This document shows, one piece after another, positions 1-64,000 of a DNA stretch of 64,000 bases. A program made the translations under genes and the position numbers. Source of the stretch: Niabella beijingensis (GTDB lineage Bacteria; Bacteroidota; Bacteroidia; Chitinophagales; Chitinophagaceae); contig NZ_JAIQDI010000002.1 in the NCBI RefSeq assembly GCF_020034665.1, positions 496,001 through 560,000 on the forward strand, read 5' to 3'. How positions within the stretch are numbered: the stretch's first letter is position 1; every line of letters begins with the position of its first letter. A model generated the notes under the pieces. The model did not search any database. It saw nothing but the letters and a program-made list of their open reading frames with translations, and was not told the DNA's origin.

Positions 1-798
1 TTGAAATGGGCCACTCCGGCCTTTTTATTACTGGCAAACGGGAATATCGCCCGCGCAGGAGAGCAGATGGATGCACTGATGAAAAAGAAAAAACGGGTCC
101 GGTTTGCCATTGCCTCCGACATTCATTACGGACAGCCCGGCACCGATTATGACAATTATATAAAGAAGGCTGTTGCACGCATCAATGAAGAGCATGCCGG
201 CAACCCCTTTGATTTCTGTATGCTCAATGGTGATATCGTGCACAATGACCCCGTACATTATCCGGCCGTTAAAGATCGCATCGGGCAATTGAAGATGAAG
301 TATTATGTAACGCCCGGAAACCATGATATGGTGACCCCGGAGCATTGGGAACGCATCTGGAACCGGCCGGTAAACTATGACTTTACGGTAAACGGAACGG
401 CATTCCTTGCCGGCACCACTTCCAACGAAAAAGGGGAATACATCTGCCCCGATCTGAAATGGATGGAGGAGCGGCTGGAAGCGCACAAACGGGCAAAGAA
501 TATTTTTGTGATCGTTCATATCAACCCTGCCAAACTGACCACACACGGGATCGACTGCCCCGAATTCCTGGCGTTGCTAAAGCGGTATAAGAATGTGCGG
601 GCTGTTTTTAACGGACATGATCATGACGAGGACGGCATCAAGAAAAAAGGGGAGATCCCTTTTGTTTTTGATGCGCATGTGGGGGGCGACTGGGGTACGG
701 CCTACCGGGGGTTCCGGGTGGTGGAACTGCTGGAAGATGAAACGGTGCTGACCTATGTACTGAACCCGGATTCGAAAATAAACAACGCAACCCTGTAA
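1..798 (+). CDS. Calcineurin-like metallophosphoesterase, 5' end outside window
   Basis: The reading frame is open from base 1 and stops at 798. It carries the full metallophosphoesterase motif series: SDIHYG (DxH), NGDIVHND (GD), PGNHD, a lone His in VHINP, and the final GHDHD. Such enzymes hydrolyse phosphoesters at a two-metal centre. The first codons read LKWATPAFLLLANG, which looks like the hydrophobic part of a Tat or Sec signal peptide whose charged start lies before the window, so the protein is probably exported and this copy is 5'-truncated by the window edge. The internal KKKKR just before the first motif fits a mature-domain boundary. The substrate is unknown. Confidence 0.85.
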   Translation: MKWATPAFLLLANGNIARAGEQMDALMKKKKRVRFAIASDIHYGQPGTDYDNYIKKAVARINEEHAGNPFDFCMLNGDIVHNDPVHYPAVKDRIGQLKMKYYVTPGNHDMVTPEHWERIWNRPVNYDFTVNGTAFLAGTTSNEKGEYICPDLKWMEERLEAHKRAKNIFVIVHINPAKLTTHGIDCPEFLALLKRYKNVRAVFNGHDHDEDGIKKKGEIPFVFDAHVGGDWGTAYRGFRVVELLEDETVLTYVLNPDSKINNATL

Positions 799-989
799 CG
801 GCTGATGCCGGCCGGTTGCCAGTTCCCGGGGCAGTATCGATGTCGTCAATATCCTGAAGATAAATGATAAAGTAAGCAAGGTCAGAAAGGGGATCCTTGC
901 TGCCACGGCGGGTCCGCCGGATCTTAATGTGGTCCGCGCCAGGAATCATCGGGACGGGTGACTTCCCGGCAGCCTCAAAATATACAATA

Positions 990-1018
990 AACAAAAAAAC
1001 CGCCCGGATGGGGCGGTT
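990..1018 (-). terminator. Rho-independent terminator of tig
   Basis: An 8-bp perfect stem (998-1005 with 1011-1018, AACCGCCC/GGGCGGTT) has a 5-nt loop and, read on the minus strand, is followed by a run of T. It lies 23 bp past the trigger factor stop codon. Confidence 0.85.
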
Positions 1019-1040
1019 CTGATACACAGATCTATTTCGA

Positions 1041-2447
1041 TTAATGGTGGTGATGCTGGTGCTCACTTACCATTTTAGAAAAATCTTCAACACTGATGGT
1101 GGTTGCCTTGGGTTTTATTTTTGTTTCTGCCCATTCAAATACCTTCTGCGATTGCAGGCGGTTGTAAGCATCCTCTACATATTTCCGGTCCTTCATCATA
1201 CGGCCGATATAATCATTTACCCAGGGCTGGTCGTCGGTCATGCCCATTGCACCTCCCATGTACTGGAAGAGTTGCTGACGGGCAAAATCCCTGATCTCAT
1301 CCGGTGCCACCTGGATCCCGTTGTCGGTAACGATTTTTTCGGTGATAAGGGTCCATTTCAGCTGGTTCAGGAAAGAAGGCATCTCTGCTTCGATCTGTTC
1401 CGGGGTTTTGGCCGGCTGTGGCTCGCCGCCTTCCTGGGGCTGGTTGTTCTGTGTTGTCAGCCAATTCTTAAGGAAGGCCTCAGGGAATTCGATCTTGGTA
1501 TCATCCACCAGTTTGTGAAACAGCTGGTCGTGGATCTGGTTGCGGCTTTGCGCTGCCCAGTAGTTATAGATCTCATCTTTTACCTTGGTTCTGAATGCTT
1601 CTTCTGTAGTTACATCTCCGGCGGGATAGAGCTGGGTAAAGAAAGCTTCATCCAGTGCTCTTTTTTCCAGCAGACCAACTTTTGTGATCTCCAGTTTAAA
1701 GGTCTTGTCTTTTGTGGCAGCTTCCTCTTTATTCAATCCCAGGTCCTGGGCAATAAAATCCAGTTCCTTCTCTTCAAAAGCCGTTCCCAGCTGGATCTGG
1801 ATGCTGTCTCCGGTTTTTTTGCCGTTCAGTTCCTTGCGTACCGCCGGTGCGAAATATTTTACCAGTAAGGAATTGTCCTTTTTGATACCGTTCTCGATCT
1901 CATTGCCTTCGGCATCGGTTTCGGTAAATGTTACGTTCACTACATTGTCGTCCGCCTCAACGGTTTCCTTGTCGGTCATGTTGCCATACCGGTTCTGAAG
2001 CCGCTCTACTTCTTCGTTTATCATCTCATCGGTGATATCGATGTTATAGCCGGTGATATCGGTTTTCGCCAGATCCAGCATTTTAAAATCCGGCTTTAAA
2101 CCGATCTCAAAATGAAAGTCGTAATCACCGGGATTGTTGGCATCCAGTCTGGACATATCGTTTTCCAGCGGCAGCGGCTGGGCGAAGATGTTCACTTTGT
2201 TCGTGTCCAGGTAACCCAGTACCTCTTTATCAATGGAACGCAACACCTCATCCATAAAAAGAGAAGGTCCGTACATTTTCTTTATTAAACCTGCGGGGAC
2301 TTTTCCGGGGCGGAAGCCGGGGATATTGGCTTTCTTGCTGTACTCTTTCAGTGATTTCTCAAATCCGGGCAAATAGTCGGCTTTTTCCAGCTTTACGCTG
2401 AGTTTTTCGTGAAGAGGGCCAATTTTTTCTTGTGTAATCGTAGCCAT
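1041..2447 (-). CDS. tig: Trigger factor, ribosome-associated chaperone
   Basis: This 468-residue protein has the N-terminal ribosome-binding domain with the conserved GFRPGKVP signature near residue 45. A central FKBP-like region and a long helical C-terminal arm rich in Glu, Lys and Gln follow. Trigger factor binds ribosomal protein L23 at the exit tunnel and shields nascent chains. The C-terminus is unusual: it ends in SEHQHHHH, a natural histidine tail. The gene has its own terminator and is flanked upstream by tRNA-Leu on the same strand. Length and architecture are normal for Bacteroidota. Confidence 0.95.
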   Translation of the reverse strand: MATITQEKIGPLHEKLSVKLEKADYLPGFEKSLKEYSKKANIPGFRPGKVPAGLIKKMYGPSLFMDEVLRSIDKEVLGYLDTNKVNIFAQPLPLENDMSRLDANNPGDYDFHFEIGLKPDFKMLDLAKTDITGYNIDITDEMINEEVERLQNRYGNMTDKETVEADDNVVNVTFTETDAEGNEIENGIKKDNSLLVKYFAPAVRKELNGKKTGDSIQIQLGTAFEEKELDFIAQDLGLNKEEAATKDKTFKLEITKVGLLEKRALDEAFFTQLYPAGDVTTEEAFRTKVKDEIYNYWAAQSRNQIHDQLFHKLVDDTKIEFPEAFLKNWLTTQNNQPQEGGEPQPAKTPEQIEAEMPSFLNQLKWTLITEKIVTDNGIQVAPDEIRDFARQQLFQYMGGAMGMTDDQPWVNDYIGRMMKDRKYVEDAYNRLQSQKVFEWAETKIKPKATTISVEDFSKMVSEHQHHHH

Positions 2448-2487
2448 TTGTTTGTTTAATGTTTAAAAGCCCAAAGTCTAAGGTTAT

Positions 2488-2521
2488 CAACTTTAAACTT
2501 TAAACCTCAAACCTCAAACTT
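2488..2521. repeat. Short degenerate tandem repeat upstream of tig
   Basis: The stretch is a run of imperfect copies of TTTAAAC and ACCTCAAA between tig and tRNA-Leu. It resembles the T/C/A-rich low-complexity repeats found in other intergenic gaps of this window, such as 37731-37811. Confidence 0.5.
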
Positions 2522-2527
2522 GTGAAG

Positions 2528-2609
2528 TCCGGATGAAGGGACTCGAACCCCCACACCTTGCGGCATCAGATCCTAAGTCTGACGTGTCTACCAATTTCAC
2601 CACATCCGG
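2528..2609 (-). tRNA. tRNA-Leu(UAG)
   Basis: Read on the minus strand, the sequence folds as a class II tRNA. It has a 7-bp acceptor stem CCGGATG/CATCCGG with discriminator A, a D-arm with AATTGGTAGACACG, an anticodon stem TCAGA/TCTGA around loop CTTAGGA (anticodon TAG), a variable arm, and the T-arm GGGTTCGAGTCCC. CCA is not encoded. It reads CUA and probably other CUN leucine codons. Confidence 0.95.
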
Positions 2610-2858
2610 ATAAGAACTTTATTTCGGGCTGCAAATGTAGTACATTCTCGCTTAAAAAATCAGATTTTCCGGCAACAATCCGGATTTTTTGTCGGCGTTG
2701 TAAAAGCCGGTTTATAACAGGAGTTACCGGCCATTGAAACCCTGTAAGAACCAGCACTTTATCACATAAAAAAGGTGCCCGATGGAAAAATCTGTAATTT
2801 TAGCGGGAGGAATGCATGTTCAAAGCAATAAAAGGAAGAGGAGTGTGCCTAATATTAC

Positions 2859-5126
2859 ATGAAAACCGTAGAGCAAAAACCTAAATATAGTCTTAACGAA
2901 GAGCAGGAGAAAAAACTGATTTTAAGGGAATACCGTTCCTTACTGCGTGCCCTTAAAGATAAAATAAAGCCGGGAGATAAGGACATTCTCCGCCGGGCTT
3001 TTGAAATGGCCGCGGATGCGCACAGCAGTATGCGCCGCAAAAGCGGTGAACCTTATATTCTGCATCCGATTGCAGTGGCAAAGATCTGTGTGGAAGAGAT
3101 CGGCCTCGGCGTGCGCTCCACGGTTTGTGCGCTGCTGCACGATACGGTGGAAGATACGGATATAACGTTGCAGGATATTGAACGGGAGTTCGGATCGGAG
3201 ATCGCGCGCATTGTGGACGGACTGACCAAAATATCCAATGTTATTGACTCTTCTGCCTCACAACAGGCGGAAAATTTTAAGAAGATCCTTCTTACCCTTA
3301 CGGATGACCCGAGGGTGATCCTGATAAAGCTCGCCGACCGCCTGAACAACATGCGGACGCTGGACAGCATGAAGCGGGAAAAGCAACTGAAGATCGCTTC
3401 GGAGACCGTTTATATTTTTGCGCCGCTGGCCCACCGGATGGGATTGTACAGCATTAAAACGGAGCTGGAAGATCTGGCCATGAAATACCTGGAGCCGGAT
3501 ACCTATAAAGAGATTGCCAAGAAGCTGGCCGAAACCAGACGCGACCGGACCCGTTATATCAATGAGTTTATAAAGCCCATCAAGGAAAAGCTGGAGAAAA
3601 ATACATTTGATTTTGAAATATACGGCCGCCCGAAAAACATCCATTCCATCTGGAACAAAATGAAAAAAAAGGGCGTGACGTTTGAGGAAGTGTATGATCT
3701 TTTTGCCATCCGAATCATCCTGAACTCGCCGCCCGAGCGGGAGAAAGAGGATTGCTGGAAGGTGTATTCCCTGATCACCGATGAATATACCCCTTCGATC
3801 GAACGGCTGCGCGACTGGGTAAGCAATCCGAAGTCGAACGGATATGAGGCGCTGCACACTACGGTAATGGGCCCCCGCGGAAAATGGGTGGAAGTGCAGA
3901 TCCGTACAAAACGGATGAACGAGATTGCCGAGAAAGGACTGGCGGCTCACTGGAAATACAAGGAGGGCAGCGCTAATGAGAACCGGTTCGACAAATGGTT
4001 CCAGCAGATCCGCGAAGTGCTGTACAACCAGGATGCCGATAGTGTCGATTTCCTGCAGGATTTCAAAATGAGCTTCCTTACGGAAGAGATCTATATTTAC
4101 ACTCCTAAAGGCGATATTAAAATGCTGCCGGTAGGCAGTACGGCGCTGGATTTTGCCTTTGCCATCCATACCGCCATCGGGGCCAAAACCATCGGGGCAA
4201 AGGTCAATCATAAACTGGTCCCCATCAGCTATAAACTGCGGAGTGGTGACCAGGTGGAGATCATCACCAGTAACAAGCAAACCCCCTCCGAAGACTGGCT
4301 GTCATTTGTTGTTACGGCCAAGGCCAAAGCCAAGGTAAAAGAAGCGCTGAAAGAGGAAAAGAAAAAAGTGGCGGATGAGGGCCGCTATACCATCCAGCGG
4401 AAGCTGGAAGGCATGGGAGTGTCCATGCAACAGGCCAACCTCGATGAGCTGGTTCAGTTTTATAAACTGCATTCCAACCTGGAACTGTTCTACCAGGTAG
4501 CCATCAAGAATATCGACCTCCGGGAATTAAAAGAGTTCAAGGTGATCGGGGACCGGATCGAATATCCGCGGCCCGTCAAGATCGTACAGGAAAACAAGAT
4601 CGAAAGTCATACACCGGCATCCAGCAGTAATAAACAGGATACCGAACTGATCATCTTTGGCGAGAGCAGTGATAAGATCATGTACCACCTGGCCAATTGC
4701 TGCAAACCCATTCCGGGGGATGACGTTTTTGGTTTTATCACCACGGGGAAAGGACTGGCGATACACCGCACCAACTGCCCGAACGCGCCCAAGCTGCTGG
4801 CCAACTACGGCCACCGGATCGTAAAAACCAAGTGGGCCAAGAACAAGGAGATCTCCTTCCTCACCGGTGTTCGGATCATCGGTATGGATGACGTGGGCGT
4901 GGTAAGCAAGATCACCAGCCTCATCTCCGCAGAGCTGAAAATAAATATTGCGGCACTTACCATCGAAGCATCTGAAGGCCTGTTCGAGGGGAATATCAAA
5001 GTATATGTGCACGATAAGGAAGAGCTGGATGAGCTGGTGAACCGGCTGAAGGACCTCAGCGGGATTGAATCGGTAGAGCGCTATGACACGGAGGATCTCC
5101 CCGGAAATGCCGCCGCGCAAAAGTAA
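2859..5126 (+). CDS. spoT: Bifunctional (p)ppGpp synthetase/hydrolase, RelA/SpoT family
   Basis: This 755-residue protein has the full long-RSH layout. An N-terminal HD hydrolase domain carries ALLHDTVEDT (about residues 90-99). The synthetase domain has YDLFAIRI, SNGYEALHT and VEVQIRT (about 280-350). A TGS domain (IYIYTPKGDI, near 410) and a C-terminal ACT domain (about 675-745) follow. Because the HD motif is intact it should both make and degrade (p)ppGpp and be the main stringent-response enzyme. It stands alone; a weak TAnnTTTG-like box lies about 65 bp upstream of the ATG. Confidence 0.95.
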   Translation: MKTVEQKPKYSLNEEQEKKLILREYRSLLRALKDKIKPGDKDILRRAFEMAADAHSSMRRKSGEPYILHPIAVAKICVEEIGLGVRSTVCALLHDTVEDTDITLQDIEREFGSEIARIVDGLTKISNVIDSSASQQAENFKKILLTLTDDPRVILIKLADRLNNMRTLDSMKREKQLKIASETVYIFAPLAHRMGLYSIKTELEDLAMKYLEPDTYKEIAKKLAETRRDRTRYINEFIKPIKEKLEKNTFDFEIYGRPKNIHSIWNKMKKKGVTFEEVYDLFAIRIILNSPPEREKEDCWKVYSLITDEYTPSIERLRDWVSNPKSNGYEALHTTVMGPRGKWVEVQIRTKRMNEIAEKGLAAHWKYKEGSANENRFDKWFQQIREVLYNQDADSVDFLQDFKMSFLTEEIYIYTPKGDIKMLPVGSTALDFAFAIHTAIGAKTIGAKVNHKLVPISYKLRSGDQVEIITSNKQTPSEDWLSFVVTAKAKAKVKEALKEEKKKVADEGRYTIQRKLEGMGVSMQQANLDELVQFYKLHSNLELFYQVAIKNIDLRELKEFKVIGDRIEYPRPVKIVQENKIESHTPASSSNKQDTELIIFGESSDKIMYHLANCCKPIPGDDVFGFITTGKGLAIHRTNCPNAPKLLANYGHRIVKTKWAKNKEISFLTGVRIIGMDDVGVVSKITSLISAELKINIAALTIEASEGLFEGNIKVYVHDKEELDELVNRLKDLSGIESVERYDTEDLPGNAAAQK

Positions 5127-5193
5127 CTGCCGCTAACAGCTATTAGCTTTTCCTGAGGGCCGAACACCGGAAGGGATCCCCTGTTATCCATGA

Positions 5194-6585
<1,392 letters not shown>

Positions 6586-6669
6586 TTCGTAAAAAATCAG
6601 TTTAAAAATTTGGAGAATTAAAAACTTCGATTAAAATTTACACTTTCAATTATAGTTTTTATTTAGGTT

Positions 6670-7089
6670 ATGGCAAAATCAAATAAGTCAACGGGAACAG
6701 ACAAGAAGACAAGCGCAGGGAATGCGCCTGCAGACAAGGCTTCCTCAAAGGCGAAAAAGAAAGAGGACGAATTAGAAGAAGATGATGATCTTTACGAAGA
6801 AGATGACGAAGCTCCGAAGAGTAAAAAAGGAAAGGCTTCAAAGGACGATGATGATGAGGATGATGACGATTTTGAAGAGGATGACGAATGGGAAAAAGTT
6901 GAAGAAGAGGAAGACTGGGATAAGGATTTTGAAGAATTCGATATTCCGAAGTCCAAGTCAAAATCCAGTGATGGCAAGGGTAAGAAATCCTATGATGAGG
7001 ACGAGGAGGATTTTAAGCCGGATGAAGAATTTGATGACCTGTTTGGGAATAACGATGATGATTTTGACGACGACGATGACTTCAGATAA
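6670..7089 (+). CDS. Small highly acidic low-complexity protein of unknown function
   Basis: This 139-residue protein starts with a short Lys/Ser/Thr-rich basic segment (residues 1-40). It then becomes almost entirely Asp and Glu with interspersed Lys and a few Phe/Trp (for example EWEKVEEEEDWDKDFEEFD), and ends in DDDFDDDDDF. No signal peptide, membrane segment or catalytic motif is visible, so it is probably disordered. It lies between purA and pabB on one strand. A charged disordered tail resembles the acidic tail of Firmicutes RpoE (delta), but there is no evidence of homology. The steady codon phase and an ATG at the expected spacing argue that it is expressed. Confidence 0.7.
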   Translation: MAKSNKSTGTDKKTSAGNAPADKASSKAKKKEDELEEDDDLYEEDDEAPKSKKGKASKDDDDEDDDDFEEDDEWEKVEEEEDWDKDFEEFDIPKSKSKSSDGKGKKSYDEDEEDFKPDEEFDDLFGNNDDDFDDDDDFR

Positions 7090-7181
7090 GGTCAACGTGA
7101 TTTTAATACAACGCATTGGATAATGAACTGACAGCAGGGGTCGATTTTCCGTTATATGACACCGTCTTAGTAAAGGCAAAA

Positions 7182-8408
7182 GTGTTAAACTGGTTGAAAC
7201 AGTTTAACACTTTTTGTTTTCTGGATTCCTGCAGTATGCCGGGGCAGGATATCGAATTTCTTGCAGGCGCCGGCATCCGCAATGCCCTGCAGCTTACAGC
7301 ATCGGATCCGCTTACGGTATTCGACCGGTTTTTAAAAGATGGCGGAAGATGGCTCTTCGGGCACTGGAATTATGAACTGCCCGGGGGCGGCAGCGGACAA
7401 AAAGAACAGGATCCCGGAAAGCGTTTGTTTCCGGAGGCTTTTTTCTTTGAACCCGAATGGCTGATCATTGCCCGGAAGGACCGTCTTTGGATACAGGGCC
7501 CCCGGCCGGAACAGTTATATGCTGCACTGATGAATACGGAGGTGCCGGATCCGGAGCGGACACAGCTGCAGCAGCCTGTCCGTTCGGAAGTCAGCCGGGA
7601 GGAATACCTGGAAACCATACGACGGCTTCAGGAGCACCTGCATCGTGGTGATTGCTATGAGATCAATTATTGCATCGGCTTTTTTGCGGAAGCAGCGGCT
7701 ATTGATCCGTTCGACGTGTACCGGCGGCTCTCCCGTTACTCTCCCAACCCCTTCTCCGGCTTATACCGGCTAAAAGATCAGTGGCTGATCTGTGCCAGCC
7801 CTGAACGGTTTTTAAAAAAAGAAGGCCCTTTGCTCATCAGTCAGCCGATCAAGGGTACACTTAAAAGAAACGCAGTAACCGCCGGCGACCTGGAAGCGGA
7901 ACAACGGCAGCTTTTTGAAAGCAAGAAGGACCGGGCGGAAAATGTAATGATCGTGGACCTGGTTCGTAATGATCTTTCGCGTATTTGTGAGGAAAGCAGC
8001 GTTAAAGTAGATGAGTTATTTGGTATTTACAGTTTTCCGCAGGTACATCAGATGATCTCCACGATTTCGGGAAAAGTGAACGCATCGGTTGACATGAGCG
8101 GGATCTTGGCGGCTACATTCCCCATGGGCTCCATGACCGGTGCTCCCAAGGTGCGTGTGCAGCAGCTGATCGATCAGTATGAGAAATCGGCCCGGGGCAT
8201 TTTTTCCGGGGCCGTCGGATATATCCGGCCCGACGGCGATTTTGATTTTAATGTGGTCATCCGGAGTATCATGTACAATGCCTCCTCCGGGTACCTTTCC
8301 TATAAGGTAGGATCGGGGATCACCATCTACAGCGATCCGGAACAGGAATGGGAAGAGTGCCTGTTAAAAGCTGCCGCTATCCGGGCGGTGCTGGAAGGCA
8401 AGGGCTAA
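7182..8408 (+). CDS. pabB: Aminodeoxychorismate synthase component I
   Basis: This is a chorismate-binding enzyme that aminates chorismate to 4-amino-4-deoxychorismate on the folate route. The C-terminal half carries the family signatures: PIKGTLKRN (the PIKGT form is typical of PabB, while TrpE usually has PIAGT), ENVMIVDLVRND, FPMGSMTGAPK and YKVGSGITIYSDP. The frame is open from a TTG at 7116, but the GTG at 7182 gives the start MLNWLKQFN, which fits the family better. No glutaminase partner (PabA/TrpG) is adjacent. The gene converges on the LytT-type regulator gene. Confidence 0.88.
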   Translation: MLNWLKQFNTFCFLDSCSMPGQDIEFLAGAGIRNALQLTASDPLTVFDRFLKDGGRWLFGHWNYELPGGGSGQKEQDPGKRLFPEAFFFEPEWLIIARKDRLWIQGPRPEQLYAALMNTEVPDPERTQLQQPVRSEVSREEYLETIRRLQEHLHRGDCYEINYCIGFFAEAAAIDPFDVYRRLSRYSPNPFSGLYRLKDQWLICASPERFLKKEGPLLISQPIKGTLKRNAVTAGDLEAEQRQLFESKKDRAENVMIVDLVRNDLSRICEESSVKVDELFGIYSFPQVHQMISTISGKVNASVDMSGILAATFPMGSMTGAPKVRVQQLIDQYEKSARGIFSGAVGYIRPDGDFDFNVVIRSIMYNASSGYLSYKVGSGITIYSDPEQEWEECLLKAAAIRAVLEGKG

Positions 8409-8457
8409 ATGAGCGACCTGCCGTACAGCCTGCAGTCATTATTGAATGATATTTCTT

Positions 8458-9180
8458 TTAGTAACGATTTCCTTCAAGCCGCTTTACCGCCTGCAGAAAA
8501 GCTTCCCGGTAAGATTCGCTGAGCGGAAGCTCTGTGGAGCCGATGTAGATCAGGTCTCTTTTTATGACGGTTATTTTATCGAGGGCAACCAGGTAGGATT
8601 TATGTGTCCGGGCAAAAGCCCCGCCGGGCAGTTTTTCTTCCATTGATTTTATGGTCATTCTTGTAAGGACCGGTTTGGGATCAGTATCCAGATGGATCTT
8701 TATATAGTCCTTCAGTCCTTCGATATAGGTAATGGCCGCGATCGTTACTTTTACCAGTGTGTATTCCACATTTACAAACAGGTGCTGTGCGGGTGGTTCC
8801 CCGCCGGGAGATTTTGTTTTTTTTAACTGGTGCAGTTCCAGTGCGCGGTTACAGGCCTTTAAGATCCGCTCGAAGCTGAAAGGTTTCAGAATATAGTCGA
8901 CCACATTCAGCTCAAATCCCTGCAGCGCATATTTTTCATATGCCGTAACCATAATGACCATCGGGGGATGCTCCAGGGCGCTGAGGAACTGGATGCCGCT
9001 GATCCCGGGCATCTGGATATCCATAAACAATAGATCAATGGAATCGGTCTGCAGGTACTGCGACAGCTCCAGTGCATTCTTACACGTGCGCACTACTTCA
9101 ATAAAAGGGATCTGGTTCAGATTATCCAGCAACAGTTCGCGGATGAGGGGCTCATCGTCTACAATTATGGTTCGGATCAT
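8458..9180 (-). CDS. LytTR-type response regulator
   Basis: This 240-residue regulator has an N-terminal receiver domain with the acidic pair VDDE, the phosphoacceptor Asp54 in LFMDIQMPG, the switch Thr in MVTAYEKYA and Lys in YILKPFS. A C-terminal LytTR DNA-binding domain spans about residues 140-240 (TYIEGLKDYIKIH and RTHKSYLVALDKI). Its start overlaps the stop of the histidine kinase gene as ATGA, so the two are translationally coupled. The target genes are not evident. The small membrane protein and the ABC exporter downstream are candidates by proximity only. Confidence 0.92.
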   Translation of the reverse strand: MIRTIIVDDEPLIRELLLDNLNQIPFIEVVRTCKNALELSQYLQTDSIDLLFMDIQMPGISGIQFLSALEHPPMVIMVTAYEKYALQGFELNVVDYILKPFSFERILKACNRALELHQLKKTKSPGGEPPAQHLFVNVEYTLVKVTIAAITYIEGLKDYIKIHLDTDPKPVLTRMTIKSMEEKLPGGAFARTHKSYLVALDKITVIKRDLIYIGSTELPLSESYREAFLQAVKRLEGNRY

Positions 9181-10190
9181 ACCAGGTCAAGTTTTAAACA
9201 AACATGAAATATATTATCCTCCCGGTTGATCTTTAATTCGTGCTTTCCGGGATACAACAGCTCCAGCCGGGAAATTACATTTTTTAATCCTACCCCGGAA
9301 TGCGCATCGTTTGTGCCGGCCTGCTGTACCGGAATACTGTTCCACACTTCAAAATACAGGATGTTCTTTATAAGCTCGAGCCGGATCTTTATAAATGCAG
9401 CGGCTTCCTGCACGGCGCTGTGTTTAAATGCATTTTCAACAAACGGGATCAGCAGCATGGGCTCGATCACGTGGTGTCCGTCTGCGGCTTCAATATGGTC
9501 GTCGATCTGCAGATCAGCGCCAAAGCGCATCCGTTGTAATGAGATATAGCTTTTCAGGTGTTCCGTTTCGCTTTCCAGTTTTACTTTCTGGCCTTGTGTA
9601 TCGTATACGATGTAGCGCATAAACTCGGCAAGTGTGATCAGTGCCGGTTCCAGCTGTTCGGACCGTTTCCTTGCCAGTGCTACCAGGTTGGTCATTACAT
9701 TAAAAAGAAAATGCGGACTGATCTGGGAACGGAGGAATTTCAGTTCGGTCATAAGCATGGTCGCTTCCTTTTCCCGTTGCTTCCGTTCAAACCGGATCCG
9801 GTCAATAACTTTCCGGAAAACGATACTGATGAACAATATGCCCACAGAAGGTGCAAAAGAAAAGCGGTAGATGCTGGGGTTCTGTAATAACTCCGGGTAC
9901 CAGGTGCGCAGGATACAGAACTTCAATGCAAAGGACATCCCGGTAAGGCATATCGCAAAAAGGATATAAAGCGGCCAGCGCCTTTTTGTGAGAAATGACG
10001 GAACCAGGTAGAACGCATTTGTATAAAACAACAGCAGGTGAATGACACCAAATGCGGTAAAAAGCACCCCGGGCAAAAGCCCTACCTGGTATCCGTTACC
10101 GGCATCACCAATGAAATAGGGGAGCAGTAAAAGAGCGCTCCAGATCAGCACATGAAGTGCCCCGTTGATATGTTGTTTTTTGATGATCAT
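9177..10190 (-). CDS. Sensor histidine kinase, LytS/YehU-type
   Basis: Four hydrophobic membrane segments fill residues 10-125. They are followed by a basic linker and the His_kinase domain with phosphoacceptor His160 in SQISPHFLFN. The ATP-binding part shows PMLLIPFVENAFKHS and GVGLKNVISRLELLY. The frame extends to a TTG at 10214, but the ATG at 10190 (MIIKKQH) is the better start and gives 337 residues. It phosphorylates the response regulator encoded by the overlapping gene 9178-9180. No large extracellular sensor domain is present, so the signal is probably sensed within the membrane. Confidence 0.92.
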   Translation of the reverse strand: MIIKKQHINGALHVLIWSALLLLPYFIGDAGNGYQVGLLPGVLFTAFGVIHLLLFYTNAFYLVPSFLTKRRWPLYILFAICLTGMSFALKFCILRTWYPELLQNPSIYRFSFAPSVGILFISIVFRKVIDRIRFERKQREKEATMLMTELKFLRSQISPHFLFNVMTNLVALARKRSEQLEPALITLAEFMRYIVYDTQGQKVKLESETEHLKSYISLQRMRFGADLQIDDHIEAADGHHVIEPMLLIPFVENAFKHSAVQEAAAFIKIRLELIKNILYFEVWNSIPVQQAGTNDAHSGVGLKNVISRLELLYPGKHELKINREDNIFHVCLKLDLV

Positions 10191-10332
10191 GCCGGAAGAG
10201 CCGTCTGCAGACAACGATTAAAGCTACAAATTTTTAAATGACTTTCCCCTGGTTGTATCCCGGACTGTCGCCGGCCTTCAAATGAAAGGTTACCCCTCCC
10301 GCTACCAGTGTTGCGAACGGAGCCGCTTATGA

Positions 10333-10358
10333 CAGTTCCGGAAGCGCATCCGGAACTG
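10333..10358. repeat. Perfect 10-bp inverted repeat (hairpin)
   Basis: CAGTTCCGGA and TCCGGAACTG flank a 6-nt loop. Neither strand has a T-run, so it is not a standard terminator. It lies in the 333-bp gap between the kinase start and the small membrane protein gene, and shares the TTCCGG core with the hairpin at 10471-10503. Confidence 0.7.
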
Positions 10359-10470
10359 CCGGATCAGGTGGCGGTGATACAACCGGTTTGCCAGGCGGAT
10401 CAGGTACTTCACGGGATGACTTTTATAGATCCTGCAGGATACCCTTATTCTGGAGCCCCTGTTCTTTTTC

Positions 10471-10503
10471 CCGGACCGGAAGCTGTCGGAGCTTCCGGTC
10501 CGG
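10471..10503. repeat. Perfect 14-bp inverted repeat (hairpin)
   Basis: CCGGACCGGAAGCT (10471-10484) and its exact complement (10490-10503) flank a 5-nt loop GTCGG. This is a very stable stem without a U-tract, 21 bp beyond the stop codon of the small membrane protein gene. It could protect the 3' end, act as a Rho-aided stop, or be a REP-like element. Apart from this and the 10333 hairpin, I see nothing in 10191-10523. Confidence 0.75.
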
Positions 10504-10523
10504 AAACGGATCACTGGTACGGG

Positions 10524-10790
10524 TTAGGGGAGCGGGTTTCCTTTATAGGTAACCGAATCGGTTTGGTGCTGCTGCCAGCAATGCCTGTTGTGGAAACCGG
10601 CATTGCCGTTCCTGAACCGGAAAAAGAAAATGTTTGACGCAATAAAGCCGACCAGTAACAGTATTGCAGCTACCCGGGCAAGGGTGGAAAGCGTTTTATT
10701 GGTGGCAAAGGATCCGAAAATATATCCGATGACCAGTACAAAACAGGCGATCAGGAGCAAACGGCTGATGATGAAAAGTGTAATAAACAT
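10524..10790 (-). CDS. Small two-helix membrane protein
   Basis: This 89-residue reading frame starts at an ATG giving MFITLFIISRLLLIACFVL. It has two strongly hydrophobic helices (residues 2-25 and 36-58) separated by a short polar loop, then a basic, polar tail. The frame is open further upstream, but that part does not look like protein. No family is recognised. It sits between the ABC exporter genes and the histidine kinase, all on the minus strand, and could belong to the signalling pair by position. The tail composition leaves some doubt about the exact end. Confidence 0.5.
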   Translation of the reverse strand: MFITLFIISRLLLIACFVLVIGYIFGSFATNKTLSTLARVAAILLLVGFIASNIFFFRFRNGNAGFHNRHCWQQHQTDSVTYKGNPLP

Positions 10791-10944
10791 AACTTTTGTT
10801 TTTAGGGGTTCGTAAAAACTACTCTCACAGTAAGCGTTCAAGTAGCATTGCAAAACAAAAGTAGACCGCCCGGGCTGCGATAATATTGCTGTGTAGACCA
10901 AGTCCGGAATTGTTGCGACGAAAAAGGTGCTGAGGAAAAGAACA

Positions 10945-12069
10945 TCAGGACGCCGACGGTTCGGATCTGTAATAAGCGGCTGCAAAAAGAGGGATGGCGA
11001 GTAAGATAAACAGGAGGCTCACAGACAGCATGCCCGCGGTCATCATCAGGGCATAGCCGGCAAAGAAAAGCAGCAGCAGTATTTTTATGAAATGCCGGAG
11101 TGCCATTTGTTTTATAAAACTGATACTCACCAGCAGCAGTGGCGCCGAAACCGCATACAGCCCGAATGCAACGGCATTACTATGGCTGATAAAGACCGGG
11201 GAAAGCAGCTGCAACAATACGAGGTCCGGCATCAGGAGTACCATACAGCAGCCTGCATATACGAGAAAGCGTTCCGTGAGCCGCACAGGCAACCCTCTGT
11301 AGAAGGATAAATACTGATCTTCATATCTTCTGAGACGGTTGATAAATACACCATTAGCCAGTACACCAAAGCTGAAAAGCAAAAAAGTAAACCGGAGATC
11401 GTCCTGACCGGTCTCGTTATTCTTCAATACAAAGTACAGAAAGGTACATGTATATAGCTTGACACCCGTCCATGCTAATTTTTGGGTCTTGAAAACCGAT
11501 CGGATAAGGATCGCTGCGTACCGGAAAGCGGTGCCGGGGAGCTTATCCGTCAGTCGCGTATGGAGCAGGAAGACCTTTCGCTCCGGGTGCTCCAGCAGCC
11601 AGACATGCCAGGCCGGCAGCAGCAGGCACAGTGCTGTAATAAAAAGAATGACAATAAAGGTGGCTGGGTACAGGTGCAGGAAAACCCCTTCCGTTATGAC
11701 CAAAAGAATATAAAAGGTCATAGGCAGCAGCAGGATAAAGTTGGTAAAAAAGAAAAGGGAATAGCGGCTGTACCACGACCGGTTTTTGAAAATGGTCATA
11801 AACTGATAGGCGGGCTGCTGCAGGTGCTGGCTTATAAAAACAGCACATTTGCGGGCATAAAGGGTCCACAGTACCAATGCCGCAGCAAAGAACGGTTTGA
11901 TGCTTAAGAGCGCTTTTATAAGCCCGTAATGATAACGGAAAAGCCCGGCGCCATCTACGGTTCCGATAATGAAAAAGAACAGGGTGAAAACGAAAACAAA
12001 AGTAGCTGCGTTCTCCCTGTAAAAGGGTTTTACGAACGACTTATAAAATATACGGAACACGGGCTTCAA
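10945..12069 (-). CDS. ABC transporter permease, multi-spanning
   Basis: This 374-residue protein is almost wholly hydrophobic with about ten predicted membrane helices and no soluble domain. It overlaps the upstream ATP-binding protein gene by 4 bp (TTGA: TGA stop and TTG start share bases). That makes it the membrane partner of a two-gene ABC exporter of the ABC-2 type. The TTG start is dictated by the overlap; a GTG three codons later is an alternative. The cargo is unknown. Confidence 0.75.
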   Translation of the reverse strand: MKPVFRIFYKSFVKPFYRENAATFVFVFTLFFFIIGTVDGAGLFRYHYGLIKALLSIKPFFAAALVLWTLYARKCAVFISQHLQQPAYQFMTIFKNRSWYSRYSLFFFTNFILLLPMTFYILLVITEGVFLHLYPATFIVILFITALCLLLPAWHVWLLEHPERKVFLLHTRLTDKLPGTAFRYAAILIRSVFKTQKLAWTGVKLYTCTFLYFVLKNNETGQDDLRFTFLLFSFGVLANGVFINRLRRYEDQYLSFYRGLPVRLTERFLVYAGCCMVLLMPDLVLLQLLSPVFISHSNAVAFGLYAVSAPLLLVSISFIKQMALRHFIKILLLLFFAGYALMMTAGMLSVSLLFILLAIPLFAAAYYRSEPSAS

Positions 12070-12692
12070 TGGGTTATGGTTTTGTTCTGTACCGTTAAAA
12101 TGCGCATCCGGGGCAACAGCAGCTGCCCCGGTTCCTGGTGCGAGCTCAGGATAAATGTGGTGCCGGTTTCCCGGTGCCGTTCAAGGATCAGTTGCTCCAG
12201 CCGCCGGCAGGCAGCTGTATCTAAAGTGATAAAAGGCTCATCCAGCAAAACCAGGTCTGCCGGGCCTGTGAAGGCCAGTATTAAAGACAGCTTTTTTAGC
12301 ATTCCTGCGGAATAGGTGCCCACTTTACCGGGAAGATAAGTGCCGGCATCAAAAAGGTGAACAAGCGCTTCTGTATCGGCAGGCGTTGCTTTCCGGACCT
12401 TCCGGTATAATGCGATCAGTTCCGACCCGGTTAAAAAATCCGGATACAACGGTTCCGCCTCGGCCCAGCTGACCTGTTGCCGGTAGGCGAAGGGCGCAGC
12501 TTTTTGCGAAATGCCGTTCAGCCGGATATCGCCGTCGAAGGGGATCAGCGCCGCCGCCATTTTTAAAAAGGTTGTTTTACCCGTACCGTTCGCTCCCTGT
12601 ATCCAGTAGATACCCTTTGTGAGCTGAAGGGAGGAGCTGTCGAGTATAAGCTGCCGGTGATAGCGCTTTACAATATGTGTACATTCCAGCAT
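12066..12692 (-). CDS. ABC transporter ATP-binding protein
   Basis: A single nucleotide-binding domain of about 208 residues. It shows Walker A GANGTGKTT, an ABC signature in the form YSAGMLKK rather than LSGGQ, Walker B LVLLDEPF, and the switch His in ILSSHQE. The signature variant is common in ABC-2 exporters. The frame begins at a TTG (12707), but the ATG at 12692 gives the normal opening MLECTHIVKRY. Translationally coupled to the permease gene. The conservation of the P-loop and DEP motif indicates an active ATPase. Confidence 0.9.
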   Translation of the reverse strand: MLECTHIVKRYHRQLILDSSSLQLTKGIYWIQGANGTGKTTFLKMAAALIPFDGDIRLNGISQKAAPFAYRQQVSWAEAEPLYPDFLTGSELIALYRKVRKATPADTEALVHLFDAGTYLPGKVGTYSAGMLKKLSLILAFTGPADLVLLDEPFITLDTAACRRLEQLILERHRETGTTFILSSHQEPGQLLLPRMRILTVQNKTITH

Positions 12693-12760
12693 GCAGTTAT
12701 CATTCAAGTGCCACCGAAATTATCGAATTCTGTTGCTAAGGAATGTTAATGTTTTTTCAT

Positions 12761-12794
12761 AAAAAAAGACCGCCCTGTCCGGACAGTCTTTTTT
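12761..12794. terminator. Bidirectional terminator between lytic transglycosylase and ABC genes
   Basis: A-run and T-run flank a stem AAGAC/GTCTT and TGTCC/GGACA, with a 5-nt bulge on one side. Positioned 19 bp after the stop of the minus-strand transglycosylase gene. Confidence 0.75.
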
Positions 12795-12812
12795 ATCGAA
12801 CCGTTTTTATTT

Positions 12813-13856
12813 TTAATTTCTGTATTCCGGGTTGATCAGCATCTGGATGGACTCATTCAGCATTTCATTTTTCTTTTCCAGGAAAAGATCTACTTTTTCT
12901 TCCGGAAGTTTCAACTGATAAGTGGAGTTGGATGCCAGTACTTTGTCGAGACTGGGGTTCAGCTTATTGAAGTCTGTTACGCTCATGTCGAGGTATTTGG
13001 CAATGGCTTTGGAATTAAAGCGTCCGCTGATGGTCTGTACCTTCACATTCTGCTGCGTGGACTCGTCCTTAACCGTCTTCATCATTGCCAGCGCCTGCTC
13101 GCGTGAAACGGTGGTTACGCCACCCTGGCCTTCCATGATGTAATGGGTGGCAATGAATTTTTTTACATGGTTGCGGCTTTCCGCAGGCAGGTAATACTGG
13201 AGGTCCCAGAAATCATTGCTTCCCGCTTTGTTGATTGCCGAATTTACACGGCCCGGTCCGCAGTTATACGCTGCTACAACCAGCAGCCAGTCGTTATAGA
13301 TATTAAAGAGATAATTCAGGTATTTGCTGGCAGCCCTGGTGCTTTTCAGATAATCGGTCCGCTCATCCCTTCCGCGTGAAACGTTCAGTCCCAGTCCGCG
13401 TGCTGTTCCCGGCATAAATTGCCAGGGCCCCACGGCTCCGGCCCAGGAAACCAGGTTGGCACGCAGGTGTGATTCGATCACCGCCAGGTATTTTAATTCT
13501 TTGGGAATACCGTTCTGGGAAAGTACATCATCCATCATGTCAAAATAGGGGCGGGCCCATGTTTTGAGTTCATTCAGTTCCCGTGCATTCCGGTCGATAT
13601 AGTCTTTAACAAAGCTGATCGCTTTGGGATTTAAATGTTCGGTTTTGATGCCTTTGAATGTAGCCGTTTTGAGCTCCGCTTTTTCAAAAAGATCTTTAAA
13701 GCCTGCTTTCGGATCAGCTTTAACCAGTTGCTCTTCGGGAGCAGCCGGTGCAGCGGCTGTTTCTTTTACAGGGCTCAGCTGTGCATGTGCAGCCGTAAGG
13801 GTACACAGGGACACCAGGGTGCTGCCGATGAAAACAGTCAACTTATTTCTGGTCAT
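12813..13856 (-). CDS. Membrane-bound/periplasmic lytic transglycosylase, MltD/SLT type
   Basis: This enzyme cleaves peptidoglycan between MurNAc and GlcNAc to give 1,6-anhydroMurNAc. A signal peptide (residues 1-26, ending AHA) is followed by a linker and the SLT domain with catalytic Glu128 in AVIESHL, then AGAVGPWQFMPGTA and VAAYNCGPGRVN. The C-terminal 75 residues look like one degenerate LysM-like module (FNSKAIAKYLDMSVTDFNKLNPSL), shorter than the multi-LysM tail of E. coli MltD. The gene stands alone between gatA and the ABC exporter. Confidence 0.92.
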   Translation of the reverse strand: MTRNKLTVFIGSTLVSLCTLTAAHAQLSPVKETAAAPAAPEEQLVKADPKAGFKDLFEKAELKTATFKGIKTEHLNPKAISFVKDYIDRNARELNELKTWARPYFDMMDDVLSQNGIPKELKYLAVIESHLRANLVSWAGAVGPWQFMPGTARGLGLNVSRGRDERTDYLKSTRAASKYLNYLFNIYNDWLLVVAAYNCGPGRVNSAINKAGSNDFWDLQYYLPAESRNHVKKFIATHYIMEGQGGVTTVSREQALAMMKTVKDESTQQNVKVQTISGRFNSKAIAKYLDMSVTDFNKLNPSLDKVLASNSTYQLKLPEEKVDLFLEKKNEMLNESIQMLINPEYRN

Positions 13857-13918
13857 TATTTTTCTGTCGTGTTTTAATAATTAATAGTTTATAAAAAACG
13901 CAGTCTGGAGTGTAAGCT

Positions 13919-15355
13919 TTAAAATAACGATTCCGTAGCTAAATTATTGTTGCTAAAAGAGAGCAAAGATAGCTCATTAAAAGGAGCTGCCATTAACTGG
14001 ACGCCGAAAGGCATCTGGTGGGTTGGATGGGTGAAAAGAGGAAGTGAAATGGCGGGGATACCCGTAAGGTTAGCCATAACGGTGTAGATATCAGCAATAT
14101 ACATGGCGATCGGATCCTGGGCCTTTTCACCGATCTTAAAAGCCACAGAAGGAGCCGTTGGCAGGCAGATAAAGTCGAACTCCTTGAAAATCAGTTGTAA
14201 ATTATTTGTTAAAATTCTTCTTACCTTTTGGGCCTGGGTAAAGTAGGCATCATAGTAACCGGAGCTGAGGACAAAGTTGCCAAGAAGGATCCTTCGTTTT
14301 ACTTCCTTGCCAAACCCTTCTGAACGGTTCTTTTTATAAAAACCATCCAGTTCTTCGCGGGCGGCTTCGGGGGAACGGTAGCCATATTTGACACCATCAA
14401 AGCGCGACAGGTTAGAAGAGGCTTCGGCTGTGGTGAGGACATAGTAGGTGGGAACGATATAATCCAGCAGATCAAAATGAACTGGGGTGACGGTATGCCC
14501 GGCAGCTTCCCATTTTCCCAGCTGGTCTTTGAGGGCTGCACTTATTTCCGGATCCAGGCTTTCGTGCTCCAGCGCTTCAGGAAAATAAGCGATCCTGTAG
14601 GTCGCATCCTTTTTCAGCGCTGCCGAATAAGCGGGTACCGGCTGTTGCGACACGGTGCTGTCGAAATCATCTGCACCGGCAATTACTTCCAGCACCAGCG
14701 CTGTGTCGGGTATGGTGCGTGCAAAGATGCCGATCTGATCAAAAGAAGAAGCATAGGCAATCAGCCCGTAACGGGATACACGCCCGTAGGTAGGTTTTAA
14801 CCCGATGATACCACAGAAGTCAGCAGGCTGACGTACCGATCCGCCGGTGTCACTGCCCAGTGATACCATACTAAGGCCGGCCTGTACTGCCACTGCGGAG
14901 CCGCCGGAGGAGCCCCCCGGGATACGGGTTTCGTCGGCAGCATTCAGCACTTTGCCATAAACAGAATGCTCATTGGTGGAACCCATGGCAAATTCATCAC
15001 AGTTGACACGGCCGATGATAATGGCACCTGCTTCCAGCAGCCGTTCCACGGCAGTTGCAGAAAAAACGGCGGTAAATCCTTCCAGGATCTTTGAAGCGGC
15101 TGTTACTGCATGGTCTTTATGGCAGATCACGTCCTTCAGGGCTACGATAACACCATGCAGCTTTCCCTGGGGGGCAGTCATTGCATCCAGTTCTTCTGCA
15201 CGTTGCAGTGCCTCTGCGGCATATACCTCAATAAATGCGTTGAGATGTTGATGGGCTTCGATCTTTTCCAGGTAGTGCGCAACCGTGGCCTTACAGGTAG
15301 TTTCCCCGTTCAGCAGCTGGGTTTGGTACCGGGCAATAGAAATAAAATCCTGCAA
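13919..15355 (-). CDS. gatA: Aspartyl/glutamyl-tRNA amidotransferase subunit A
   Basis: GatA is the glutaminase subunit of GatCAB, releasing ammonia to convert misacylated Glu-tRNA(Gln) or Asp-tRNA(Asn). The amidase Ser-cisSer-Lys triad is visible as Lys74 (VALKDV), Ser149 (PGGSSGGSA) and Ser173 (GSDTGGSVR). The 478-residue length is typical. No ATG is available, so TTG at 15355 is the likely start (LQDFISIARY). gatB and gatC are not in this window. TatA lies upstream on the same strand, 50 bp away, and the two may be cotranscribed. Confidence 0.95.
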   Translation of the reverse strand: MQDFISIARYQTQLLNGETTCKATVAHYLEKIEAHQHLNAFIEVYAAEALQRAEELDAMTAPQGKLHGVIVALKDVICHKDHAVTAASKILEGFTAVFSATAVERLLEAGAIIIGRVNCDEFAMGSTNEHSVYGKVLNAADETRIPGGSSGGSAVAVQAGLSMVSLGSDTGGSVRQPADFCGIIGLKPTYGRVSRYGLIAYASSFDQIGIFARTIPDTALVLEVIAGADDFDSTVSQQPVPAYSAALKKDATYRIAYFPEALEHESLDPEISAALKDQLGKWEAAGHTVTPVHFDLLDYIVPTYYVLTTAEASSNLSRFDGVKYGYRSPEAAREELDGFYKKNRSEGFGKEVKRRILLGNFVLSSGYYDAYFTQAQKVRRILTNNLQLIFKEFDFICLPTAPSVAFKIGEKAQDPIAMYIADIYTVMANLTGIPAISLPLFTHPTHQMPFGVQLMAAPFNELSLLSFSNNNLATESLF

Positions 15356-15405
15356 AAGAAAACAGCTTTTGTAGTCAGATGTAAAAAATAAAAATAAACC
15401 GGGTC

Positions 15406-15633
15406 TTATTCCTGAGTGGAAGCGGGTCTTTTAGGCTCGGATGAAATGGTATTGGCGCTTTCCTCGATCTCCCGCTTTACATTATCCTTCGCATCGTTAA
15501 ATTCACGCACCCCTTTACCCAGTCCTCTCATTAATTCAGGGATTTTACGGCCTCCGAATAACAACAGCACAATAACCATTATGATAATGATCTCGTTTGT
15601 ACCCAACGCACCCAATAATTGAAAATTTGCCAT
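15406..15633 (-). CDS. tatA: Sec-independent protein translocase subunit TatA
   Basis: This 75-residue protein has the family plan: a short N-terminal membrane helix ([15 protein letters not shown]), the hinge [19 protein letters not shown] with its amphipathic helix, and a charged tail. TatA oligomers form the membrane pore for folded Tat substrates. tatC is not adjacent. A TAnnTTTG promoter box lies 21 bp upstream. Confidence 0.95.
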
Positions 15634-15653
15634 GATTTGTAAAAATTAAAGTT

Positions 15654-15661
15654 CAAATATA
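15654..15661 (-). promoter_or_regulatory. Promoter -7 box for tatA
   Basis: On the minus strand TATATTTG fits TAnnTTTG, 21 bp before the tatA start. The remaining sequence between this and the L19 terminator (15662-15928) holds nothing I can call; a 64-codon plus-strand frame there runs through the terminator and is dismissed. Confidence 0.55.
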
Positions 15662-15928
15662 CACTTTGTATCGTAATCTGAACGGTGAAATATAAGATTG
15701 AAGAATTCCTAAAATTATTACGCCAAAAAACCACAATTGTTTTGAAAATGGCAGGAGATTTTTGATAATTTTTATCGGTGGCGCAAATTCGGTTTATCTG
15801 GTTAAAAGACGCTTATGGGAATCTGATCGGGCTGTCGAGATAAAGCCGGCGCGGCAATCGCAGGTCTATGTCCATGATAAACAATCGTGTAATCCGCCGG
15901 ATGGAGCGTATTTTCTGTTTCAAAAGAA

Positions 15929-15950
15929 AAGTCCCGCATTTGCGGGACTT
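15929..15950 (-). terminator. Terminator of rplS
   Basis: AAGTCCCGCA pairs with its complement (TGCGGGACTT) across a 2-nt loop, and on the minus strand the stem is followed by a T-rich tract (TTTTCTTTTG). It lies 29 bp past the L19 stop. Confidence 0.85.
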
Positions 15951-15978
15951 CCCTGAAAATATCAGTACAGCAGCAGTA

Positions 15979-16368
15979 TTATGCCTGTGCTTGTTTCTTT
16001 TTGCCTTCAGTAGCAACGGCCATACGTTTTTCACGGATGCGGGCACTTTTACCAAAACGCTCTCTCTGATAGAACAGCTTGGCACGGCGCACCTGGCCTA
16101 CTTTGTTTAAAACGATAGAGTCAATATTGGGAGAGGTGAAGGGGAACAACCGCTCAACACCGATACCATCGGAGATCTTTCTTACAGTAAAAGTAGCAGT
16201 GCTGCCTTTTCCCTGTTTTTTTATCACATCTCCTTTAAAAGACTGGATCCGCTCTTTGTTTCCTTCAATGATCTTATAGTTGACAGTGATATTATCACCG
16301 GCTTTGAAAGCAGGGAACGTCTTTTTGGAAGTCAGTTGTTCGTGTACGAAATCTATAGCGCTGCTCAT
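15979..16368 (-). CDS. rplS: 50S ribosomal protein L19
   Basis: This 129-residue protein contains the L19 hallmarks [13 protein letters not shown], the [12 protein letters not shown] segment, and [18 protein letters not shown] followed by [12 protein letters not shown]. It sits at the 30S-50S interface. The gene is monocistronic: it has a full promoter upstream (TTTG and TAnnTTTG boxes) and its own terminator. The Lys/Gln-rich C-terminal extension is ordinary. Confidence 0.97.
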
Positions 16369-16408
16369 AACTCTGAATTTTAAATCCCGATTTTTTATTA
16401 CCGGGATG

Positions 16409-16440
16409 CAAAGGTAGCAAGGAAATCACTATTTTCCAAA
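16409..16440 (-). promoter_or_regulatory. Full Bacteroidota-type promoter of rplS
   Basis: On the minus strand, TTTG (16440-16437), a 20-nt spacer, and TACCTTTG (16416-16409) match the -33/-7 consensus of the primary sigma factor. The start codon lies 40 bp downstream. Confidence 0.75.
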
Positions 16441-16470
16441 AAAAAGACAGGATATTGCTATTGCCGCGGT

Positions 16471-17703
16471 TTACAGCCGCTTTAACATGTCAACTGTCTG
16501 ACTTTCAATAGAATCCTTCCGCTTCTTTATCGCCTTTCTGCCAAAAAGAAGGATGCAGAGCGCTGTAAATGCACAGAATGCCATAATGCCGCCCATGGGT
16601 ACGGCAGTTTCATTATGGAAAATACTGACCAATACGGTGCTCAGGGCGCCCACCGCCATCTGAATACAGCCCAGCAGGGCTGAGGCGCTGCCGGCGTTTT
16701 CCCGGAACGGTGCGATGGCCAGGGCAGATGCATTCGGAAACGTAAATCCCTGGCAGGCCAGGAAGATGCAGCAAAGTATGATACTGCTGTATAGTCCCCA
16801 CCAGTTCAGGGCAAACCCCGCAAAAAGCAGCAGACCGGCCAGGGTCTGGAAACTGACCGCCCGTGGAATGATGTATTCACTTGTGCGGACACGCAAAATG
16901 CGGGCATTGATCTGTGTGGCAGCCACCAGCCCGGCCGCAACAATGGTAAAGATCCAGCCGTACACCTGCTCGCTTACGCCGAAGAGCTCCATAAATACAT
17001 GCGGGGATCCTGCGATATAAGCATACAGCCCAGCGGCCGTAAAGGATCCCGCAAGGGCGTAGGTAACAAACTGCTGCTCCTTAAACACGGTTCCGAACTT
17101 ACCCAGGATGGATCTTGGATACAACGAATAATGCGGGTCGGGCTTTTTCGATTCCGGCAACAGAAAAATGACCATACCAAGAATAACCGCACCTATGGTT
17201 CCCAATACCATAAATATGGACTGCCATCCAAAGGCAGCTGCCAGATAGCCGCCGAGCGTGGGGGCAATGATAGGAGAGACGCCTACTACCAGCATAAGCA
17301 GGGAAAATATTTTGGCATTTTCAGTTACATCAAAGAGGTCCCTCACGATGGCCCGGGAAGCCACCATACCTACACAACCGCCGATCGCCTGCAGAAAACG
17401 CAGCCCGATCAGCATTTCAATGGAAGTGGCAAACACACAGCCGAACGAAGCCAGTATGTACAGTGCCATGCCGATGTATAATGGTCGTTTACGGCCGTAT
17501 TTGTCCAGCAACGGACCATATAATAATTGCCCTACAGAGATACCAACAAAAAAACCGGAGAGGGTGAGTGACACCTTGCTGACATCTGTATGCAGGTCTT
17601 TTGCTATATCCGGAAAGCCGGGAAGGTACATGTCGATGGAAAAAGGGCCGATAGCAGACAGTAAACCTAGAATCAATAAACGGATAAACCTTTGCTCCTT
17701 CAT
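16471..17703 (-). CDS. MFS drug efflux transporter, Bcr/CflA family
   Basis: About 12 membrane helices in 410 residues with an opening IGPFSIDMYLPGFPDIA, typical of Bcr/CflA proteins, and the MFS motif A GPLLDKYGRKRPLYIG between helices 2 and 3. RFLQAIGGCVGMVASRAIVRD matches helix 4 of this family. It likely exports drugs or small metabolites by proton antiport. The promoter box lies only 11 bp from the ATG, so the transcript leader should be just a few bases. Confidence 0.9.
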   Translation of the reverse strand: MKEQRFIRLLILGLLSAIGPFSIDMYLPGFPDIAKDLHTDVSKVSLTLSGFFVGISVGQLLYGPLLDKYGRKRPLYIGMALYILASFGCVFATSIEMLIGLRFLQAIGGCVGMVASRAIVRDLFDVTENAKIFSLLMLVVGVSPIIAPTLGGYLAAAFGWQSIFMVLGTIGAVILGMVIFLLPESKKPDPHYSLYPRSILGKFGTVFKEQQFVTYALAGSFTAAGLYAYIAGSPHVFMELFGVSEQVYGWIFTIVAAGLVAATQINARILRVRTSEYIIPRAVSFQTLAGLLLFAGFALNWWGLYSSIILCCIFLACQGFTFPNASALAIAPFRENAGSASALLGCIQMAVGALSTVLVSIFHNETAVPMGGIMAFCAFTALCILLFGRKAIKKRKDSIESQTVDMLKRL

Positions 17704-17713
17704 AAATCAGGAG

Positions 17714-17721
17714 CAAAGGTA
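17714..17721 (-). promoter_or_regulatory. Promoter -7 box for the MFS pump, near-leaderless
   Basis: TACCTTTG on the minus strand ends 10 nt before the start codon. With transcription starting 5-7 nt after the box, only a few untranslated bases would remain. Confidence 0.55.
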
Positions 17722-17776
17722 AGGCTAAGGTTATGGAAATGGAAGATTAAGTTATAGTAAACCAACTGCTGTCCTG

Positions 17777-18397
17777 CTAAAACATAACACTGAATCCGAC
17801 ACCGAGTGTGTTGAGCGGGCTGCCGCTTAAACTGGTTTTTGCTGAAAAGGTTTCTTCTGTTTTTGTTGAGGTATCGTTATTTTTTGTACTGTTTTTTGCA
17901 TAGCTCACTGCAAGGATATTGGGCAGCATCAGTTCGATATTTGCCCAGTCGAGGACTTTGTAAGACAGTCCGGGAGTAAAGCCCAGACCCACAACATTCT
18001 GACGGGTATGGGCACTATTTGACGGCATCTTTAAATCGGAGCTGCTATAACCCAGTGAGGATTCTCCAAATAAAGAGAAGTCGTTACCCAAGGATTTATA
18101 AAGCCGGTTGAATACACCAGCAGAGAAACCCGATTGCTCCGAAGTTGCTTCACCATCCCGGTTTTTTTGTTTTAAAAATAAGTAGCCTCCCTGCACTCCC
18201 CATATTACCCCGGAGGTGAATGCGTGACCCGCTTTAAGCTGAAATGTTCCGATACGTCCGCTGCCGGAGGACTCGTACTGGTTGTTGTTAAAGTAAATAT
18301 TTCCGCCGATCAGGTTCGTGCCTTTGTCGGCCTGTGCTGTTGAAATGATATGGAAACAAAAAAGTGCAAGGGCGGTAATGAATAATTCTTTTTTCAT
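17777..18397 (-). CDS. Outer-membrane beta-barrel protein, paralogue 1
   Basis: This 206-residue protein has a signal peptide (MKKELFITALALFCFHIISTAQA). It then shows alternating strands, beginning KGTNLIGGNIYFNNN and ending with a C-terminal aromatic strand LGVGFSVMF, as in small outer-membrane barrels. It is clearly a paralogue of the next gene upstream (18472-19086): both contain the same signature order GGxxxFN, AGxAF, VxWGVxG, FNRLYKxLGxDFxLxGExSL and the GFTPGxSYxVLDWAxxELxLPNI block. Function unknown; it may be a porin-like or structural barrel. Both genes also share the leader text next to the start codon. Confidence 0.75.
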   Translation of the reverse strand: MKKELFITALALFCFHIISTAQADKGTNLIGGNIYFNNNQYESSGSGRIGTFQLKAGHAFTSGVIWGVQGGYLFLKQKNRDGEATSEQSGFSAGVFNRLYKSLGNDFSLFGESSLGYSSSDLKMPSNSAHTRQNVVGLGFTPGLSYKVLDWANIELMLPNILAVSYAKNSTKNNDTSTKTEETFSAKTSLSGSPLNTLGVGFSVMF

Positions 18398-18471
18398 AAT
18401 TCAGTTTTTTAAATGGGATAAGTAATGAGATGCACAAATAGGTGCCTTGTGCCGGCATAGCCGATCTGGCA

Positions 18472-19086
18472 TCAGAACAGGATGTTGAAGCCAAGCGCTA
18501 AAAGATCAGCAGTGCTTCCGTTCAGACTGGTGCTTGCGCCAAAATTGGTATTCCTTTGCCGGGAGTCTCCTATAACCATCCGGTTTACCATATAGTTTGC
18601 CGTAACAATGTTGGGGAGTGAGAGTTCTAAATGTGCCCAGTCAAGCACCTGATAAGAAATGCCGGGAGTAAATCCGAGGCTCGTCTGGTCCGATGTAGGT
18701 CTGGCGCCTACAAAATCAGGCGAAGTGGCCATATGTGCATAAAACAAAGAGGTCTCTCCATAAAGGTAAAAGTCCTTTCCCAGGGGCTTGTACAGCCGGT
18801 TAAATAAACCCCCGCCGTAGGTGTGGCTTTTGCTGTAGGAAGTGCTGCCGGAAGCTTTGATATTGGAATATCCGAGAATTCCAAAAACGCCCCACACCAC
18901 ATTTTCAGAAAAAGCACGGCCTGCTTTTATACTAAAAGTCCCTCCGTTCATTTTTCCGGCAGTATCGTTTTTTATGGTATTAAACGACAGGTTCCCTCCG
19001 ATCAATGTGGATCCTTTTTTAATTTGAGCAGTTGCGCAAAAGTGACCGGCCAGCAACAGTGTTACCATGAGCAGTTTTGTCTTCAT
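18472..19086 (-). CDS. Outer-membrane beta-barrel protein, paralogue 2
   Basis: This 204-residue sister of the gene at 17777-18397 has a signal peptide (MKTKLLMVTLLLAGHFCATA) and the same strand pattern, ending LLALGFNILF. It has a TAnnTTTG promoter box 44 bp upstream and is first in the tandem pair, so the two are probably cotranscribed across a 74-bp gap. The pair diverged mainly in the loops, as expected of surface-exposed barrels after duplication. No function is recognised. Confidence 0.75.
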   Translation of the reverse strand: MKTKLLMVTLLLAGHFCATAQIKKGSTLIGGNLSFNTIKNDTAGKMNGGTFSIKAGRAFSENVVWGVFGILGYSNIKASGSTSYSKSHTYGGGLFNRLYKPLGKDFYLYGETSLFYAHMATSPDFVGARPTSDQTSLGFTPGISYQVLDWAHLELSLPNIVTANYMVNRMVIGDSRQRNTNFGASTSLNGSTADLLALGFNILF

Positions 19087-19129
19087 AATTCAGTTTTTAA
19101 AAGGTTATTGTCAATTTTTAATAAGGACT

Positions 19130-19137
19130 CAAAAGTA
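19130..19137 (-). promoter_or_regulatory. Promoter -7 box for the barrel gene pair
   Basis: TACTTTTG on the minus strand matches TAnnTTTG, 44 bp before the start codon at 19086. Confidence 0.5.
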
Positions 19138-19194
19138 AATGGAGACATTTAAACAGCAAACCGGTTTAACGATTGTTTATTACAAGGAAATGTA

Positions 19195-19343
19195 AAATAT
19201 GAGATGTGAGATTTGAGAAGTGAAAAGTGAGAAATAAAATGTGATCTTAAGTTTTAAATTACGGGTTTCACATTCCGGTTGATACGGGCCGAAAGCTGAT
19301 GACTGAATTCTCAAATCTCAATTTCCAAATCTCACTTCTCAAC
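19195..19343. repeat. Degenerate TCTCAAAT/ATTTGAGA intergenic repeats
   Basis: The gap 19138-19396 contains ATTTGAGAAGTGAAAAGTGAG-like units near 19201-19242 and the complementary-sense TCTCAAATCTCAATTTCC near 19308-19343. They could pair to form a long imperfect hairpin. The same family appears at 37731-37811 and 60600-60875. Nothing else is recognisable in this gap. Confidence 0.6.
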
Positions 19344-19396
19344 CCCCGGTTCCGATATTCTGCATGCTATATTATCTTTTAATTGTAAATTGAGCG

Positions 19397-20737
19397 ATGC
19401 ATGCCACTTCCGCTTTTCTATTATTGCTGGCGATCCTGTCCGGTATCGGGCTGATCATTATTTTGAGTACGAAGTATAAGGTTCATCCTTTCTTTTCCCT
19501 GTCCGCAGCCTGTTTTGTAACCGGTGCTGTCGGAGGACTGGATGCCATGATGATTCTTACAACGATGAAGGAAGGCTTTGGTAAGATCATGAGCTCACTC
19601 GGATTTATCATTGCCATCGGAACCGTGCTGGGAATGGTGTTGCAGGCGAACGGGGCCACAACAGCAATGGCCAATGCGATCATAAAATGGGTGGGAAGCA
19701 GGCGGTCTGTTTTTGCGATAAGTCTGACCGGCTTTATCGTAGGACTTCCGATTTTTTGTGATTCGGGTTATATCGTTTTGAACGGATTGAATCAATCCAT
19801 GATACGCAAGACGGCGGTGCCCGTAGCCGTTATGAGCACGGCGATGGCCACCGGGCTTTATGCCGTGCATTGTTTTATACCGCCGCATCCGGGTGTTACG
19901 GCTGCGGTTGGTGCTCTGAATGCAGACCCGGGCCGGGTTATTTTATACGGCTTGCTGGCCGCCGTTCCCGCCATGCTGGCCGGTTATTACTGGGCGGTAT
20001 GGCGGGGCAGAAAGTTTCCGGCCGGACCTGCTGCCGATAATGAACCGTTGATCTCAGAGGAGCCGGCACAGCTGCCGGCTGCCCTGCTTTCCTTTGTTCC
20101 GGTTGTAGTACCGGTACTGCTGATCGCCCTGCGGGCTGTTGTGTTTAGCCTGATGCATACCGGGAACGGAACGCTTGAGCAGGTGCTGATCGTCGGGGAC
20201 CCGGCGATAGCGCTTTCCATCGGATTGGTCCTGGCGCTGATGATTCCATCAAAGTGGAATAAAGGCCAACTGCATCAGCTGGTACAGCACGGGCTGGAAA
20301 AGGCGGGTGGTATATTGGTTATTATCGGTGCCGGTGGCGCCTTTGGCATGGTGATCCAGGCACTGAAACTACAGGACTATCTTTCCGGGTTGGAGCATAT
20401 CAACACATTGGGACTGCTTTTCCCATTCCTGGTAGCGCTTGTGCTTAAAACGGCACAGGGTTCGTCCACAGTGGCCATTCTTACCGCTGCATCCATTGTG
20501 CTGCCGTTTCTGCCGGGGCTGCAGCTGGACTCCGAAAACGGTCGGGTGATCGCCGTACTGGCCATGGGCGCGGGTTCTATGGCAGTTTCGCATGTAAATG
20601 ACGCCTATTTCTGGGTGATCACTAATTTTTCAGGCCAGGAATTGAAACCGGTGCTGCAGGTATACAGTACGGCTACGGTTTGCATGGCGGTTGTGGGTTT
20701 ATTGTTTGTGTATTTATTGTCTTTAATCATTTTATAA
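19397..20737 (+). CDS. GntP-family permease (gluconate/glycerate-type H+ symporter)
   Basis: The 446-residue membrane protein has about 12-14 helices and the GntP family signatures VGLPIFCDSGYIVL and AVHCFIPPHPGVTAA, plus the C-terminal GSMAVSHVNDAYFWVI. Family members import gluconate, idonate, fructuronate or glycerate with protons. The stop codon abuts the ATG of a glycerate kinase gene with no spacer, which makes glycerate or a related hydroxy acid the likely substrate. No dedicated regulator is adjacent. Confidence 0.9.
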   Translation: MHATSAFLLLLAILSGIGLIIILSTKYKVHPFFSLSAACFVTGAVGGLDAMMILTTMKEGFGKIMSSLGFIIAIGTVLGMVLQANGATTAMANAIIKWVGSRRSVFAISLTGFIVGLPIFCDSGYIVLNGLNQSMIRKTAVPVAVMSTAMATGLYAVHCFIPPHPGVTAAVGALNADPGRVILYGLLAAVPAMLAGYYWAVWRGRKFPAGPAADNEPLISEEPAQLPAALLSFVPVVVPVLLIALRAVVFSLMHTGNGTLEQVLIVGDPAIALSIGLVLALMIPSKWNKGQLHQLVQHGLEKAGGILVIIGAGGAFGMVIQALKLQDYLSGLEHINTLGLLFPFLVALVLKTAQGSSTVAILTAASIVLPFLPGLQLDSENGRVIAVLAMGAGSMAVSHVNDAYFWVITNFSGQELKPVLQVYSTATVCMAVVGLLFVYLLSLIIL

Positions 20738-21880
20738 ATGAAAGTGGTTATAGCGCCAAATGCGTTTAAGAACAGCCTCCCGGCAGATGAAGTGGCCGCT
20801 GCTATCAGACAGGGATTGTTGCAGGGCGGCTATAAAGGAGATTGTGTTTGTCATCCGGTAGGCGACGGCGGGGATGGCACAGGCGCCCTGCTGAATCATT
20901 GCCTGGGAGCGGAAGTGATCGCAGCCACGGTTGCCGATCCATTGGGAAGAAGCATTACAGCGTCTTTCGGATGGATCGCCGCAACAAAGACCGCGGTGAT
21001 CGAGCTGGCCGATGCTTCCGGTCTGCGCCTGCTGGATCCAAAAGAATATGATCCGTTGCGCGCTACCACGGCGGGTTGCGGACAATTGATCAAAGCGGCG
21101 CTCGACAGGGGGGCAGCAGAAATTTTATTTTGCATCGGCGGAAGTGCAACTGTGGATGGCGGCTCCGGACTTTTAAAAGAGCTCGGAGTTGTTTTTTTGA
21201 ATGAAAAGAAAGAACCCCTGCAGCAGCTTCCTGCGGACTTGGTGTCACTCCGGGGTATTGACAGGCAGCACAGTGACCCGCGATTGAATGCCACAACCTT
21301 CACCATACTCTGTGATGTTAAAAATCATTTATTGGGTGCAAAGGGCGCTGCTGCTGTATTTGGACCACAAAAAGGAGCAGGACCAGATGAGGTCCGGTTA
21401 CTGGAGTCGGGACTCAAACAGTTGCGACGGATCACAGAACGGGTTACAGGAACTGATATAAACCAGCTGACCTATAGTGGTGCAGCAGGAGGCGTAGCTG
21501 CTACATGTATGGCGTTCTTTAATGCTAAAGCAGTAAATGGAATCGATTACTTCTTAAGCAGGACCGGTTTTGAAGCCTTGCTCAAAGATGCCGGGTGGGT
21601 GATTACCGGAGAGGGCGCGATTGACCACCAGACCCTGGAAGGAAAAGCGCCTTATGGCGTGGCGAGGATGGCAAAACGGTATGGCATCCCTGTGATTGGT
21701 GTGGCGGGGAAGGTGCCGGAAGAAGAAGACACTGCTTTAAATGAATATTTTGACTGGCTATTACCGATTAACGAACAACCGCTGCCATTGGAGGAAGCCA
21801 TCCGGCTTACCCGCACGAACCTGGAAAAGACGGGCCGGAAGATTGCGAGCACATTAAACAGTCAGCTGGATATTCCCTGA
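20738..21880 (+). CDS. glxK: Glycerate 2-kinase, GlxK/GarK family
   Basis: Phosphorylates D-glycerate to 2-phosphoglycerate, feeding lower glycolysis. The 380-residue protein shows MKVVIAPNAFKNSLPADEVA, PVGDGGDGTG, FCIGGSATVDGGSGLL, SGAAGGVAA and VITGEGAIDHQTLEGKAPYGVA, all hallmarks of the type I glycerate kinase family. It directly follows the GntP permease gene and shares a terminator with the convergent rny gene. The pair forms a compact glycerate uptake module. Confidence 0.93.
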   Translation: MKVVIAPNAFKNSLPADEVAAAIRQGLLQGGYKGDCVCHPVGDGGDGTGALLNHCLGAEVIAATVADPLGRSITASFGWIAATKTAVIELADASGLRLLDPKEYDPLRATTAGCGQLIKAALDRGAAEILFCIGGSATVDGGSGLLKELGVVFLNEKKEPLQQLPADLVSLRGIDRQHSDPRLNATTFTILCDVKNHLLGAKGAAAVFGPQKGAGPDEVRLLESGLKQLRRITERVTGTDINQLTYSGAAGGVAATCMAFFNAKAVNGIDYFLSRTGFEALLKDAGWVITGEGAIDHQTLEGKAPYGVARMAKRYGIPVIGVAGKVPEEEDTALNEYFDWLLPINEQPLPLEEAIRLTRTNLEKTGRKIASTLNSQLDIP

Positions 21881-21900
21881 GCGCAGCTGATGGAATAAAA

Positions 21901-21923
21901 AAAGCCTCCCGCCGGGAGGCTTT
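21901..21923. terminator. Bidirectional terminator, glycerate kinase / rny
   Basis: AAAGCCTCCCG and CGGGAGGCTTT form an 11-arm perfect inverted repeat around one C, flanked by A-run and T-run. It serves the convergent genes on both strands. Confidence 0.9.
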
Positions 21924-21942
21924 ATAAATCTTTTTTTTGTAA

Positions 21943-23502
21943 TTACCGTGCCACGTTCACCGCGCGTTTTTCGCGGATCACCGTTACCTTGATCTGACCG
22001 GGGAAGGTCATTTCGGTCTGGATCTTTTGCGCGATCTCAAAAGAAAGCTTATCACTGTCCTGATCGGAAACCTTATCGGACTCTACAATCACACGCAATT
22101 CACGACCGGCCTGTATTGCATAGGCTTTCTCCACACCCGGGTAGCTGGTAGCCAGGTTTTCCAGGTCTTTGATGCGTTGCAGGTACTGCTGCATGATCTC
22201 CCTGCGGGCACCGGGACGGGCGCCGCTGATGGCATCGCAGGCCTGTACAATGGGGGAGATCACATACTGCATTTCCACCTCATCGTGGTGGGCTGCAATG
22301 GCATTTACCACAGCAGGGTTCTCACCATATTTTTCCGCCAGTTTTGCACCCAGCAATGCGTGGCTGAGTTCTGATTCCTCATCAGGTACTTTACCGATAT
22401 CGTGCAGCAATCCCGCGCGTTTTGCCAGTTTGGGATTCAGTCCCAGTTCAGAAGCCATGATGGCGCAAAGGTTGGCTGTTTCGCGGCTGTGCATCAGCAG
22501 GTTTTGTCCGTAAGAAGAGCGGTAACGCATACGGCCGACCATTCTTACGAGTTCTTTATGTAATCCATGAATGCCCAGGTCGATCACGGTGCGCTCACCA
22601 ATCTCCATTACCTGTTCTTCGATCTGTTTCCGGGTTTTTTCCACCACTTCTTCAATACGCGCAGGGTGGATCCGCCCGTCGGTAACCAGGCGTTGCAAGC
22701 TCAACCGCGCAATTTCACGACGCAGGGGGTCGAAGCAGGAAAGCAGGATGGCTTCAGGCGTATCGTCTACAATAAGATCTACGCCGGTAGCGGCTTCTAG
22801 GGCACGGATATTTCTTCCCTCACGTCCGATGATCTGGCCTTTTACTTCATCACTTTCCAGGTTGAATACGGTGATGGAATTTTCTATGGCCTGTTCGGCA
22901 GCGGTACGCTGGATGGTTTGTATAATGATTTTGCGGGCTTCCTTGTTGGCTTTTTGCTTTGCCTCATCAATGATTTCCTGCTGGAGACCGATCGCCTGGG
23001 TCTGGGCTTCGTTTTTCAGACTTTCCACCAGCTGGCTTTTCGCTTCTTCAGCAGACAGTGCGGCAATTTTCTCCAGGCGGCGGATGTGCTCTTCCTGGTG
23101 TTTTTCCAGCTCGGTACGTTTTTTATTCACCACTTCGATCTGGCGGTTCAGGTTATCCTTGATGGCATCATTTTCTTTAACCTGTTTATCCGTATTGGCC
23201 TCTTTCTGGCTGAGCGATTGCTCTTTCTGTTTAATACGGTTTTCTGATTCCGCCAGTTTCCGGTTACGGTCATTTACTTCTTTGTCGTGTGCAGATTTCA
23301 GGGAAACAAAGCGTTCCTTGGCTTCCAGTTCCTTTTCCTTGCGGATGGTTTCTGCCTTTAACTCGGCTTCTTTTATGATGTTTTTGGAGTGTAACTCCGC
23401 TTCTTCGATTTTTTGCTTTGTATTTTTTGCAAAGATCAATTTACCGATGAGGACGCCCACCACCAGGCCGCCCAGGATATAAAAAAATATTTCGGAATTC
23501 AT
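21943..23502 (-). CDS. rny: Ribonuclease Y
   Basis: This endoribonuclease initiates mRNA decay at the membrane. The 519-residue protein has an N-terminal membrane helix (residues 5-22), a long coiled coil rich in Glu/Lys (about 30-190), a KH domain with [17 protein letters not shown], and an HD domain with [13 protein letters not shown] followed by AAHHDEVE. Complete and of normal length. It shares the terminator at 21901-21923 with the opposing glycerate kinase gene. No recognisable promoter box was found in the 292-bp upstream gap. Confidence 0.95.
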
Positions 23503-23794
23503 TAAATTTCATTTTTTACTTTTCTTTTCAGAAAAAGCGTCTACAATTTCATTAAACTTCAATACCCTTCAGTTTTTTTTAATTTATCCGGAAAGGCATA
23601 GCGGCGAAGATACAAAAGCGGCAGCAAAAAATACATCTTTAGGTGAACTAAATTATATCCTTCGAAATGAGGGGCTTAGAGGGCGGTTTTGAATGACAGG
23701 CGCTATTGAGTGATAAACGGGATCAAGACGCATTTATATATTTATTATTTATATTAGCTGTCTTTATCATTCTGAACTGAAAATTAAACCTCTT

Positions 23795-24359
23795 ATGAAA
23801 AAAAAGGAACTGCTGCTTCTTGTCTTCTGCGGGAGCCTTGCGTTACAGGGCTGGTCGCAAAAAATCATTCGTAACTATGGTTTTGAATTGTTTGATGTCG
23901 GAGGCAGGCTGATCAGCTGGGGACCACAGAACACAAAAGGCCAGTACCTGGTGCTTCCCAGTCTGACCGGACATTCCGGATTCGGATCCGTGCTTATTAC
24001 ACCCCGGCCCGAAGCACCCGCCGACAGGGGGAGTGGCTTGTGCAACACCTTGCTGACGCAAAACATGGTGAGCGGAAAAAAGACAATACGCATCACCGCC
24101 CATATTAAAACAGAGAATCTTGGAAATGGGGTGGCCAGTATCTGGATGCAGCTCAATGGGGTCGGTACCATTATTTCTGATAAGAACAGCGACGATCAGA
24201 GTCCGAAAGGAAATTCGGAATGGAAGAAATACTCAATTGAGCTTCCCATTACCGGGAACGTGCAGTCGGTTGCATTCGGATGCAAAATGACCGGTACCAG
24301 GCAAGGCCTGGTTCGACGATTTTGAAGTTTTTATAGATGATGTTCCGGTGCAGGAGTAG
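23795..24359 (+). pseudogene. Secreted CBM-like domain protein, broken by a one-base insertion
   Basis: The frame from ATG 23795 gives a signal peptide (MKKKELLLLVFCGSLALQGWS) and a jelly-roll-like domain of the type found ahead of esterase or S41 peptidase domains (IRNYGFELFD, KTIRITAHIKTENL, WKKYSIELPI). It is disrupted after residue 168. Removing the A at 24299 restores TGTGKAWFDDFEVFIDDVPVQE ending at TAG 24357-24359, exactly the expected end of such domains. As written, the protein ends in an aberrant RQGLVRRF at 24325. It is either a genuine frameshift or a sequencing error. No catalytic domain follows. Confidence 0.75.
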
Positions 24360-24403
24360 GTCGAAAGTAACCGGGATCAGGTCACATCAACCAGAGGAAG
24401 TCA

Positions 24404-24439
24404 TAAAAGCGGGTGTCATTTGCGCACCCGCTTTTTTAT
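24404..24439. terminator. Bidirectional terminator between CBM-like gene and SDR
   Basis: AAAGCGGGTG (24406-24415) pairs with CACCCGCTTT (24425-24434) over a 9-nt loop, with T-run after it on the plus strand and A-rich sequence before it. It separates two convergent genes. Confidence 0.85.
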
Positions 24440-24447
24440 TATGACCA

Positions 24448-25188
24448 TCAACAGTTCGTGCCGCCGTCAATGGTAAATCCTGCCCCGGTAATATAGCCTC
24501 CTTCCGGTCCGGCGAGGTGGGCCACCAGGGCCGCTACATCAGCGGCGCTCCCAAATTGGGATAAGGCCATCAGCGCACGCTGCCCGTCTGCATGCGGACC
24601 AGCTGCCGGATTCATGTCGGTATCGATCGGTCCGGGATGAACCAAATTTACGGTGATGCCCTGCGGCCCCAGGTCCCGGGCCATTCCCTTTGTAAGCCCG
24701 ATCAATGCACTCTTGCTCATGGCGTAGAGTGCCCCGCCGGGCACCGGCATCCGTTCGGCCTGGCAGGAGCCGATGGTAATGATACGGCCGCCGTTTTTAA
24801 AACAGGAAACGACCGCCTGTGAGGCCGCAAATACGGCGCGGATATTTACCGCTGTGATCCGGTCAAAATCAGCGATGGTGAAATTGGTAAAGGCATCATA
24901 AAATGCAATGCCCGCATTGTTTACCAGGATATCCAGTTGGCCGTGCTGTGCTGCGATTTTCTTTACTGCTTCCTGTACGGCCAGCGGGTCGGCGTTATCG
25001 GCCTGTACCGCCATGGCCCGGCCGCCCGCTGCTTCAATATCCCGAACCACTTCCGCAGCCTTCGCTGCAGCGGCATGATAAGTGATGACTACAAGAGCCC
25101 CTTCATGCGCCAGCTTTTTTGCAATTGCGGCCCCGATGCCACGGCTGCCGCCGGTAACAAGGGCTACTTTGTTCTTCAGTTTACTCAT
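24448..25188 (-). CDS. SDR-family NAD(P)-dependent oxidoreductase (FabG-like)
   Basis: A classical short-chain dehydrogenase of 246 residues with cofactor motif TGGSRGIGAAIA, NNAGIAF, the catalytic Ser region ITIGSCQAE, active-site YAMSK, and C-terminal GYITGAGFTIDGG. The frame begins at a TTG, but ATG 25188 is the natural start. It is divergent from an HxlR regulator gene, and both promoters plus a palindrome lie in the 93-bp gap, so it is the likely regulated target. The substrate is unknown. Confidence 0.92.
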   Translation of the reverse strand: MSKLKNKVALVTGGSRGIGAAIAKKLAHEGALVVITYHAAAAKAAEVVRDIEAAGGRAMAVQADNADPLAVQEAVKKIAAQHGQLDILVNNAGIAFYDAFTNFTIADFDRITAVNIRAVFAASQAVVSCFKNGGRIITIGSCQAERMPVPGGALYAMSKSALIGLTKGMARDLGPQGITVNLVHPGPIDTDMNPAAGPHADGQRALMALSQFGSAADVAALVAHLAGPEGGYITGAGFTIDGGTNC

Positions 25189-25207
25189 TGGATTCAATTT
25201 TATGCAG

Positions 25208-25235
25208 CAAAACTAAAAGTGAATGTTTATTTTTG
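25208..25235. promoter_or_regulatory. Divergent promoters for SDR and HxlR
   Basis: CAAAACTA (25208-25215) is TAGTTTTG on the minus strand, 20 bp before the SDR ATG. TATTTTTG (25228-25235) on the plus strand is 47 bp before the HxlR ATG. Both match TAnnTTTG. Confidence 0.55.
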
Positions 25236-25244
25236 CCAGTACTG

Positions 25245-25259
25245 ACTTAATTATTAAGT
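25245..25259. promoter_or_regulatory. Candidate HxlR operator palindrome
   Basis: ACTTAAT-T-ATTAAGT is a perfect 7+1+7 inverted repeat. It lies just after the expected HxlR transcription start and about 30 bp upstream of the SDR -7 box. There it could block one promoter and modulate the other. HxlR proteins bind such palindromes as dimers. Confidence 0.6.
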
Positions 25260-25281
25260 ACTAACAAAATAGTAAGTAAGG

Positions 25282-25656
25282 ATGCGAAAAGCAAATTCAA
25301 CCAATTCCATCAATGAAGATAACCTCGTGCGCAACTGCGGCGTGGTATATGCGCTTTCGATGATCGGCGGCCGCTGGAAACCGGCCATCCTTTTCAGTCT
25401 GCTGGAGGGAAAGATGCGGTATAATGAATTGCTGAAATCCATTCCCGGTGTATCCGAGCGGATGCTGGTGGCCCAGCTGCGCGAGCTGGAAGCGCACGGT
25501 CTGGTAAACCGGATCGTTTATGCAGAAGTGCCGCCCCGTGTGGAATACGAACTGACCGCTTTGGGCCGCTCTGCTGAAGCCATGTTGCTGGGCATCTCCG
25601 GCTGGGGCAATAAACTGCGGCTGAAGCAGGAAAAAGCGGGACGGAAAACTGCGTGA
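25282..25656 (+). CDS. HxlR-family winged-helix transcriptional regulator
   Basis: A 124-residue single-domain regulator with the HxlR core: the conserved Cys in VRNCGVVYALSMIGGRWKPAILFSLL, then RYNELLKSIPGVSERMLVAQLRELE and the wing region VEYELTALGRS. The lone Cys13 is the residue through which many HxlR members sense electrophiles or oxidation. It is divergent from an SDR gene and converges on an iron-containing alcohol dehydrogenase gene, suggesting a role in handling reactive carbonyl compounds (inference). Confidence 0.92.
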   Translation: MRKANSTNSINEDNLVRNCGVVYALSMIGGRWKPAILFSLLEGKMRYNELLKSIPGVSERMLVAQLRELEAHGLVNRIVYAEVPPRVEYELTALGRSAEAMLLGISGWGNKLRLKQEKAGRKTA

Positions 25657-25669
25657 GATGCAGGAACGG

Positions 25670-26884
25670 TCAGTGCAGATAAATACCCGTAAAGGCACGG
25701 GCATAAATTTCGTGCACCTGTTCTTCTGAAAGCTCCATGGGACATCTTGCCAGCAGTCTTTTTTGGAGGATGCCATCCGCTGCAAGTGCAGCTGTTGCTG
25801 CTTCGGGGATCTGAAAACCCGCCAGCGTTTCCGGGATCCCGATATCCCTGGTTAATGCGGCCAGCACACGGATGCATTTTTCGGCGGCCTCCTGCATGCT
25901 GATCGTTGCTTCAGAAAATCCCAGTGCCTCATATACCACGGCCAGGCGTGCTGCACAGGAAGGAAGAATATACCCCAGCACATAAGGGATCAGTACCGCA
26001 TTGGATTCCCCGTGTGCCAGATGGAACTGTCCGCCAAGCGGATAGGCCAGTGCGTGGATCGCACCCACACCGGCATTAAAAAATGCCATGCCGGCAAGAT
26101 AGCTGCCATAGGCCATTGCGGTGCGGGCCTCACGGTTGCTGCCGTCTGTAACAGCCTGCCGGAGCGTACTGCCGATCAAACGGATGGCCTGCAATGCCAG
26201 TCCATCCGAATAAGGCGTTGCATTTACAGAAATAAAAGCTTCTATGGCATGTGTTAAGGCATCTGCGCCGGTGGCGGCGGTAACCCTGGGCGGAACTGAG
26301 AGCGTGAAAACGGGGTCAACGATAGCAGCATCCGCCAGCAGGTAATCGTGCACCACCACATCTTTAGTACGCTCCAGTGCCAGCACGGAAATATTGGTAA
26401 CCTCGGTTCCGGTGCCGGAGGTAGTGGGTATAAGTATCTTGGGTAATCCGCGGTGTTCAATTTTTTTTGTTCCGGTAAGATTCAGGTAGGCGCTTACCGG
26501 TCCGGGATTCTGAATGAACACGGCCACAAGCTTTGCCATGTCCAGCGCACTGCCGCCGCCGAATCCGATAACGAGTTTGAAATTACCACTTCTGCCAAAG
26601 TCGATCGCCTTTTGTCCTGTTTCCACAGTGGGCTCCGGAACAAGATCGCTGTAAATCGTATAGGCGATCTGCTGTTGATCCAGGAGCTGCAGTACCGGGC
26701 GGATGATAGGAAGGGTAACCAGCGCCGGATCGGCGATGATGAGGGCGGGACCGTTACCAAATTGCTGCAGCAGGGCGGGCAATTGTTGGATGGCATCCCA
26801 TCCGATTGCTGTCAGGGGCACGGGCTTTACAGTTGTTGCCCCGGCGGGGGATTTCAGGAGGATCTCATTAAAAGACGCGGTCAT
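25670..26884 (-). CDS. Iron-containing alcohol dehydrogenase
   Basis: This 404-residue group III dehydrogenase interconverts alcohols and aldehydes/ketones with NAD(P). It shows the nucleotide motif GFGGGSALDMAK, TTSGTGTEVTN, and the metal ligands in GADALTHAIE (Asp and His), GAIHALAYPLG (His) and HLAHGESNAV (His). All four ligands are present, so it should be active with Fe2+ or Zn2+. It ends 13 bp past the HxlR stop on the opposite strand. It is not part of the large sugar locus by strand, but borders it. Confidence 0.92.
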   Translation of the reverse strand: MTASFNEILLKSPAGATTVKPVPLTAIGWDAIQQLPALLQQFGNGPALIIADPALVTLPIIRPVLQLLDQQQIAYTIYSDLVPEPTVETGQKAIDFGRSGNFKLVIGFGGGSALDMAKLVAVFIQNPGPVSAYLNLTGTKKIEHRGLPKILIPTTSGTGTEVTNISVLALERTKDVVVHDYLLADAAIVDPVFTLSVPPRVTAATGADALTHAIEAFISVNATPYSDGLALQAIRLIGSTLRQAVTDGSNREARTAMAYGSYLAGMAFFNAGVGAIHALAYPLGGQFHLAHGESNAVLIPYVLGYILPSCAARLAVVYEALGFSEATISMQEAAEKCIRVLAALTRDIGIPETLAGFQIPEAATAALAADGILQKRLLARCPMELSEEQVHEIYARAFTGIYLH

Positions 26885-27119
26885 AAAAAGCTGAAATATT
26901 TTTTTGAATCACCACTTAAATTCGATTATCTTAGTCGCTATTGAAGGGGGAAGCAATGCTTGGCGTAAAATTAAAAAAAGCCGCCTCACAGCAGGTGCTG
27001 TTGCAAGATTGTATTATGATTGCGTAGAAAAATAGCACCGGCAGCAAGCTGCTTTTCATCTGAGAAAGATAAGGGGAACGCCACTAACTTGTTTTAATAA
27101 ATCAGGTGTTTAATAAATA

Positions 27120-28484
27120 ATGAACGACAAGATACTATCGGCCGGTACCGCAACAACAGATATCACTCCGCCAATTGGTTCTGTAATTAACGGAGATTTT
27201 TTCCCGCACCGTGCGCAGGCTGTTATGGATCCGCTGTATGCCAAAGCGATCGTATTGCAATCCGGTAGTATTCGGCTGGCGTTGGTGATGGTAGATATCT
27301 GTTCACTTACCTATGAATTCCTGGATCCTGTAAAACAGCAGATCGAAGCCGCAACCGGCATTGAGGCCCGGCACCAGCTGATCGCCGCCACACATATTCA
27401 TTCAGGAGGAACGGTTACCGGTATTTTCCTGTCTGAGGTTGATGCAACTTATAGCGCCGCACTTGCCGCTGCGCTGGTTCAGGTGGTAACAGCCGCCTGT
27501 GCACACCTCACACCCTGCCAGGTGGCTTATGGATCGGCAATGGTACCGGAGCATGTAGTTTGCAGACGGTATCATATGAAAAGTGGTTTTGTACCTTTTG
27601 ATCCTTTTGGAAACGGAAGCGATACCGTAGTTACCAATCCTTTCGGAAATGAAGACAAGATCACAGCACGTGCGGGCGCTACAGATCCGGAACTGGCTTT
27701 CCTTGCGATTCGATCCCTGGAAGGAACATGGCTGGCCGTATTGGCGAATTATTCATTACATTATGTAGGCGATTTTTCGCGCGAGCTGATCTCAGCAGAC
27801 TATTTCGGTCATTTTGCCCGCTGTCTGAAAGAACAGCTGGGTGCGGGTTCCGATTTTGTAGCGCTCATGTCTAACGGTACCAGCGGTAATGTAAATATCT
27901 GGGATTTTTTAAGCCCGGGGCGTTATCCCGGCGGGGCCTTTGAAAAAAGCAAACTGATCGGAACGGCACTGGCCACCCGCATCACCGAATGTATCCCGCA
28001 GCTGGAGTGGGAAACAGCGGCGGCCCTGGCAATTGAAACCACCCTGTTTGAGTGGCCGGTACGCAAACCGGCAGCCGCGGAACTGGAGATGGCACAGGAA
28101 TGGCTTCGGGAAGCACAGTTCGACACCGATAAACATCCTGGGCCGCAACAGGTAAAACAAATCTATGCGCGGGAGCAACTGCTTTTAGCAGCTGAGCCCG
28201 ATCATTGCCCGGTGTATCTTCAGGCCATCCGTATTGGCAGCGGACGGATCAGCGCGCTGCCCGGGGAGTTTTTTGCAGAAACAGGATTATGGCTGAAGGA
28301 ACGGTTTTCATCCACTCCCTATTTTACGATTTGCCTGGCAAACGGCAATATTGGATATGTGCCGCCTCCGCATGAAATGGAAGCAGGCGGGTATGAAACC
28401 TGGCGCTGCCGCACCAGTAAACTTGAAGCGGGGGCGGAGCCGGAAATCAGAACCCGGCTGGAACAGTTGTACAAAAAAATATAA
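27120..28484 (+). CDS. Neutral/alkaline ceramidase N-terminal-domain protein, cytosolic (paralogue 1)
   Basis: This 454-residue protein matches only the catalytic domain of neutral ceramidase and has no signal peptide. The opening SAGTATTDITPP is the family start. Likely zinc ligands are conserved: His92/His94 (ATHIHSGG), the His in YSLHYVGD, Glu in LPGEFFAE, and Tyr413 in NGNIGYVP. True ceramidases are secreted, with an extra C-terminal domain; this form is probably a cytosolic amide hydrolase of unknown substrate. Opens the sugar-catabolic locus and converges on the AraC gene with 25 bp between stops. A second paralogue lies at 37813-39123. Confidence 0.8.
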   Translation: MNDKILSAGTATTDITPPIGSVINGDFFPHRAQAVMDPLYAKAIVLQSGSIRLALVMVDICSLTYEFLDPVKQQIEAATGIEARHQLIAATHIHSGGTVTGIFLSEVDATYSAALAAALVQVVTAACAHLTPCQVAYGSAMVPEHVVCRRYHMKSGFVPFDPFGNGSDTVVTNPFGNEDKITARAGATDPELAFLAIRSLEGTWLAVLANYSLHYVGDFSRELISADYFGHFARCLKEQLGAGSDFVALMSNGTSGNVNIWDFLSPGRYPGGAFEKSKLIGTALATRITECIPQLEWETAAALAIETTLFEWPVRKPAAAELEMAQEWLREAQFDTDKHPGPQQVKQIYAREQLLLAAEPDHCPVYLQAIRIGSGRISALPGEFFAETGLWLKERFSSTPYFTICLANGNIGYVPPPHEMEAGGYETWRCRTSKLEAGAEPEIRTRLEQLYKKI

Positions 28485-28509
28485 ACGGACCGGGAACTGG
28501 GACCAGCGG

Positions 28510-29382
28510 TTACGCTGTTGCATCAACCGTTCTGCGGTAATCGGTGGGTGTCATTTTTTTGATCTTCTTAAACTGCCGGTTAAAATTGGCCAGGTTCTTA
28601 AAGCCGCATTCGTAGGCGATCTCCACCACATTCTTATTTTTTTCAGCGATCAGCTTGCAGGCATATCCTACTCTTACCGTATTGAGGTATTCGACAAATG
28701 TGGTCCGGTAATTCTCTTTAAAAAAATTACAGAAAGTGGTAATGGCCATATTCGACCTTGCCGCAATCTCCGGAAGCGAAATATCACTGTCGAAATTGCG
28801 CATGATATATTCGGTGATCTTTGCCGAACGGTCAGATCCGTTCCAGCATCCTTTTTGTACATATCCCGGACTGGCCAGTAATTCGTATTCCCGGGTGTTG
28901 GCCAACAGGTGAAAGATATTGAAGAGCGCGGACAACCGCTCCAGGCCGGTCATTTCCGGCATTCGCTTCATAATGATATTGATCCGGTTCCGGGTCACAC
29001 CGTGAATGACCATCCCATGGGCAGCCAGCTGGAACATTTTTTTCAGGTTCTCCATTTCCGGGATCTCCATAAATTTTTCTCCCAGGAATTTTTCCACAAA
29101 CTGGATCACGATCCCATCGGCAGGCTCTCTGGCTTCTCCCTTTACATAGGTCTCGTCGTTCAGCCATACATGCTGAAGCCCCGGTCCCATAAAAACAAGG
29201 TCATCCTTATCAAAATAGCCGATATGGTCGCCCACCATCCGCCGGCCAGTACTGCTGGTGATCAGCACCAGTTCAAATTCGGGATGGTAATGCCAGGGAC
29301 AGGGAAAGAACTGGCCGCTTTCCCTGAATACAATAAATGATTTGTCATAGTCCTGTGGCAGACGTTGTTCAATCGCTTTCAT
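28510..29382 (-). CDS. AraC-family transcriptional regulator of the catabolic locus
   Basis: This 290-residue regulator has an N-terminal cupin sensor (CPWHYHPEFELVLI and MGPGLQHVWLN, about residues 30-80). Its C-terminal domain has two helix-turn-helix motifs (SLPEIAARSNMAITTFCNFFKENY and VVEIAYECGFKNLANFNRQFKK). The sensor resembles those that bind sugars. The gene is divergent from the esterase operon, and the 140-bp gap contains a 14-bp direct repeat spaced by 30 bp, a fitting AraC operator. It probably activates the surrounding genes when the substrate or a breakdown product is present. Confidence 0.93.
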   Translation of the reverse strand: MKAIEQRLPQDYDKSFIVFRESGQFFPCPWHYHPEFELVLITSSTGRRMVGDHIGYFDKDDLVFMGPGLQHVWLNDETYVKGEAREPADGIVIQFVEKFLGEKFMEIPEMENLKKMFQLAAHGMVIHGVTRNRINIIMKRMPEMTGLERLSALFNIFHLLANTREYELLASPGYVQKGCWNGSDRSAKITEYIMRNFDSDISLPEIAARSNMAITTFCNFFKENYRTTFVEYLNTVRVGYACKLIAEKNKNVVEIAYECGFKNLANFNRQFKKIKKMTPTDYRRTVDATA

Positions 29383-29426
29383 ACTTGAAGAATTAAGGCT
29401 GATATTATTCTATTATAAATTTAAGT

Positions 29427-29470
29427 AAAATAGTACCAGTTCATTTTAATTGGTAAAAAAAAGTATCAGT
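29427..29470 (+). promoter_or_regulatory. Direct repeat, candidate AraC operator
   Basis: AAAATAGTACCAGT (29427-29440) and AAAAAAGTATCAGT (29457-29470) match at 12 of 14 positions and start exactly 30 bp apart, so they face the same side of the helix. They lie 41-84 bp before the -7 box at 29511, the usual zone for an activator. Confidence 0.6.
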
Positions 29471-29510
29471 AGTCAATCAGATAATATTATGTAATCCCTG
29501 AATGGTCCAG

Positions 29511-29518
29511 TACTTTTG
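29511..29518 (+). promoter_or_regulatory. Promoter -7 box of the esterase operon, apparently leaderless
   Basis: TACTTTTG matches TAnnTTTG and ends 4 bp before the ATG at 29523, so transcription would begin at or next to the start codon. No TTTG box is present about 20 bp upstream, as expected for an activator-dependent promoter. Confidence 0.5.
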
Positions 29519-29522
29519 ACTG

Positions 29523-30227
29523 ATGCCAGCAATACGGAAGTATTTTACGCCGGGTTCCTTTATTTTACTGCTCCTCCTGGGATACCGCGCGTATGGTCAG
29601 GGGCAAAGCTGGGATACCACCTACCGGCCGGAGATCTATCCGTTGCTCCGGGATCTTTACCGTTCTGAAAAAGCAGATACAACTGATATCGTGTTCCTGG
29701 GGAATAGTATTACCTTCTGGGGGCTGTTTAACGAGACACTGGGGGTGCCGGGCATTAAAAACAGGGGTATCCCAGGTGATATTACCAATGGAGTGCTGGA
29801 ACGTCTGGATGATATCCTGGAAGGGCGGCCTGTAAAAATTTTTATACTGATCGGTATCAATGATATTGCGCGCGGGATCCCGGACAGCATCGTGATCCGT
29901 AACCAGCAACGGATACTGGCGCGGATCCGGGAGCAGTCGCCCCGGACAAAAATTTTTCTGCAAACCCTGTTACCGACAAACAGTTCTTTCAAAAAGTTAT
30001 CCAGCCATTACAATAAAGAGGAACACATCCGTTTTGTCAATAAGGCCCTCCGCCGCCTGGCAGCGGCATCAGGTGCCACGCTGATCGATCTGTATGCGCT
30101 CTTCGATGACGGAACGGGGCAGCTGATAAAAGAGCTGAGTTTTGATGGTGTACATCTGACCAAAAAGGGTTACGACCGCTGGATACAGCTGATGAAGCAA
30201 CACCATTATCTGGACGACATAAAATGA
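29523..30227 (+). CDS. Secreted SGNH/GDSL-family esterase
   Basis: This 234-residue protein has a signal peptide (residues 1-25, ending AYG). The SGNH blocks follow: Ser in FLGNSITFWG, Gly in RGIPGDITN, Asn in IGINDIARG, and Asp/His in FDGVHLTKKGYDRW. These enzymes remove acetyl or other acyl groups from sugars. It is first in a run of five genes with gaps of 3-72 bp (esterase, Asp-box protein, aldolase, SDR, aldo/keto reductase), so an O-acetyl esterase acting on the imported glycan is likely. Confidence 0.88.
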   Translation: MPAIRKYFTPGSFILLLLLGYRAYGQGQSWDTTYRPEIYPLLRDLYRSEKADTTDIVFLGNSITFWGLFNETLGVPGIKNRGIPGDITNGVLERLDDILEGRPVKIFILIGINDIARGIPDSIVIRNQQRILARIREQSPRTKIFLQTLLPTNSSFKKLSSHYNKEEHIRFVNKALRRLAAASGATLIDLYALFDDGTGQLIKELSFDGVHLTKKGYDRWIQLMKQHHYLDDIK

Positions 30228-30254
30228 TACTATTGGATCTTAAAACAACAACAA

Positions 30255-31274
30255 ATGAAGAAATTGATTGCACTTGCCGGATTTTTATTTTCAGCGCAGC
30301 TTTGTCCGGCGCAGTTTCCTGCGGAGGTTCCCGCTTCTGCATTGCCCGGAACGGAGATATGGGACGGGGCTCCGCACAATGCGTTTACGGATCTGCTGTC
30401 CTACAAAGGATATGTATACTGTAGTTTCCGTGAAGGATCAGCACATGTTCCCGGTTCCAACGGAGTAGGCCGTATCATCCGCACCAGGGATGGAAAGAAC
30501 TGGGAATCCTTTGTACTGATTCAGAAAGAAGGCATCGATCTCAGGGATCAGAAGATATCGGTAATGCCCGATGGGCGTATGTTGTGCCTGATGGGCGGTT
30601 CTGTATATGATACCACAAAAAAGCCCTCACAGTTGCTGGGGATGTATCCGCATGTGGCCTTTATGGGACCGGATATGAAATTCACCACACCGGAAAAGGC
30701 CATATTGGAGAACAGCGGTCATAACTGGATCTGGCGGCTTACCTGGTACAAGGGAACCGGTTATGGAATCGATTATGGCAGCGGAAGAGCGGCTGTACTG
30801 GTGAAAACAACAGACGGGAAAACATTTACCCGGGTAGCCAGCCTGGATGTGGATGGAATGCCCAATGAATCCACGATCCGGTTTGATAAAAAAGGAACGA
30901 TGTACATCCTGATCCGGAGGGAACAGGATGATAAAATGGGCATACTGGCTACCGGCACAGCTCCTTTTACTTCTTTTAAATACCGGAAGCTGGATTATCG
31001 TTTGGGAGGGCCGGAATTTATTTTTACACCGGATCAGAAAAAACTGATCGTGGGAACCCGGTTGTACCTGCCCGGAGGGGCAAAAACAGGGATACTTGTT
31101 ACCGATCTTGAGGGCCGGCTGCTGAAGACACAGGTACTGGAGAGTGGCGGTGATTGCAGCTACCCGGGGATGCTGATAAAAGGGAATGAACTCTGGACCA
31201 GTTATTATTCTTCGCACACGGGAAAAACAAAGATCTATTTTGTCCGTATCCCATTGAAGGATCTTTTAAAATAA
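30255..31274 (+). CDS. Secreted Asp-box (BNR) beta-propeller protein 1
   Basis: This 339-residue exported protein (signal peptide MKKLIALAGFLFSAQLCPAQ) has degenerate Asp-box repeats such as TRDGKNWESF and TTDGKTFTRV at regular spacing, as in sialidase-like propellers. I do not see a full GH33 arginine triad or an RIP motif, so sialidase activity is not shown. It follows the esterase gene by 27 bp and could be a glycoside hydrolase or lyase for the locus substrate. Two further Asp-box proteins lie at 44723 and 55885. Confidence 0.7.
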   Translation: MKKLIALAGFLFSAQLCPAQFPAEVPASALPGTEIWDGAPHNAFTDLLSYKGYVYCSFREGSAHVPGSNGVGRIIRTRDGKNWESFVLIQKEGIDLRDQKISVMPDGRMLCLMGGSVYDTTKKPSQLLGMYPHVAFMGPDMKFTTPEKAILENSGHNWIWRLTWYKGTGYGIDYGSGRAAVLVKTTDGKTFTRVASLDVDGMPNESTIRFDKKGTMYILIRREQDDKMGILATGTAPFTSFKYRKLDYRLGGPEFIFTPDQKKLIVGTRLYLPGGAKTGILVTDLEGRLLKTQVLESGGDCSYPGMLIKGNELWTSYYSSHTGKTKIYFVRIPLKDLLK

Positions 31275-31346
31275 GCATTCAGCGGCAACCCTTATAGTTT
31301 CTAAAAACAGACCGGGATGCCGTGCGGTTTTAAACTTATAAAACAG

Positions 31347-32183
31347 ATGAAACAATATCGCCTGAATCGCCTGATGAACCCCGCCTCGGGAAAATGTTTT
31401 GATGTAGCGATCGATCATGGTTTTTTTAATGAAGCAGGATTTCTGAAAGGAATAGAACGGATGCAGGAGGCCGTTGAAACGGTGGTGGCAGCGGCACCGG
31501 ATGCCATACAGCTTACTGCCGGACAACTGCATCACCTGCAGCAGATCCCCGGGAAAGGCAAGCCGGCACTGGTGTTGCGGACAGATGTGGCCAATGTATA
31601 TGGCAGGGAACTGCCGGCAACGGCATTCAGTAAAATGATCGAAGAACCGGTATTGCAGGCGGTGCGGGCCGATGCGGTTTGTATGTGTGTAAATCTGTTC
31701 AGCATCCCCGGTGCACCGGAAGTGACGGCGCAGTGTATTGACAATATCCTGAAACTGAAAGTAGCCGCAGACCATTATGCAATGCCCATGATGGTGGAGC
31801 CGCTGGTGTTCCGCCCCAACAGTGAGGCCGGGGGATATATGGTCGATGGCGATCTGGATAAAATTGTGCCGCTGGTGCGGCAGGCAGTGGAGCTGGGTGC
31901 CGATATCATTAAAGCGGATCCCTGTGATGACCTGGAGCAATATCACAAGGTAATTGAAACAGCGGGCCGGGTACCGGTACTGGTACGCGGCGGCGGAAAG
32001 GCTGCTGATGAAACCATCCTGAAGCGCACGAGGATATTACTGGATCAGGGAATCGCAGGTATCGTATATGGCCGCAATATCATTCAGCATGCATTCCCCG
32101 ATCGCATTACCAGGGCCCTGATGGGTATGGTGCACGAAAATTATACAGTCGAAGCATGTATGGCTGTTTTAAAAAGTGCATAA
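31347..32183 (+). CDS. Class I aldolase, DhnA/LacD/DeoC superfamily
   Basis: This 278-residue TIM-barrel protein resembles bacterial class I fructose-bisphosphate/tagatose aldolases (DhnA and LacD type). FDVAIDHGF near the start and the putative Schiff-base Lys188 in GADIIKADP are seen, followed by [10 protein letters not shown], the phosphate-binding strand. It should cleave a phosphorylated sugar acid or ketose into two three-carbon units or similar. The ATG at 31347 is chosen because residues before it (from 31317) look non-homologous. It is the likely terminal step of the cytosolic route, working with the FGGY kinase at 39125. Confidence 0.8.
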
Positions 32184-32193
32184 AATAATAAAA

Positions 32194-32982
32194 ATGGAAT
32201 TACCGGAAACTATTTTAAGCCTGAAAGGGAAAGATATCTGGGTGATCGGTGGTGCAGGATACCTGGGCCAGCCCACAGTGACCTTGCTGAGTAAGGCAGG
32301 TGCAACCGTACTTTGTTGTGACCTGAACGGGCGTGCCGCGCAGCTTGCAGCTGCCAGCGGAATGGAAGCAACCGTCACTCCTGCTGATATCAATACCGGC
32401 GAAGAAGCCGCCGTAAAAGCCTTTGTTGAAAAACAGGTGGCAGAAAGAGGAACACCTCACGGACTGGTGGATCTGTCCTTCGCATCGACCTCCAAAATAA
32501 TGGAAGACCTCACTGCAGCCGATTTCAATAATGTTAATAAAGCCATTACCAATACTTTTCTGCTGGCGCGGGCGGCAGGTACGCATATGGCAGCGCAGCA
32601 AAGGGGAAGCATTGTTCTTTTTTCCAGTATGTATGGCAATGTGGCGCCCTATCCTGCGGTATATGAAGAGCTGGGGATGAATAAGAACCCGGTTGAATAC
32701 GGAGCGGGCAAAGCGGCTATTATCCAGATGACCCGCTATCTGGCTGTGCATTGGGGAAGAAGAAATGTACGTTGTAATTGTATCTCTCCCGGTCCGTTCC
32801 CCAATCCCCGGGTGCAGGAAGCGCATCCGGAATTCATCAAACGCCTGTCGGAAAAAACGCCTATGGGCCGCGTAGGCAAAGGACATGAGATTGCAGGAAC
32901 TGTTGCTTTCTTAATTTCAGAGGCCGCCTCCTATATTACAGGGCAGAACATATTGGTGGACGGGGGGTGGACTGCCTGGTAA
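32194..32982 (+). CDS. SDR-family oxidoreductase 1
   Basis: This 262-residue short-chain dehydrogenase has the glycine motif [11 protein letters not shown], the catalytic Ser in VLFSSMYGN, the YxxxK pair in [10 protein letters not shown], and the family end INxxNILVDGG-like [12 protein letters not shown]. It probably oxidises or reduces a sugar-derived hydroxyl group. The start is taken at 32194 since an earlier ATG (32176) lies within the aldolase gene. It forms part of the tight run 29523-33870 and is paralogous to the altered SDR at 42419. Confidence 0.88.
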
Positions 32983-32985
32983 ATC

Positions 32986-33870
32986 ATGAATATCATTTCG
33001 CAGCAAAAGATCGGGTTGGGTACGGTTACCTTTGGAAGGGAAATCGATGCGGCACAATCGTTCCGGATCATGGATCATGCAACAGCTGCCGGGATCTTTT
33101 TCTTTGACACGGCGGCTGCATACGGGCAGGGTGCTTCCGAAACCATTATCGGCGATTGGCTGCAGGCGCATCCCTCCCGTGCGCAGCAGGTAACGATTGC
33201 TACAAAATTATTACCACCTTATGATGCTGCTACACTCCGGCAGCGCGTTGCCGAAAGTCTCCGGCGTCTGCAGCGGGAATCCATCGATCTGCTTTTTTTT
33301 CACAACTGGCATCCGTCTGTATTATATGTGGACACTTTAACCGCGCTGGCGGACCTGATGCAGCAGGGGACTGTTAAGGCCACTGGCGCCAGTAACTTTA
33401 ACGGAGCCCAGCTGGACCGGCTGCTCACCACGCAGGAAACCCTGCAGTTGCCTAAAATAACAGCAATACAAAACAACCATAATCTTGCAGTGTCAGATCT
33501 GGATGCACCCTTGCTTTCCGTATGCCGGAACCATCAGCTTGCAATCATTACCTATAGTCCGCTGGGTGCAGGTTTTCTTACGGGAAAACACAGCAGCTCG
33601 GTTGAAGAAGGGTCGCGTTTTAATCTCGTGCCCGGGCACCAGGCTGTTTATTTTACAGATGAAAGCAGGGCGCAGTTCCAAAAACTGTATAACGCGGCAG
33701 GCGGACAAAGATACCGGCAGATACAATGGGCGCTGGCATGGGCATTGCAGCACCCGCATACCGACCGGGTACTGGTTGGTGCCCGTACGGTGATGCACCT
33801 GGACCAGGCACTGCGGGCGGCGGCCTTTGATGATACGGTTTTTTTGCAATGGCTGAAACCATTTGAATGA
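32986..33870 (+). CDS. Aldo/keto reductase 1
   Basis: This 294-residue NADP-type oxidoreductase has the catalytic tetrad Asp41 and Tyr46 (FDTAAAYG), Lys74 (IATKL) and His106 (FHNW). It starts 3 bp after the SDR stop, so they are cotranscribed. The fold, length and GASNFN and SPLGAGFL segments fit the AKR family that includes sugar and L-fucose-type dehydrogenases. The substrate is unknown. A second reductase lies at 40484 and shares only low similarity, so they probably act on different intermediates. Confidence 0.9.
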   Translation: MNIISQQKIGLGTVTFGREIDAAQSFRIMDHATAAGIFFFDTAAAYGQGASETIIGDWLQAHPSRAQQVTIATKLLPPYDAATLRQRVAESLRRLQRESIDLLFFHNWHPSVLYVDTLTALADLMQQGTVKATGASNFNGAQLDRLLTTQETLQLPKITAIQNNHNLAVSDLDAPLLSVCRNHQLAIITYSPLGAGFLTGKHSSSVEEGSRFNLVPGHQAVYFTDESRAQFQKLYNAAGGQRYRQIQWALAWALQHPHTDRVLVGARTVMHLDQALRAAAFDDTVFLQWLKPFE

Positions 33871-33985
33871 TCTTTTCACAGGCACTATCGTTGTTATGTT
33901 GCCCGGTCTGCGGCATCAGTTAACACTCAGCCGGAAGACGGCCTCCATTGCTTTTTTATTTGCAGCAGACAGAAAATGAAAAATA

Positions 33986-33999
33986 AAAATTAGTATCAT
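33986..33999 (+). promoter_or_regulatory. AATAGTAC-like motif upstream of the aminotransferase gene
   Basis: AAAATTAGTATCAT resembles the direct-repeat unit at 29427-29470 with one extra T. Located 93 bp before the next gene's ATG, in the gap 33871-34091, which otherwise holds nothing I can identify. Confidence 0.35.
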
Positions 34000-34091
34000 G
34001 ATTCGGTAGAACCTGTGGCATCAAACCGGAATTTATGGGGCAAATTTGAAACCGGAAATATCCGGTTACCGGATCTGGAAATAACAACTTT

Positions 34092-35492
34092 ATGGAACAA
34101 TTAGATCAGCAACAATTAACAGTAAACAAAGACTGGTGGAAAGAGAGCGCTGCGGGTGTTCCGCAGCTGATTACTGAAACACCGGGGCCGCGGTCAAAAG
34201 AAATGCATACACGCGCTGCCCGCTATATGAAAGGCCTCAGCAGCCAGGTGAAACTTTTTCCTGTGTGTTTTGAAGAAGGGTATGGCGTTACGCTAACAGA
34301 TGTGGACGGGAACCGGTACCTTGATTTTTCTTCCGGTATCTATGTTACCTCACTGGGGCACTGTCATCCAAAGATATCAGAAGCAATCGCCTACTGGGCA
34401 AAAAAACTGATGAATGCACACGATTTTACCACACCCGTTAAGGAGAAGCTGCTGGAAAAAATGGCGGATGTATTACCCGGCAATTTGAATGCCATTCAGC
34501 TGTACAGCGATGGCGCCTCTGCGGTAGAAGCGGCCATCCGTGCTGCCCGTGCTATTACCGGCAAACATGAGTTTGTTTCGGGATATCGCGACTTTCATGG
34601 AAAAAGTATGGCGGCGGTAAGCTGTGCCCAGATGATACGGGGAGATGTGTTCAGTTATGGTCCCACGCGCGCGCCCGGTTTTTATATGGTGCCGCGTCCC
34701 GATCCCTATCGCCCGTTATGGACAAAACCGGACGGCACGATCGATACCGATAAATATATTGAGTTCTATGATCAGTTTATTACTGAAAGCACCGTTGGCA
34801 ATGTAGCGGCCTTCGTACTGGAACCGGCCCAGGGCTGGGCGGGTTCTATATTTCCGCCGGATGATTTTTTCCCGAAGCTAAAAGCATTTTGTGAAAAGAA
34901 GAAGATCCTTTTGTTTGATGATGAAGTGCTGGCCGGCATGGGAAGAACCGGTGAATACCTCTGTATGAACCACTGGAACGTGCAGCCGGATATCGTTACC
35001 CTGGGCAAATCTTTTGGGAACGGATTCCCTGTGACAGCGATGGTATTAAAAGAGGAGTATGGCGAAGCGCTGGAAAGTATTTCGGCTTCTTCCAGTTATG
35101 GTGGTAATCCTATGGCCTGCGCAGCAGCACTGGCATCCATTGAAGTAATAGAGGAAGAAGGATTACTGGAAAATGTACGAACAGTAGGGGCTGCCATTAT
35201 GAAGCGGCTGGAAAAAATGAAAGCAGCGCATCCGATCATTGGCGATGTGAAGGGCAAGGGGTTCCTGCTGGGAATAGAACTGGTTAAAGACAAAACAACA
35301 AAAGAGCCTTTTGCCGAAGCCGGCACGCTGGTGTATCAGAAGGCCTTTCAGCGCGGCCTGGCCTGGATACCGGCCGGGCATATCCTCAGAATGTCGCCAC
35401 CGCTTATTATGGATGAAGCCTATGCCATGAAAGGCATCGATATGATCGAAGATGCCATATATGCCGTTGAAAAACAATTTGGATACGTGTAA
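34092..35492 (+). CDS. Class III pyridoxal-phosphate aminotransferase (4-aminobutyrate-type)
   Basis: This 466-residue enzyme has the class III motifs: LDFSSGIYVTSLGHCHPK, the PLP-binding Asp277 in LFDDEVLAGMGRTGEY, and Schiff-base Lys306 in VTLGKSFGNG. It moves an amino group between an amino compound and a 2-oxo acid, PLP-dependent. Relatives include GABA, ornithine and taurine aminotransferases; the substrate here is not determined. It leads the run aminotransferase-NagA-NagB, with 11 and 19 bp gaps. A succinate-semialdehyde-type dehydrogenase lies at 43211, the usual partner of such transaminases. Confidence 0.9.
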   Translation: MEQLDQQQLTVNKDWWKESAAGVPQLITETPGPRSKEMHTRAARYMKGLSSQVKLFPVCFEEGYGVTLTDVDGNRYLDFSSGIYVTSLGHCHPKISEAIAYWAKKLMNAHDFTTPVKEKLLEKMADVLPGNLNAIQLYSDGASAVEAAIRAARAITGKHEFVSGYRDFHGKSMAAVSCAQMIRGDVFSYGPTRAPGFYMVPRPDPYRPLWTKPDGTIDTDKYIEFYDQFITESTVGNVAAFVLEPAQGWAGSIFPPDDFFPKLKAFCEKKKILLFDDEVLAGMGRTGEYLCMNHWNVQPDIVTLGKSFGNGFPVTAMVLKEEYGEALESISASSSYGGNPMACAAALASIEVIEEEGLLENVRTVGAAIMKRLEKMKAAHPIIGDVKGKGFLLGIELVKDKTTKEPFAEAGTLVYQKAFQRGLAWIPAGHILRMSPPLIMDEAYAMKGIDMIEDAIYAVEKQFGYV

Positions 35493-35503
35493 AAATATAA
35501 CAG

Positions 35504-36733
35504 ATGCAAGCCATATCCGGACTACAAACAAAAAAAACGATCTGCCTGAAGGGAAATATAATGACCGATACCGGCTTTCAGAAAGCAGTGGTACGGTTTG
35601 AAAACGGTGTAATCCTTTCGGTAGATACGCAGATGGATGGGGAACAGGAAACAGGAGCGCTGATCGATGTGGGCGACGCATTTGTTGTACCCGGTTTTAT
35701 CGACCTTCATATGCACGGGATCCATGAATACCTGATCGATAATGGTCCGGGCGATCTGCAACAGATTGCGCAGCTCATCCTTCAATATGGCATTACAAGT
35801 TTTTTACCAACGGTATGTCCCCGCAGGGAAGGAGAGGATACCGCATTTCTGAAAACACTTGCTGCGGTTCAATCTGCAGGGGCGAATATCCTGGGGTTTC
35901 ATCTTGAAGGACCGTTTATAAAGCTGACGGGCTCCCTGGTAGCGAACACGGTAGCAAAGGCAGATCCCCGGCGGGTTAAGGCATTGATTGAGGCGGCAAA
36001 ACCTTACCGTCCGGTATTCAGTATCTCTCCGGACCTCGATGATATCGCGGACATCATTCCGTTAATGGCAGCGGATAATACACCGGTGTTTATGACGCAC
36101 ACGGCGGCAAATGTAGAGCAGACAAAAGCCGCTATTGCTTTAGGGGCATCTCATGCCACCCATTTTTACGACGTGTTTCCCTGTCCGCCTGTTACGGAGC
36201 CGGGGGTACGTCCCTGCGGGATCGTTGAGGCCATCCTTGCTGATGAACAGATCAGCGTTGACTTTATACTGGACGGTGTCCATGTCGATCCGATCGCGGT
36301 AAAAATGGCATTGGCCTGCAAATCCAATGGCCCGGGATCCGTTTGTCTGATCACGGACTCCAATATAGGAGCCGGTTTGCATGCAGGCCGGTTTATTTTT
36401 GGTGAGAACGGGGAAGTGGAGATCGCTTATAAAGGAGCTCCGGTGCGTAAAACGGCCGACAATACCCTTGCAGGCAGCGGACTGACCATGGATCAGGCTG
36501 TGCGGAATGCGATGCGGTATCTTGGCATTGAATTACATCAGGCGGTTAAGATGGCCAGCAGCAATCCCGCAAAGGTATTGGGTGTGGCAGATCGAAAAGG
36601 AAAAATCACTGCAGGTTATGATGCCGATCTGGTAGTACTGGATCCGGAATACAATGTGCTGCAGTCCTGGGTTTCGGGACAACAGCGGTTTTTAAAAGAC
36701 AGTGAAGAGCTAAAGGTGAAAAGTAAAAAGTGA
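35504..36733 (+). CDS. nagA: N-acetylglucosamine-6-phosphate deacetylase-like amidohydrolase
   Basis: This 409-residue amidohydrolase has the NagA metal and catalytic residues: HMH (residues 69-71), Glu135 (FHLEGPF), His199, His220 (THFYDVFP) and Asp285 (LITDSNIG). It deacetylates an N-acetyl amino sugar phosphate in the cytosol. The usual THLxNAM segment is replaced by THFYDVFP, a subfamily difference. The C-terminal residues EELKVKSKK are encoded by the same sort of A/G-rich sequence as in intergenic repeats at 19201, as if a repeat had extended the frame. It is followed by the NagB-like gene. Confidence 0.85.
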   Translation: MQAISGLQTKKTICLKGNIMTDTGFQKAVVRFENGVILSVDTQMDGEQETGALIDVGDAFVVPGFIDLHMHGIHEYLIDNGPGDLQQIAQLILQYGITSFLPTVCPRREGEDTAFLKTLAAVQSAGANILGFHLEGPFIKLTGSLVANTVAKADPRRVKALIEAAKPYRPVFSISPDLDDIADIIPLMAADNTPVFMTHTAANVEQTKAAIALGASHATHFYDVFPCPPVTEPGVRPCGIVEAILADEQISVDFILDGVHVDPIAVKMALACKSNGPGSVCLITDSNIGAGLHAGRFIFGENGEVEIAYKGAPVRKTADNTLAGSGLTMDQAVRNAMRYLGIELHQAVKMASSNPAKVLGVADRKGKITAGYDADLVVLDPEYNVLQSWVSGQQRFLKDSEELKVKSKK

Positions 36734-36752
36734 AACGTAAAATGATATAGTT

Positions 36753-37685
36753 ATGAACGACTTTCAGTTTGAAGCATCGCAATGGGTGCCCTTTAAAGAT
36801 AAGGCGGTGATCGAAAAGGTACGGGCTATTAAAAGAGCCGATATGGAAAAACATTCCAATCCTGATTTCCGCATTCATGTTTATCCCGATGCGGATGTCG
36901 AATTTGTGTGGGTGACGGACCTGTTTACACGGATCTGGCAGGCGGCACAGCAAAATCAGAAACTGGTACTGATACTACCCAATCCCTGTCCTTCTTACCG
37001 GCATGTGGTACGACTGATCAATGCAAACAAGGTCAGCTGTAAAAATATTTATGCCTTTGCAATGGACGAATACGCGGATGAAAATGGAAGGATCGCACCA
37101 GCCGGATGGGAATACGGATTCACGCATGCAATGTTCCATTATTTTTACGATCGCATCGACCCGGCGCTGCGTCCTCCGAAGGAGCAGTTTGTGGGATTCA
37201 CAGATAAAAACATCAGTGATTACGGAAAGATGATCGAAGATCTGGGCGGGGCAGATGTGTGCTACAGCGGACCAGGATGGACGGGGCACCTTGCATTTAT
37301 AGAACCCGATGCGCCTGAGTTTGCCGGAAGTCCGGAAGATTGGAAAGAGATGAGTGCCCGTATTGTAACCCTGAGTCCTTTTACACTGGCGCAAAATTCC
37401 CTCCACGGCAGCTTTGGTAAAAGCGGTGATCTTTCCGCTGTACCGCCAAAGGCCGCCACTATCGGTCCTAAAGAAGTGATCCGGGCCAAACACCGTGTAG
37501 ATACCCACTCCATCACCGTACATGGTACTACCACCTCCTGGCAGCGACTGATGACCCGGCTTGTACTACACGGTCCGGTAACACCCCTGATCCCCGAATC
37601 CATCTTACAAACCCTCAGAACCGATGTGCTGGTATCAGAGACCGCCGCCATGGATATTGAACCCGACTGGAATAAGGGATATTAG
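36753..37685 (+). CDS. NagB-like (glucosamine-6-phosphate deaminase superfamily) protein, divergent
   Basis: This 310-residue protein keeps MDEY (Asp105, like NagB Asp72) and SGPGWTGHLAFIEP, matching NagB GNDGHIAFNEP. His179 and Glu184 correspond to the NagB ring-opening residues His143 and Glu148, but the position of Asp141 is Thr177. The 310 residues also exceed the 266 of E. coli NagB. It is therefore probably not a standard deaminase; it may isomerise or hydrolyse a different sugar phosphate. It ends the transaminase operon and sits next to the NagA-like gene, so it should use that product. Confidence 0.75.
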   Translation: MNDFQFEASQWVPFKDKAVIEKVRAIKRADMEKHSNPDFRIHVYPDADVEFVWVTDLFTRIWQAAQQNQKLVLILPNPCPSYRHVVRLINANKVSCKNIYAFAMDEYADENGRIAPAGWEYGFTHAMFHYFYDRIDPALRPPKEQFVGFTDKNISDYGKMIEDLGGADVCYSGPGWTGHLAFIEPDAPEFAGSPEDWKEMSARIVTLSPFTLAQNSLHGSFGKSGDLSAVPPKAATIGPKEVIRAKHRVDTHSITVHGTTTSWQRLMTRLVLHGPVTPLIPESILQTLRTDVLVSETAAMDIEPDWNKGY

Positions 37686-37730
37686 CAATCAGCAGTGAAA
37701 CAGGGGCTGACCCCATGCAAAAGCAGACGG

Positions 37731-37811
37731 CTCAAGTCTCAAATCCCGTTTCTCAATTCTCAATTCTCGAATCTCGAATCTCGAATCTCAAATCTCAAAT
37801 CCCCACTCTCC
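37731..37811. repeat. Tandem TCTCAAAT/TCTCGAAT repeats
   Basis: The stretch has about nine imperfect copies of an 8-10-bp unit such as TCTCAATTC, TCTCGAATC and TCTCAAATC, directly before the ceramidase-like gene ATG at 37813. Same family as 19195-19343 and 60600-60875. Such repeats are known in Chitinophagaceae intergenic DNA from general familiarity; function unknown. Confidence 0.75.
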
Positions 37812-37812
37812 A

Positions 37813-39123
37813 ATGATAAAAGCCGGGGCGTTTGCCATAGATATTACTCCGCAACAATCAGTGCAGCTGGCGGGTTATCCTTTTGTTGAAAGAAAAAGCA
37901 GCGGTGTGCATGATCAGTTGCTGGCAAGTGCGCTTTATATTGAAACCGGAGGAACTGCCCTGCTTTTTATTTCCTGTGACCTGATCTATATTGGAAAAGA
38001 AACGGCGGCGCGGATACGCAACATCCTTCAGGAGCAATATGGCATACCGCAAAGCCATATTATGCTAACGGCCACGCATACGCACTCCGGTCCGGCCACC
38101 GTTACTTTTATTGCGGGGTCGCACGACGCGTTGTTAGAGCCTGTCGACCGGGAGTACCTTGCATTTTTAGAAAAGCAGTTGCCCGTGGCAGCAGGACAGG
38201 CCATCCGGACGGCGGAAGCCGCAGTTGTGGGGTTTGGGATTGCGGATGTAACCGGCATCGGTACCAACCGGCACCACCCGAAAGCTGCTGCTGATCTGAA
38301 TGCACCGGTGCTGCTGGTGCGCAGGAAAACCGATGACTTCGTAACTGCCTGTATGGTCGTTTGCAGTATGCACCCAACAGTACTGCATGAAGATTCGACA
38401 CTGATCAGCGGCGATTTTCCCGGCCTCACCCGGATGTTGTTACAGCAGCAGTATTTTTCCCCGGAAACGGTATTCCTGTTTCAGCTGGGAACAGCGGGAA
38501 ATCAGAGTCCGCGGCATGTAACCAGCTCTAATTCGTTTGATGAAGCGGCGCGGCTGGCTGGCATCCTGGCGGCTGCCATCTCAAGAAGTGCCCGTACGGC
38601 CCGGTACGAAGAAGCCATCGGACTGAAGTTGCTGCAGGATAAAGTGACTTTGATACGCAAGCGGTTCCCTTCGCAGGAGGATGCCGCATTATATGTAACG
38701 GTTTGCAGGAAGGTGCTGGATACTGCCATTGCCGAAGGAAGGCCTGTACAGGAGGTGCGTTCTGCCGAAGTAAACTGGTTCGGTGCAAAAGAAATGGCGC
38801 ATTTATCCCTGCTGGCCGCCGGAGGAAAACTGGAGTCGTCCTACCAGAAAAATGAGGTAGCGGAAATTCTCATTTTTAAGATCGGGCCGTTGCTGCTCAT
38901 TGGCTGGCCGGGAGAGATCTTTGTGGAATATGGCCTTGAAATAAAAGAAGATTTTCCGAACGCTGCAGTTATAACTCTGGTGAACGGAGAACTGCAGGGT
39001 TATATTGTTACTGCGGATGCGGCAGCGGCGGGGGTATATGAAGCCTCCAATGCCATTTTTGATGCATCCAGCGGTGCATTGCTGGTGACAAGGACAAAAG
39101 AACTGATCAAGACATTGGAATAA
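37813..39123 (+). CDS. Neutral/alkaline ceramidase N-terminal-domain protein, cytosolic (paralogue 2)
   Basis: This 436-residue protein has no signal peptide and the same catalytic core as the gene at 27120. It shows DITPQQSVQLAGYP at the start, His89/His91 in ATHTHSGP, His in CSMHPTVL, Glu in GWPGEIFVE and Tyr in NGELQGYI. It begins right after a repeat tract and heads a seven-gene run to 44581, with a one-base gap to the kinase gene. A cytosolic amide hydrolase acting on the imported compound is the most economical guess. Two copies suggest two related substrates or a heteromer. Confidence 0.8.
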   Translation: MIKAGAFAIDITPQQSVQLAGYPFVERKSSGVHDQLLASALYIETGGTALLFISCDLIYIGKETAARIRNILQEQYGIPQSHIMLTATHTHSGPATVTFIAGSHDALLEPVDREYLAFLEKQLPVAAGQAIRTAEAAVVGFGIADVTGIGTNRHHPKAAADLNAPVLLVRRKTDDFVTACMVVCSMHPTVLHEDSTLISGDFPGLTRMLLQQQYFSPETVFLFQLGTAGNQSPRHVTSSNSFDEAARLAGILAAAISRSARTARYEEAIGLKLLQDKVTLIRKRFPSQEDAALYVTVCRKVLDTAIAEGRPVQEVRSAEVNWFGAKEMAHLSLLAAGGKLESSYQKNEVAEILIFKIGPLLLIGWPGEIFVEYGLEIKEDFPNAAVITLVNGELQGYIVTADAAAAGVYEASNAIFDASSGALLVTRTKELIKTLE

Positions 39124-39124
39124 T

Positions 39125-40468
39125 ATGTTACTCCTGGGAATTGATATGGGAACCAGTTATTTTAAAGCCGGCCTTTTTGATGAAAAAGGCATACTGGTAG
39201 GTTCAGGCAGAACAACGGTACCCAAATATATACAGGGTGCACAGGTGGAATTAACGGTCGCGGATTTCTGGCGATCGCTGCGCCAGTGCATCAACAGTGC
39301 CTTTGAAGAGGCAGGTGCCGGTCGCAGTACACTGGCGGCGATCGCTTATTCTTCGCAGGCCAATACTTTTTTATTGTCCGATAGCGGCGGGAAACCACTC
39401 ACGCCACTGATCCTCTGGACCGACGAACGGGTACCGGCGGATGGATCGCTGGCCCGATTTGCAAAAGAAGAAAAATGGCAGGAGGTCACCGGTATCGGCA
39501 TACCCTTTGGATCCGGCTTCTGTATCAGTAAATGCAGATGGTTCCAGGAAAATGCTCCTGAACTGTGGAGTAAAGCAGCAATGTTATTCACCCTCCCGGA
39601 TTATTTTATGTTTTGTTTAACGGGGAGCCGGCTGATAGATACGAGTACCGCATCGTTACTGGGATTGATGGACCTGGAGCAACAAACCTGGTGGCCGGAA
39701 GCCCTTGCTGCATCCGGGATCCAGGAGACGCAACTTTCTTCACTTTGTCCTGTAGGTACGGATAGCGGCTCACTCCGGCCGGGGAATCCGCTGCTGCTCC
39801 CATCCGGTGTTCGTATCATTGCAGGCGGCTTGGATCATCATATGGCTGCTGTTGGTATCGGGACCGGCACAAAAGCTCAACTCAGCGAATCAACTGGAAC
39901 CGTTATCGCCGCGGTATTGTACAGTCGTAATAAAAAACGGTTAAAGGAAGTGTGCATGGCACCGGCACTGGAACAAGGGGCTTATTTCAAAATGTGTTTC
40001 GACCGAAACGGGGCGGGTGCGCTGGAATGGTACCGGGAGACCTATGCCGCGTCATACAGCTTGGAAGAGCTCTTGGAACTGGCAGCAACCGTTCCTGCAG
40101 GATGCGAAGGACTTAAGGCTTTGCCCTGTGCGAACCTGTATCCTGATAAAAAGGGGTTCTTAAACCCGCAGGAACATTTTCATCACGGGTATTATATACG
40201 GGCTATTATGGAATCGGCCGCAGTCAGTTTGAAAAAGCTCATTGCTAAAGTAGACACAGCCCAGGAAAGCAGTGCGGTGTTTTCAACCGGGGGAGGTGCG
40301 AAGAGCGCACTGTGGGGCACGATTAAGGAAATGGTGATCCGGCGCCGCTTTTACCGGAATAAAAATAATGAGGCCGCCTGCAGGGGCGCTGCAATGGTGG
40401 CAGCGGCGGGAGCCGGGATGTTTGCATCAGTTTTTGATGTGCAGGGATCCTGGTTGACAGATGAATGA
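39125..40468 (+). CDS. FGGY-family carbohydrate kinase
   Basis: This 447-residue kinase has the N-terminal phosphate loop LLGIDMGTSYFKAGLFD, the Trp-Thr-Asp ILWTDERV segment, and the ATP-side GLDHHMAAVGIG and FSTGGGAKSALWG motifs. FGGY kinases phosphorylate xylulose, gluconate, ribulose, glycerol and related polyols. The substrate cannot be assigned from motifs. It starts one base after the ceramidase-like gene stop, so it is in the same operon. It is the only sugar kinase in the locus and probably activates the central intermediate for aldol cleavage. Confidence 0.88.
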   Translation: MLLLGIDMGTSYFKAGLFDEKGILVGSGRTTVPKYIQGAQVELTVADFWRSLRQCINSAFEEAGAGRSTLAAIAYSSQANTFLLSDSGGKPLTPLILWTDERVPADGSLARFAKEEKWQEVTGIGIPFGSGFCISKCRWFQENAPELWSKAAMLFTLPDYFMFCLTGSRLIDTSTASLLGLMDLEQQTWWPEALAASGIQETQLSSLCPVGTDSGSLRPGNPLLLPSGVRIIAGGLDHHMAAVGIGTGTKAQLSESTGTVIAAVLYSRNKKRLKEVCMAPALEQGAYFKMCFDRNGAGALEWYRETYAASYSLEELLELAATVPAGCEGLKALPCANLYPDKKGFLNPQEHFHHGYYIRAIMESAAVSLKKLIAKVDTAQESSAVFSTGGGAKSALWGTIKEMVIRRRFYRNKNNEAACRGAAMVAAAGAGMFASVFDVQGSWLTDE

Positions 40469-40483
40469 AGTATCTTTCAGAAA

Positions 40484-41440
40484 ATGAAAAAACGAAAATT
40501 AGGCAATACCGGTATCGAGGTGGCTGAGGTAGCTTTCGGAACGGTAGCACTGGGACTTCCTTACGGGATAGGGGTTGAGGATGAATCGCAGCTGCTCCCG
40601 GAAGAGGTAGCCATCCGGCTGTTAAGGGATGCGCTGGATCGGGGGATTAATTTTTTTGATACGGCCCGGGAGTATGGAAAAAGCGAAGCATTGCTGGGGC
40701 ACGCATTCCGGGAGCGGCGTGAGGAAGTGGTGATTGCAACAAAATGCGCCCATCTGAGACTGAAGGATGGCACATTGCCGGGTGAATCTGCACTGACAGC
40801 AGCCATCGAACAATCGCTGATGGGCAGTCTTGAAGCGTTGCAAACCGGCTATGTGGATGTGCTGATGCTGCACGATAGTGATACCGAGATCATCCGGCAT
40901 GCCGGGATAAAGAAACTATTTGAACAGTATAAGAAGGAAGGGATGATCCGCGCCACAGGGGTATCCACCTATACTCCACAGGAAACGGCAGCCGTGATCA
41001 ACAGCGGCGGCTGGGATGTGGTACAGGTGCCCTTTAATTTAATGGATCAACGGCAGTCTGTTTTGTTTGAACGGCTGGAACAGCAGGGGATGGGGATTGT
41101 CATCCGTTCTGTTTTATTAAAAGGGTTATTAAGTAACAGGAGGCCGCAGCTGCATCCCGCACTGAAGGCCGTGGAGGAGCATATTGACTCCTATGGATCG
41201 CTGACCCGTGCTGCCGGATTAAGCCTGGCACAGCTGGCCACTAAATTTGTGTTGTCTTTTCCCCAGATATCTTCTGTACTTGTGGGGATCGACAGGACGG
41301 AATACCTTCGGGAAGCCCTGGATGCAGTAGCCGGAAATGCGCTGAAGCCGGAGCTGGTTGAACGGGCGCAGCGGGCAGCATTTAAAGACCCTGCTTTTTT
41401 GAACCTGCATCACTGGAGTGTTCAGGGATGGTTAAAATAA
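40484..41440 (+). CDS. Aldo/keto reductase 2
   Basis: This 318-residue reductase has the tetrad Asp59 and Tyr64 (FFDTAREYG), Lys87 (IATKC) and His130 (LMLHDSD), plus KGLLSNRRP and LVGIDRTEY in the C-terminal part. Its KKRKLGNTGIEVAEVAFGT start is typical of sugar-active AKRs, including L-galactose and D-threo-aldose dehydrogenases. It probably oxidises or reduces a pathway intermediate with NAD(P). It sits 15 bp after the kinase gene in a compact operon. Confidence 0.9.
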   Translation: MKKRKLGNTGIEVAEVAFGTVALGLPYGIGVEDESQLLPEEVAIRLLRDALDRGINFFDTAREYGKSEALLGHAFRERREEVVIATKCAHLRLKDGTLPGESALTAAIEQSLMGSLEALQTGYVDVLMLHDSDTEIIRHAGIKKLFEQYKKEGMIRATGVSTYTPQETAAVINSGGWDVVQVPFNLMDQRQSVLFERLEQQGMGIVIRSVLLKGLLSNRRPQLHPALKAVEEHIDSYGSLTRAAGLSLAQLATKFVLSFPQISSVLVGIDRTEYLREALDAVAGNALKPELVERAQRAAFKDPAFLNLHHWSVQGWLK

Positions 41441-41495
41441 CCGGGATAAAATGACCGGTGTGCTCTGTAAGAACGCCGCTTTAAATTATAAAACG

Positions 41496-42416
41496 ATGAT
41501 TAAATTAGGAATGATCGGAATGAGTGAAGGGAATGCACACCCTTATTCCTGGTCTGCCATTGTGAACGGACAGTTTGATGCAGCTGAAATCACAAGGATC
41601 GGTTATCCCGCAGTGGCGGCTTATCTGCAGGCCAATAAAGAAACACTCGGACTTCCGCAGGCACGTGTTACCCATGTATGGGCCCAGGAGCGGGAAATTG
41701 CCACCAGTATTGCACAGGCGGCAGGTATCGAACACATTGCAGGTTCCCTGGAGGAGATGGCCGGTAAGGTAGATGCAGTGCTTCTTTGCCGGGATGATCC
41801 GGAGCAGCATGTGGCAATGGCGGCACCCTTCCTTGAGGCGGGAGTGCCTTTATTTATTGATAAGCCCCTGGCGGCTACAGCCGCCGATCTGGATTGGTTT
41901 GCCACCCAGGCCGGAAAAGGGCGTTTTTTTATGTCGTGCTCCTCTATGCGCTATGCGGGGGAATGCAGGGCGCTGCGCCAGGAACTTCCCCATCTTGGTC
42001 CGGTACAACTGATCACGGCTGTTGGCAAAAAGGACTGGATAAAGTATGGGGTGCACATGCTGGAAGCCGTGTTTGCTGTTATTGGTGAAATCCGTGTCCG
42101 TTCCGTCCTCAACACAGGAGATGCAGGCAGGGAGATCGTGACCCTGGAATTCGTAAACGGATCCAAAGCCACCCTGCACTTATTTATGGATATTGCGCCA
42201 ACGTTCCAGGTATCGGTATTTGGTAAGAATGGTTGGCGCATGGCGGAGATAAAAAACTCCTATGCCATGTTCCGCGATAATATCATCGAGTTTGTGCGGT
42301 CTGTTGAAGAGGGCCGCCCGCGGATCGCGTTTGAAGAAACAAAACGGATTATGAACATATTGATCGCCGCGCAGGAAAGTCGTGCCGGCGGCGGTATTAA
42401 AATAATGACGGACTGA
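41496..42416 (+). CDS. Gfo/Idh/MocA-family oxidoreductase
   Basis: This NAD(P)-dependent sugar or polyol dehydrogenase has 306 residues with a Rossmann domain and the family Lys in LFIDKPLAA (EKP-type motif, here DKP). ATG 41496 (MIKLGMIGMSEGNAHPYSW) is chosen; the frame extends back to 41451, but those residues look random. The first glycine motif is degenerate (GMIGMSEGN instead of GxGxxG), so cofactor binding may differ. Members commonly oxidise sugar C3 hydroxyls to keto sugars, which would suit a redox-assisted cleavage route. Cotranscribed with neighbours (2-bp gap). Confidence 0.85.
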   Translation: MIKLGMIGMSEGNAHPYSWSAIVNGQFDAAEITRIGYPAVAAYLQANKETLGLPQARVTHVWAQEREIATSIAQAAGIEHIAGSLEEMAGKVDAVLLCRDDPEQHVAMAAPFLEAGVPLFIDKPLAATAADLDWFATQAGKGRFFMSCSSMRYAGECRALRQELPHLGPVQLITAVGKKDWIKYGVHMLEAVFAVIGEIRVRSVLNTGDAGREIVTLEFVNGSKATLHLFMDIAPTFQVSVFGKNGWRMAEIKNSYAMFRDNIIEFVRSVEEGRPRIAFEETKRIMNILIAAQESRAGGGIKIMTD

Positions 42417-42418
42417 TT

Positions 42419-43198
42419 ATGCATATAAAAGAATTGTTCAGCTTAAAGAAAAAGATCATTCTGGTTACCGGGGGTGCCGGCAACTATGGCCGATGTATTG
42501 TGGAAGGACTGGCAGAAGCGGACGGAAAGGTCATCACAGCTTCACGCAATCTCAGTACCAACGAAGCGTTTGTACAGGAACTAAAGGAAAGAGGACTGGA
42601 TGTACATGCGCTGCCGCTTGATCAGGGAGATCCGGCATCCATAAAGGCACTGAAAATTGCGATTGAAAAACAATTTGGTGCTTTACATGTGTTTGTAAAC
42701 AATGCAGTAGCCCGACCCATGGCGACTTACGACGCGCCTATGGAAACCTTTGCGGAATCCATGCGTGTGAATGCTACCGGTATGGTGGACCTGATGCGGG
42801 AAATGACAGCACTTATTGTCGCCAGCGGCGGCGGGAGTATTGTTAATATTGCTTCCATGATGGGGATGTTCGGACCGGATCTGTCCAATTATGAAGGAAC
42901 GTCGATGACACAAAGCCCGCCACCGGATTATTATTTTCATAATGCCGGACTGATCAATCTTACGCGTTACTGGGCACGTATGATGGCCGGGAAAAATGTA
43001 AGGGTAAATTGTGTAAGTCCCGGGGGATTGTTTAATCACCAGCCGGAACAGTTCCTGAAAAATTATACAAAAAAAGTACCTTTGGGAAGGATGGCCAACA
43101 ATGATGATATAAAAGGCCTGATGGTGTTACTGGCCTCCGAAGCCGGGGCCTATATCAACGGTGAAAATATCCTGATGGATGGCGGCCTCAATGCATAA
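42419..43198 (+). CDS. SDR-family protein 2 with catalytic Lys replaced
   Basis: This 259-residue SDR has the cofactor motif VTGGAGNYGRCI, NNAVARPM, IVNIASMMGMFGPD and the usual end ININGENILMDGG-like YINGENILMDGG. The active-site motif reads Tyr171-Tyr-Phe-His-Asn175 followed by AGLINLTRYWA, so the catalytic YxxxK Lys is Asn175. Loss of the Lys normally abolishes or changes SDR activity. It may be an inactive or repurposed copy, or the codon AAT may be an error. It is in the middle of a tight operon (2-bp and 12-bp gaps), so it is probably translated. Confidence 0.85.
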   Translation: MHIKELFSLKKKIILVTGGAGNYGRCIVEGLAEADGKVITASRNLSTNEAFVQELKERGLDVHALPLDQGDPASIKALKIAIEKQFGALHVFVNNAVARPMATYDAPMETFAESMRVNATGMVDLMREMTALIVASGGGSIVNIASMMGMFGPDLSNYEGTSMTQSPPPDYYFHNAGLINLTRYWARMMAGKNVRVNCVSPGGLFNHQPEQFLKNYTKKVPLGRMANNDDIKGLMVLLASEAGAYINGENILMDGGLNA

Positions 43199-43210
43199 AA
43201 AAAACAGCAC

Positions 43211-44581
43211 ATGTCTATACAATCGATCAATCCCCTGAACGGGAAAATCATCAAGAAATATAAAGAAGAAACGGCAGCTGCAGTGGCCGGAAAAATTAAA
43301 GCAGGCCACCAAGCATGGCTGAAATGGCGCAACACGTCTTTTGAAGAACGCGGACGGTTGCTACTGAAAGCTGCTGCTGTATTACAGCAGCAAAAGAAAA
43401 CGCTGGCCGTATTAATGGCACAGGAAATGGGAAAGCCGTTGAAAGATGGCGTGGCGGAAATCGAAAAATGTGCATCTGTATGTGAGTATTATGCGAAAAA
43501 TGGTGCTGCCTTCTTAAAAGATGAAAAAATAAAGACCGACGCCCGTAATAGTTTTGTTACGTATCAACCGGTAGGGGTGGTGCTGGCGGTAATGCCCTGG
43601 AATTTTCCTTACTGGCAGTGTTTCCGCTTTATCGCTCCGGCGCTGATGGCAGGTAATACCGGTTTACTGAAGCATGCTTCAAACGTACCCGGTTGTGCGC
43701 TGTCGATAGAGCAGGTGCTGCTGAAGGCGGGTTTTCCGAAAGGGGTATTCCAGACCCTGCTGGTGGGCAGCAGGTCTGTAAAAGGAATTATTGAACATCC
43801 GCTGGTAAAAGCGGTAACGCTTACGGGCAGCACGGAAGCCGGAAAACAGGTGGCAGCGCAGGCTGGTGGGCAGATAAAGAAGACCGTACTTGAACTCGGG
43901 GGCAGTGATCCGTATGTGATCCTGGAAGATGCCGACCTGGAGCTGGCGGCAACCATTTGCGCACAGAGCCGGCTGATCAATAACGGGCAAAGTTGTATTG
44001 CTGCCAAGCGATTTATTGTTGTAAGGAAGGTGGAAAAAGAATTCATCCGGTTGTTTAAAGAAAAAATGAGCAACAGGCAGCTGGGTGATCCTATGGACCC
44101 CGCTACAGCCCTGGGGCCGATGTCCCGTGCCGATCTGAGGGATGAATTGCACCAGCAGGTATTGAGAAATGTAGAAGAAGGTGCTGTTTGCATCCTGGGC
44201 GGAACGATTCCTGCATTCAAAGGGCGGCATGCTTTTTATACGCCAACGATCTTAACAGGTGTCAAAAAAGGAATGACCGGCTATCAGGAAGAACTCTTTG
44301 GTCCCGTTGCCTGTGTGATCACCGCACGTAACGAAGCACATGCTATAGAAATTGCCAATGACACCAGTTTCGGGTTAGGCGCCGCTGTATTCACAAAGGA
44401 TATAAAAAAAGGCGAACGCATTGCGCGTGAAGCCTTACAGGCCGGCGCCTGTTTTGTAAATACGTTTGTCAAATCAGATCCGCGGGTGCCCTTTGGGGGG
44501 ATCAATCAATCCGGCTATGGGCGCGAGCTGGGCAGCTTTGGTATCAAAGAGTTTGTGAATATTAAAACGGTCTGGCGCTAA
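43211..44581 (+). CDS. Aldehyde dehydrogenase, succinate-semialdehyde (Sad/GabD) type
   Basis: This 456-residue NAD(P)-dependent enzyme has PWNFPYWQC (with Asn131), VLELGGSDPYVIL (base Glu228), and the nucleophile Cys262 in NNGQSCIAAKR. It resembles NAD-type succinate-semialdehyde dehydrogenases such as Sad/YneI. A semialdehyde could come from the HpaI-type aldolase at 57345 or from a transaminase at 34092. It closes the operon that starts at 37813, and a gap of 141 bp with AATAGTA motifs follows before the next Asp-box gene. Confidence 0.93.
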   Translation: MSIQSINPLNGKIIKKYKEETAAAVAGKIKAGHQAWLKWRNTSFEERGRLLLKAAAVLQQQKKTLAVLMAQEMGKPLKDGVAEIEKCASVCEYYAKNGAAFLKDEKIKTDARNSFVTYQPVGVVLAVMPWNFPYWQCFRFIAPALMAGNTGLLKHASNVPGCALSIEQVLLKAGFPKGVFQTLLVGSRSVKGIIEHPLVKAVTLTGSTEAGKQVAAQAGGQIKKTVLELGGSDPYVILEDADLELAATICAQSRLINNGQSCIAAKRFIVVRKVEKEFIRLFKEKMSNRQLGDPMDPATALGPMSRADLRDELHQQVLRNVEEGAVCILGGTIPAFKGRHAFYTPTILTGVKKGMTGYQEELFGPVACVITARNEAHAIEIANDTSFGLGAAVFTKDIKKGERIAREALQAGACFVNTFVKSDPRVPFGGINQSGYGRELGSFGIKEFVNIKTVWR

Positions 44582-44630
44582 TGCCGTGCCCACCGGTTAA
44601 AGCACCTGCACGGTCATTTACTTTCATAAT

Positions 44631-44644
44631 AAAATAGTATTAAT
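44631..44644 (+). promoter_or_regulatory. AATAGTA motif upstream of the Asp-box protein 2 gene
   Basis: AAAATAGTATTAAT matches the locus motif. It lies 79 bp before the start codon at 44723. Confidence 0.45.
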
Positions 44645-44705
44645 CGATACGATAATATCAGCAATAAAAAAAATACCGGGTTAGATTTACTTTTTTAATA
44701 CAAAC

Positions 44706-44717
44706 CAAATAGTAACC
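44706..44717 (+). promoter_or_regulatory. AATAGTA motif next to the start codon of the Asp-box protein 2 gene
   Basis: CAAATAGTAACC lies 6-17 bp before the ATG at 44723. It is the second copy in this gap, 75 bp after the first. Confidence 0.35.
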
Positions 44718-44722
44718 CGGCG

Positions 44723-46522
44723 ATGAAACGATTGTTGACTAAAAAAGGGCTGCTTATTGCAGCGATGCTTTACCTGGTGCCGCCTTCAGCTGCACAAAGT
44801 GATCTGCAACAGGTAGAGGGATTTGATACAGTGGTATTTCATTATGACGCCAACCGTGCGCGTCCTGTAAGAGATTTTCGCGGAACCACCCCCGGCTATA
44901 TGACGGCGGGATGGTGGTCGGAAAGTCAGCTGCGCGATAACCGGCTTTCCTGGCGTACAGCGGTCGTTCCGGAAAAGAAAAGAACCACTTTTTCATTTAT
45001 CGGAGCGAGTGCGGTGGTACCCGCAGCATTTTCAGAAGGGCCGCGGTTAAAGCTGCTGGTGAACGGCCATTATGCCCTTACATTTTTTATTGGCGCCACA
45101 CGCGATTTTATATGGGAAGAAGGAGGCTACGAATTAAAATACCTTTCCCGGAGAACAGAGTTCCCTTATACCAGCGCCCACCGGCAATTTGAGCTGAACG
45201 GAAACAGCGGGATCTATCAGTTAACAGTTCCGGCTTCGGCGGTTGAAGCCGGGAAGTCCGTCGTGCTTGAGGTACAGCAGCAGCCGTTCAAGACATGGGA
45301 GCATGGGTGGTTCATGATAAAAAAATACCGGAACGTGCTGGAAAAACCCACTGTAGCCTCCTTGTCCTCCCAGGTTGAAGTACTGCGTAAGGATGTGAAC
45401 CTGCTGAACGAACAAACACATATACTGGCCACCCAGCTCTACAGTGAAATGCTGGGACGCAGCGGGTTTGAACACCAAATCATTTATACCAACGGTTACC
45501 GGCACGAGCATCCTGCCGATCTGATCCGGCTTCAGAACGGGGAGCTCCTGTTGTTTACACGCGAAGCCACCGAGCATTTTGCCAATGATGGTGATATTGT
45601 AATGCTGCGTTCCAAAGATGACGGAAAAACCTGGGGTGGCCGGCAGGTAGTAAGCGCTGTTAAAGATCTTGACGAGCGGGAAGGGTGCGGCATCCAGTTA
45701 AAAGACGGCACCATTGTACTGGGTGTTTTTTACAATGATCTCTATAAAGCAGACGGGATCTACAACTGGGACGGTAAAGAAAAACTGCCCGAATTGAACC
45801 GGCCGCGGCTGGGAGCGCACATCATTACGTCCACAGATAACGGGAATACCTGGTCGGCACCGCATTTTATTGATCTGAAAGATATGCCTTTTAAAGGATT
45901 GGAAGGACCCACGGATGCACCGGTGGAGCTGCCGGATGGTTCTATGGTAATGGGAGTGATCGGATACGGTATTGACGGAGACAGTAAAAATATCGGATCG
46001 GTATTGATACGGTCAGCTGACAAAGGAAAGCACTGGAAATATGTAAGTACGATTGCCGGTGATCCCGGTGGTACGCATAAAGGTTTTGTAGAACCGGGTA
46101 TCGTACGTACCCGATCTGGAAGGATCATTGCGGCGTTGCGGAACGGTGCAACGGAAGGCGCGATCTACATGACCTATTCGGATGATAACGGTAAAACCTG
46201 GGTGCCGGTGTGGAAGACGGATATGATCGGACACCCGGTAGACCTGGTGGAACTGAAGGATGGCCGCATTATGGCAACCTATGGGATCCGCGAGGGGCGT
46301 CATACACAGCCCGGCGGTATCCGGGCCTGCTTCAGCAGTGATAACGGCCGCACCTGGGATATCGCAACGGAAGTTCAGATCCGGAACGATTTTATCAACT
46401 GGGATGTTGGTTATCCTGAATCGCTAGAGCTGAAGGACGGAAAAGTACTTACCGTATATTATTTCAATCTTTTTGGTAAGTACTTTATAGGAGGCACCTT
46501 TTGGAAACCGGATGCGAAATAG
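44723..46522 (+). CDS. Secreted Asp-box (BNR/sialidase-like) protein 2
   Basis: This 599-residue exported protein (signal peptide to about residue 24) has an N-terminal sandwich domain (about 30-250). A six-bladed propeller-like part follows with five clean Asp boxes: SKDDGKTWGG, STDNGNTWSA, SADKGKHWKY, SDDNGKTWVP and SSDNGRTWDI. It is the longest of the three propeller proteins and probably the main extracytoplasmic enzyme. Names in databases call such proteins sialidase, but no nan genes for sialic acid are in the window, so another acidic or unusual sugar is possible. Confidence 0.8.
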   Translation: MKRLLTKKGLLIAAMLYLVPPSAAQSDLQQVEGFDTVVFHYDANRARPVRDFRGTTPGYMTAGWWSESQLRDNRLSWRTAVVPEKKRTTFSFIGASAVVPAAFSEGPRLKLLVNGHYALTFFIGATRDFIWEEGGYELKYLSRRTEFPYTSAHRQFELNGNSGIYQLTVPASAVEAGKSVVLEVQQQPFKTWEHGWFMIKKYRNVLEKPTVASLSSQVEVLRKDVNLLNEQTHILATQLYSEMLGRSGFEHQIIYTNGYRHEHPADLIRLQNGELLLFTREATEHFANDGDIVMLRSKDDGKTWGGRQVVSAVKDLDEREGCGIQLKDGTIVLGVFYNDLYKADGIYNWDGKEKLPELNRPRLGAHIITSTDNGNTWSAPHFIDLKDMPFKGLEGPTDAPVELPDGSMVMGVIGYGIDGDSKNIGSVLIRSADKGKHWKYVSTIAGDPGGTHKGFVEPGIVRTRSGRIIAALRNGATEGAIYMTYSDDNGKTWVPVWKTDMIGHPVDLVELKDGRIMATYGIREGRHTQPGGIRACFSSDNGRTWDIATEVQIRNDFINWDVGYPESLELKDGKVLTVYYFNLFGKYFIGGTFWKPDAK

Positions 46523-46578
46523 ATCATACCACGTAGCCGGCTGCATCAGCAGAACGCATAAAATTTAGCAGATCCTGT

Positions 46579-46590
46579 AAAATAGTACTA
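46579..46590 (+). promoter_or_regulatory. AATAGTAC motif upstream of susC
   Basis: AAAATAGTACTA lies in the 329-bp gap 46523-46851 before the SusC gene. Apart from this motif, I see no promoter box, hairpin or small gene in that gap. Its distance to the ATG is about 260 bp, larger than at other sites. Confidence 0.4.
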
Positions 46591-46851
46591 ATGATGTAGC
46601 TCCGGACGGAGTAGCTTTGATACTGCCATTTGAAGAAGTCGCGTCGGTGAAAAAATTGTTTTTATCTGCCCGATGAGCGTGTGAAAGTGCCTGTAATACT
46701 GTAATGCTTCAGCATGTGCGGTGAATACGAGAAAAGATAACTGCTGTCTGCAGGCGCATCAGGTCCGCAGCAATTTTCAAAAATGCGTGAGAAAGGAATG
46801 CAAAGTGCATCCTTATGGCAACAATAATTGGTTGTCTGTAAAAATAAAATA

Positions 46852-49800
46852 ATGCTTATGGTTTTTAATCGATGCTGCCTTGTTGCGGCAGGCCGGTGTA
46901 TTGTATTGCTGATTTTGATAGTCTCATCACTTAATGGGATTGCGCAGGCGCAGAAGATCACCGGGGTGATCACCAATACGGAAGGGCTTACCGTTTCAGG
47001 TGTTAGTGTTCAGCTGAAGGGCGGGAACCGCGGTACCGTCTCCGATCAGGACGGCCGGTATCAGCTGACCGTTCCGGACGGATCAGGTGTGCTGGAGTTT
47101 TCTTCAGTAGGGTATAAAAGTCAGGTGCAGCAGATCAATAACCGTAATGCAATTAATGTGTTGCTGCAGCCGGACTCTTCGAATATGAATGAAGTGGTGG
47201 TAACGGGGTATACGGCAACCTTGCGGAAGGACCTCACCAGCGCTATTGGTACTGTAAATATGGAAGAGCTTCAGAAGGCGCCGGTGCCTTCTTTTGAACA
47301 GGCTCTTGCAGGCCGGGTTGCAGGAGTACAGGTATCTTCCCAAAGCGGGCGTCCGGGTTCAGGTATTGATATCATCATTCGCGGGGTCAGCTCCATCAGT
47401 CAGGCCAATGCTCCGCTATTCGTGATCGACGGCTTTGCGATAGAAAGCCCCGATAATAATATGATTGATCCGCAGAACATCGAAAGCATCTCCGTGTTAA
47501 AAGACGCTTCTGCCACTGCTTTGTACGGCGCCAAAGGATCCAACGGCGTTATTGTTATCACAACAAAAAAAGGCGTACGCGGACTTCCGAAAATTACTTA
47601 CAACGGCAGCTACGGGGTCAGTGAGGTGCTAAAATACATGAAACTGCTGAACGCGTTTGAGTTTGTACAACTGCAGGCCGATGTAAGCACTTACAATAAC
47701 CAGGGAAATGCTTTTTTATCAGGAGGCAAGGTTCTGGAAGATTACCGGCATGTGCAGGGTGTCGACTGGCAAAAAGAGCTATTTCGCACCGGCGCGCAGC
47801 AAAATCATTCCCTCAGTCTTACGGGAGGCACCAACGGAACATTGTATTCCATTTCCGGCAACTATTTTACACAGGATGGCGTTATGATCGGCTCTTCTTT
47901 CCGCCGGTACCAGGGCAAAATATCATTGGAACAGCAGGTGGGTAAACGTCTTAAAGTGGGCGGTACTGTTACTTACACCAATAACCTGATCAAAGGCACC
48001 GATCCCCAGAGTGGCCAGGTGAACGCTGTTTTTTACAATGTATATTCTTATCCGCCCATTTCCACGGTGGGCAGCGAGCAGTTGCTGGGGTTGATCCAGG
48101 ATCCGGATGGAAGTCTAACCGACTACCGGATCAACCCGCTGCTCAACCTGAAAAACCAGGTGCGTAATAATATCAGCAATAATATCATTACCAATCTTTT
48201 CCTGGACTATAAGATTGCACCGTTTTTAAAACTGACCTTAAGAGGAAGTGCCAATAACCGTTTTGTAAGGGCAGATCAGTTTAACGGACCCAATACCCAG
48301 GCCGGGGTGCAGATCCCCAGTAATACCAATGGGATAAACGGAAGCGTGGTGAACTACCGGTATGATTATTATAATAATACCAATCTGCTTACATTTGATA
48401 AGACCTTTAATAAACTGCATCGTGTCAATATAGTACTGGGTACGGATATCCAGCGTGTGGAGTCCCGGGGGGCAGGGTATACGGGTATACAGTTATCAAC
48501 CGATCTGCTGGGTGTAAGCGGCATCGATGCAGGACAGGTACGCCTGCCGCCGGTAGCTTCAGTAAGCTATAATACCATGGCATCCGGCATTGTCAGCGGC
48601 GCTTATAATTATGGCAGTAAATATTATCTTACATTCAATTTCCGTACCGACGGATCTTCCAAATTTGTAGGAGCCAATCGCTGGGGTTATTTCCCATCGG
48701 GAGCAGTGAAATGGAAATTTACCAATGAGAAATTTATTCCGAAGAACAAGATTCTTTCCGATGGCAATATCCGTTTTTCCTATGGAACCACAGGCAACAA
48801 CCGTGTAAGCGATTTTGCAACGTATTCACAGATCAGCGTTACAGGTGGCCCCCTTTCCCTGAATGGTTCCAACCAGCCTTCGAGCATCCTTCAGACGACA
48901 CTCTCCAATCCGGATCTGAAATGGGAGGTGAACAAGCAAATGGACCTGGGTCTGGACCTCGGTTTTTTTGAAAACAAACTCAACCTGACCGTGGATCTGT
49001 ATAACCGGCGAACGGACAATCTACTCTATCAAACCCTTTTACCGCCCAATATGGGCTTTACCAGCTCTATTGTCAATATTGCAAGTATCTCCAACCGCGG
49101 ATTGGAAGTAACACTTAATGCGCAGCTTATTAAAACAGCACAATTTTCTTACAGCTCCAATTTTAATATCAGTTTTAACCGCAACCGGTTGAACAAACTG
49201 AGCGACCCCACACAGGACGGCATTACCAGCACCATTAACTGGGACGCCAACTACAGCCCCATTCCGGCCTATATTGCCAAGATCGGCGGACCGCTTGGGC
49301 AGATATACGGACTGGTTTCCGATGGCCTTTATCAATACAGCGATTTTGACCGGATGCCGAACGGCTCCTATGTACTAAAGCCCGGAGTGGCAAGAAATAC
49401 GCTGGGGAGCGCGGCGCCCGGCGGAATGAAATTCGTGGATATCAATCACGATGGGATCATCAATGAAAATGACCAGACCATTATCGGTAATGGCTATCCG
49501 GGAAACTATGGCGGATGGAGCAATAATCTGCGCTGGAAGAATTTTGACCTCAACCTGTTCTTCCAGTGGTCATACGGCACCAATGTTATCAACGCCAACC
49601 GTATGTGGTTCTCTACCGGTCTGGGAATCCAGAACCGGGGCAGTATCATGCCCTATCAGAATGTATTCCGGGAATTCATGGACCGTTGGAGCCCGACGAA
49701 CCAGGACACCGATATCCCGGCCCTGGGACAGGCTACCAATAAATATTATGTCTCCCAGTTCGTGGAGGATGCCTCCTTTGTGCGGTTGAAAACGGTGAAC

Positions 49801-50013
49801 CTCGGCTATTCCCTGCCTCAGAAAATGTTGTCGCGGTATAAGATCAGCAATCTCAGGATCTACATTGCAACAAACAACATTTTTACGCTGACTGGATACA
49901 AGGGATATGATCCGGAAGTGTCGGCTTTTTCATCCGCACTTACTCCCGGTTTTGATTACTCTACCTATCCCCGGCCATTTACAGCTGTTGCGGGCATAGA
50001 CCTTTCATTCTAG
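46852..50013 (+). CDS. SusC/RagA-family TonB-dependent outer-membrane transporter
   Basis: This 1053-residue transporter starts at ATG 46852 (a TTG at 46828 is open but unneeded). It has a signal peptide, a carboxypeptidase-like domain (KITGVITNTEGLTVSGVSVQLKG to VLLQPD, about 35-115), a plug (EVVVTGYTATLRKDLTSAIG, APLFVIDGFAI, ATALYGAKGSNGVIVITTKKG) and a 22-strand barrel ending in an aromatic residue (GIDLSF). It imports oligosaccharides using TonB energy, with SusD as lid. Followed by susD after 40 bp, it is the first gene of the uptake operon. No ECF sigma/anti-sigma pair is adjacent, so the AraC regulator is the likely controller. Confidence 0.96.
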   Translation: MLMVFNRCCLVAAGRCIVLLILIVSSLNGIAQAQKITGVITNTEGLTVSGVSVQLKGGNRGTVSDQDGRYQLTVPDGSGVLEFSSVGYKSQVQQINNRNAINVLLQPDSSNMNEVVVTGYTATLRKDLTSAIGTVNMEELQKAPVPSFEQALAGRVAGVQVSSQSGRPGSGIDIIIRGVSSISQANAPLFVIDGFAIESPDNNMIDPQNIESISVLKDASATALYGAKGSNGVIVITTKKGVRGLPKITYNGSYGVSEVLKYMKLLNAFEFVQLQADVSTYNNQGNAFLSGGKVLEDYRHVQGVDWQKELFRTGAQQNHSLSLTGGTNGTLYSISGNYFTQDGVMIGSSFRRYQGKISLEQQVGKRLKVGGTVTYTNNLIKGTDPQSGQVNAVFYNVYSYPPISTVGSEQLLGLIQDPDGSLTDYRINPLLNLKNQVRNNISNNIITNLFLDYKIAPFLKLTLRGSANNRFVRADQFNGPNTQAGVQIPSNTNGINGSVVNYRYDYYNNTNLLTFDKTFNKLHRVNIVLGTDIQRVESRGAGYTGIQLSTDLLGVSGIDAGQVRLPPVASVSYNTMASGIVSGAYNYGSKYYLTFNFRTDGSSKFVGANRWGYFPSGAVKWKFTNEKFIPKNKILSDGNIRFSYGTTGNNRVSDFATYSQISVTGGPLSLNGSNQPSSILQTTLSNPDLKWEVNKQMDLGLDLGFFENKLNLTVDLYNRRTDNLLYQTLLPPNMGFTSSIVNIASISNRGLEVTLNAQLIKTAQFSYSSNFNISFNRNRLNKLSDPTQDGITSTINWDANYSPIPAYIAKIGGPLGQIYGLVSDGLYQYSDFDRMPNGSYVLKPGVARNTLGSAAPGGMKFVDINHDGIINENDQTIIGNGYPGNYGGWSNNLRWKNFDLNLFFQWSYGTNVINANRMWFSTGLGIQNRGSIMPYQNVFREFMDRWSPTNQDTDIPALGQATNKYYVSQFVEDASFVRLKTVNLGYSLPQKMLSRYKISNLRIYIATNNIFTLTGYKGYDPEVSAFSSALTPGFDYSTYPRPFTAVAGIDLSF

Positions 50014-50053
50014 CGGAAAAACAGTAGGCTTAATAACCTGATTAATTAAGAAC

Positions 50054-51649
50054 ATGAAAAAAATAATAATCGTTGTCCTGGTAATACTGCAGTTCTTTAT
50101 GACAGGATGTAAGAAATTCCTTGACACCCGGTCGAATGATTTTCTGACGCCTAATATGGATTACTCTTCTGTACAACTGGCCCGGCAGGCGTTGAACGGT
50201 TGTATGCTCAATCTCCGGTCACAATGGATGTTCAGCGGCTGGTGGCAGGCCCGGGGCATTGCGAATACGGAGGACGGCGTTACCACTATTGTAAATGTGG
50301 TGTATTCACCGGCTACCTTGCTGAGCGATGCTACTGATGTAAATCTTGCCAGCAGATGGACCAACTGTTATCAGGCCATTCAGCGGTGTAATTTCCTGCT
50401 GGACCAGATGCAGAAATCCTCACTGGATTCGGCAAGCAAAGCACCCATCATCGGGGTGGCCCTGTTCCTGCGCGGTTTTTATTATTTTATACTGGCAGAC
50501 GAATGGGGGGCGGTGCCGCTCCGTCTGGCACCTACCGCAGGTCCTGCGGATAAAGCACTTGCACGAAGCCCCGTTGCGGCCGTGTACGCGCAGATCCTGA
50601 AAGATATGGAGACCGCGGAAAAAATGGTTCCGGCTGCTGATGTACCGGGTTATGGCGGGGCTGGTTATCCCTCCAGATCCACGGTTCAGGGAATGCTGGC
50701 AAGGGTATGCCTTACCATGGCCGGGGCGCCGCTGCATGATGCCTCAAAATACCAGGAGGCGAACAAATGGGCGCAAAAGGTAATGAACTCCGGTCTGCAT
50801 GAACTGAATCCCAGCTTTCAGCAGGTCTTTATCAATTATATCGCTGACAAATACGATCCCAAAGAAAGTCTGTGGGAACTGGATAATAATGTTGCAACTG
50901 CCGGAACACCGCTGGGATGTCATCTGGGCTACCTGGATGGTCCTGTAAGCAACGTGCCGGATACAGGTGTAATGGTTGGCCAGGTTTTCCCGACGAGGAT
51001 CCTGTATAATATGTACCAGGCAAAAGATCAGCGGCGTGATTGGGTGATCTGCCCGTATTCTTACGGGAATAACTCCGGCAATGGTGCGCGTACGAACTGG
51101 TCCGCTACCCAGATCTATGAACGGAATATGGGACTGTACCGGTTGAATTATTCCCTGCCTCCGCATATCACTCAATCAACACCGGTCAACTGGCCCTTTC
51201 TGAGGTACTCGGATGTTTTATTAATGATTGCCGAGGCAGAGAATGCCGTCAGTGGAGGCCCTACACCACTGGCCTATTCCTGCATCAACCAGGTACGGAG
51301 GCGCGCCTGGGGAAAACTTCAGGCAGGGGCCGGTGATCCGGAGGAAGCAGACCTGGCCGCTAACCTGGACCAGGCGGCATTCTTACAGGCCGTACAGAAC
51401 GAACGCCTGATGGAGCTTGCTTATCAGGGATTGCGCCGGCATGACCTGATACGCTGGGGATTGTATGAGCAGACCCTGCAAAAAATGAAGAATGATGTAA
51501 ACGATGCATCACAACCCGCAGTAAATGCGACAAGGAAGAATTTTATAACAACGATTGTGAATAATTATCAGCCGAGAGACACACTGTGGCCGGTGCCGGT
51601 AATAGAACTACAGCAAAATTCATTGTGTACACAAAACCCCGGATTCTAA
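50054..51649 (+). CDS. SusD/RagB-family starch-binding-like lipoprotein
   Basis: This 531-residue lipoprotein has a lipobox (FFMTGC, Cys at about residue 19) and helical repeats typical of SusD. It shows an N-terminal RagB-like region (YFILADEWGAVPLRLAP) and a C-terminal SusD part with FLRYSDVLLMIAEAEN, VQNERLMELAYQGLRRHDLIRWG and WPVPVIELQQN. It forms the surface lid on the SusC barrel and binds the glycan. It lies 40 bp after susC. Length is normal and no truncation is seen. Confidence 0.95.
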   Translation: MKKIIIVVLVILQFFMTGCKKFLDTRSNDFLTPNMDYSSVQLARQALNGCMLNLRSQWMFSGWWQARGIANTEDGVTTIVNVVYSPATLLSDATDVNLASRWTNCYQAIQRCNFLLDQMQKSSLDSASKAPIIGVALFLRGFYYFILADEWGAVPLRLAPTAGPADKALARSPVAAVYAQILKDMETAEKMVPAADVPGYGGAGYPSRSTVQGMLARVCLTMAGAPLHDASKYQEANKWAQKVMNSGLHELNPSFQQVFINYIADKYDPKESLWELDNNVATAGTPLGCHLGYLDGPVSNVPDTGVMVGQVFPTRILYNMYQAKDQRRDWVICPYSYGNNSGNGARTNWSATQIYERNMGLYRLNYSLPPHITQSTPVNWPFLRYSDVLLMIAEAENAVSGGPTPLAYSCINQVRRRAWGKLQAGAGDPEEADLAANLDQAAFLQAVQNERLMELAYQGLRRHDLIRWGLYEQTLQKMKNDVNDASQPAVNATRKNFITTIVNNYQPRDTLWPVPVIELQQNSLCTQNPGF

Positions 51650-51660
51650 AAAAGATTACA

Positions 51661-52590
51661 ATGAAAAGAAAACAACGATACCTGCAGGCTGCTATTTTAT
51701 TGCTGGTATGTGCGTCCTGTAAGAAAGGAGTGGATGTGCCGCCACCGGTTTTTGATGTGGTTGCAAGCAATACAACGGTTGGTGTAGGCGATTCCATCAC
51801 GTTCACTTTTACGGGAGGTGCCGATGCCATCACTTTTTGGGCGGGGGACTCTTCACGTATTTATGAGAACCGGCAGCGGATCACTATAAGCAATGGCACA
51901 CCGCAGTTCTCCTTCGAGTCGCTGCGTCAGTTTGGAAATAACCCGGGAGTGGCCGACAGCACCATGCAGCTTTTTGCATCCAGGGATTATAACGGCATTT
52001 TATCGGTAAAGGACGTAGCCGCCGCTACCTGGATCAATCTCACTGACAAAGCACAGTGGTCTACCGGTATCAATTCAGAATATACGGCTTCGGGTTTTGT
52101 AGATCTTTCAGGTATCGCTTCAAAAAATGCAGAGGGACGGGATTCGGCCATTTACCTGGCATTCCGGTATCATGAGGCACAAAATGAGGCCACAAGACGC
52201 GCCTGGTACCTGCGGAATTATTCCGTGGACAACCTGCTGCCAGACGGCTCGAGAGTAAATGTAGCGGCCGGTAATATGTCGTGGGGTACTGTAATGGTAA
52301 AGGATTCGCTGCGTACCTGGTTTATTTATGCCACCTCCTCACTGATGTGGGGTGGTAATGCTGATTTTCCTGAAACCGAGGACTGGCTTATTTCACAGCC
52401 TGTTTTCCTGGATCGTATCAAACCGGACCTGGGGACAAATGTGAAATTGAGCAATACTACGATTCAGAAAGAATATACCTTCCCCGGATATGCAAGGCCC
52501 GGCATCTATGAGGTGGTATTTGTGGCAACGAATGTAAACCGCTGGGATGAAAAGAACATTGTGAAACGTATTAAAATAACTGTTCAGTAA
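51661..52590 (+). CDS. DUF5017-like surface lipoprotein in the SusE position
   Basis: This 310-residue lipoprotein (lipobox CASC with Cys near residue 20) starts MKRKQRYLQAAILLLVCASCKKG. It has an Ig-like segment (VVASNTTVGVGDSITFTFTGGADAITFWAGDSS) and a beta-rich C-terminal domain containing TWINLTDKAQWSTG. It resembles DUF5017 proteins that follow SusD genes. The gene begins 12 bp after susD and takes the place of SusE/SusF, so it probably helps hold the substrate at the cell surface. The frame is open upstream, but 51661 is the start that matches the lipoprotein signal. Confidence 0.75.
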   Translation: MKRKQRYLQAAILLLVCASCKKGVDVPPPVFDVVASNTTVGVGDSITFTFTGGADAITFWAGDSSRIYENRQRITISNGTPQFSFESLRQFGNNPGVADSTMQLFASRDYNGILSVKDVAAATWINLTDKAQWSTGINSEYTASGFVDLSGIASKNAEGRDSAIYLAFRYHEAQNEATRRAWYLRNYSVDNLLPDGSRVNVAAGNMSWGTVMVKDSLRTWFIYATSSLMWGGNADFPETEDWLISQPVFLDRIKPDLGTNVKLSNTTIQKEYTFPGYARPGIYEVVFVATNVNRWDEKNIVKRIKITVQ

Positions 52591-52632
52591 ACATATTTTT
52601 TGGCCTGTGCCTGATTATTTAAACTCCATATC

Positions 52633-54078
52633 ATGAATCCTGTTCCTGTAAAACAGTTTCTTTATTTATGCCTCATTGCTGTTTTTTTTACGTCCTGTAC
52701 AAAAAAGGGAAGCTACGAAACAGTACCCGGTGCCGTAAACCTTTATCAGGTAATAACAGACGATAAAGCCAGCTTTTCGGTATTTAAATATGCCGTGGAT
52801 CAGGCCGGTATGGCGGAAGAACTGAAAAGCGGTAACTATGCATTGTTCGCTCCCACAAATGCTGCCTTCTCCGGAGCGGGGATCACAACTGCCATGCTGT
52901 ATAACATGCCCAGGGATTCGGTGGTATGGCTGGTCAAAAATCACCTGCTGCCCGGTAACACCGATATTATGGTACAGAATAACGGGCAGATCCTTAATGC
53001 GGCCAGCGGGTTTCCGCTGCTGGTGCAAAAGACGGGGGATAATGTGTACCTGAACGGAGGGGATGTAATGCGGAGTAATATAAAAGTAACGAACGGCAGT
53101 CTGAATGTGATCAATACACTTTTATTCAGCAGGTCCTCGATCTTTGAACGGCTGAATGCCTATAACGGCGCGCCGTTTTCAGTTTTAATAGCCGCTATTA
53201 TAAAGGCCAGCGAAGGCAGTACCAACTACCGAGTATTGCTGAGCGATCCGGAAGCTGCCTATACGTTGTTTGCACCTACCAACGCCGCATTTACAGATGC
53301 AGGGCTGGCAAATGTAGCAGCGGTACAGGCATTGAGCGCAGACAGCTTGTCGAAGATACTGAGTTATCACCTGCTGGAGCACCGGAAGCTGATGCCGGAC
53401 TTTGCAATAAGGACGCCGCTTGCTGCATTGAACGGCGTTCCGGTTTATTTCGATGTGTACCGGACCAACCCCTGGCTGGGAAGTATGGGATATGCAGAAG
53501 GCGTTCTTCTGGGAGGCGGCGCTTCAAATATGACGGCCGGCAGGGGAGTAATCCATAGCGTGGGCCGGCTGCTTCCCAAACCGATCGTCATGAATTCCCT
53601 GCAACGCATTCAATCGGATACAAGCCTCAGTTATTTTTATGCTGCCGTGGAGGCGGCAGGAACTACCGGAGGGATCAACTTCAGCGGACTGCTGACACAG
53701 AACGACAGCAGTTATACAGTTTTTGCGCTTAACAACAACGGCTTTCGCCTGGCCGGGTATCCTACAACCGAATCGTTAAAAGCGGCAACTCCTGAAACAC
53801 TTTCGCGGATATTGCGCTATAGTTTTGTGAACGGCCGTATTAATAATATCTCCGTATCCAGTAACAGTACAGTACCTACATTACTCTCCGCCGTAAACCC
53901 CGCCGACGGGAATTTGCGTTATACGCCGGTCACCGTATTTTATAGCGGCACCGGTGTAAGCAGTACGGGCTATGCTGTTCAGGGTGGCTCCAACAGCAAC
54001 GGCATCAATGTGCTTTCCCGGAATATCGTTACTACCAACGGTATCGTAAATATTATCGGACAGATGCTGCTTCCTTAG
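52633..54078 (+). CDS. Fasciclin-domain lipoprotein
   Basis: This 481-residue lipoprotein (Cys in FFTSCTKKG) has at least two fasciclin-like domains. One has SGNYALFAPTNAAFSGAG and a related LLSDPEAAYTLFAPTNAAFTDAG segment in the second (near residue 215), and a third, weaker module begins around residue 340 (NDSSYTVFALNNNGF). Each ends in a conserved GVIHSVGRLL- or IVNIIGQMLLP-like strand. Fasciclin domains mediate adhesion and carbohydrate binding. It lies 42 bp after the DUF5017-like gene, in a five-gene uptake operon. Confidence 0.85.
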   Translation: MNPVPVKQFLYLCLIAVFFTSCTKKGSYETVPGAVNLYQVITDDKASFSVFKYAVDQAGMAEELKSGNYALFAPTNAAFSGAGITTAMLYNMPRDSVVWLVKNHLLPGNTDIMVQNNGQILNAASGFPLLVQKTGDNVYLNGGDVMRSNIKVTNGSLNVINTLLFSRSSIFERLNAYNGAPFSVLIAAIIKASEGSTNYRVLLSDPEAAYTLFAPTNAAFTDAGLANVAAVQALSADSLSKILSYHLLEHRKLMPDFAIRTPLAALNGVPVYFDVYRTNPWLGSMGYAEGVLLGGGASNMTAGRGVIHSVGRLLPKPIVMNSLQRIQSDTSLSYFYAAVEAAGTTGGINFSGLLTQNDSSYTVFALNNNGFRLAGYPTTESLKAATPETLSRILRYSFVNGRINNISVSSNSTVPTLLSAVNPADGNLRYTPVTVFYSGTGVSSTGYAVQGGSNSNGINVLSRNIVTTNGIVNIIGQMLLP

Positions 54079-54110
54079 CCATGGTTGCCATCAATCCTTA
54101 AAACTGAAAT

Positions 54111-55856
54111 ATGATAAAACCTTTTTATAACGCTAATTATTCTCTTTACTGGTTGCTGACGCTTGCTGCTGTCCTTGGCGCAACGGGTGTTTTCGCACAG
54201 CCTGCGGATAACACGGGCACTTTTGTTTACAGTGCAGCGCCTCATAAACCCCTGCGGATCTGGTTTGATTATTATCATCATTCATTGCCCAATACCAGGG
54301 TAGGCAATCACCTCGTTACCGGCAGCTGGATCGCCGGAGCAGGGCGGTATGCCTGGAATGATTTTGTACACTCCAATACTTTTGACCCGGTGTTTACAGC
54401 ACTGGGCGATGAGCACCAGATTACGATCGGGCGGCAGCCCTTTACCCAGGAAGTATTGGCTGATCAGGAGGCGGTGCTGATCCTCAATCCCGATAATCCC
54501 AAAGTAGTACCGGAAGTACCGGCCGTTTCAGATAAAGAGATCGCAACGCTTATTGATTTTGTAAACCGTGGCGGAAGCCTGATGATTATGATCAACGCCA
54601 CTACGCCCGACAGATCTGCCGAGGATTTCGAAAGCATACAGCTCAAAAAACTGGTGAATGCTTTTGGCCTGGCCTGGAATTTTGATGACACGCATTATTC
54701 CGATGTGCCCATTGGAAATGCCCATCCCTATTTTTATGATGTACCGGTATTTCATTATGGCGCGGGCTGTACCCTGAAAATACTGCCGGGGGCTGTTAAG
54801 CCGGAAGTGCTTATGGAAGTGGCTTCTGATGCCGGTTATCCCGACCGTCATGTGCGCGGTGCGGGCATCGTGCAGGTACGACCGGGAAAGGGGAAAGTGA
54901 TCCTGGTAGGGGACATTGGCTCCTGGACCGGAAATATGTCGCGCCCCTGGGCGGAGAATGAGCGGATATTAAAGCAGTTGTTCCGCTACCTAAAACCGGA
55001 TCGTGAGGTACACCCGGCACGGTATAACAAAGATGCGGCATTTAACTATAAGATAACGGTTGCCGGATTGCAGGCCATACCGGTAGCCAACTCACTTTCG
55101 GCATTGCCTAAACCAGTTTACCGGCTGTTCCATCCGCGTGAAAAAACGGGTATGCCTTACCTGGAAGGAACGGCAACCGTTTCGTTGATAAGCAATGGGC
55201 TTAACGGGCAAAAGGCGGCAGCGCTTGAAGCCCGTATCGGGAAGTTCAGCTGGTTCGACAGCACTGTGGCCGCTGCCGGAGAATCGGTGCGCTTTATAGC
55301 CAGCAGACAGGGAAAAGCAACAGATATTAAAACAAACGGTACAACTGCCGGCTGGCTGGCACCTGATATTGCTTCACTGATCGCGTTACTGCCGGTGGAT
55401 GGGTTACAGCCCGGTGATCGATGGGAAAGCCTGGAAACGCTGCGTATACCTGCTTTCCAGGGAACGGATCTCCCTCCCGTGCGGCAACTGGAGCTACCGG
55501 TTACTTATGTGCAGGATGAAATGGTGAACGGTATCAGATGCAGGCTGCTGCGTACGGCGGAGGAACTGTGGCTGAAAGATCTGGATATCGGTGTGCCCGA
55601 CCTGCTGACCTCAACCGCCGTGGATAAAAAACGGTTAACCGCCTACCGGTATTACAATGAACGCGGAGGAAAGCTGTTGTTTAAAAGGGAACAATGGGTA
55701 AATGCTGCCACTGGAGTAGTGATGAAGGCACGTACCCAGACCCGTGTGCTGGCATGGATAGCGGATGCACGGAAACCCGTTGATAAAAGCAACGCGGATA
55801 AAGACAATAATATGATTCTGTCGCTGGCGCAGACCATTACAGCCGAATTACAATAA
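54111..55856 (+). CDS. Secreted two-domain protein with GATase1/DUF4350-like N-terminal part
   Basis: This 581-residue exported protein (signal peptide ending VFAQP) first has a Rossmann-like domain (ADQEAVLILNP, LIDFVNRGGSLMIMINAT, GKGKVILVGDIGSW), which resembles the DUF4350/class I glutamine amidotransferase-like fold. The amidotransferase Cys-His-Glu triad is not evident. The C-terminal half (about 330-580) is beta-rich and unrecognised. It follows the fasciclin lipoprotein by 32 bp. Its role may be substrate binding or hydrolysis; not assignable from motifs. Confidence 0.65.
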   Translation: MIKPFYNANYSLYWLLTLAAVLGATGVFAQPADNTGTFVYSAAPHKPLRIWFDYYHHSLPNTRVGNHLVTGSWIAGAGRYAWNDFVHSNTFDPVFTALGDEHQITIGRQPFTQEVLADQEAVLILNPDNPKVVPEVPAVSDKEIATLIDFVNRGGSLMIMINATTPDRSAEDFESIQLKKLVNAFGLAWNFDDTHYSDVPIGNAHPYFYDVPVFHYGAGCTLKILPGAVKPEVLMEVASDAGYPDRHVRGAGIVQVRPGKGKVILVGDIGSWTGNMSRPWAENERILKQLFRYLKPDREVHPARYNKDAAFNYKITVAGLQAIPVANSLSALPKPVYRLFHPREKTGMPYLEGTATVSLISNGLNGQKAAALEARIGKFSWFDSTVAAAGESVRFIASRQGKATDIKTNGTTAGWLAPDIASLIALLPVDGLQPGDRWESLETLRIPAFQGTDLPPVRQLELPVTYVQDEMVNGIRCRLLRTAEELWLKDLDIGVPDLLTSTAVDKKRLTAYRYYNERGGKLLFKREQWVNAATGVVMKARTQTRVLAWIADARKPVDKSNADKDNNMILSLAQTITAELQ

Positions 55857-55884
55857 AACCGGTACCGGTGTAAAATAAAACAGA

Positions 55885-57267
55885 ATGATCCTGAAAACAG
55901 TTAACATGCAAATCTTTCTTTTTTTATTCCTGTCAGGGCTTGCCCTTTCGGGCCGGGCACAGCAGCCGGCTGCGCTCATCACTATTAAAGATCCCTCTTT
56001 CCGATCCGGAAGGGGATTACAGGAAGGTATTGCAGCTTATGATGCTGCGGCATTCCGCTATCTTCAGCCGGGAAAAACAGTACTCAATATCCGTATGAAA
56101 GCACCGGTAGTAATTTCCGTGGCATCAAAGCCGGAGAAATGGGGCTTTTTTCAGTTCCCCAATATCGATCGTACCGCCGGAGGTGCCATTGTTGCTAAAT
56201 GGAACCTCGCTAATGATGCAATAGAGGCTTACGGCACAGATACGCAGGGCACGGCAGTTTCTACCGATGGTGGAATGAGCTGGCGGAGTGAACCGACGGA
56301 AGAGCCGGGTAATGCAGTGCTGCTGCCGAATGGAGACCGCCTTGCCATCTACACACCCAAACCGGTTCCCGTAAAAGAGCTGCAGCTGCTGGAACCGGTG
56401 GGGATCGGCCATGAGAATTACCGCAAATCAAATCTTACTTTTTATCGGTTGCACGAACTTCCGGAAAGCAGACAGGGTGTTTGTTTTAAACGATTGAAAA
56501 AAGGAGGATCAAAATGGGAAGTGGAAAAAGCGACCCTGGATGACCCGCAGGCAGCACGTTACAGTCTGGCAGGACTGGTGCCGATTGTCTGGTGGGGCGA
56601 TATAAAAGTGGCAAAAGATGGTGCGCTGGTTGCCGGCATCTATCCCGGCTTTTTGATTGATGAAAACGGAGTGACCGATCCCCGTTCCGGAGCGTTCTTC
56701 TACCGCTCCACAGACAACGGCCATCACTGGAGCATCCTGGGGAGGATCCCGTTCCGGCTGGATGCTGCGGGTGATTCGGTTTCCGCAAAAAGGATGGGTT
56801 TTACAGAGCCTGCTTTTGAGATATTGAGGGATGGTACCTTCCTGTGCGTGCTCCGTACCACGGATGGTGCGGGTATTGGTCCGATGTATGGCAGTTATTC
56901 AAAAGATCAGGGAAAAACCTGGTCGAAGCCCCGCGTCATCACCCCGGCAGGTGTGTTGCCGCGACTGCTGAAACTTTCGAATGGTGTGCTGGTACTGGCT
57001 TCCGGCCGCCCCGGAGTACAGCTGCGGTTTTCAACCGATGCCAGGGGCATGCAGTGGTCGCGGGCCTTTGAAATGCTGCCGCATGATAATGATTTCAGAA
57101 AAGAACTGAATGGTGGTTCCGCGCAGGTTTCCTGCGGGTATACGGGATTGCTGCCCACGGGACCAGACAAGTTCCTGATCATTTATTCCGATTTTCATTA
57201 TCAGGCAACCGGAGGGGCTGTCCGCAAAGCCATCAAAGTACGCGAGGTGACAGTGGATAAAAAATAG
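55885..57267 (+). CDS. Secreted Asp-box (BNR) beta-propeller protein 3
   Basis: This 460-residue exported protein (signal peptide ending GRAQQ) has Asp boxes STDGGMSWRS, STDNGHHWSI and SKDQGKTWSK, plus a degenerate fourth STDARGMQWSR. It has more conserved boxes than protein 1, at similar spacing to protein 2. It is last in the SusC operon, 28 bp after the previous gene. A hydrolase acting on glycan ends before or during import is likely; GH33 assignment is not supported by residues I can identify. Confidence 0.75.
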   Translation: MILKTVNMQIFLFLFLSGLALSGRAQQPAALITIKDPSFRSGRGLQEGIAAYDAAAFRYLQPGKTVLNIRMKAPVVISVASKPEKWGFFQFPNIDRTAGGAIVAKWNLANDAIEAYGTDTQGTAVSTDGGMSWRSEPTEEPGNAVLLPNGDRLAIYTPKPVPVKELQLLEPVGIGHENYRKSNLTFYRLHELPESRQGVCFKRLKKGGSKWEVEKATLDDPQAARYSLAGLVPIVWWGDIKVAKDGALVAGIYPGFLIDENGVTDPRSGAFFYRSTDNGHHWSILGRIPFRLDAAGDSVSAKRMGFTEPAFEILRDGTFLCVLRTTDGAGIGPMYGSYSKDQGKTWSKPRVITPAGVLPRLLKLSNGVLVLASGRPGVQLRFSTDARGMQWSRAFEMLPHDNDFRKELNGGSAQVSCGYTGLLPTGPDKFLIIYSDFHYQATGGAVRKAIKVREVTVDKK

Positions 57268-57344
57268 AAGCATAGTGATAAAGGATCGAACGCGGCCGCA
57301 CTTCTCGATGGTCTGAACAATTGTAAGTGTAAAAACGGCTTCTG

Positions 57345-58145
57345 TTACTTATAGGCTTCGTTTCCTTTTTCTTCGCTTACAGCAGTGGCGTTGAATTTAC
57401 CGGCAAGTGTTTTGAAATAGGAGGAGAGCCCTACCACATCTGCGCCCACACTTACAAACTGGTAACCCATCTTGCGGAATTTATCAACATGGTCGATGCC
57501 GCCCGTAGTGCCCGCAAATTTTCCGTGTTTCCGTGCCAGTTCGGCCACACGCGTTCTTGCTTTCAGTAATTCCGGATGATTGAAATCGCCGGGAGCACCA
57601 ATGCCCTGACTGAAATCACCCGGACCAAAGAACAGCATGTCGTAGCCTTCAAGTGCGGCAATGGCTTCCAGTTCCTCCAGTGGTTCGGGGTCTTCGATCT
57701 GCAGGACCACGAACCGTTCCCGGTTTGCTGTTTCCAGGTAAGTGCCAAAGTCCATATTGGTATAGGCGCCATCTGCATTTCCTCCATCGATCGGCCGGCG
57801 GCCCAGTGGGTGAAAGCGGGTCATGTACACTACATTTTTTGCATCTTCAAGGTTCATAATATGCGGCACCATGATGCCGGTGGCATCCATCTCAAGGGGC
57901 TTGATGAGATCGCTGTAGCTGCCCCGCGGCACCCGTACCATCAGGTCGGCATCATATGCCTTGGTGGCCCATACCTGACTGTTGAGTACGTCCCATCCCG
58001 GAGTACAATGTTCCTGATCTACCCAGATACAGTCAAACCCGCAGCGCGCGGCTATTTCAGCCACCTGCGCGTTTGAGATGTTTATCTTGATACAGCTGGC
58101 AAAACCGCCGCTTCTTAGTTTTTGTAATACCCTGCTTGCTCTCAT
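57345..58145 (-). CDS. HpcH/HpaI-family class II aldolase
   Basis: This 266-residue metal-dependent aldolase has the catalytic His46 in IWVDQEHCTP, Arg71 in VRVPRG, and the metal ligands Glu151 (LQIEDPE) and Asp177 (FGPGDFS). Such enzymes cleave 2-keto-3-deoxy acids or hydroxy-keto acids to pyruvate and an aldehyde. The product aldehyde could feed the semialdehyde-type dehydrogenase at 43211. It is last in a minus-strand group of three with an MFS transporter and a HEAT-like lipoprotein; all start from the intergenic region at 60518-60970. Confidence 0.9.
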   Translation of the reverse strand: MRASRVLQKLRSGGFASCIKINISNAQVAEIAARCGFDCIWVDQEHCTPGWDVLNSQVWATKAYDADLMVRVPRGSYSDLIKPLEMDATGIMVPHIMNLEDAKNVVYMTRFHPLGRRPIDGGNADGAYTNMDFGTYLETANRERFVVLQIEDPEPLEELEAIAALEGYDMLFFGPGDFSQGIGAPGDFNHPELLKARTRVAELARKHGKFAGTTGGIDHVDKFRKMGYQFVSVGADVVGLSSYFKTLAGKFNATAVSEEKGNEAYK

Positions 58146-58283
58146 TGCGTATCTGTATTTTATACTGAATTGATATTGTTGTTAACGGCGTCGGTGACTG
58201 CTACGCCTTCCGGTTGTCTCCACTCTATCCTAGAAGAGACTACTTGTACAGCGCCGGGGTAATCCCGGCTATTAAGGTAATCA

Positions 58284-59243
58284 TTATTCTGCCTCGCGCG
58301 CCGCGATTCTAAGGATCGCATAAGCGGCGGCAGCGCGTACATCAGCGCCGGCGGGGCTTTGTGCGTCATAAAGACCATTATTGTGTTCATTGTTCAGGTA
58401 TGCAGAAAGAATGAGAAGGTGCTCGCAGGTGCCCTGTTCTGCCAGTGCCTGTGCCAGTTCGATCCGCTGACTGGCGTTGAATTGCTCCCAGTGATCCTGC
58501 ATTTTCGTTTTTATTTTTTTGAACAGTTCTTCATTGCCTCCGGTATACGTTACAAAAGCCGTATACAGCAGGTTGTTGCGTAATCCGCCGGAAACGGGTT
58601 CTTTCATGGCCCTTTCTGCAAATGAATGCCATTCGCCCGGGTTCAGGTCCTTTGATTTTAGCAATACATACGCACTTATTTTCCGGATGATGGAATCTTC
58701 GTCACTAAATGCCATTTCGATAAACCGGCGCTTGTTCTTTTCCTCCAGTTCTTTTGAAGTATAAGAAGTGGCCCATAACGTATAGGTCTGAAGGATGCGG
58801 CTGGTATCTTCCAGTGCAGCATCGGTGGCATCCGGGTACTGCTGCACCGGGGAGGTCTTCAGCTTGGCAAGTGTTTCTGCTGCGTGGATGCGGTCGGGGG
58901 CCGTGGTATCCCCGAAAATGCTGAGCACGTTGTTCAGCCATTGTTTTTTCTTTTCCGGATCCGAGGCTGTCTGATACAGTACTCTTGAAATACCGATGCG
59001 GTATTTCGGCTCCTGCTGATACGACGCGTATTCTGCCTGGTAGGCCTGTTCCACTTCGCGAATGTCCTGCTGCAGCCAGATAAGGTATTCAGCCGCGTGG
59101 ACCTTCACCCACAGGGTATTGTTTTTTAATACGGCGCGCAGTTCATGCAGCGCCTGGTCTTTTAATGGTTGGTCGATGGTACAGGATGGCATACAGGAAT
59201 TATTAAGAATGGCAAGCAGGCAAATAGTAATAAAAACCTTCAT
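58284..59243 (-). CDS. HEAT-like alpha-helical repeat lipoprotein, unknown function
   Basis: This 319-residue protein starts at ATG 59243 (MKVFITICLLAILNNSC), giving a lipoprotein signal with Cys17. The mature part is all alpha-helical with HEAT-like repeats: LHELRAVLKNNTLWVKVHAAEYLIW, RIHAAETLAKLK, RKISAYVLLKSK, RIELAQALAEQGT and DVRAAAAYAILRIA, the last flanked by an AGADVRAAA turn. No catalytic motif is visible. It lies 5 bp downstream of the MFS transporter stop, so it is cotranscribed; 138 bp of unremarkable sequence separates it from the aldolase. A scaffold or binding role is plausible. Confidence 0.7.
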   Translation of the reverse strand: MKVFITICLLAILNNSCMPSCTIDQPLKDQALHELRAVLKNNTLWVKVHAAEYLIWLQQDIREVEQAYQAEYASYQQEPKYRIGISRVLYQTASDPEKKKQWLNNVLSIFGDTTAPDRIHAAETLAKLKTSPVQQYPDATDAALEDTSRILQTYTLWATSYTSKELEEKNKRRFIEMAFSDEDSIIRKISAYVLLKSKDLNPGEWHSFAERAMKEPVSGGLRNNLLYTAFVTYTGGNEELFKKIKTKMQDHWEQFNASQRIELAQALAEQGTCEHLLILSAYLNNEHNNGLYDAQSPAGADVRAAAAYAILRIAAREAE

Positions 59244-59248
59244 TGACT

Positions 59249-60517
59249 TTAATTTGATGAGGAACGGGTACGTGCGTAGAAACCTTTGATCATAAACAGC
59301 AGCAGGGCACAAAGGATCATAGTGATACCTGCTATTTTAAATAATACCTGGGTGTTTACCGAAGCATCCCTTAGAATACCTCCGGCGTAAATGCCCAGTC
59401 CGCCTACAATACAGGCGAACATATTCAGTATGCCATAGCCCGTAGCCCGGTATTTTTCGTCCGAGACCATACAAAGAATGGGCATGAGGTTGGTATCCGT
59501 AAACGTACGGGTAAGTGCGTATACCATAAAGCCTCCGATGGCAAGGGCCATTATGCTGGTGGAGCCAGCTATAAATGCTGCAGGCGCTGCGATCAGTAAA
59601 CCCACGGCAGGAAGCAGGATGCGCGCATAGTTGTTTTTCCGGTGCCAGCGGTCTGCCAGGATACCGCCTAAAATAACTCCGACAAAGCTAAAAGGGTAGA
59701 CATACCAGGTGGCATAGACGCCTGCCATGGTTTGCGAAAGATTGAAGTGCTCTTTATAATAAGTGGGCAGCCAGCCTACGATCATCCATCCCACAACGCC
59801 CAGCAGTCCCCAGAAAATGACCAGCAGGATAAAATTGCGGCCTTTAAAAAGCACGTTGATGCCATCGAGGAAGCTGATCTTCTGCGCGGCGCTCCCCCGA
59901 TCGTCAGGTGTCGTGCTTCTGCGGTCGGGAGTATCTTTTAATGTAAAAAACATAACCACTGCGTAGAGGATCCCGAATGCGCCAAAAACGGTGAAGGCAT
60001 CGCTCCAGTGATGATTCTCTGCGATCCATCCCCCCAGGAATCCCATCGACTGGCCGATCATGATGCCGCCGTTATGAACACCGGTGGCCAGTGAGCGGGT
60101 ATTGCCGCGGTGATAGTCGGAGATCAGCGCCAGTGCAGCGGGGATATAACAGGCCTCGCTGATCCCCATCAATGCGCGGGTGGCCAGCAATTGTTCAAAA
60201 TTTTGTGCATGAGCAGTGAGCCAGGTTACAGCCGACCAGATAAAAAGACTGACAATGATTACCCTGCTGCGGCTGAACCGGTCGGCAAGGTATCCTGCAT
60301 AAGGACTCAGCAATCCGTATACCCATAAAAAAACAGAGGTCAGCAATCCGAACTGTGCATCGGTCATGGGAATGGCTTCAACGATGGAGCCGCGCATGGT
60401 GGTCAGCATGATGCGGTCGAGATAATTCAAAAAGCCGACGACAAATAAAAGAAGAACAGTAAGCCAGGCGCCACGCAGGGGTTTGATATGCTGCTTTAGA
60501 TCGTTATTGATAATCAT
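59249..60517 (-). CDS. MFS transporter, sugar/organic-anion type
   Basis: About 12 membrane helices in 422 residues. The motif A region reads SPYAGYLADRFSRSRVIIVS, with FLGGWIAENHHWS after helix 5. The N-terminus RGAWLTVLLLFVVGFLNYLDRIML and helix 4 TRALMGISEACYIPAALALISDY are like anion:cation symporter or Spinster-type MFS proteins. It most likely carries the degraded sugar or sugar acid across the inner membrane. It is the first gene in the minus-strand unit; its promoter probably lies in the 453-bp gap shared with the PhyH gene, though no perfect box was seen. Confidence 0.9.
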   Translation of the reverse strand: MIINNDLKQHIKPLRGAWLTVLLLFVVGFLNYLDRIMLTTMRGSIVEAIPMTDAQFGLLTSVFLWVYGLLSPYAGYLADRFSRSRVIIVSLFIWSAVTWLTAHAQNFEQLLATRALMGISEACYIPAALALISDYHRGNTRSLATGVHNGGIMIGQSMGFLGGWIAENHHWSDAFTVFGAFGILYAVVMFFTLKDTPDRRSTTPDDRGSAAQKISFLDGINVLFKGRNFILLVIFWGLLGVVGWMIVGWLPTYYKEHFNLSQTMAGVYATWYVYPFSFVGVILGGILADRWHRKNNYARILLPAVGLLIAAPAAFIAGSTSIMALAIGGFMVYALTRTFTDTNLMPILCMVSDEKYRATGYGILNMFACIVGGLGIYAGGILRDASVNTQVLFKIAGITMILCALLLFMIKGFYARTRSSSN

Positions 60518-60599
60518 CGGACCGAAGATAGTTCCTACAAGATAACAATCTTGTTACTTTTTTTTTCGATTGTGGTATTATATTTCAAAGGAATGGATG

Positions 60600-60875
60600 T
60601 GAGAGACTCCGGAATTGGGAACTGAGATTTGAGATGGCAGCAGTCTGCTTTAATTGCCGTGTCCTGAAAAAACCGGACAGGACTCTCAATGCCGGAGTCT
60701 GATAGTTGGAAGTTAAGATCTGAGAACCGGGAGCCGGGCGTCGAGACCTGCAGTGCTGCCTCAGGTCTGATAGCTGACCGCTGCCAGCTGAAAGCCGGGA
60801 TTTGACAGTGAAGCAGCAGGTACCGTCTCAACTCTCAAATCTGAGATCTCAATTCTCAAATCTCACCGCTCCCTC
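60600..60875. repeat. Degenerate TCTCAAAT/CTGA-rich repeat region
   Basis: Between 60600 and 60875 both strands show scattered units (TCTCAAATC, CTGAGATTTGAG, TCTGATAG, CTGAGAACCGGGAG). These look like decayed copies of the same repeat family as at 37731 and 19195. They occupy most of the 453-bp gap 60518-60970; the rest contains the AATAGTAC motifs and a promoter box. A minus-strand frame of 98 codons there is repeat-derived and not accepted as a gene. Confidence 0.6.
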
Positions 60876-60889
60876 AAAGTATAAAAATA

Positions 60890-60911
60890 TTAATAGTACA
60901 AAAAATAGTAC
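60890..60911 (+). promoter_or_regulatory. Tandem AATAGTAC motifs upstream of the PhyH gene
   Basis: TAATAGTAC (60891-60899) and AAAATAGTAC (60902-60911) are 12 bp apart and precede a TAnnTTTG box by 23 bp. Best-conserved copies of the locus motif outside the AraC gap. Confidence 0.5.
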
Positions 60912-60934
60912 TGCATATACCGTTCAGGCTGGTC

Positions 60935-60942
60935 TAAATTTG
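60935..60942 (+). promoter_or_regulatory. Promoter -7 box of the PhyH/GH127 operon
   Basis: TAAATTTG matches TAnnTTTG, 28 bp before the PhyH ATG. Confidence 0.55.
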
Positions 60943-60970
60943 AATTTATCTGATATCAAAAAATTGCATT

Positions 60971-61729
60971 ATGAATACAACAGATTATGCCTCTGTAAAA
61001 AAAGCGTATGACCACGACGGATATGCCTTCCTTCCTGCCTTTTTGAGCGAGGAGGAGATCACCAGGATCAGAGAGGAGCTCAACACCTTTATCGCACAGC
61101 AGGTTCCCGGAATGCCGCCCGGTTATGTTTTTTACGAAGATAAGAGCGACCCTGCCACACTGAAACAACTCCAGGATATGCACCGCTACAGTCCTTTTTT
61201 TGAAAAAATGCTGGAAGGGAGCCGGTTTGAGGAACTGGCTGCCGTATTGCTGGACGATACGGCGGTTCCGAAAAATATCGAATACTTCAATAAGCCTGCG
61301 CACATCGGCAAGGCAACACCACCGCACCAGGATGGATATTATTTTATGCTGAAGCCGGTAAAGGCCATTACAATGTGGCTGGCGCTGGAACCTGCCGATG
61401 AAACCAATGGTTGCGTACGCTATATAAAAGGATCGCATTTAAAACCCATGCGCCCGCACGGACGTACACAAACACTGGGGTTTTCCCAGGGCATCACCGA
61501 TTATTCGGAACAGGATAAAACAGAAGAAGTGTTTTTCCCGGCAAAGGCGGGAGATTTGCTGGTTCATGATGCCATGACCATTCACCGTACCGATCCGAAT
61601 GGAAGTGCCCGCTCCAGGAAGGCACTGGGGTTTATTTATTTCGGAGCCTCTGCAAAAGAAGACCTGGAGGCTAAAGCAGCCTACCAGCAACGATTGCATG
61701 AAGAACGGTTTGAAAAAAATGAAAAATAA
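60971..61729 (+). CDS. Phytanoyl-CoA dioxygenase (PhyH) family protein
   Basis: This 252-residue protein is a 2-oxoglutarate/Fe(II) oxygenase. Its iron ligands are visible as His119-Gln-Asp121 (PPHQDGYYF) and a distal His205 (MTIHRTDPN), with Arg214 or Arg216 likely binding 2-oxoglutarate. It hydroxylates or demethylates a small molecule. Its stop overlaps the GH127 gene start by 11 bp, so the two are translated together. Oxidative removal of O-methyl or activation of a sugar carbon would fit the locus, but this is inference. Confidence 0.9.
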   Translation: MNTTDYASVKKAYDHDGYAFLPAFLSEEEITRIREELNTFIAQQVPGMPPGYVFYEDKSDPATLKQLQDMHRYSPFFEKMLEGSRFEELAAVLLDDTAVPKNIEYFNKPAHIGKATPPHQDGYYFMLKPVKAITMWLALEPADETNGCVRYIKGSHLKPMRPHGRTQTLGFSQGITDYSEQDKTEEVFFPAKAGDLLVHDAMTIHRTDPNGSARSRKALGFIYFGASAKEDLEAKAAYQQRLHEERFEKNEK

Positions 61730-63817
61730 TTTTCGCCTGTTGCAGCTGTTGCGGGGTACCACGCGGTATCTCAGTAATGATCTTTTTGCAGCTTTCGCTA
61801 TAATGGTTGTTTTTTTACTGACTGTTTTTGGTGCAGGTGCACAGCAGGTCCATCGTGTGACTGCTGTTAAAAACCGGCTTCAGCCATTGACTGCGGAAGC
61901 AGTGAATATCCGCGGGTATCTCGGTGAGAAAATTGAATTGTGCATCCGGAACCGCGTTCAGCTGCAGCCTGCAGGCCCTTTCCTCCGGATATTTAAAACC
62001 AGGAACCTTGATCCGGGTGGCTATTGGGGTGAGTTCATTGGCAAGTGGGCGGCAGCAGCAGCGCTGGCCTGCCGGTACCAGTCCAATCCTGCATTAAAAG
62101 AGAAAGCCCGTGTGGCGATGGATGAGTTGATCCGGACACCTTCTGAGAACGGATATATTTCTACCTATAATGCCGGAGACGCATTTACAGTATGGGACAT
62201 CTGGATACAGAAATATGTGCTGCTCGGACTGATCGCTCAGTATGAAGTAACCGGTAACCGGCAGTATCTCGGGGCGGCGCAGAAAAGTGCCGGCTATCTG
62301 CTGAATAAAACCGGACCGGGGAAAATTAGCCTCGAAGCATATGGCCCGCCTTTTCATAAAGGAGGGGTGAACTTTTCTATCCTGGAACCAATGGTGCTGT
62401 TGTATGAATATACGGGCGACAGCAAATACCTGCAATACAGTAAATATATTGTGGCATCCTGGAGCAGGCCCGGAAAATATTCCCCGAAAGGGCTGCGGTT
62501 GATCGAAAATGCGGAAGCCGGTTTGCTGCCGGTGCAGTACGAGGTACGCCATGCGTACACACTCATGTCCGACTTCGAAGGATTATGCGAGCTTTACCGG
62601 GCCACCGGTCACCGGCGCTATCTGGAAGCCTGTATCCGGTTTGCCCGTGCGGTTGAGCGTTATGAACTGATGATCACCGGAACGGTATCCAATCATGAAA
62701 TGTGGTACAATGGCGCGTTATCGCAAACAGGTACGCTGGAGCAGCCTAACGAAACCTGCGCAACAGTTACCTGGATGAAACTTTGTTATCAGCTGCTGCG
62801 TCTTACCGGCGATCCGCACTGGGCCAATAACATGGAAACGTCGTTGTACAACGGGCTGCTGGGTGCCATGATGCCCAGGGGCGAATGGTGGGCCTATCAT
62901 TCCCAGCTGAACGGACAACGGATGCCCAGCCGTGTACAGGGTTGCGATATCAGCTGCTGTGTCTCCAGCGGGCCCAGAGGCCTGCTGATCACACCGGAAT
63001 GGGCCGCGATGAAAACCCCCGGCGGCGGACTTACGATCAACCTCTACAATGCTGGCTCCATTGACCATCGTATGCCGAACGGACAGTTGATACAAATCAA
63101 AGAAGAGACGGATTATCCGGTATCGGGTCTTGTACGGTTTACGGTTCATACGTCACAACCGGCCACCTTACAGTTGGCACTGCGTATACCAGCCTGGAGC
63201 AAAAAGACAAAACTAAAAATAAATGGCCGGGCCGTTCACGTCGAAGCTGGCGCATATGCTGTTCTCAACCGTACCTGGAAGCAGGGGATCAGGTTGAACT
63301 GGAACTGGACATCCGCGGCCGCATTGTACATGCCCCGGGCGGCACAGAACAGGCCGTGGTACGTGGTCCGGTGGTACTGGCTTTGGACAACCGCCTGGTA
63401 CAGGAACAGGATACTGCCATATGGCTGATCCCCGACTCCCGCCATTTTGAACTATTCCCCAATAATCCGAAATACCGGTTCATAGGTCCCGTACATGATT
63501 TTGACAGCCGTAAAAGGGACGTATATATTGATCTGAAAGCAGTAGCGGTGCCGGATAAAAATATCCGGATGGCCTTTGAAGTGCCCTTTACAGATCGCCC
63601 GGTGTTTCATATTCACCGGGAAAAAAAGATCATTATGTGCGACTATGCTTCTGCCGGCAATCAATGGAACGATTCGAACTTTTACCGGGTCTGGCTGCCA
63701 CAGCCCCTCTATATGGGTAATATGTACGCACGAAATACATGGAAACTGATGGGCTATGGTCTGAAAGCTCCGGTAAAAGTACCTCAATACATTACCAAAG
63801 CACTGCAGCAGGAATGA
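61719..63817 (+). pseudogene. GH127 beta-L-arabinofuranosidase-type protein, frameshifted
   Basis: This exported protein (about 700 residues if repaired) has a signal peptide and an (alpha/alpha)6 domain with WGEFIGKWAAAAALACRYQ. The zinc ligands known in HypBA1 are conserved as Glu345-x-Cys347 (NETCATV) and Cys413-Cys414 (DISCCVSS). The frame breaks in a run of four G (63284-63287). One added G would restore WKQGDQVELELD and join the second part, from about 63290 to stop 63817 (VRGPVVLALDNRLVQ onwards, ending KVPQYITKALQQE). As written, the protein ends at 63428 with an aberrant tail. ATG 61719 overlaps the PhyH stop. Confidence 0.8.
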
Positions 63818-64000
63818 TACTGCCTGGGTTTACCGGATCCTTGCCTCAAAATTGCTGTTTGTTTATATGATTTTCAGTCTTATTATTTAATGTGCTGATC
63901 TTTAGTATGCTGCCCGCGATTCTGAGCGGCGGGAACAGGAGCGCCCTTGTCTTTTATGATGACAGGGATTTTGCTTTTCGGGCTACACCCCGCCTGATAT
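63818..64000. other. Window tail without a recognised gene
   Basis: No plus-strand gene begins here. On the minus strand, a 38-codon frame open from the window edge could be the end of a gene lying outside, but its composition gives no support. Confidence 0.3.

Follow-up and report, generated by a model that had tools for sequence, protein, structure and literature searches.

The catabolism of N-acetylglucosamine (GlcNAc) via NagA and NagB and that of sialic acid via NanA, NanK, NanE, NagA, and NagB follow an order outlined in one published account (PMC2693436). A locus of Niabella beijingensis (Bacteroidota), located between positions 27120 and 63817 of the analyzed 64,000-nucleotide stretch of DNA (the window), likewise contains tandem genes of the deacetylase and deaminase families, and sialidase-like secreted proteins and pyruvate-type aldolases also occur near its core in Bacteroidota. 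However, the phosphate sites are lost in both locus enzymes, the Pfam scan of 29 window open reading frames (ORFs) gave no match to NanA, NanE, NanK, a ROK kinase, or the PTS, the locus kinase is of the FGGY family and would act after rather than before deacylation and deamination, and the ceramidase-like CerB is an extra core enzyme. A plausible explanation, to which we assign a probability of about 0.5, is that this is a polysaccharide-utilization-type locus feeding an undescribed cytosolic pathway for an N-acylated amino sugar. Full-text literature searches found no description of such a pathway.

Pfam scans covered 29 ORFs in the interval 27120-63817, and NCBIfam models were additionally applied to 20 of these. 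At the upstream end, the divergent gene of an iron-containing alcohol dehydrogenase, a possible member of the locus (25670-26884, reverse strand; Pfam Fe-ADH), is followed by cerA (27120-28484, forward; weak Ceramidase_alk match, E 1.9e-5) and the gene of an AraC-type regulator (28510-29382, reverse; HTH_18). The forward strand then encodes a GDSL esterase, apparently exported as judged by eye (29523-30227; Lipase_GDSL_2, E 3.3e-27), the apparently exported Bnr1 with distant sialidase similarity (30255-31274; weak match to a PDB sialidase, E 0.0016, and none to Pfam), the class I DeoC/LacD aldolase DhnA, whose closest structures are MJ0400 and LsrF (31317-32183; PF01791, E 8.7e-30), and three enzymes assigned by Pfam: the short-chain dehydrogenase Sdr1 (32176-32982), the aldo/keto reductase Akr1 (32986-33870), and the class III aminotransferase Amt3 (34092-35492; PF00202, E 3.4e-93). 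Four core genes follow on the same strand: nagA*, for a NagA-family deacetylase without Arg227 (35504-36733; TIGR00221, 237 bits, cut-off 225.65); nagB*, for a NagB-like protein without the phosphate site (36753-37685; TIGR00502, 56.8 bits, cut-off 236.9); cerB, for a short ceramidase-like Zn hydrolase (37813-39123; Ceramidase_alk, E 1.2e-17; PDB 2zws); and the gene of a xylulokinase-like FGGY kinase (39125-40468; FGGY_N, E 5.7e-38; TIGR01312, 189 bits, cut-off 380). Further along the forward strand are, by Pfam, the aldo/keto reductase gene akr2 (40484-41440), a Gfo/Idh-type oxidoreductase gene (41451-42416), and the short-chain dehydrogenase gene sdr2 (42419-43198), and then the gene of a (succinate-)semialdehyde-type aldehyde dehydrogenase (43211-44581; PRK09406, 554.8 bits, cut-off 730).

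The uptake part, also on the forward strand, combines adjacent SusC and SusD genes with those of secreted hydrolases (families by Pfam, export by eye). It consists of the gene of the apparently exported Asp-box (sialidase-like) protein Bnr2 (44723-46522; BNR_2, E 3.3e-30; five regular Asp-boxes), those of the SusC-type TonB-dependent transporter (46852-50013 from the first ATG, the ORF opening at 46828) and SusD-type lipoprotein (50054-51649), both by Pfam, of a DUF5017 surface lipoprotein (51661-52590 from the first ATG, the ORF opening at 51586; PF16409, E 1e-39), a fasciclin-domain lipoprotein (52633-54078; PF02469, E 7.4e-41), and an apparently exported 581-aa protein without a Pfam match (54111-55856), and that of the apparently exported Bnr3 (55885-57267; BNR_2, E 3.2e-7, 30.4 bits against a cut-off of 31.4; three regular Asp-boxes). 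The reverse strand then encodes a pyruvate-type HpcH/HpaI aldolase (57345-58145; PF03328, E 3.3e-28), a 342-aa ORF protein without a Pfam match (58284-59243, likely start 59243), and an MFS transporter (59249-60517; PF07690, E 5.4e-56). The genes of a PhyH-type Fe/2-oxoglutarate dioxygenase (60971-61729; PF05721, E 4.3e-33) and a GH127-family protein (61719-63817; PF07944, E 4.8e-42) complete the locus on the forward strand.

These scans confirm the presence of nearly all gene families named in a preliminary description of this DNA. Of its three Asp-box proteins, Bnr2 and Bnr3 hold, and Bnr1 has no regular Asp-box; of its two ceramidase-like hydrolases, CerB is clear, and CerA falls under the Pfam cut-off (24 vs. 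32.1 bits). GH127 is present, with the correction that its gene is split here over two frames (ORFs 61599-63428 and 63356-63817). The AraC-type regulator, the MFS transporter, the DUF5017 and fasciclin lipoproteins, and the two proteins without a Pfam match had gone unmentioned. The claim that no single known pathway uses this gene set is supported by the window scans, in which the sialate, hexuronate, and inositol enzyme sets were not matched: no uronate isomerase, dehydratase, or KDG kinase family was detected, and the IolE/IolB/IolC/IolD set with IolG was represented solely by a low-scoring IolG match (27.4 bits, cut-off 355).

The locus, including the PhyH and GH127 genes, is syntenic in other Niabella species (four relatives in one comparison and three in another), and the tested genes vary in step across 17 Niabella genomes, the carriers among which may be one clade. 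The HpcH aldolase is present in exactly the six of these genomes that have nagB*. Genes for the Fe-ADH, CerA, and the 581-aa protein, which is thus linked to the locus, occur in five genomes each, and the PhyH gene in four, all with nagB*; the Fe-ADH gene adjoins cerA in four relatives. The AraC-type regulator is 93-96% identical in four relatives and the 342-aa protein 68-70% in three, and the GH127 pieces share one frame in three. Presence and absence in Niabella, synteny, and clustering across phyla demonstrate that the gene grouping exceeds chance.

At the heart of the locus is the tight operon nagA*-nagB*-cerB-FGGY. A search with NagB* yielded 3299 proteins with E values up to 0.001, some of which may lie outside the NagB* family. 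Among 80 nagB* loci, cerB is present in 66, nagA in 64, and fggy in 56; nagA*, nagB*, and cerB occur together in 55 and all four genes in 48, across Bacteroidota, Planctomycetota, Verrucomicrobiota, Chloroflexota, and KSB1. The four-gene operon is found in at least five phylum-level groups, or seven if three-gene operons lacking FGGY are included. Adjacent genes on one strand are separated by median gaps of 15 bases for nagA-nagB (n = 57), 12 for nagB-cerB (n = 47), and 0 for cerB-fggy (n = 51), and on the nagB* tree joint changes of cerB and fggy account for 5.6 of 6 independent pairs (p 0.031 in the median, with a range of 0.031-0.125). The genes thus co-occur in other genomes, both in Niabella and in cross-phylum loci, and no clean split into known, unrelated pathways is seen, because these four genes stay together across phyla. 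The suggestion that about 28 genes act together stands insofar as this is a single coordinated locus; it is not one uniform 28-gene pathway, and its portable part is the four-gene operon.

Substitutions in the active sites were analyzed in 64 NagA* sequences from 63 loci and 79 NagB* sequences from 78 loci. Arg227 of NagA, which we take to be the ligand of the substrate phosphate, is seen in the solved NagA chains of the alignment and in none of the 64 NagA* proteins; the window protein has Thr, and just one sequence has an Arg within three columns. The HxH motif, Glu131, His216, His251, and Asp273 are invariant in NagA*, and His195 is retained in 63. NagB*, which matches PDB NagB at E 1.5e-11 by profile, lacks the TGG loop and a Lys at position 208 and has Leu or Met in place of Arg172 in all 79 sequences, with a Lys or Arg within three columns of 208 in seven. 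In our reading, these positions would be equivalent to the phosphate ligands Thr38/Ser37, Arg159, and Lys194 given for S. mutans NagB in PMC8369159. Asp72, Glu73, and His143 do not vary, and position 148 has Glu in 77 sequences and Asp in the other two; Asp141 is replaced by Thr or Ser in 79 of 79, possibly a sign that NagB* catalyzes another reaction. Metal ligands and most catalytic residues are retained and phosphate-binding residues are lost, a pattern that points to the breakdown of an N-acyl amino sugar carrying no phosphate, in agreement with the substrate class proposed in the preliminary description. NagA* clears the NCBI cut-off for NagA, and NagB* homologues are named glucosamine-6-phosphate deaminase in several sources; for these 64 NagA* and 79 NagB* sequences, the 6-phosphate label is probably wrong. 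The same genome encodes three other NagA and two other NagB homologues, and the locus set is therefore distinct from that of the usual pathway. As controls for the lost phosphate sites, these paralogues are imperfect: two of the three NagA homologues have Arg aligned at 227; both NagB paralogues keep Lys208 and lack Arg at column 172, and in L003 the TGG loop is missing too.

As suggested by their families, the SusCD proteins and surface lipoproteins would capture a glycan, the Asp-box hydrolases, GDSL esterase, and GH127 would trim it, and the MFS carrier would import the sugar. The HpcH aldolase with Akr2, Gfo, and Sdr2 may convert precursors, probably 2-keto-3-deoxy (ulosonic-type) acids, to a free N-acyl amino aldose. 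After deacylation of this unphosphorylated sugar, NagB* would convert the free amino-aldose to a ketose and ammonia, and the FGGY kinase would then phosphorylate the ketose for further breakdown, an apparent reversal of the GlcNAc order. In Niabella, DhnA would split the ketose phosphate and the aldehyde dehydrogenase oxidize the aldehyde, whereas in Bacteroidales a SIS isomerase and a TPI-like isomerase would finish the route; the aminotransferase may remove or shift a further amino group. A source of the nonulosonic-acid type is hinted at by the pyruvate-type aldolases and sialidase-like proteins. Further hints come from the surroundings of the core: BNR_2 and DHDPS are the commonest families among 87 non-core neighbors in Bacteroidota (five members each), and upstream of the core one locus (L023) encodes a kelch protein resembling NANM, a BNR-cluster protein, and a member of the DHDPS family. 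We give slightly less than an even chance to the more general proposal of a phosphate-free amino-sugar pathway, with the four-gene operon in at least five phylum-level groups, swappable entry (ulosonic-acid aldolases) and exit (aldolase or SIS/TPI) modules, and an overlooked widespread nutrient such as a 6-deoxy amino sugar or nonulosonic acid of bacterial envelope polysaccharides.

The modules around the core are variable. Among the 80 loci, the amt3 cluster occurs in 29, the HpcH aldolase and MFS transporter in 25 each, akr2 in 21, the Gfo/Idh gene and the joint sdr1/sdr2 cluster in 18 each, and a DHDPS-family aldolase cluster in five; dhnA is also near the core in four Verrucomicrobiota loci. 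No aldolase was seen in 21 kb of one locus (L013), and thus DhnA cleavage cannot be shown as universal. Bacteroidales loci without the transaminase contain a SIS/TPI/YjbQ set; amt3 and TPI share none of 64 loci, an exclusivity not independent of phylogeny.

One alternative, which we regard as unlikely, retains the operon and makes NagB* only an isomerase or hydrolase. Nitrogen would then leave downstream of the kinase step, through the class III aminotransferase in Niabella, planctomycetes, and Verrucomicrobiota and through the SIS-domain protein in Bacteroidales; amino-sugar-phosphate deaminases such as AgaS are known among SIS proteins. The loss of Asp141 favors this scenario, as do the absence of amt3 and SIS from the same locus (0 of 64; amt3 only in 26, SIS only in 19), the median 4-base overlap of fggy and SIS (n = 18), and a glutamate-dehydrogenase-family gene beside amt3 in two loci; on the other hand, Asp72, Glu73, His143, and, with few exceptions, Glu148 are conserved in NagB*, the nearest named solved structures of the SIS proteins are phosphosugar isomerases, and the amt3/SIS exclusivity tracks phylogeny. 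A divergent Nag/Nan pathway acting on hexosamine 6-phosphate is rather improbable. It agrees with the TIGR00221 match of NagA* and with the BNR_2 proteins and DHDPS-family aldolases near the core in Bacteroidota. Phosphofructokinase-like kinases normally act on a sugar phosphate, and such a gene lies near the core in two loci without an intact FGGY gene (L032, where a 99-residue FGGY-like stretch remains beside it, and L064), with a truncated third in L033. The lost phosphate sites of both enzymes, the lack of NanE, ROK kinase, and PTS matches in the 29 window ORFs, and the additional NagA and NagB homologues speak against this divergent pathway.

That several unrelated known pathways have come to lie in one genomic island by chance is very unlikely, and for the core genes this reading is largely refuted by the several phyla sharing the operon, the Niabella synteny, and the joint presence and absence in 17 genomes, though the carriers may be one clade. 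In its favor, the SusCD region varies between Niabella species, and none of the 80 loci showed PhyH, GH127, DUF5017, or fasciclin genes, or that of the 342-aa protein, within about 10 kb, a flank too short to reach PhyH and GH127 even in Niabella, where both belong to the block. Least probable of all is catabolism of N-acyl lipids or sphingoids with the ceramidase-like proteins as key enzymes. As in neutral ceramidase, the family's His/Glu/Tyr positions, presumably Zn-site ligands, are kept in both proteins (H89/H91, H187, E368, and Y397, each present in 97% or more of 60 CerB proteins and common to CerA). However, neutral ceramidase is a full-length, exported two-domain protein, whereas neither CerA nor CerB has a signal peptide evident by eye, CerB has 436 aa against 646 in the solved 2zws (about 200 residues fewer), with residues 8-101 as the sole strong matched stretch, and the remaining genes (SusCD, FGGY, NagA*, aldolases) represent sugar chemistry.

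If the amino-sugar pathway is real, current annotation hides a degradation route for an environmental amino sugar in rumen Bacteroidales, planctomycetes, Verrucomicrobiota, and others. Because the operon is small and carried by isolates of Niabella, Mariniphaga, Maribellus, Proteiniphilum, and Dysgonomonas, its substrate and step order are directly testable.

Other described systems share parts of the locus. Erythritol and erythrulose pathways combine an FGGY kinase with a TPI-like protein and a sugar-phosphate isomerase. The Bacteroidales loci contain the same combination; in contrast to these pathways, they add deacetylase, NagB-like, and ceramidase-like genes, and the best solved match of their TPI-like protein is 1hg3, which we take to be an archaeal TPI. 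RgNanOx and YjhC, described for anhydro-sialic acid use in PMC7535918, are Gfo/Idh oxidoreductases; the locus likewise has such an enzyme together with sialidase-like genes, a likeness at the superfamily level. With Bacteroidota polysaccharide utilization loci it shares the SusC/SusD pair, surface lipoproteins, secreted hydrolases, an esterase, a regulator, and an inner-membrane carrier, and it differs from them in its few classical glycoside hydrolases, its AraC-type regulator, and its unusually large set of cytosolic enzymes.

Four genes of the window, encoding a NagA-like protein (NagA*), a NagB-like protein (NagB*), a ceramidase-like protein (CerB), and an FGGY kinase, recur as a compact core in several bacterial phyla. 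The NagB* alignment was used to scan the genome contig collection, yielding 266 pattern matches, 197 of which encode a relative. The best 80 of these loci were kept with flanks of up to 10 kb, many of them being short contigs. According to ORF clustering, nagB is present in 79 of these best 80 loci, cerB in 66, nagA in 64, and fggy in 56. All four genes occur together in 48 of the 80 loci (45 of 64 among loci of at least 12 kb), and nagA, nagB, and cerB in 55 of 80. The four-gene core is observed in Bacteroidota (32 of 36 loci), Planctomycetota (6 of 15), Verrucomicrobiota (6 of 12), Chloroflexota (2 of 3), and KSB1 (2 of 3). The three-gene core is additionally found in one of three Actinomycetota loci and in the single Kiritimatiellota locus, and in none of the six Spirochaetota loci. 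In the actinobacterial loci L028 and L031, nagB is followed by a distant FGGY-like protein with 20-22% identity to that of the window.

Adjacent core genes are separated by a median of 15 bases for nagA-nagB, 12 for nagB-cerB, and 0 for cerB-fggy, and pairwise distances of the four core proteins correlate at 0.68-0.82 (47 loci). Of 6 independent pairs on the nagB* tree, 5.6 show joint change of cerB and fggy (median p 0.031); the pair nagA and cerB is uninformative (median p 1). The kiritimatiellote locus nests among planctomycetes, which may result from transfer of the operon. A homologue search with NagB* returned 3299 proteins at E 0.001. Among 395 sampled Bacteroidota genomes, NagB* is found at E 1e-60 only in that of the window; thus, the system is wide-ranging but sparse. 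Two small proteins lacking a Pfam match (clusters c14 and c18; L016:5855-6358, L008:5989-6456) are encoded near the core in loci of Bacteroidota, KSB1, Actinomycetota, and Chloroflexota. Cluster c14 also occurs without c18 in further loci, and c18 is always accompanied by c14 (6 of 6 long loci).

The residues of the core enzymes were compared with those of the E. coli proteins in 79 NagB* sequences from 78 loci and in 64 NagA* sequences. The TGG loop is missing in all 79 NagB* proteins. The position of Arg172 is occupied by Leu (76) or Met (3), and that of Lys208 by Thr (42), Ser (14), Ala (9), Val (6), Asn (6), or Ile (2) and never by Lys, with Lys or Arg at most three columns away in 7 of 79. 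No sequence deviates at Asp72, Glu73, or His143. Glu148 is retained in 77 sequences and changed to Asp in the other two; at Asp141, 78 sequences have Thr and one has Ser. In NagA*, the metal set is complete (HxH, Glu131, His195 in 63 of 64, and His216), and His251 and Asp273 are also kept. Arg227, the substrate-phosphate ligand of E. coli NagA, is absent from all 64. Profile alignment to solved NagB and alignments to solved NagA give the same result. In S. mutans NagB, phosphate is held by Thr38/Ser37, Lys194, and Arg159 (PMC8369159). We read these residues as the equivalents of the loop, Lys208, and Arg172.

Other homologues from the genome of the window served as controls. Arg aligns at position 227 in two of the three other NagA homologues and not in the third. 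Lys208 is present in both of the other NagB homologues, which both lack Arg at column 172 of this alignment; one has a TGS loop, and the other (L003, a 261-aa frame) has no TGG loop, as in NagB*. Because these controls are mixed, the argument rests on the loop, Lys208, and Arg227 jointly and on no single one of them. Judging by the L003 sequence, the phosphate loop may have been lost more than once.

The genes accompanying the core vary between lineages. In the best 80 loci, the partners include a class III aminotransferase (amt3, 29 loci), an MFS transporter (25), the HpcH/HpaI aldolase hpcH (25), and akr2 (21), gfo (18), and the DeoC/LacD-class aldolase dhnA (8). In Bacteroidales loci, a SIS-domain sugar isomerase, a TIM-family protein with TPI 1hg3 as the best solved match, and UPF0047 (YjbQ) are encoded, mostly straight after the kinase. 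In Niabella, in two of the three KSB1 loci, and in many loci from planctomycetes and Verrucomicrobiota, amt3 is found instead; a DeoR regulator accompanies it in 15 of 26 loci with amt3. The aminotransferase never occurs together with SIS or TPI in the 64 loci of at least 12 kb. This zero has no test power, because relatedness leaves too few informative pairs on the nagB* tree (median p 1), and we do not consider the two sets proven alternatives. Similarly, none of these 64 loci combines hpcH, present in 25 of the 80, with the DHDPS-family cluster c25, present in 5 (p 0.16, not significant). The two were rejected as alternatives, since a second DHDPS-like cluster, c31 (named by eye), accompanies hpcH in L035 and L059. 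AKR2, Gfo, and SDR co-occur with p below 1e-8, a figure that ignores kinship; of 8 independent pairs, 6.2 show Gfo following AKR2.

Further partners were named by cluster counts and by eye. They include a glycerate kinase (c48) in planctomycete loci L026, L032, and L040, a glutamate-dehydrogenase-family gene adjoining the aminotransferase in L040 and L069, and a phosphofructokinase (PFK)-like gene in planctomycete L032 and kiritimatiellote L064. Replacement of FGGY by PFK was considered but is not established: FGGY is unmatched in L064, and the L033 locus is truncated, but in L032 an FGGY-like stretch of 99 residues persists next to the PFK-like gene. By eye, a LarA-like protein (nickel-dependent racemase family) is encoded at L040:8187-9554, within the planctomycete core operon beside glycerate kinase, and another in spirochaete L047. 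At L060:14506-16842, a 778-aa protein combines an apparent amidohydrolase domain (by eye) with a class III aminotransferase; it belongs to cluster c29, which is found near the core in four loci.

A possible order of reactions is that a free amino sugar would first be deacetylated and deaminated, and the FGGY kinase would act late, after both steps. This reading fits the losses of phosphate sites, the preference of the FGGY family for ketoses as usual substrates, and the class I aldolase DhnA, a relative of LsrF and MJ0400. CerB retains the ceramidase-family positions H89/H91, H187, E368, and Y397 and, given these residues, is probably a functional Zn hydrolase. Several observations argue against the free-sugar reading: the change of Asp141 in NagB*, the mixed outcome of the paralogue controls, the PFK-like neighbour, one locus with no aldolase in view, and an aminotransferase without an explained role. 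No single carbon number (C3, C4, C6, or 6-deoxy) could be deduced for the sugar from the TPI, SIS, glycerate kinase, and PFK neighbours, as each option agrees with part of the loci but not with the whole set.

The window (G000:C2:496001-560000) belongs to a genome of 6.59 Mb in three contigs. Its NagB* is closest to Niabella proteins, at 91% for N. aurantiaca in the homologue search and at 92% in the contig scan for N. pedocola and a further Niabella sp. Nearly all families named in the preliminary description for 27120-63817 were recovered by domain scans (Pfam on 29 ORFs, NCBIfam on 20 of these). However, one of the three supposed Asp-box proteins is merely distantly sialidase-like, and the second of the two ceramidase-like proteins, CerA, has only a weak ceramidase-family match. 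The GH127 family is present as claimed, but its gene (61599-63817) is spread across two overlapping ORFs in different frames. This gene is a single frame in three Niabella relatives, and the split is either an assembly error or a young pseudogene. The proteins at 54111-55856 (581 aa) and 58284-59243 (unk342, 342 aa) have no Pfam match and show high conservation among relatives carrying the locus. Immediately downstream of the window, L089:1071-15368 contains FecR- and sigma-factor-like genes, a further SusC/SusD pair, and endonuclease/phosphatase-like and sulfatase-like proteins, all named by eye.

Within the genus, nagB* is present in 6 of 17 genomes, one of the six being just 74% complete, and hpcH in exactly the same six. 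The cerA, Fe-alcohol dehydrogenase, and 581-aa protein genes each occur in five of the six carriers, and PhyH in four. None of these five genes is found in the 11 genomes without nagB* (E limits 1e-60 to 1e-100). Four relatives share the order Fe-ADH, cerA, araC, gdsl, bnr1, dhnA, sdr1, akr1, amt3, nagA, nagB, cerB, fggy, akr2, gfo, sdr2, aldh, with two deviations: G398 has no gdsl match, and G405 has susC/susD inserted between dhnA and sdr1. The genes hpcH-unk342-mfs-PhyH-GH127 form one syntenic block in three relatives. The cross-phylum table suggested that PhyH and GH127 are unrelated neighbours. For Niabella this is wrong; both are part of the block, because PhyH is limited to locus carriers and the block is syntenic. 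The intervening stretch of SusC/SusD and surface proteins varies among species (susC matches 25-30%), as expected if the captured glycan differs between them. The variable region of the relative G402 (L093-L095, approximately 28-58 kb of the joined stretch) encodes more Asp-box-like proteins, two SusC/SusD sets, and a sulfatase-like protein (by eye and tblastn). Most carriers may belong to a single clade, and the co-occurrence within Niabella is thus not independent evidence; the cross-phylum evidence is stronger.

The sialidase-like proteins, a NANM-like kelch protein, and aldolases of the DHDPS family and of the HpcH type, both largely pyruvate-forming families, suggest a nonulosonic-type source of the sugar. 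BNR_2 was found in 5 of 87 scanned neighbours of Bacteroidota loci. GalNAc as a source was rejected, as GH109-like proteins account for only 2 of the 87. Outside Bacteroidota, 90 of 229 candidate neighbours were scanned, and 25 of the 92 families were listed. Among these there is no consistent polysaccharide signature and no BNR or DHDPS; the listed families include URO-D (7), MFS (6), Gfo (4), and glycerate kinase (3). Hints of a nonulosonic source are thin outside Bacteroidota, with bnr2-like matches in the spirochaete locus L063. URO-D together with MTTB methyltransferases (2 of the 90 neighbours) suggests demethylation chemistry near some core operons.

In searches of an open-access full-text library, no title or abstract opening among the matches listed gave a description of this gene set, a scope that left subscription literature mostly outside. 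Accordingly, we regard this proposed amino-sugar catabolism within a PUL as a variant of known systems rather than a categorically new one.
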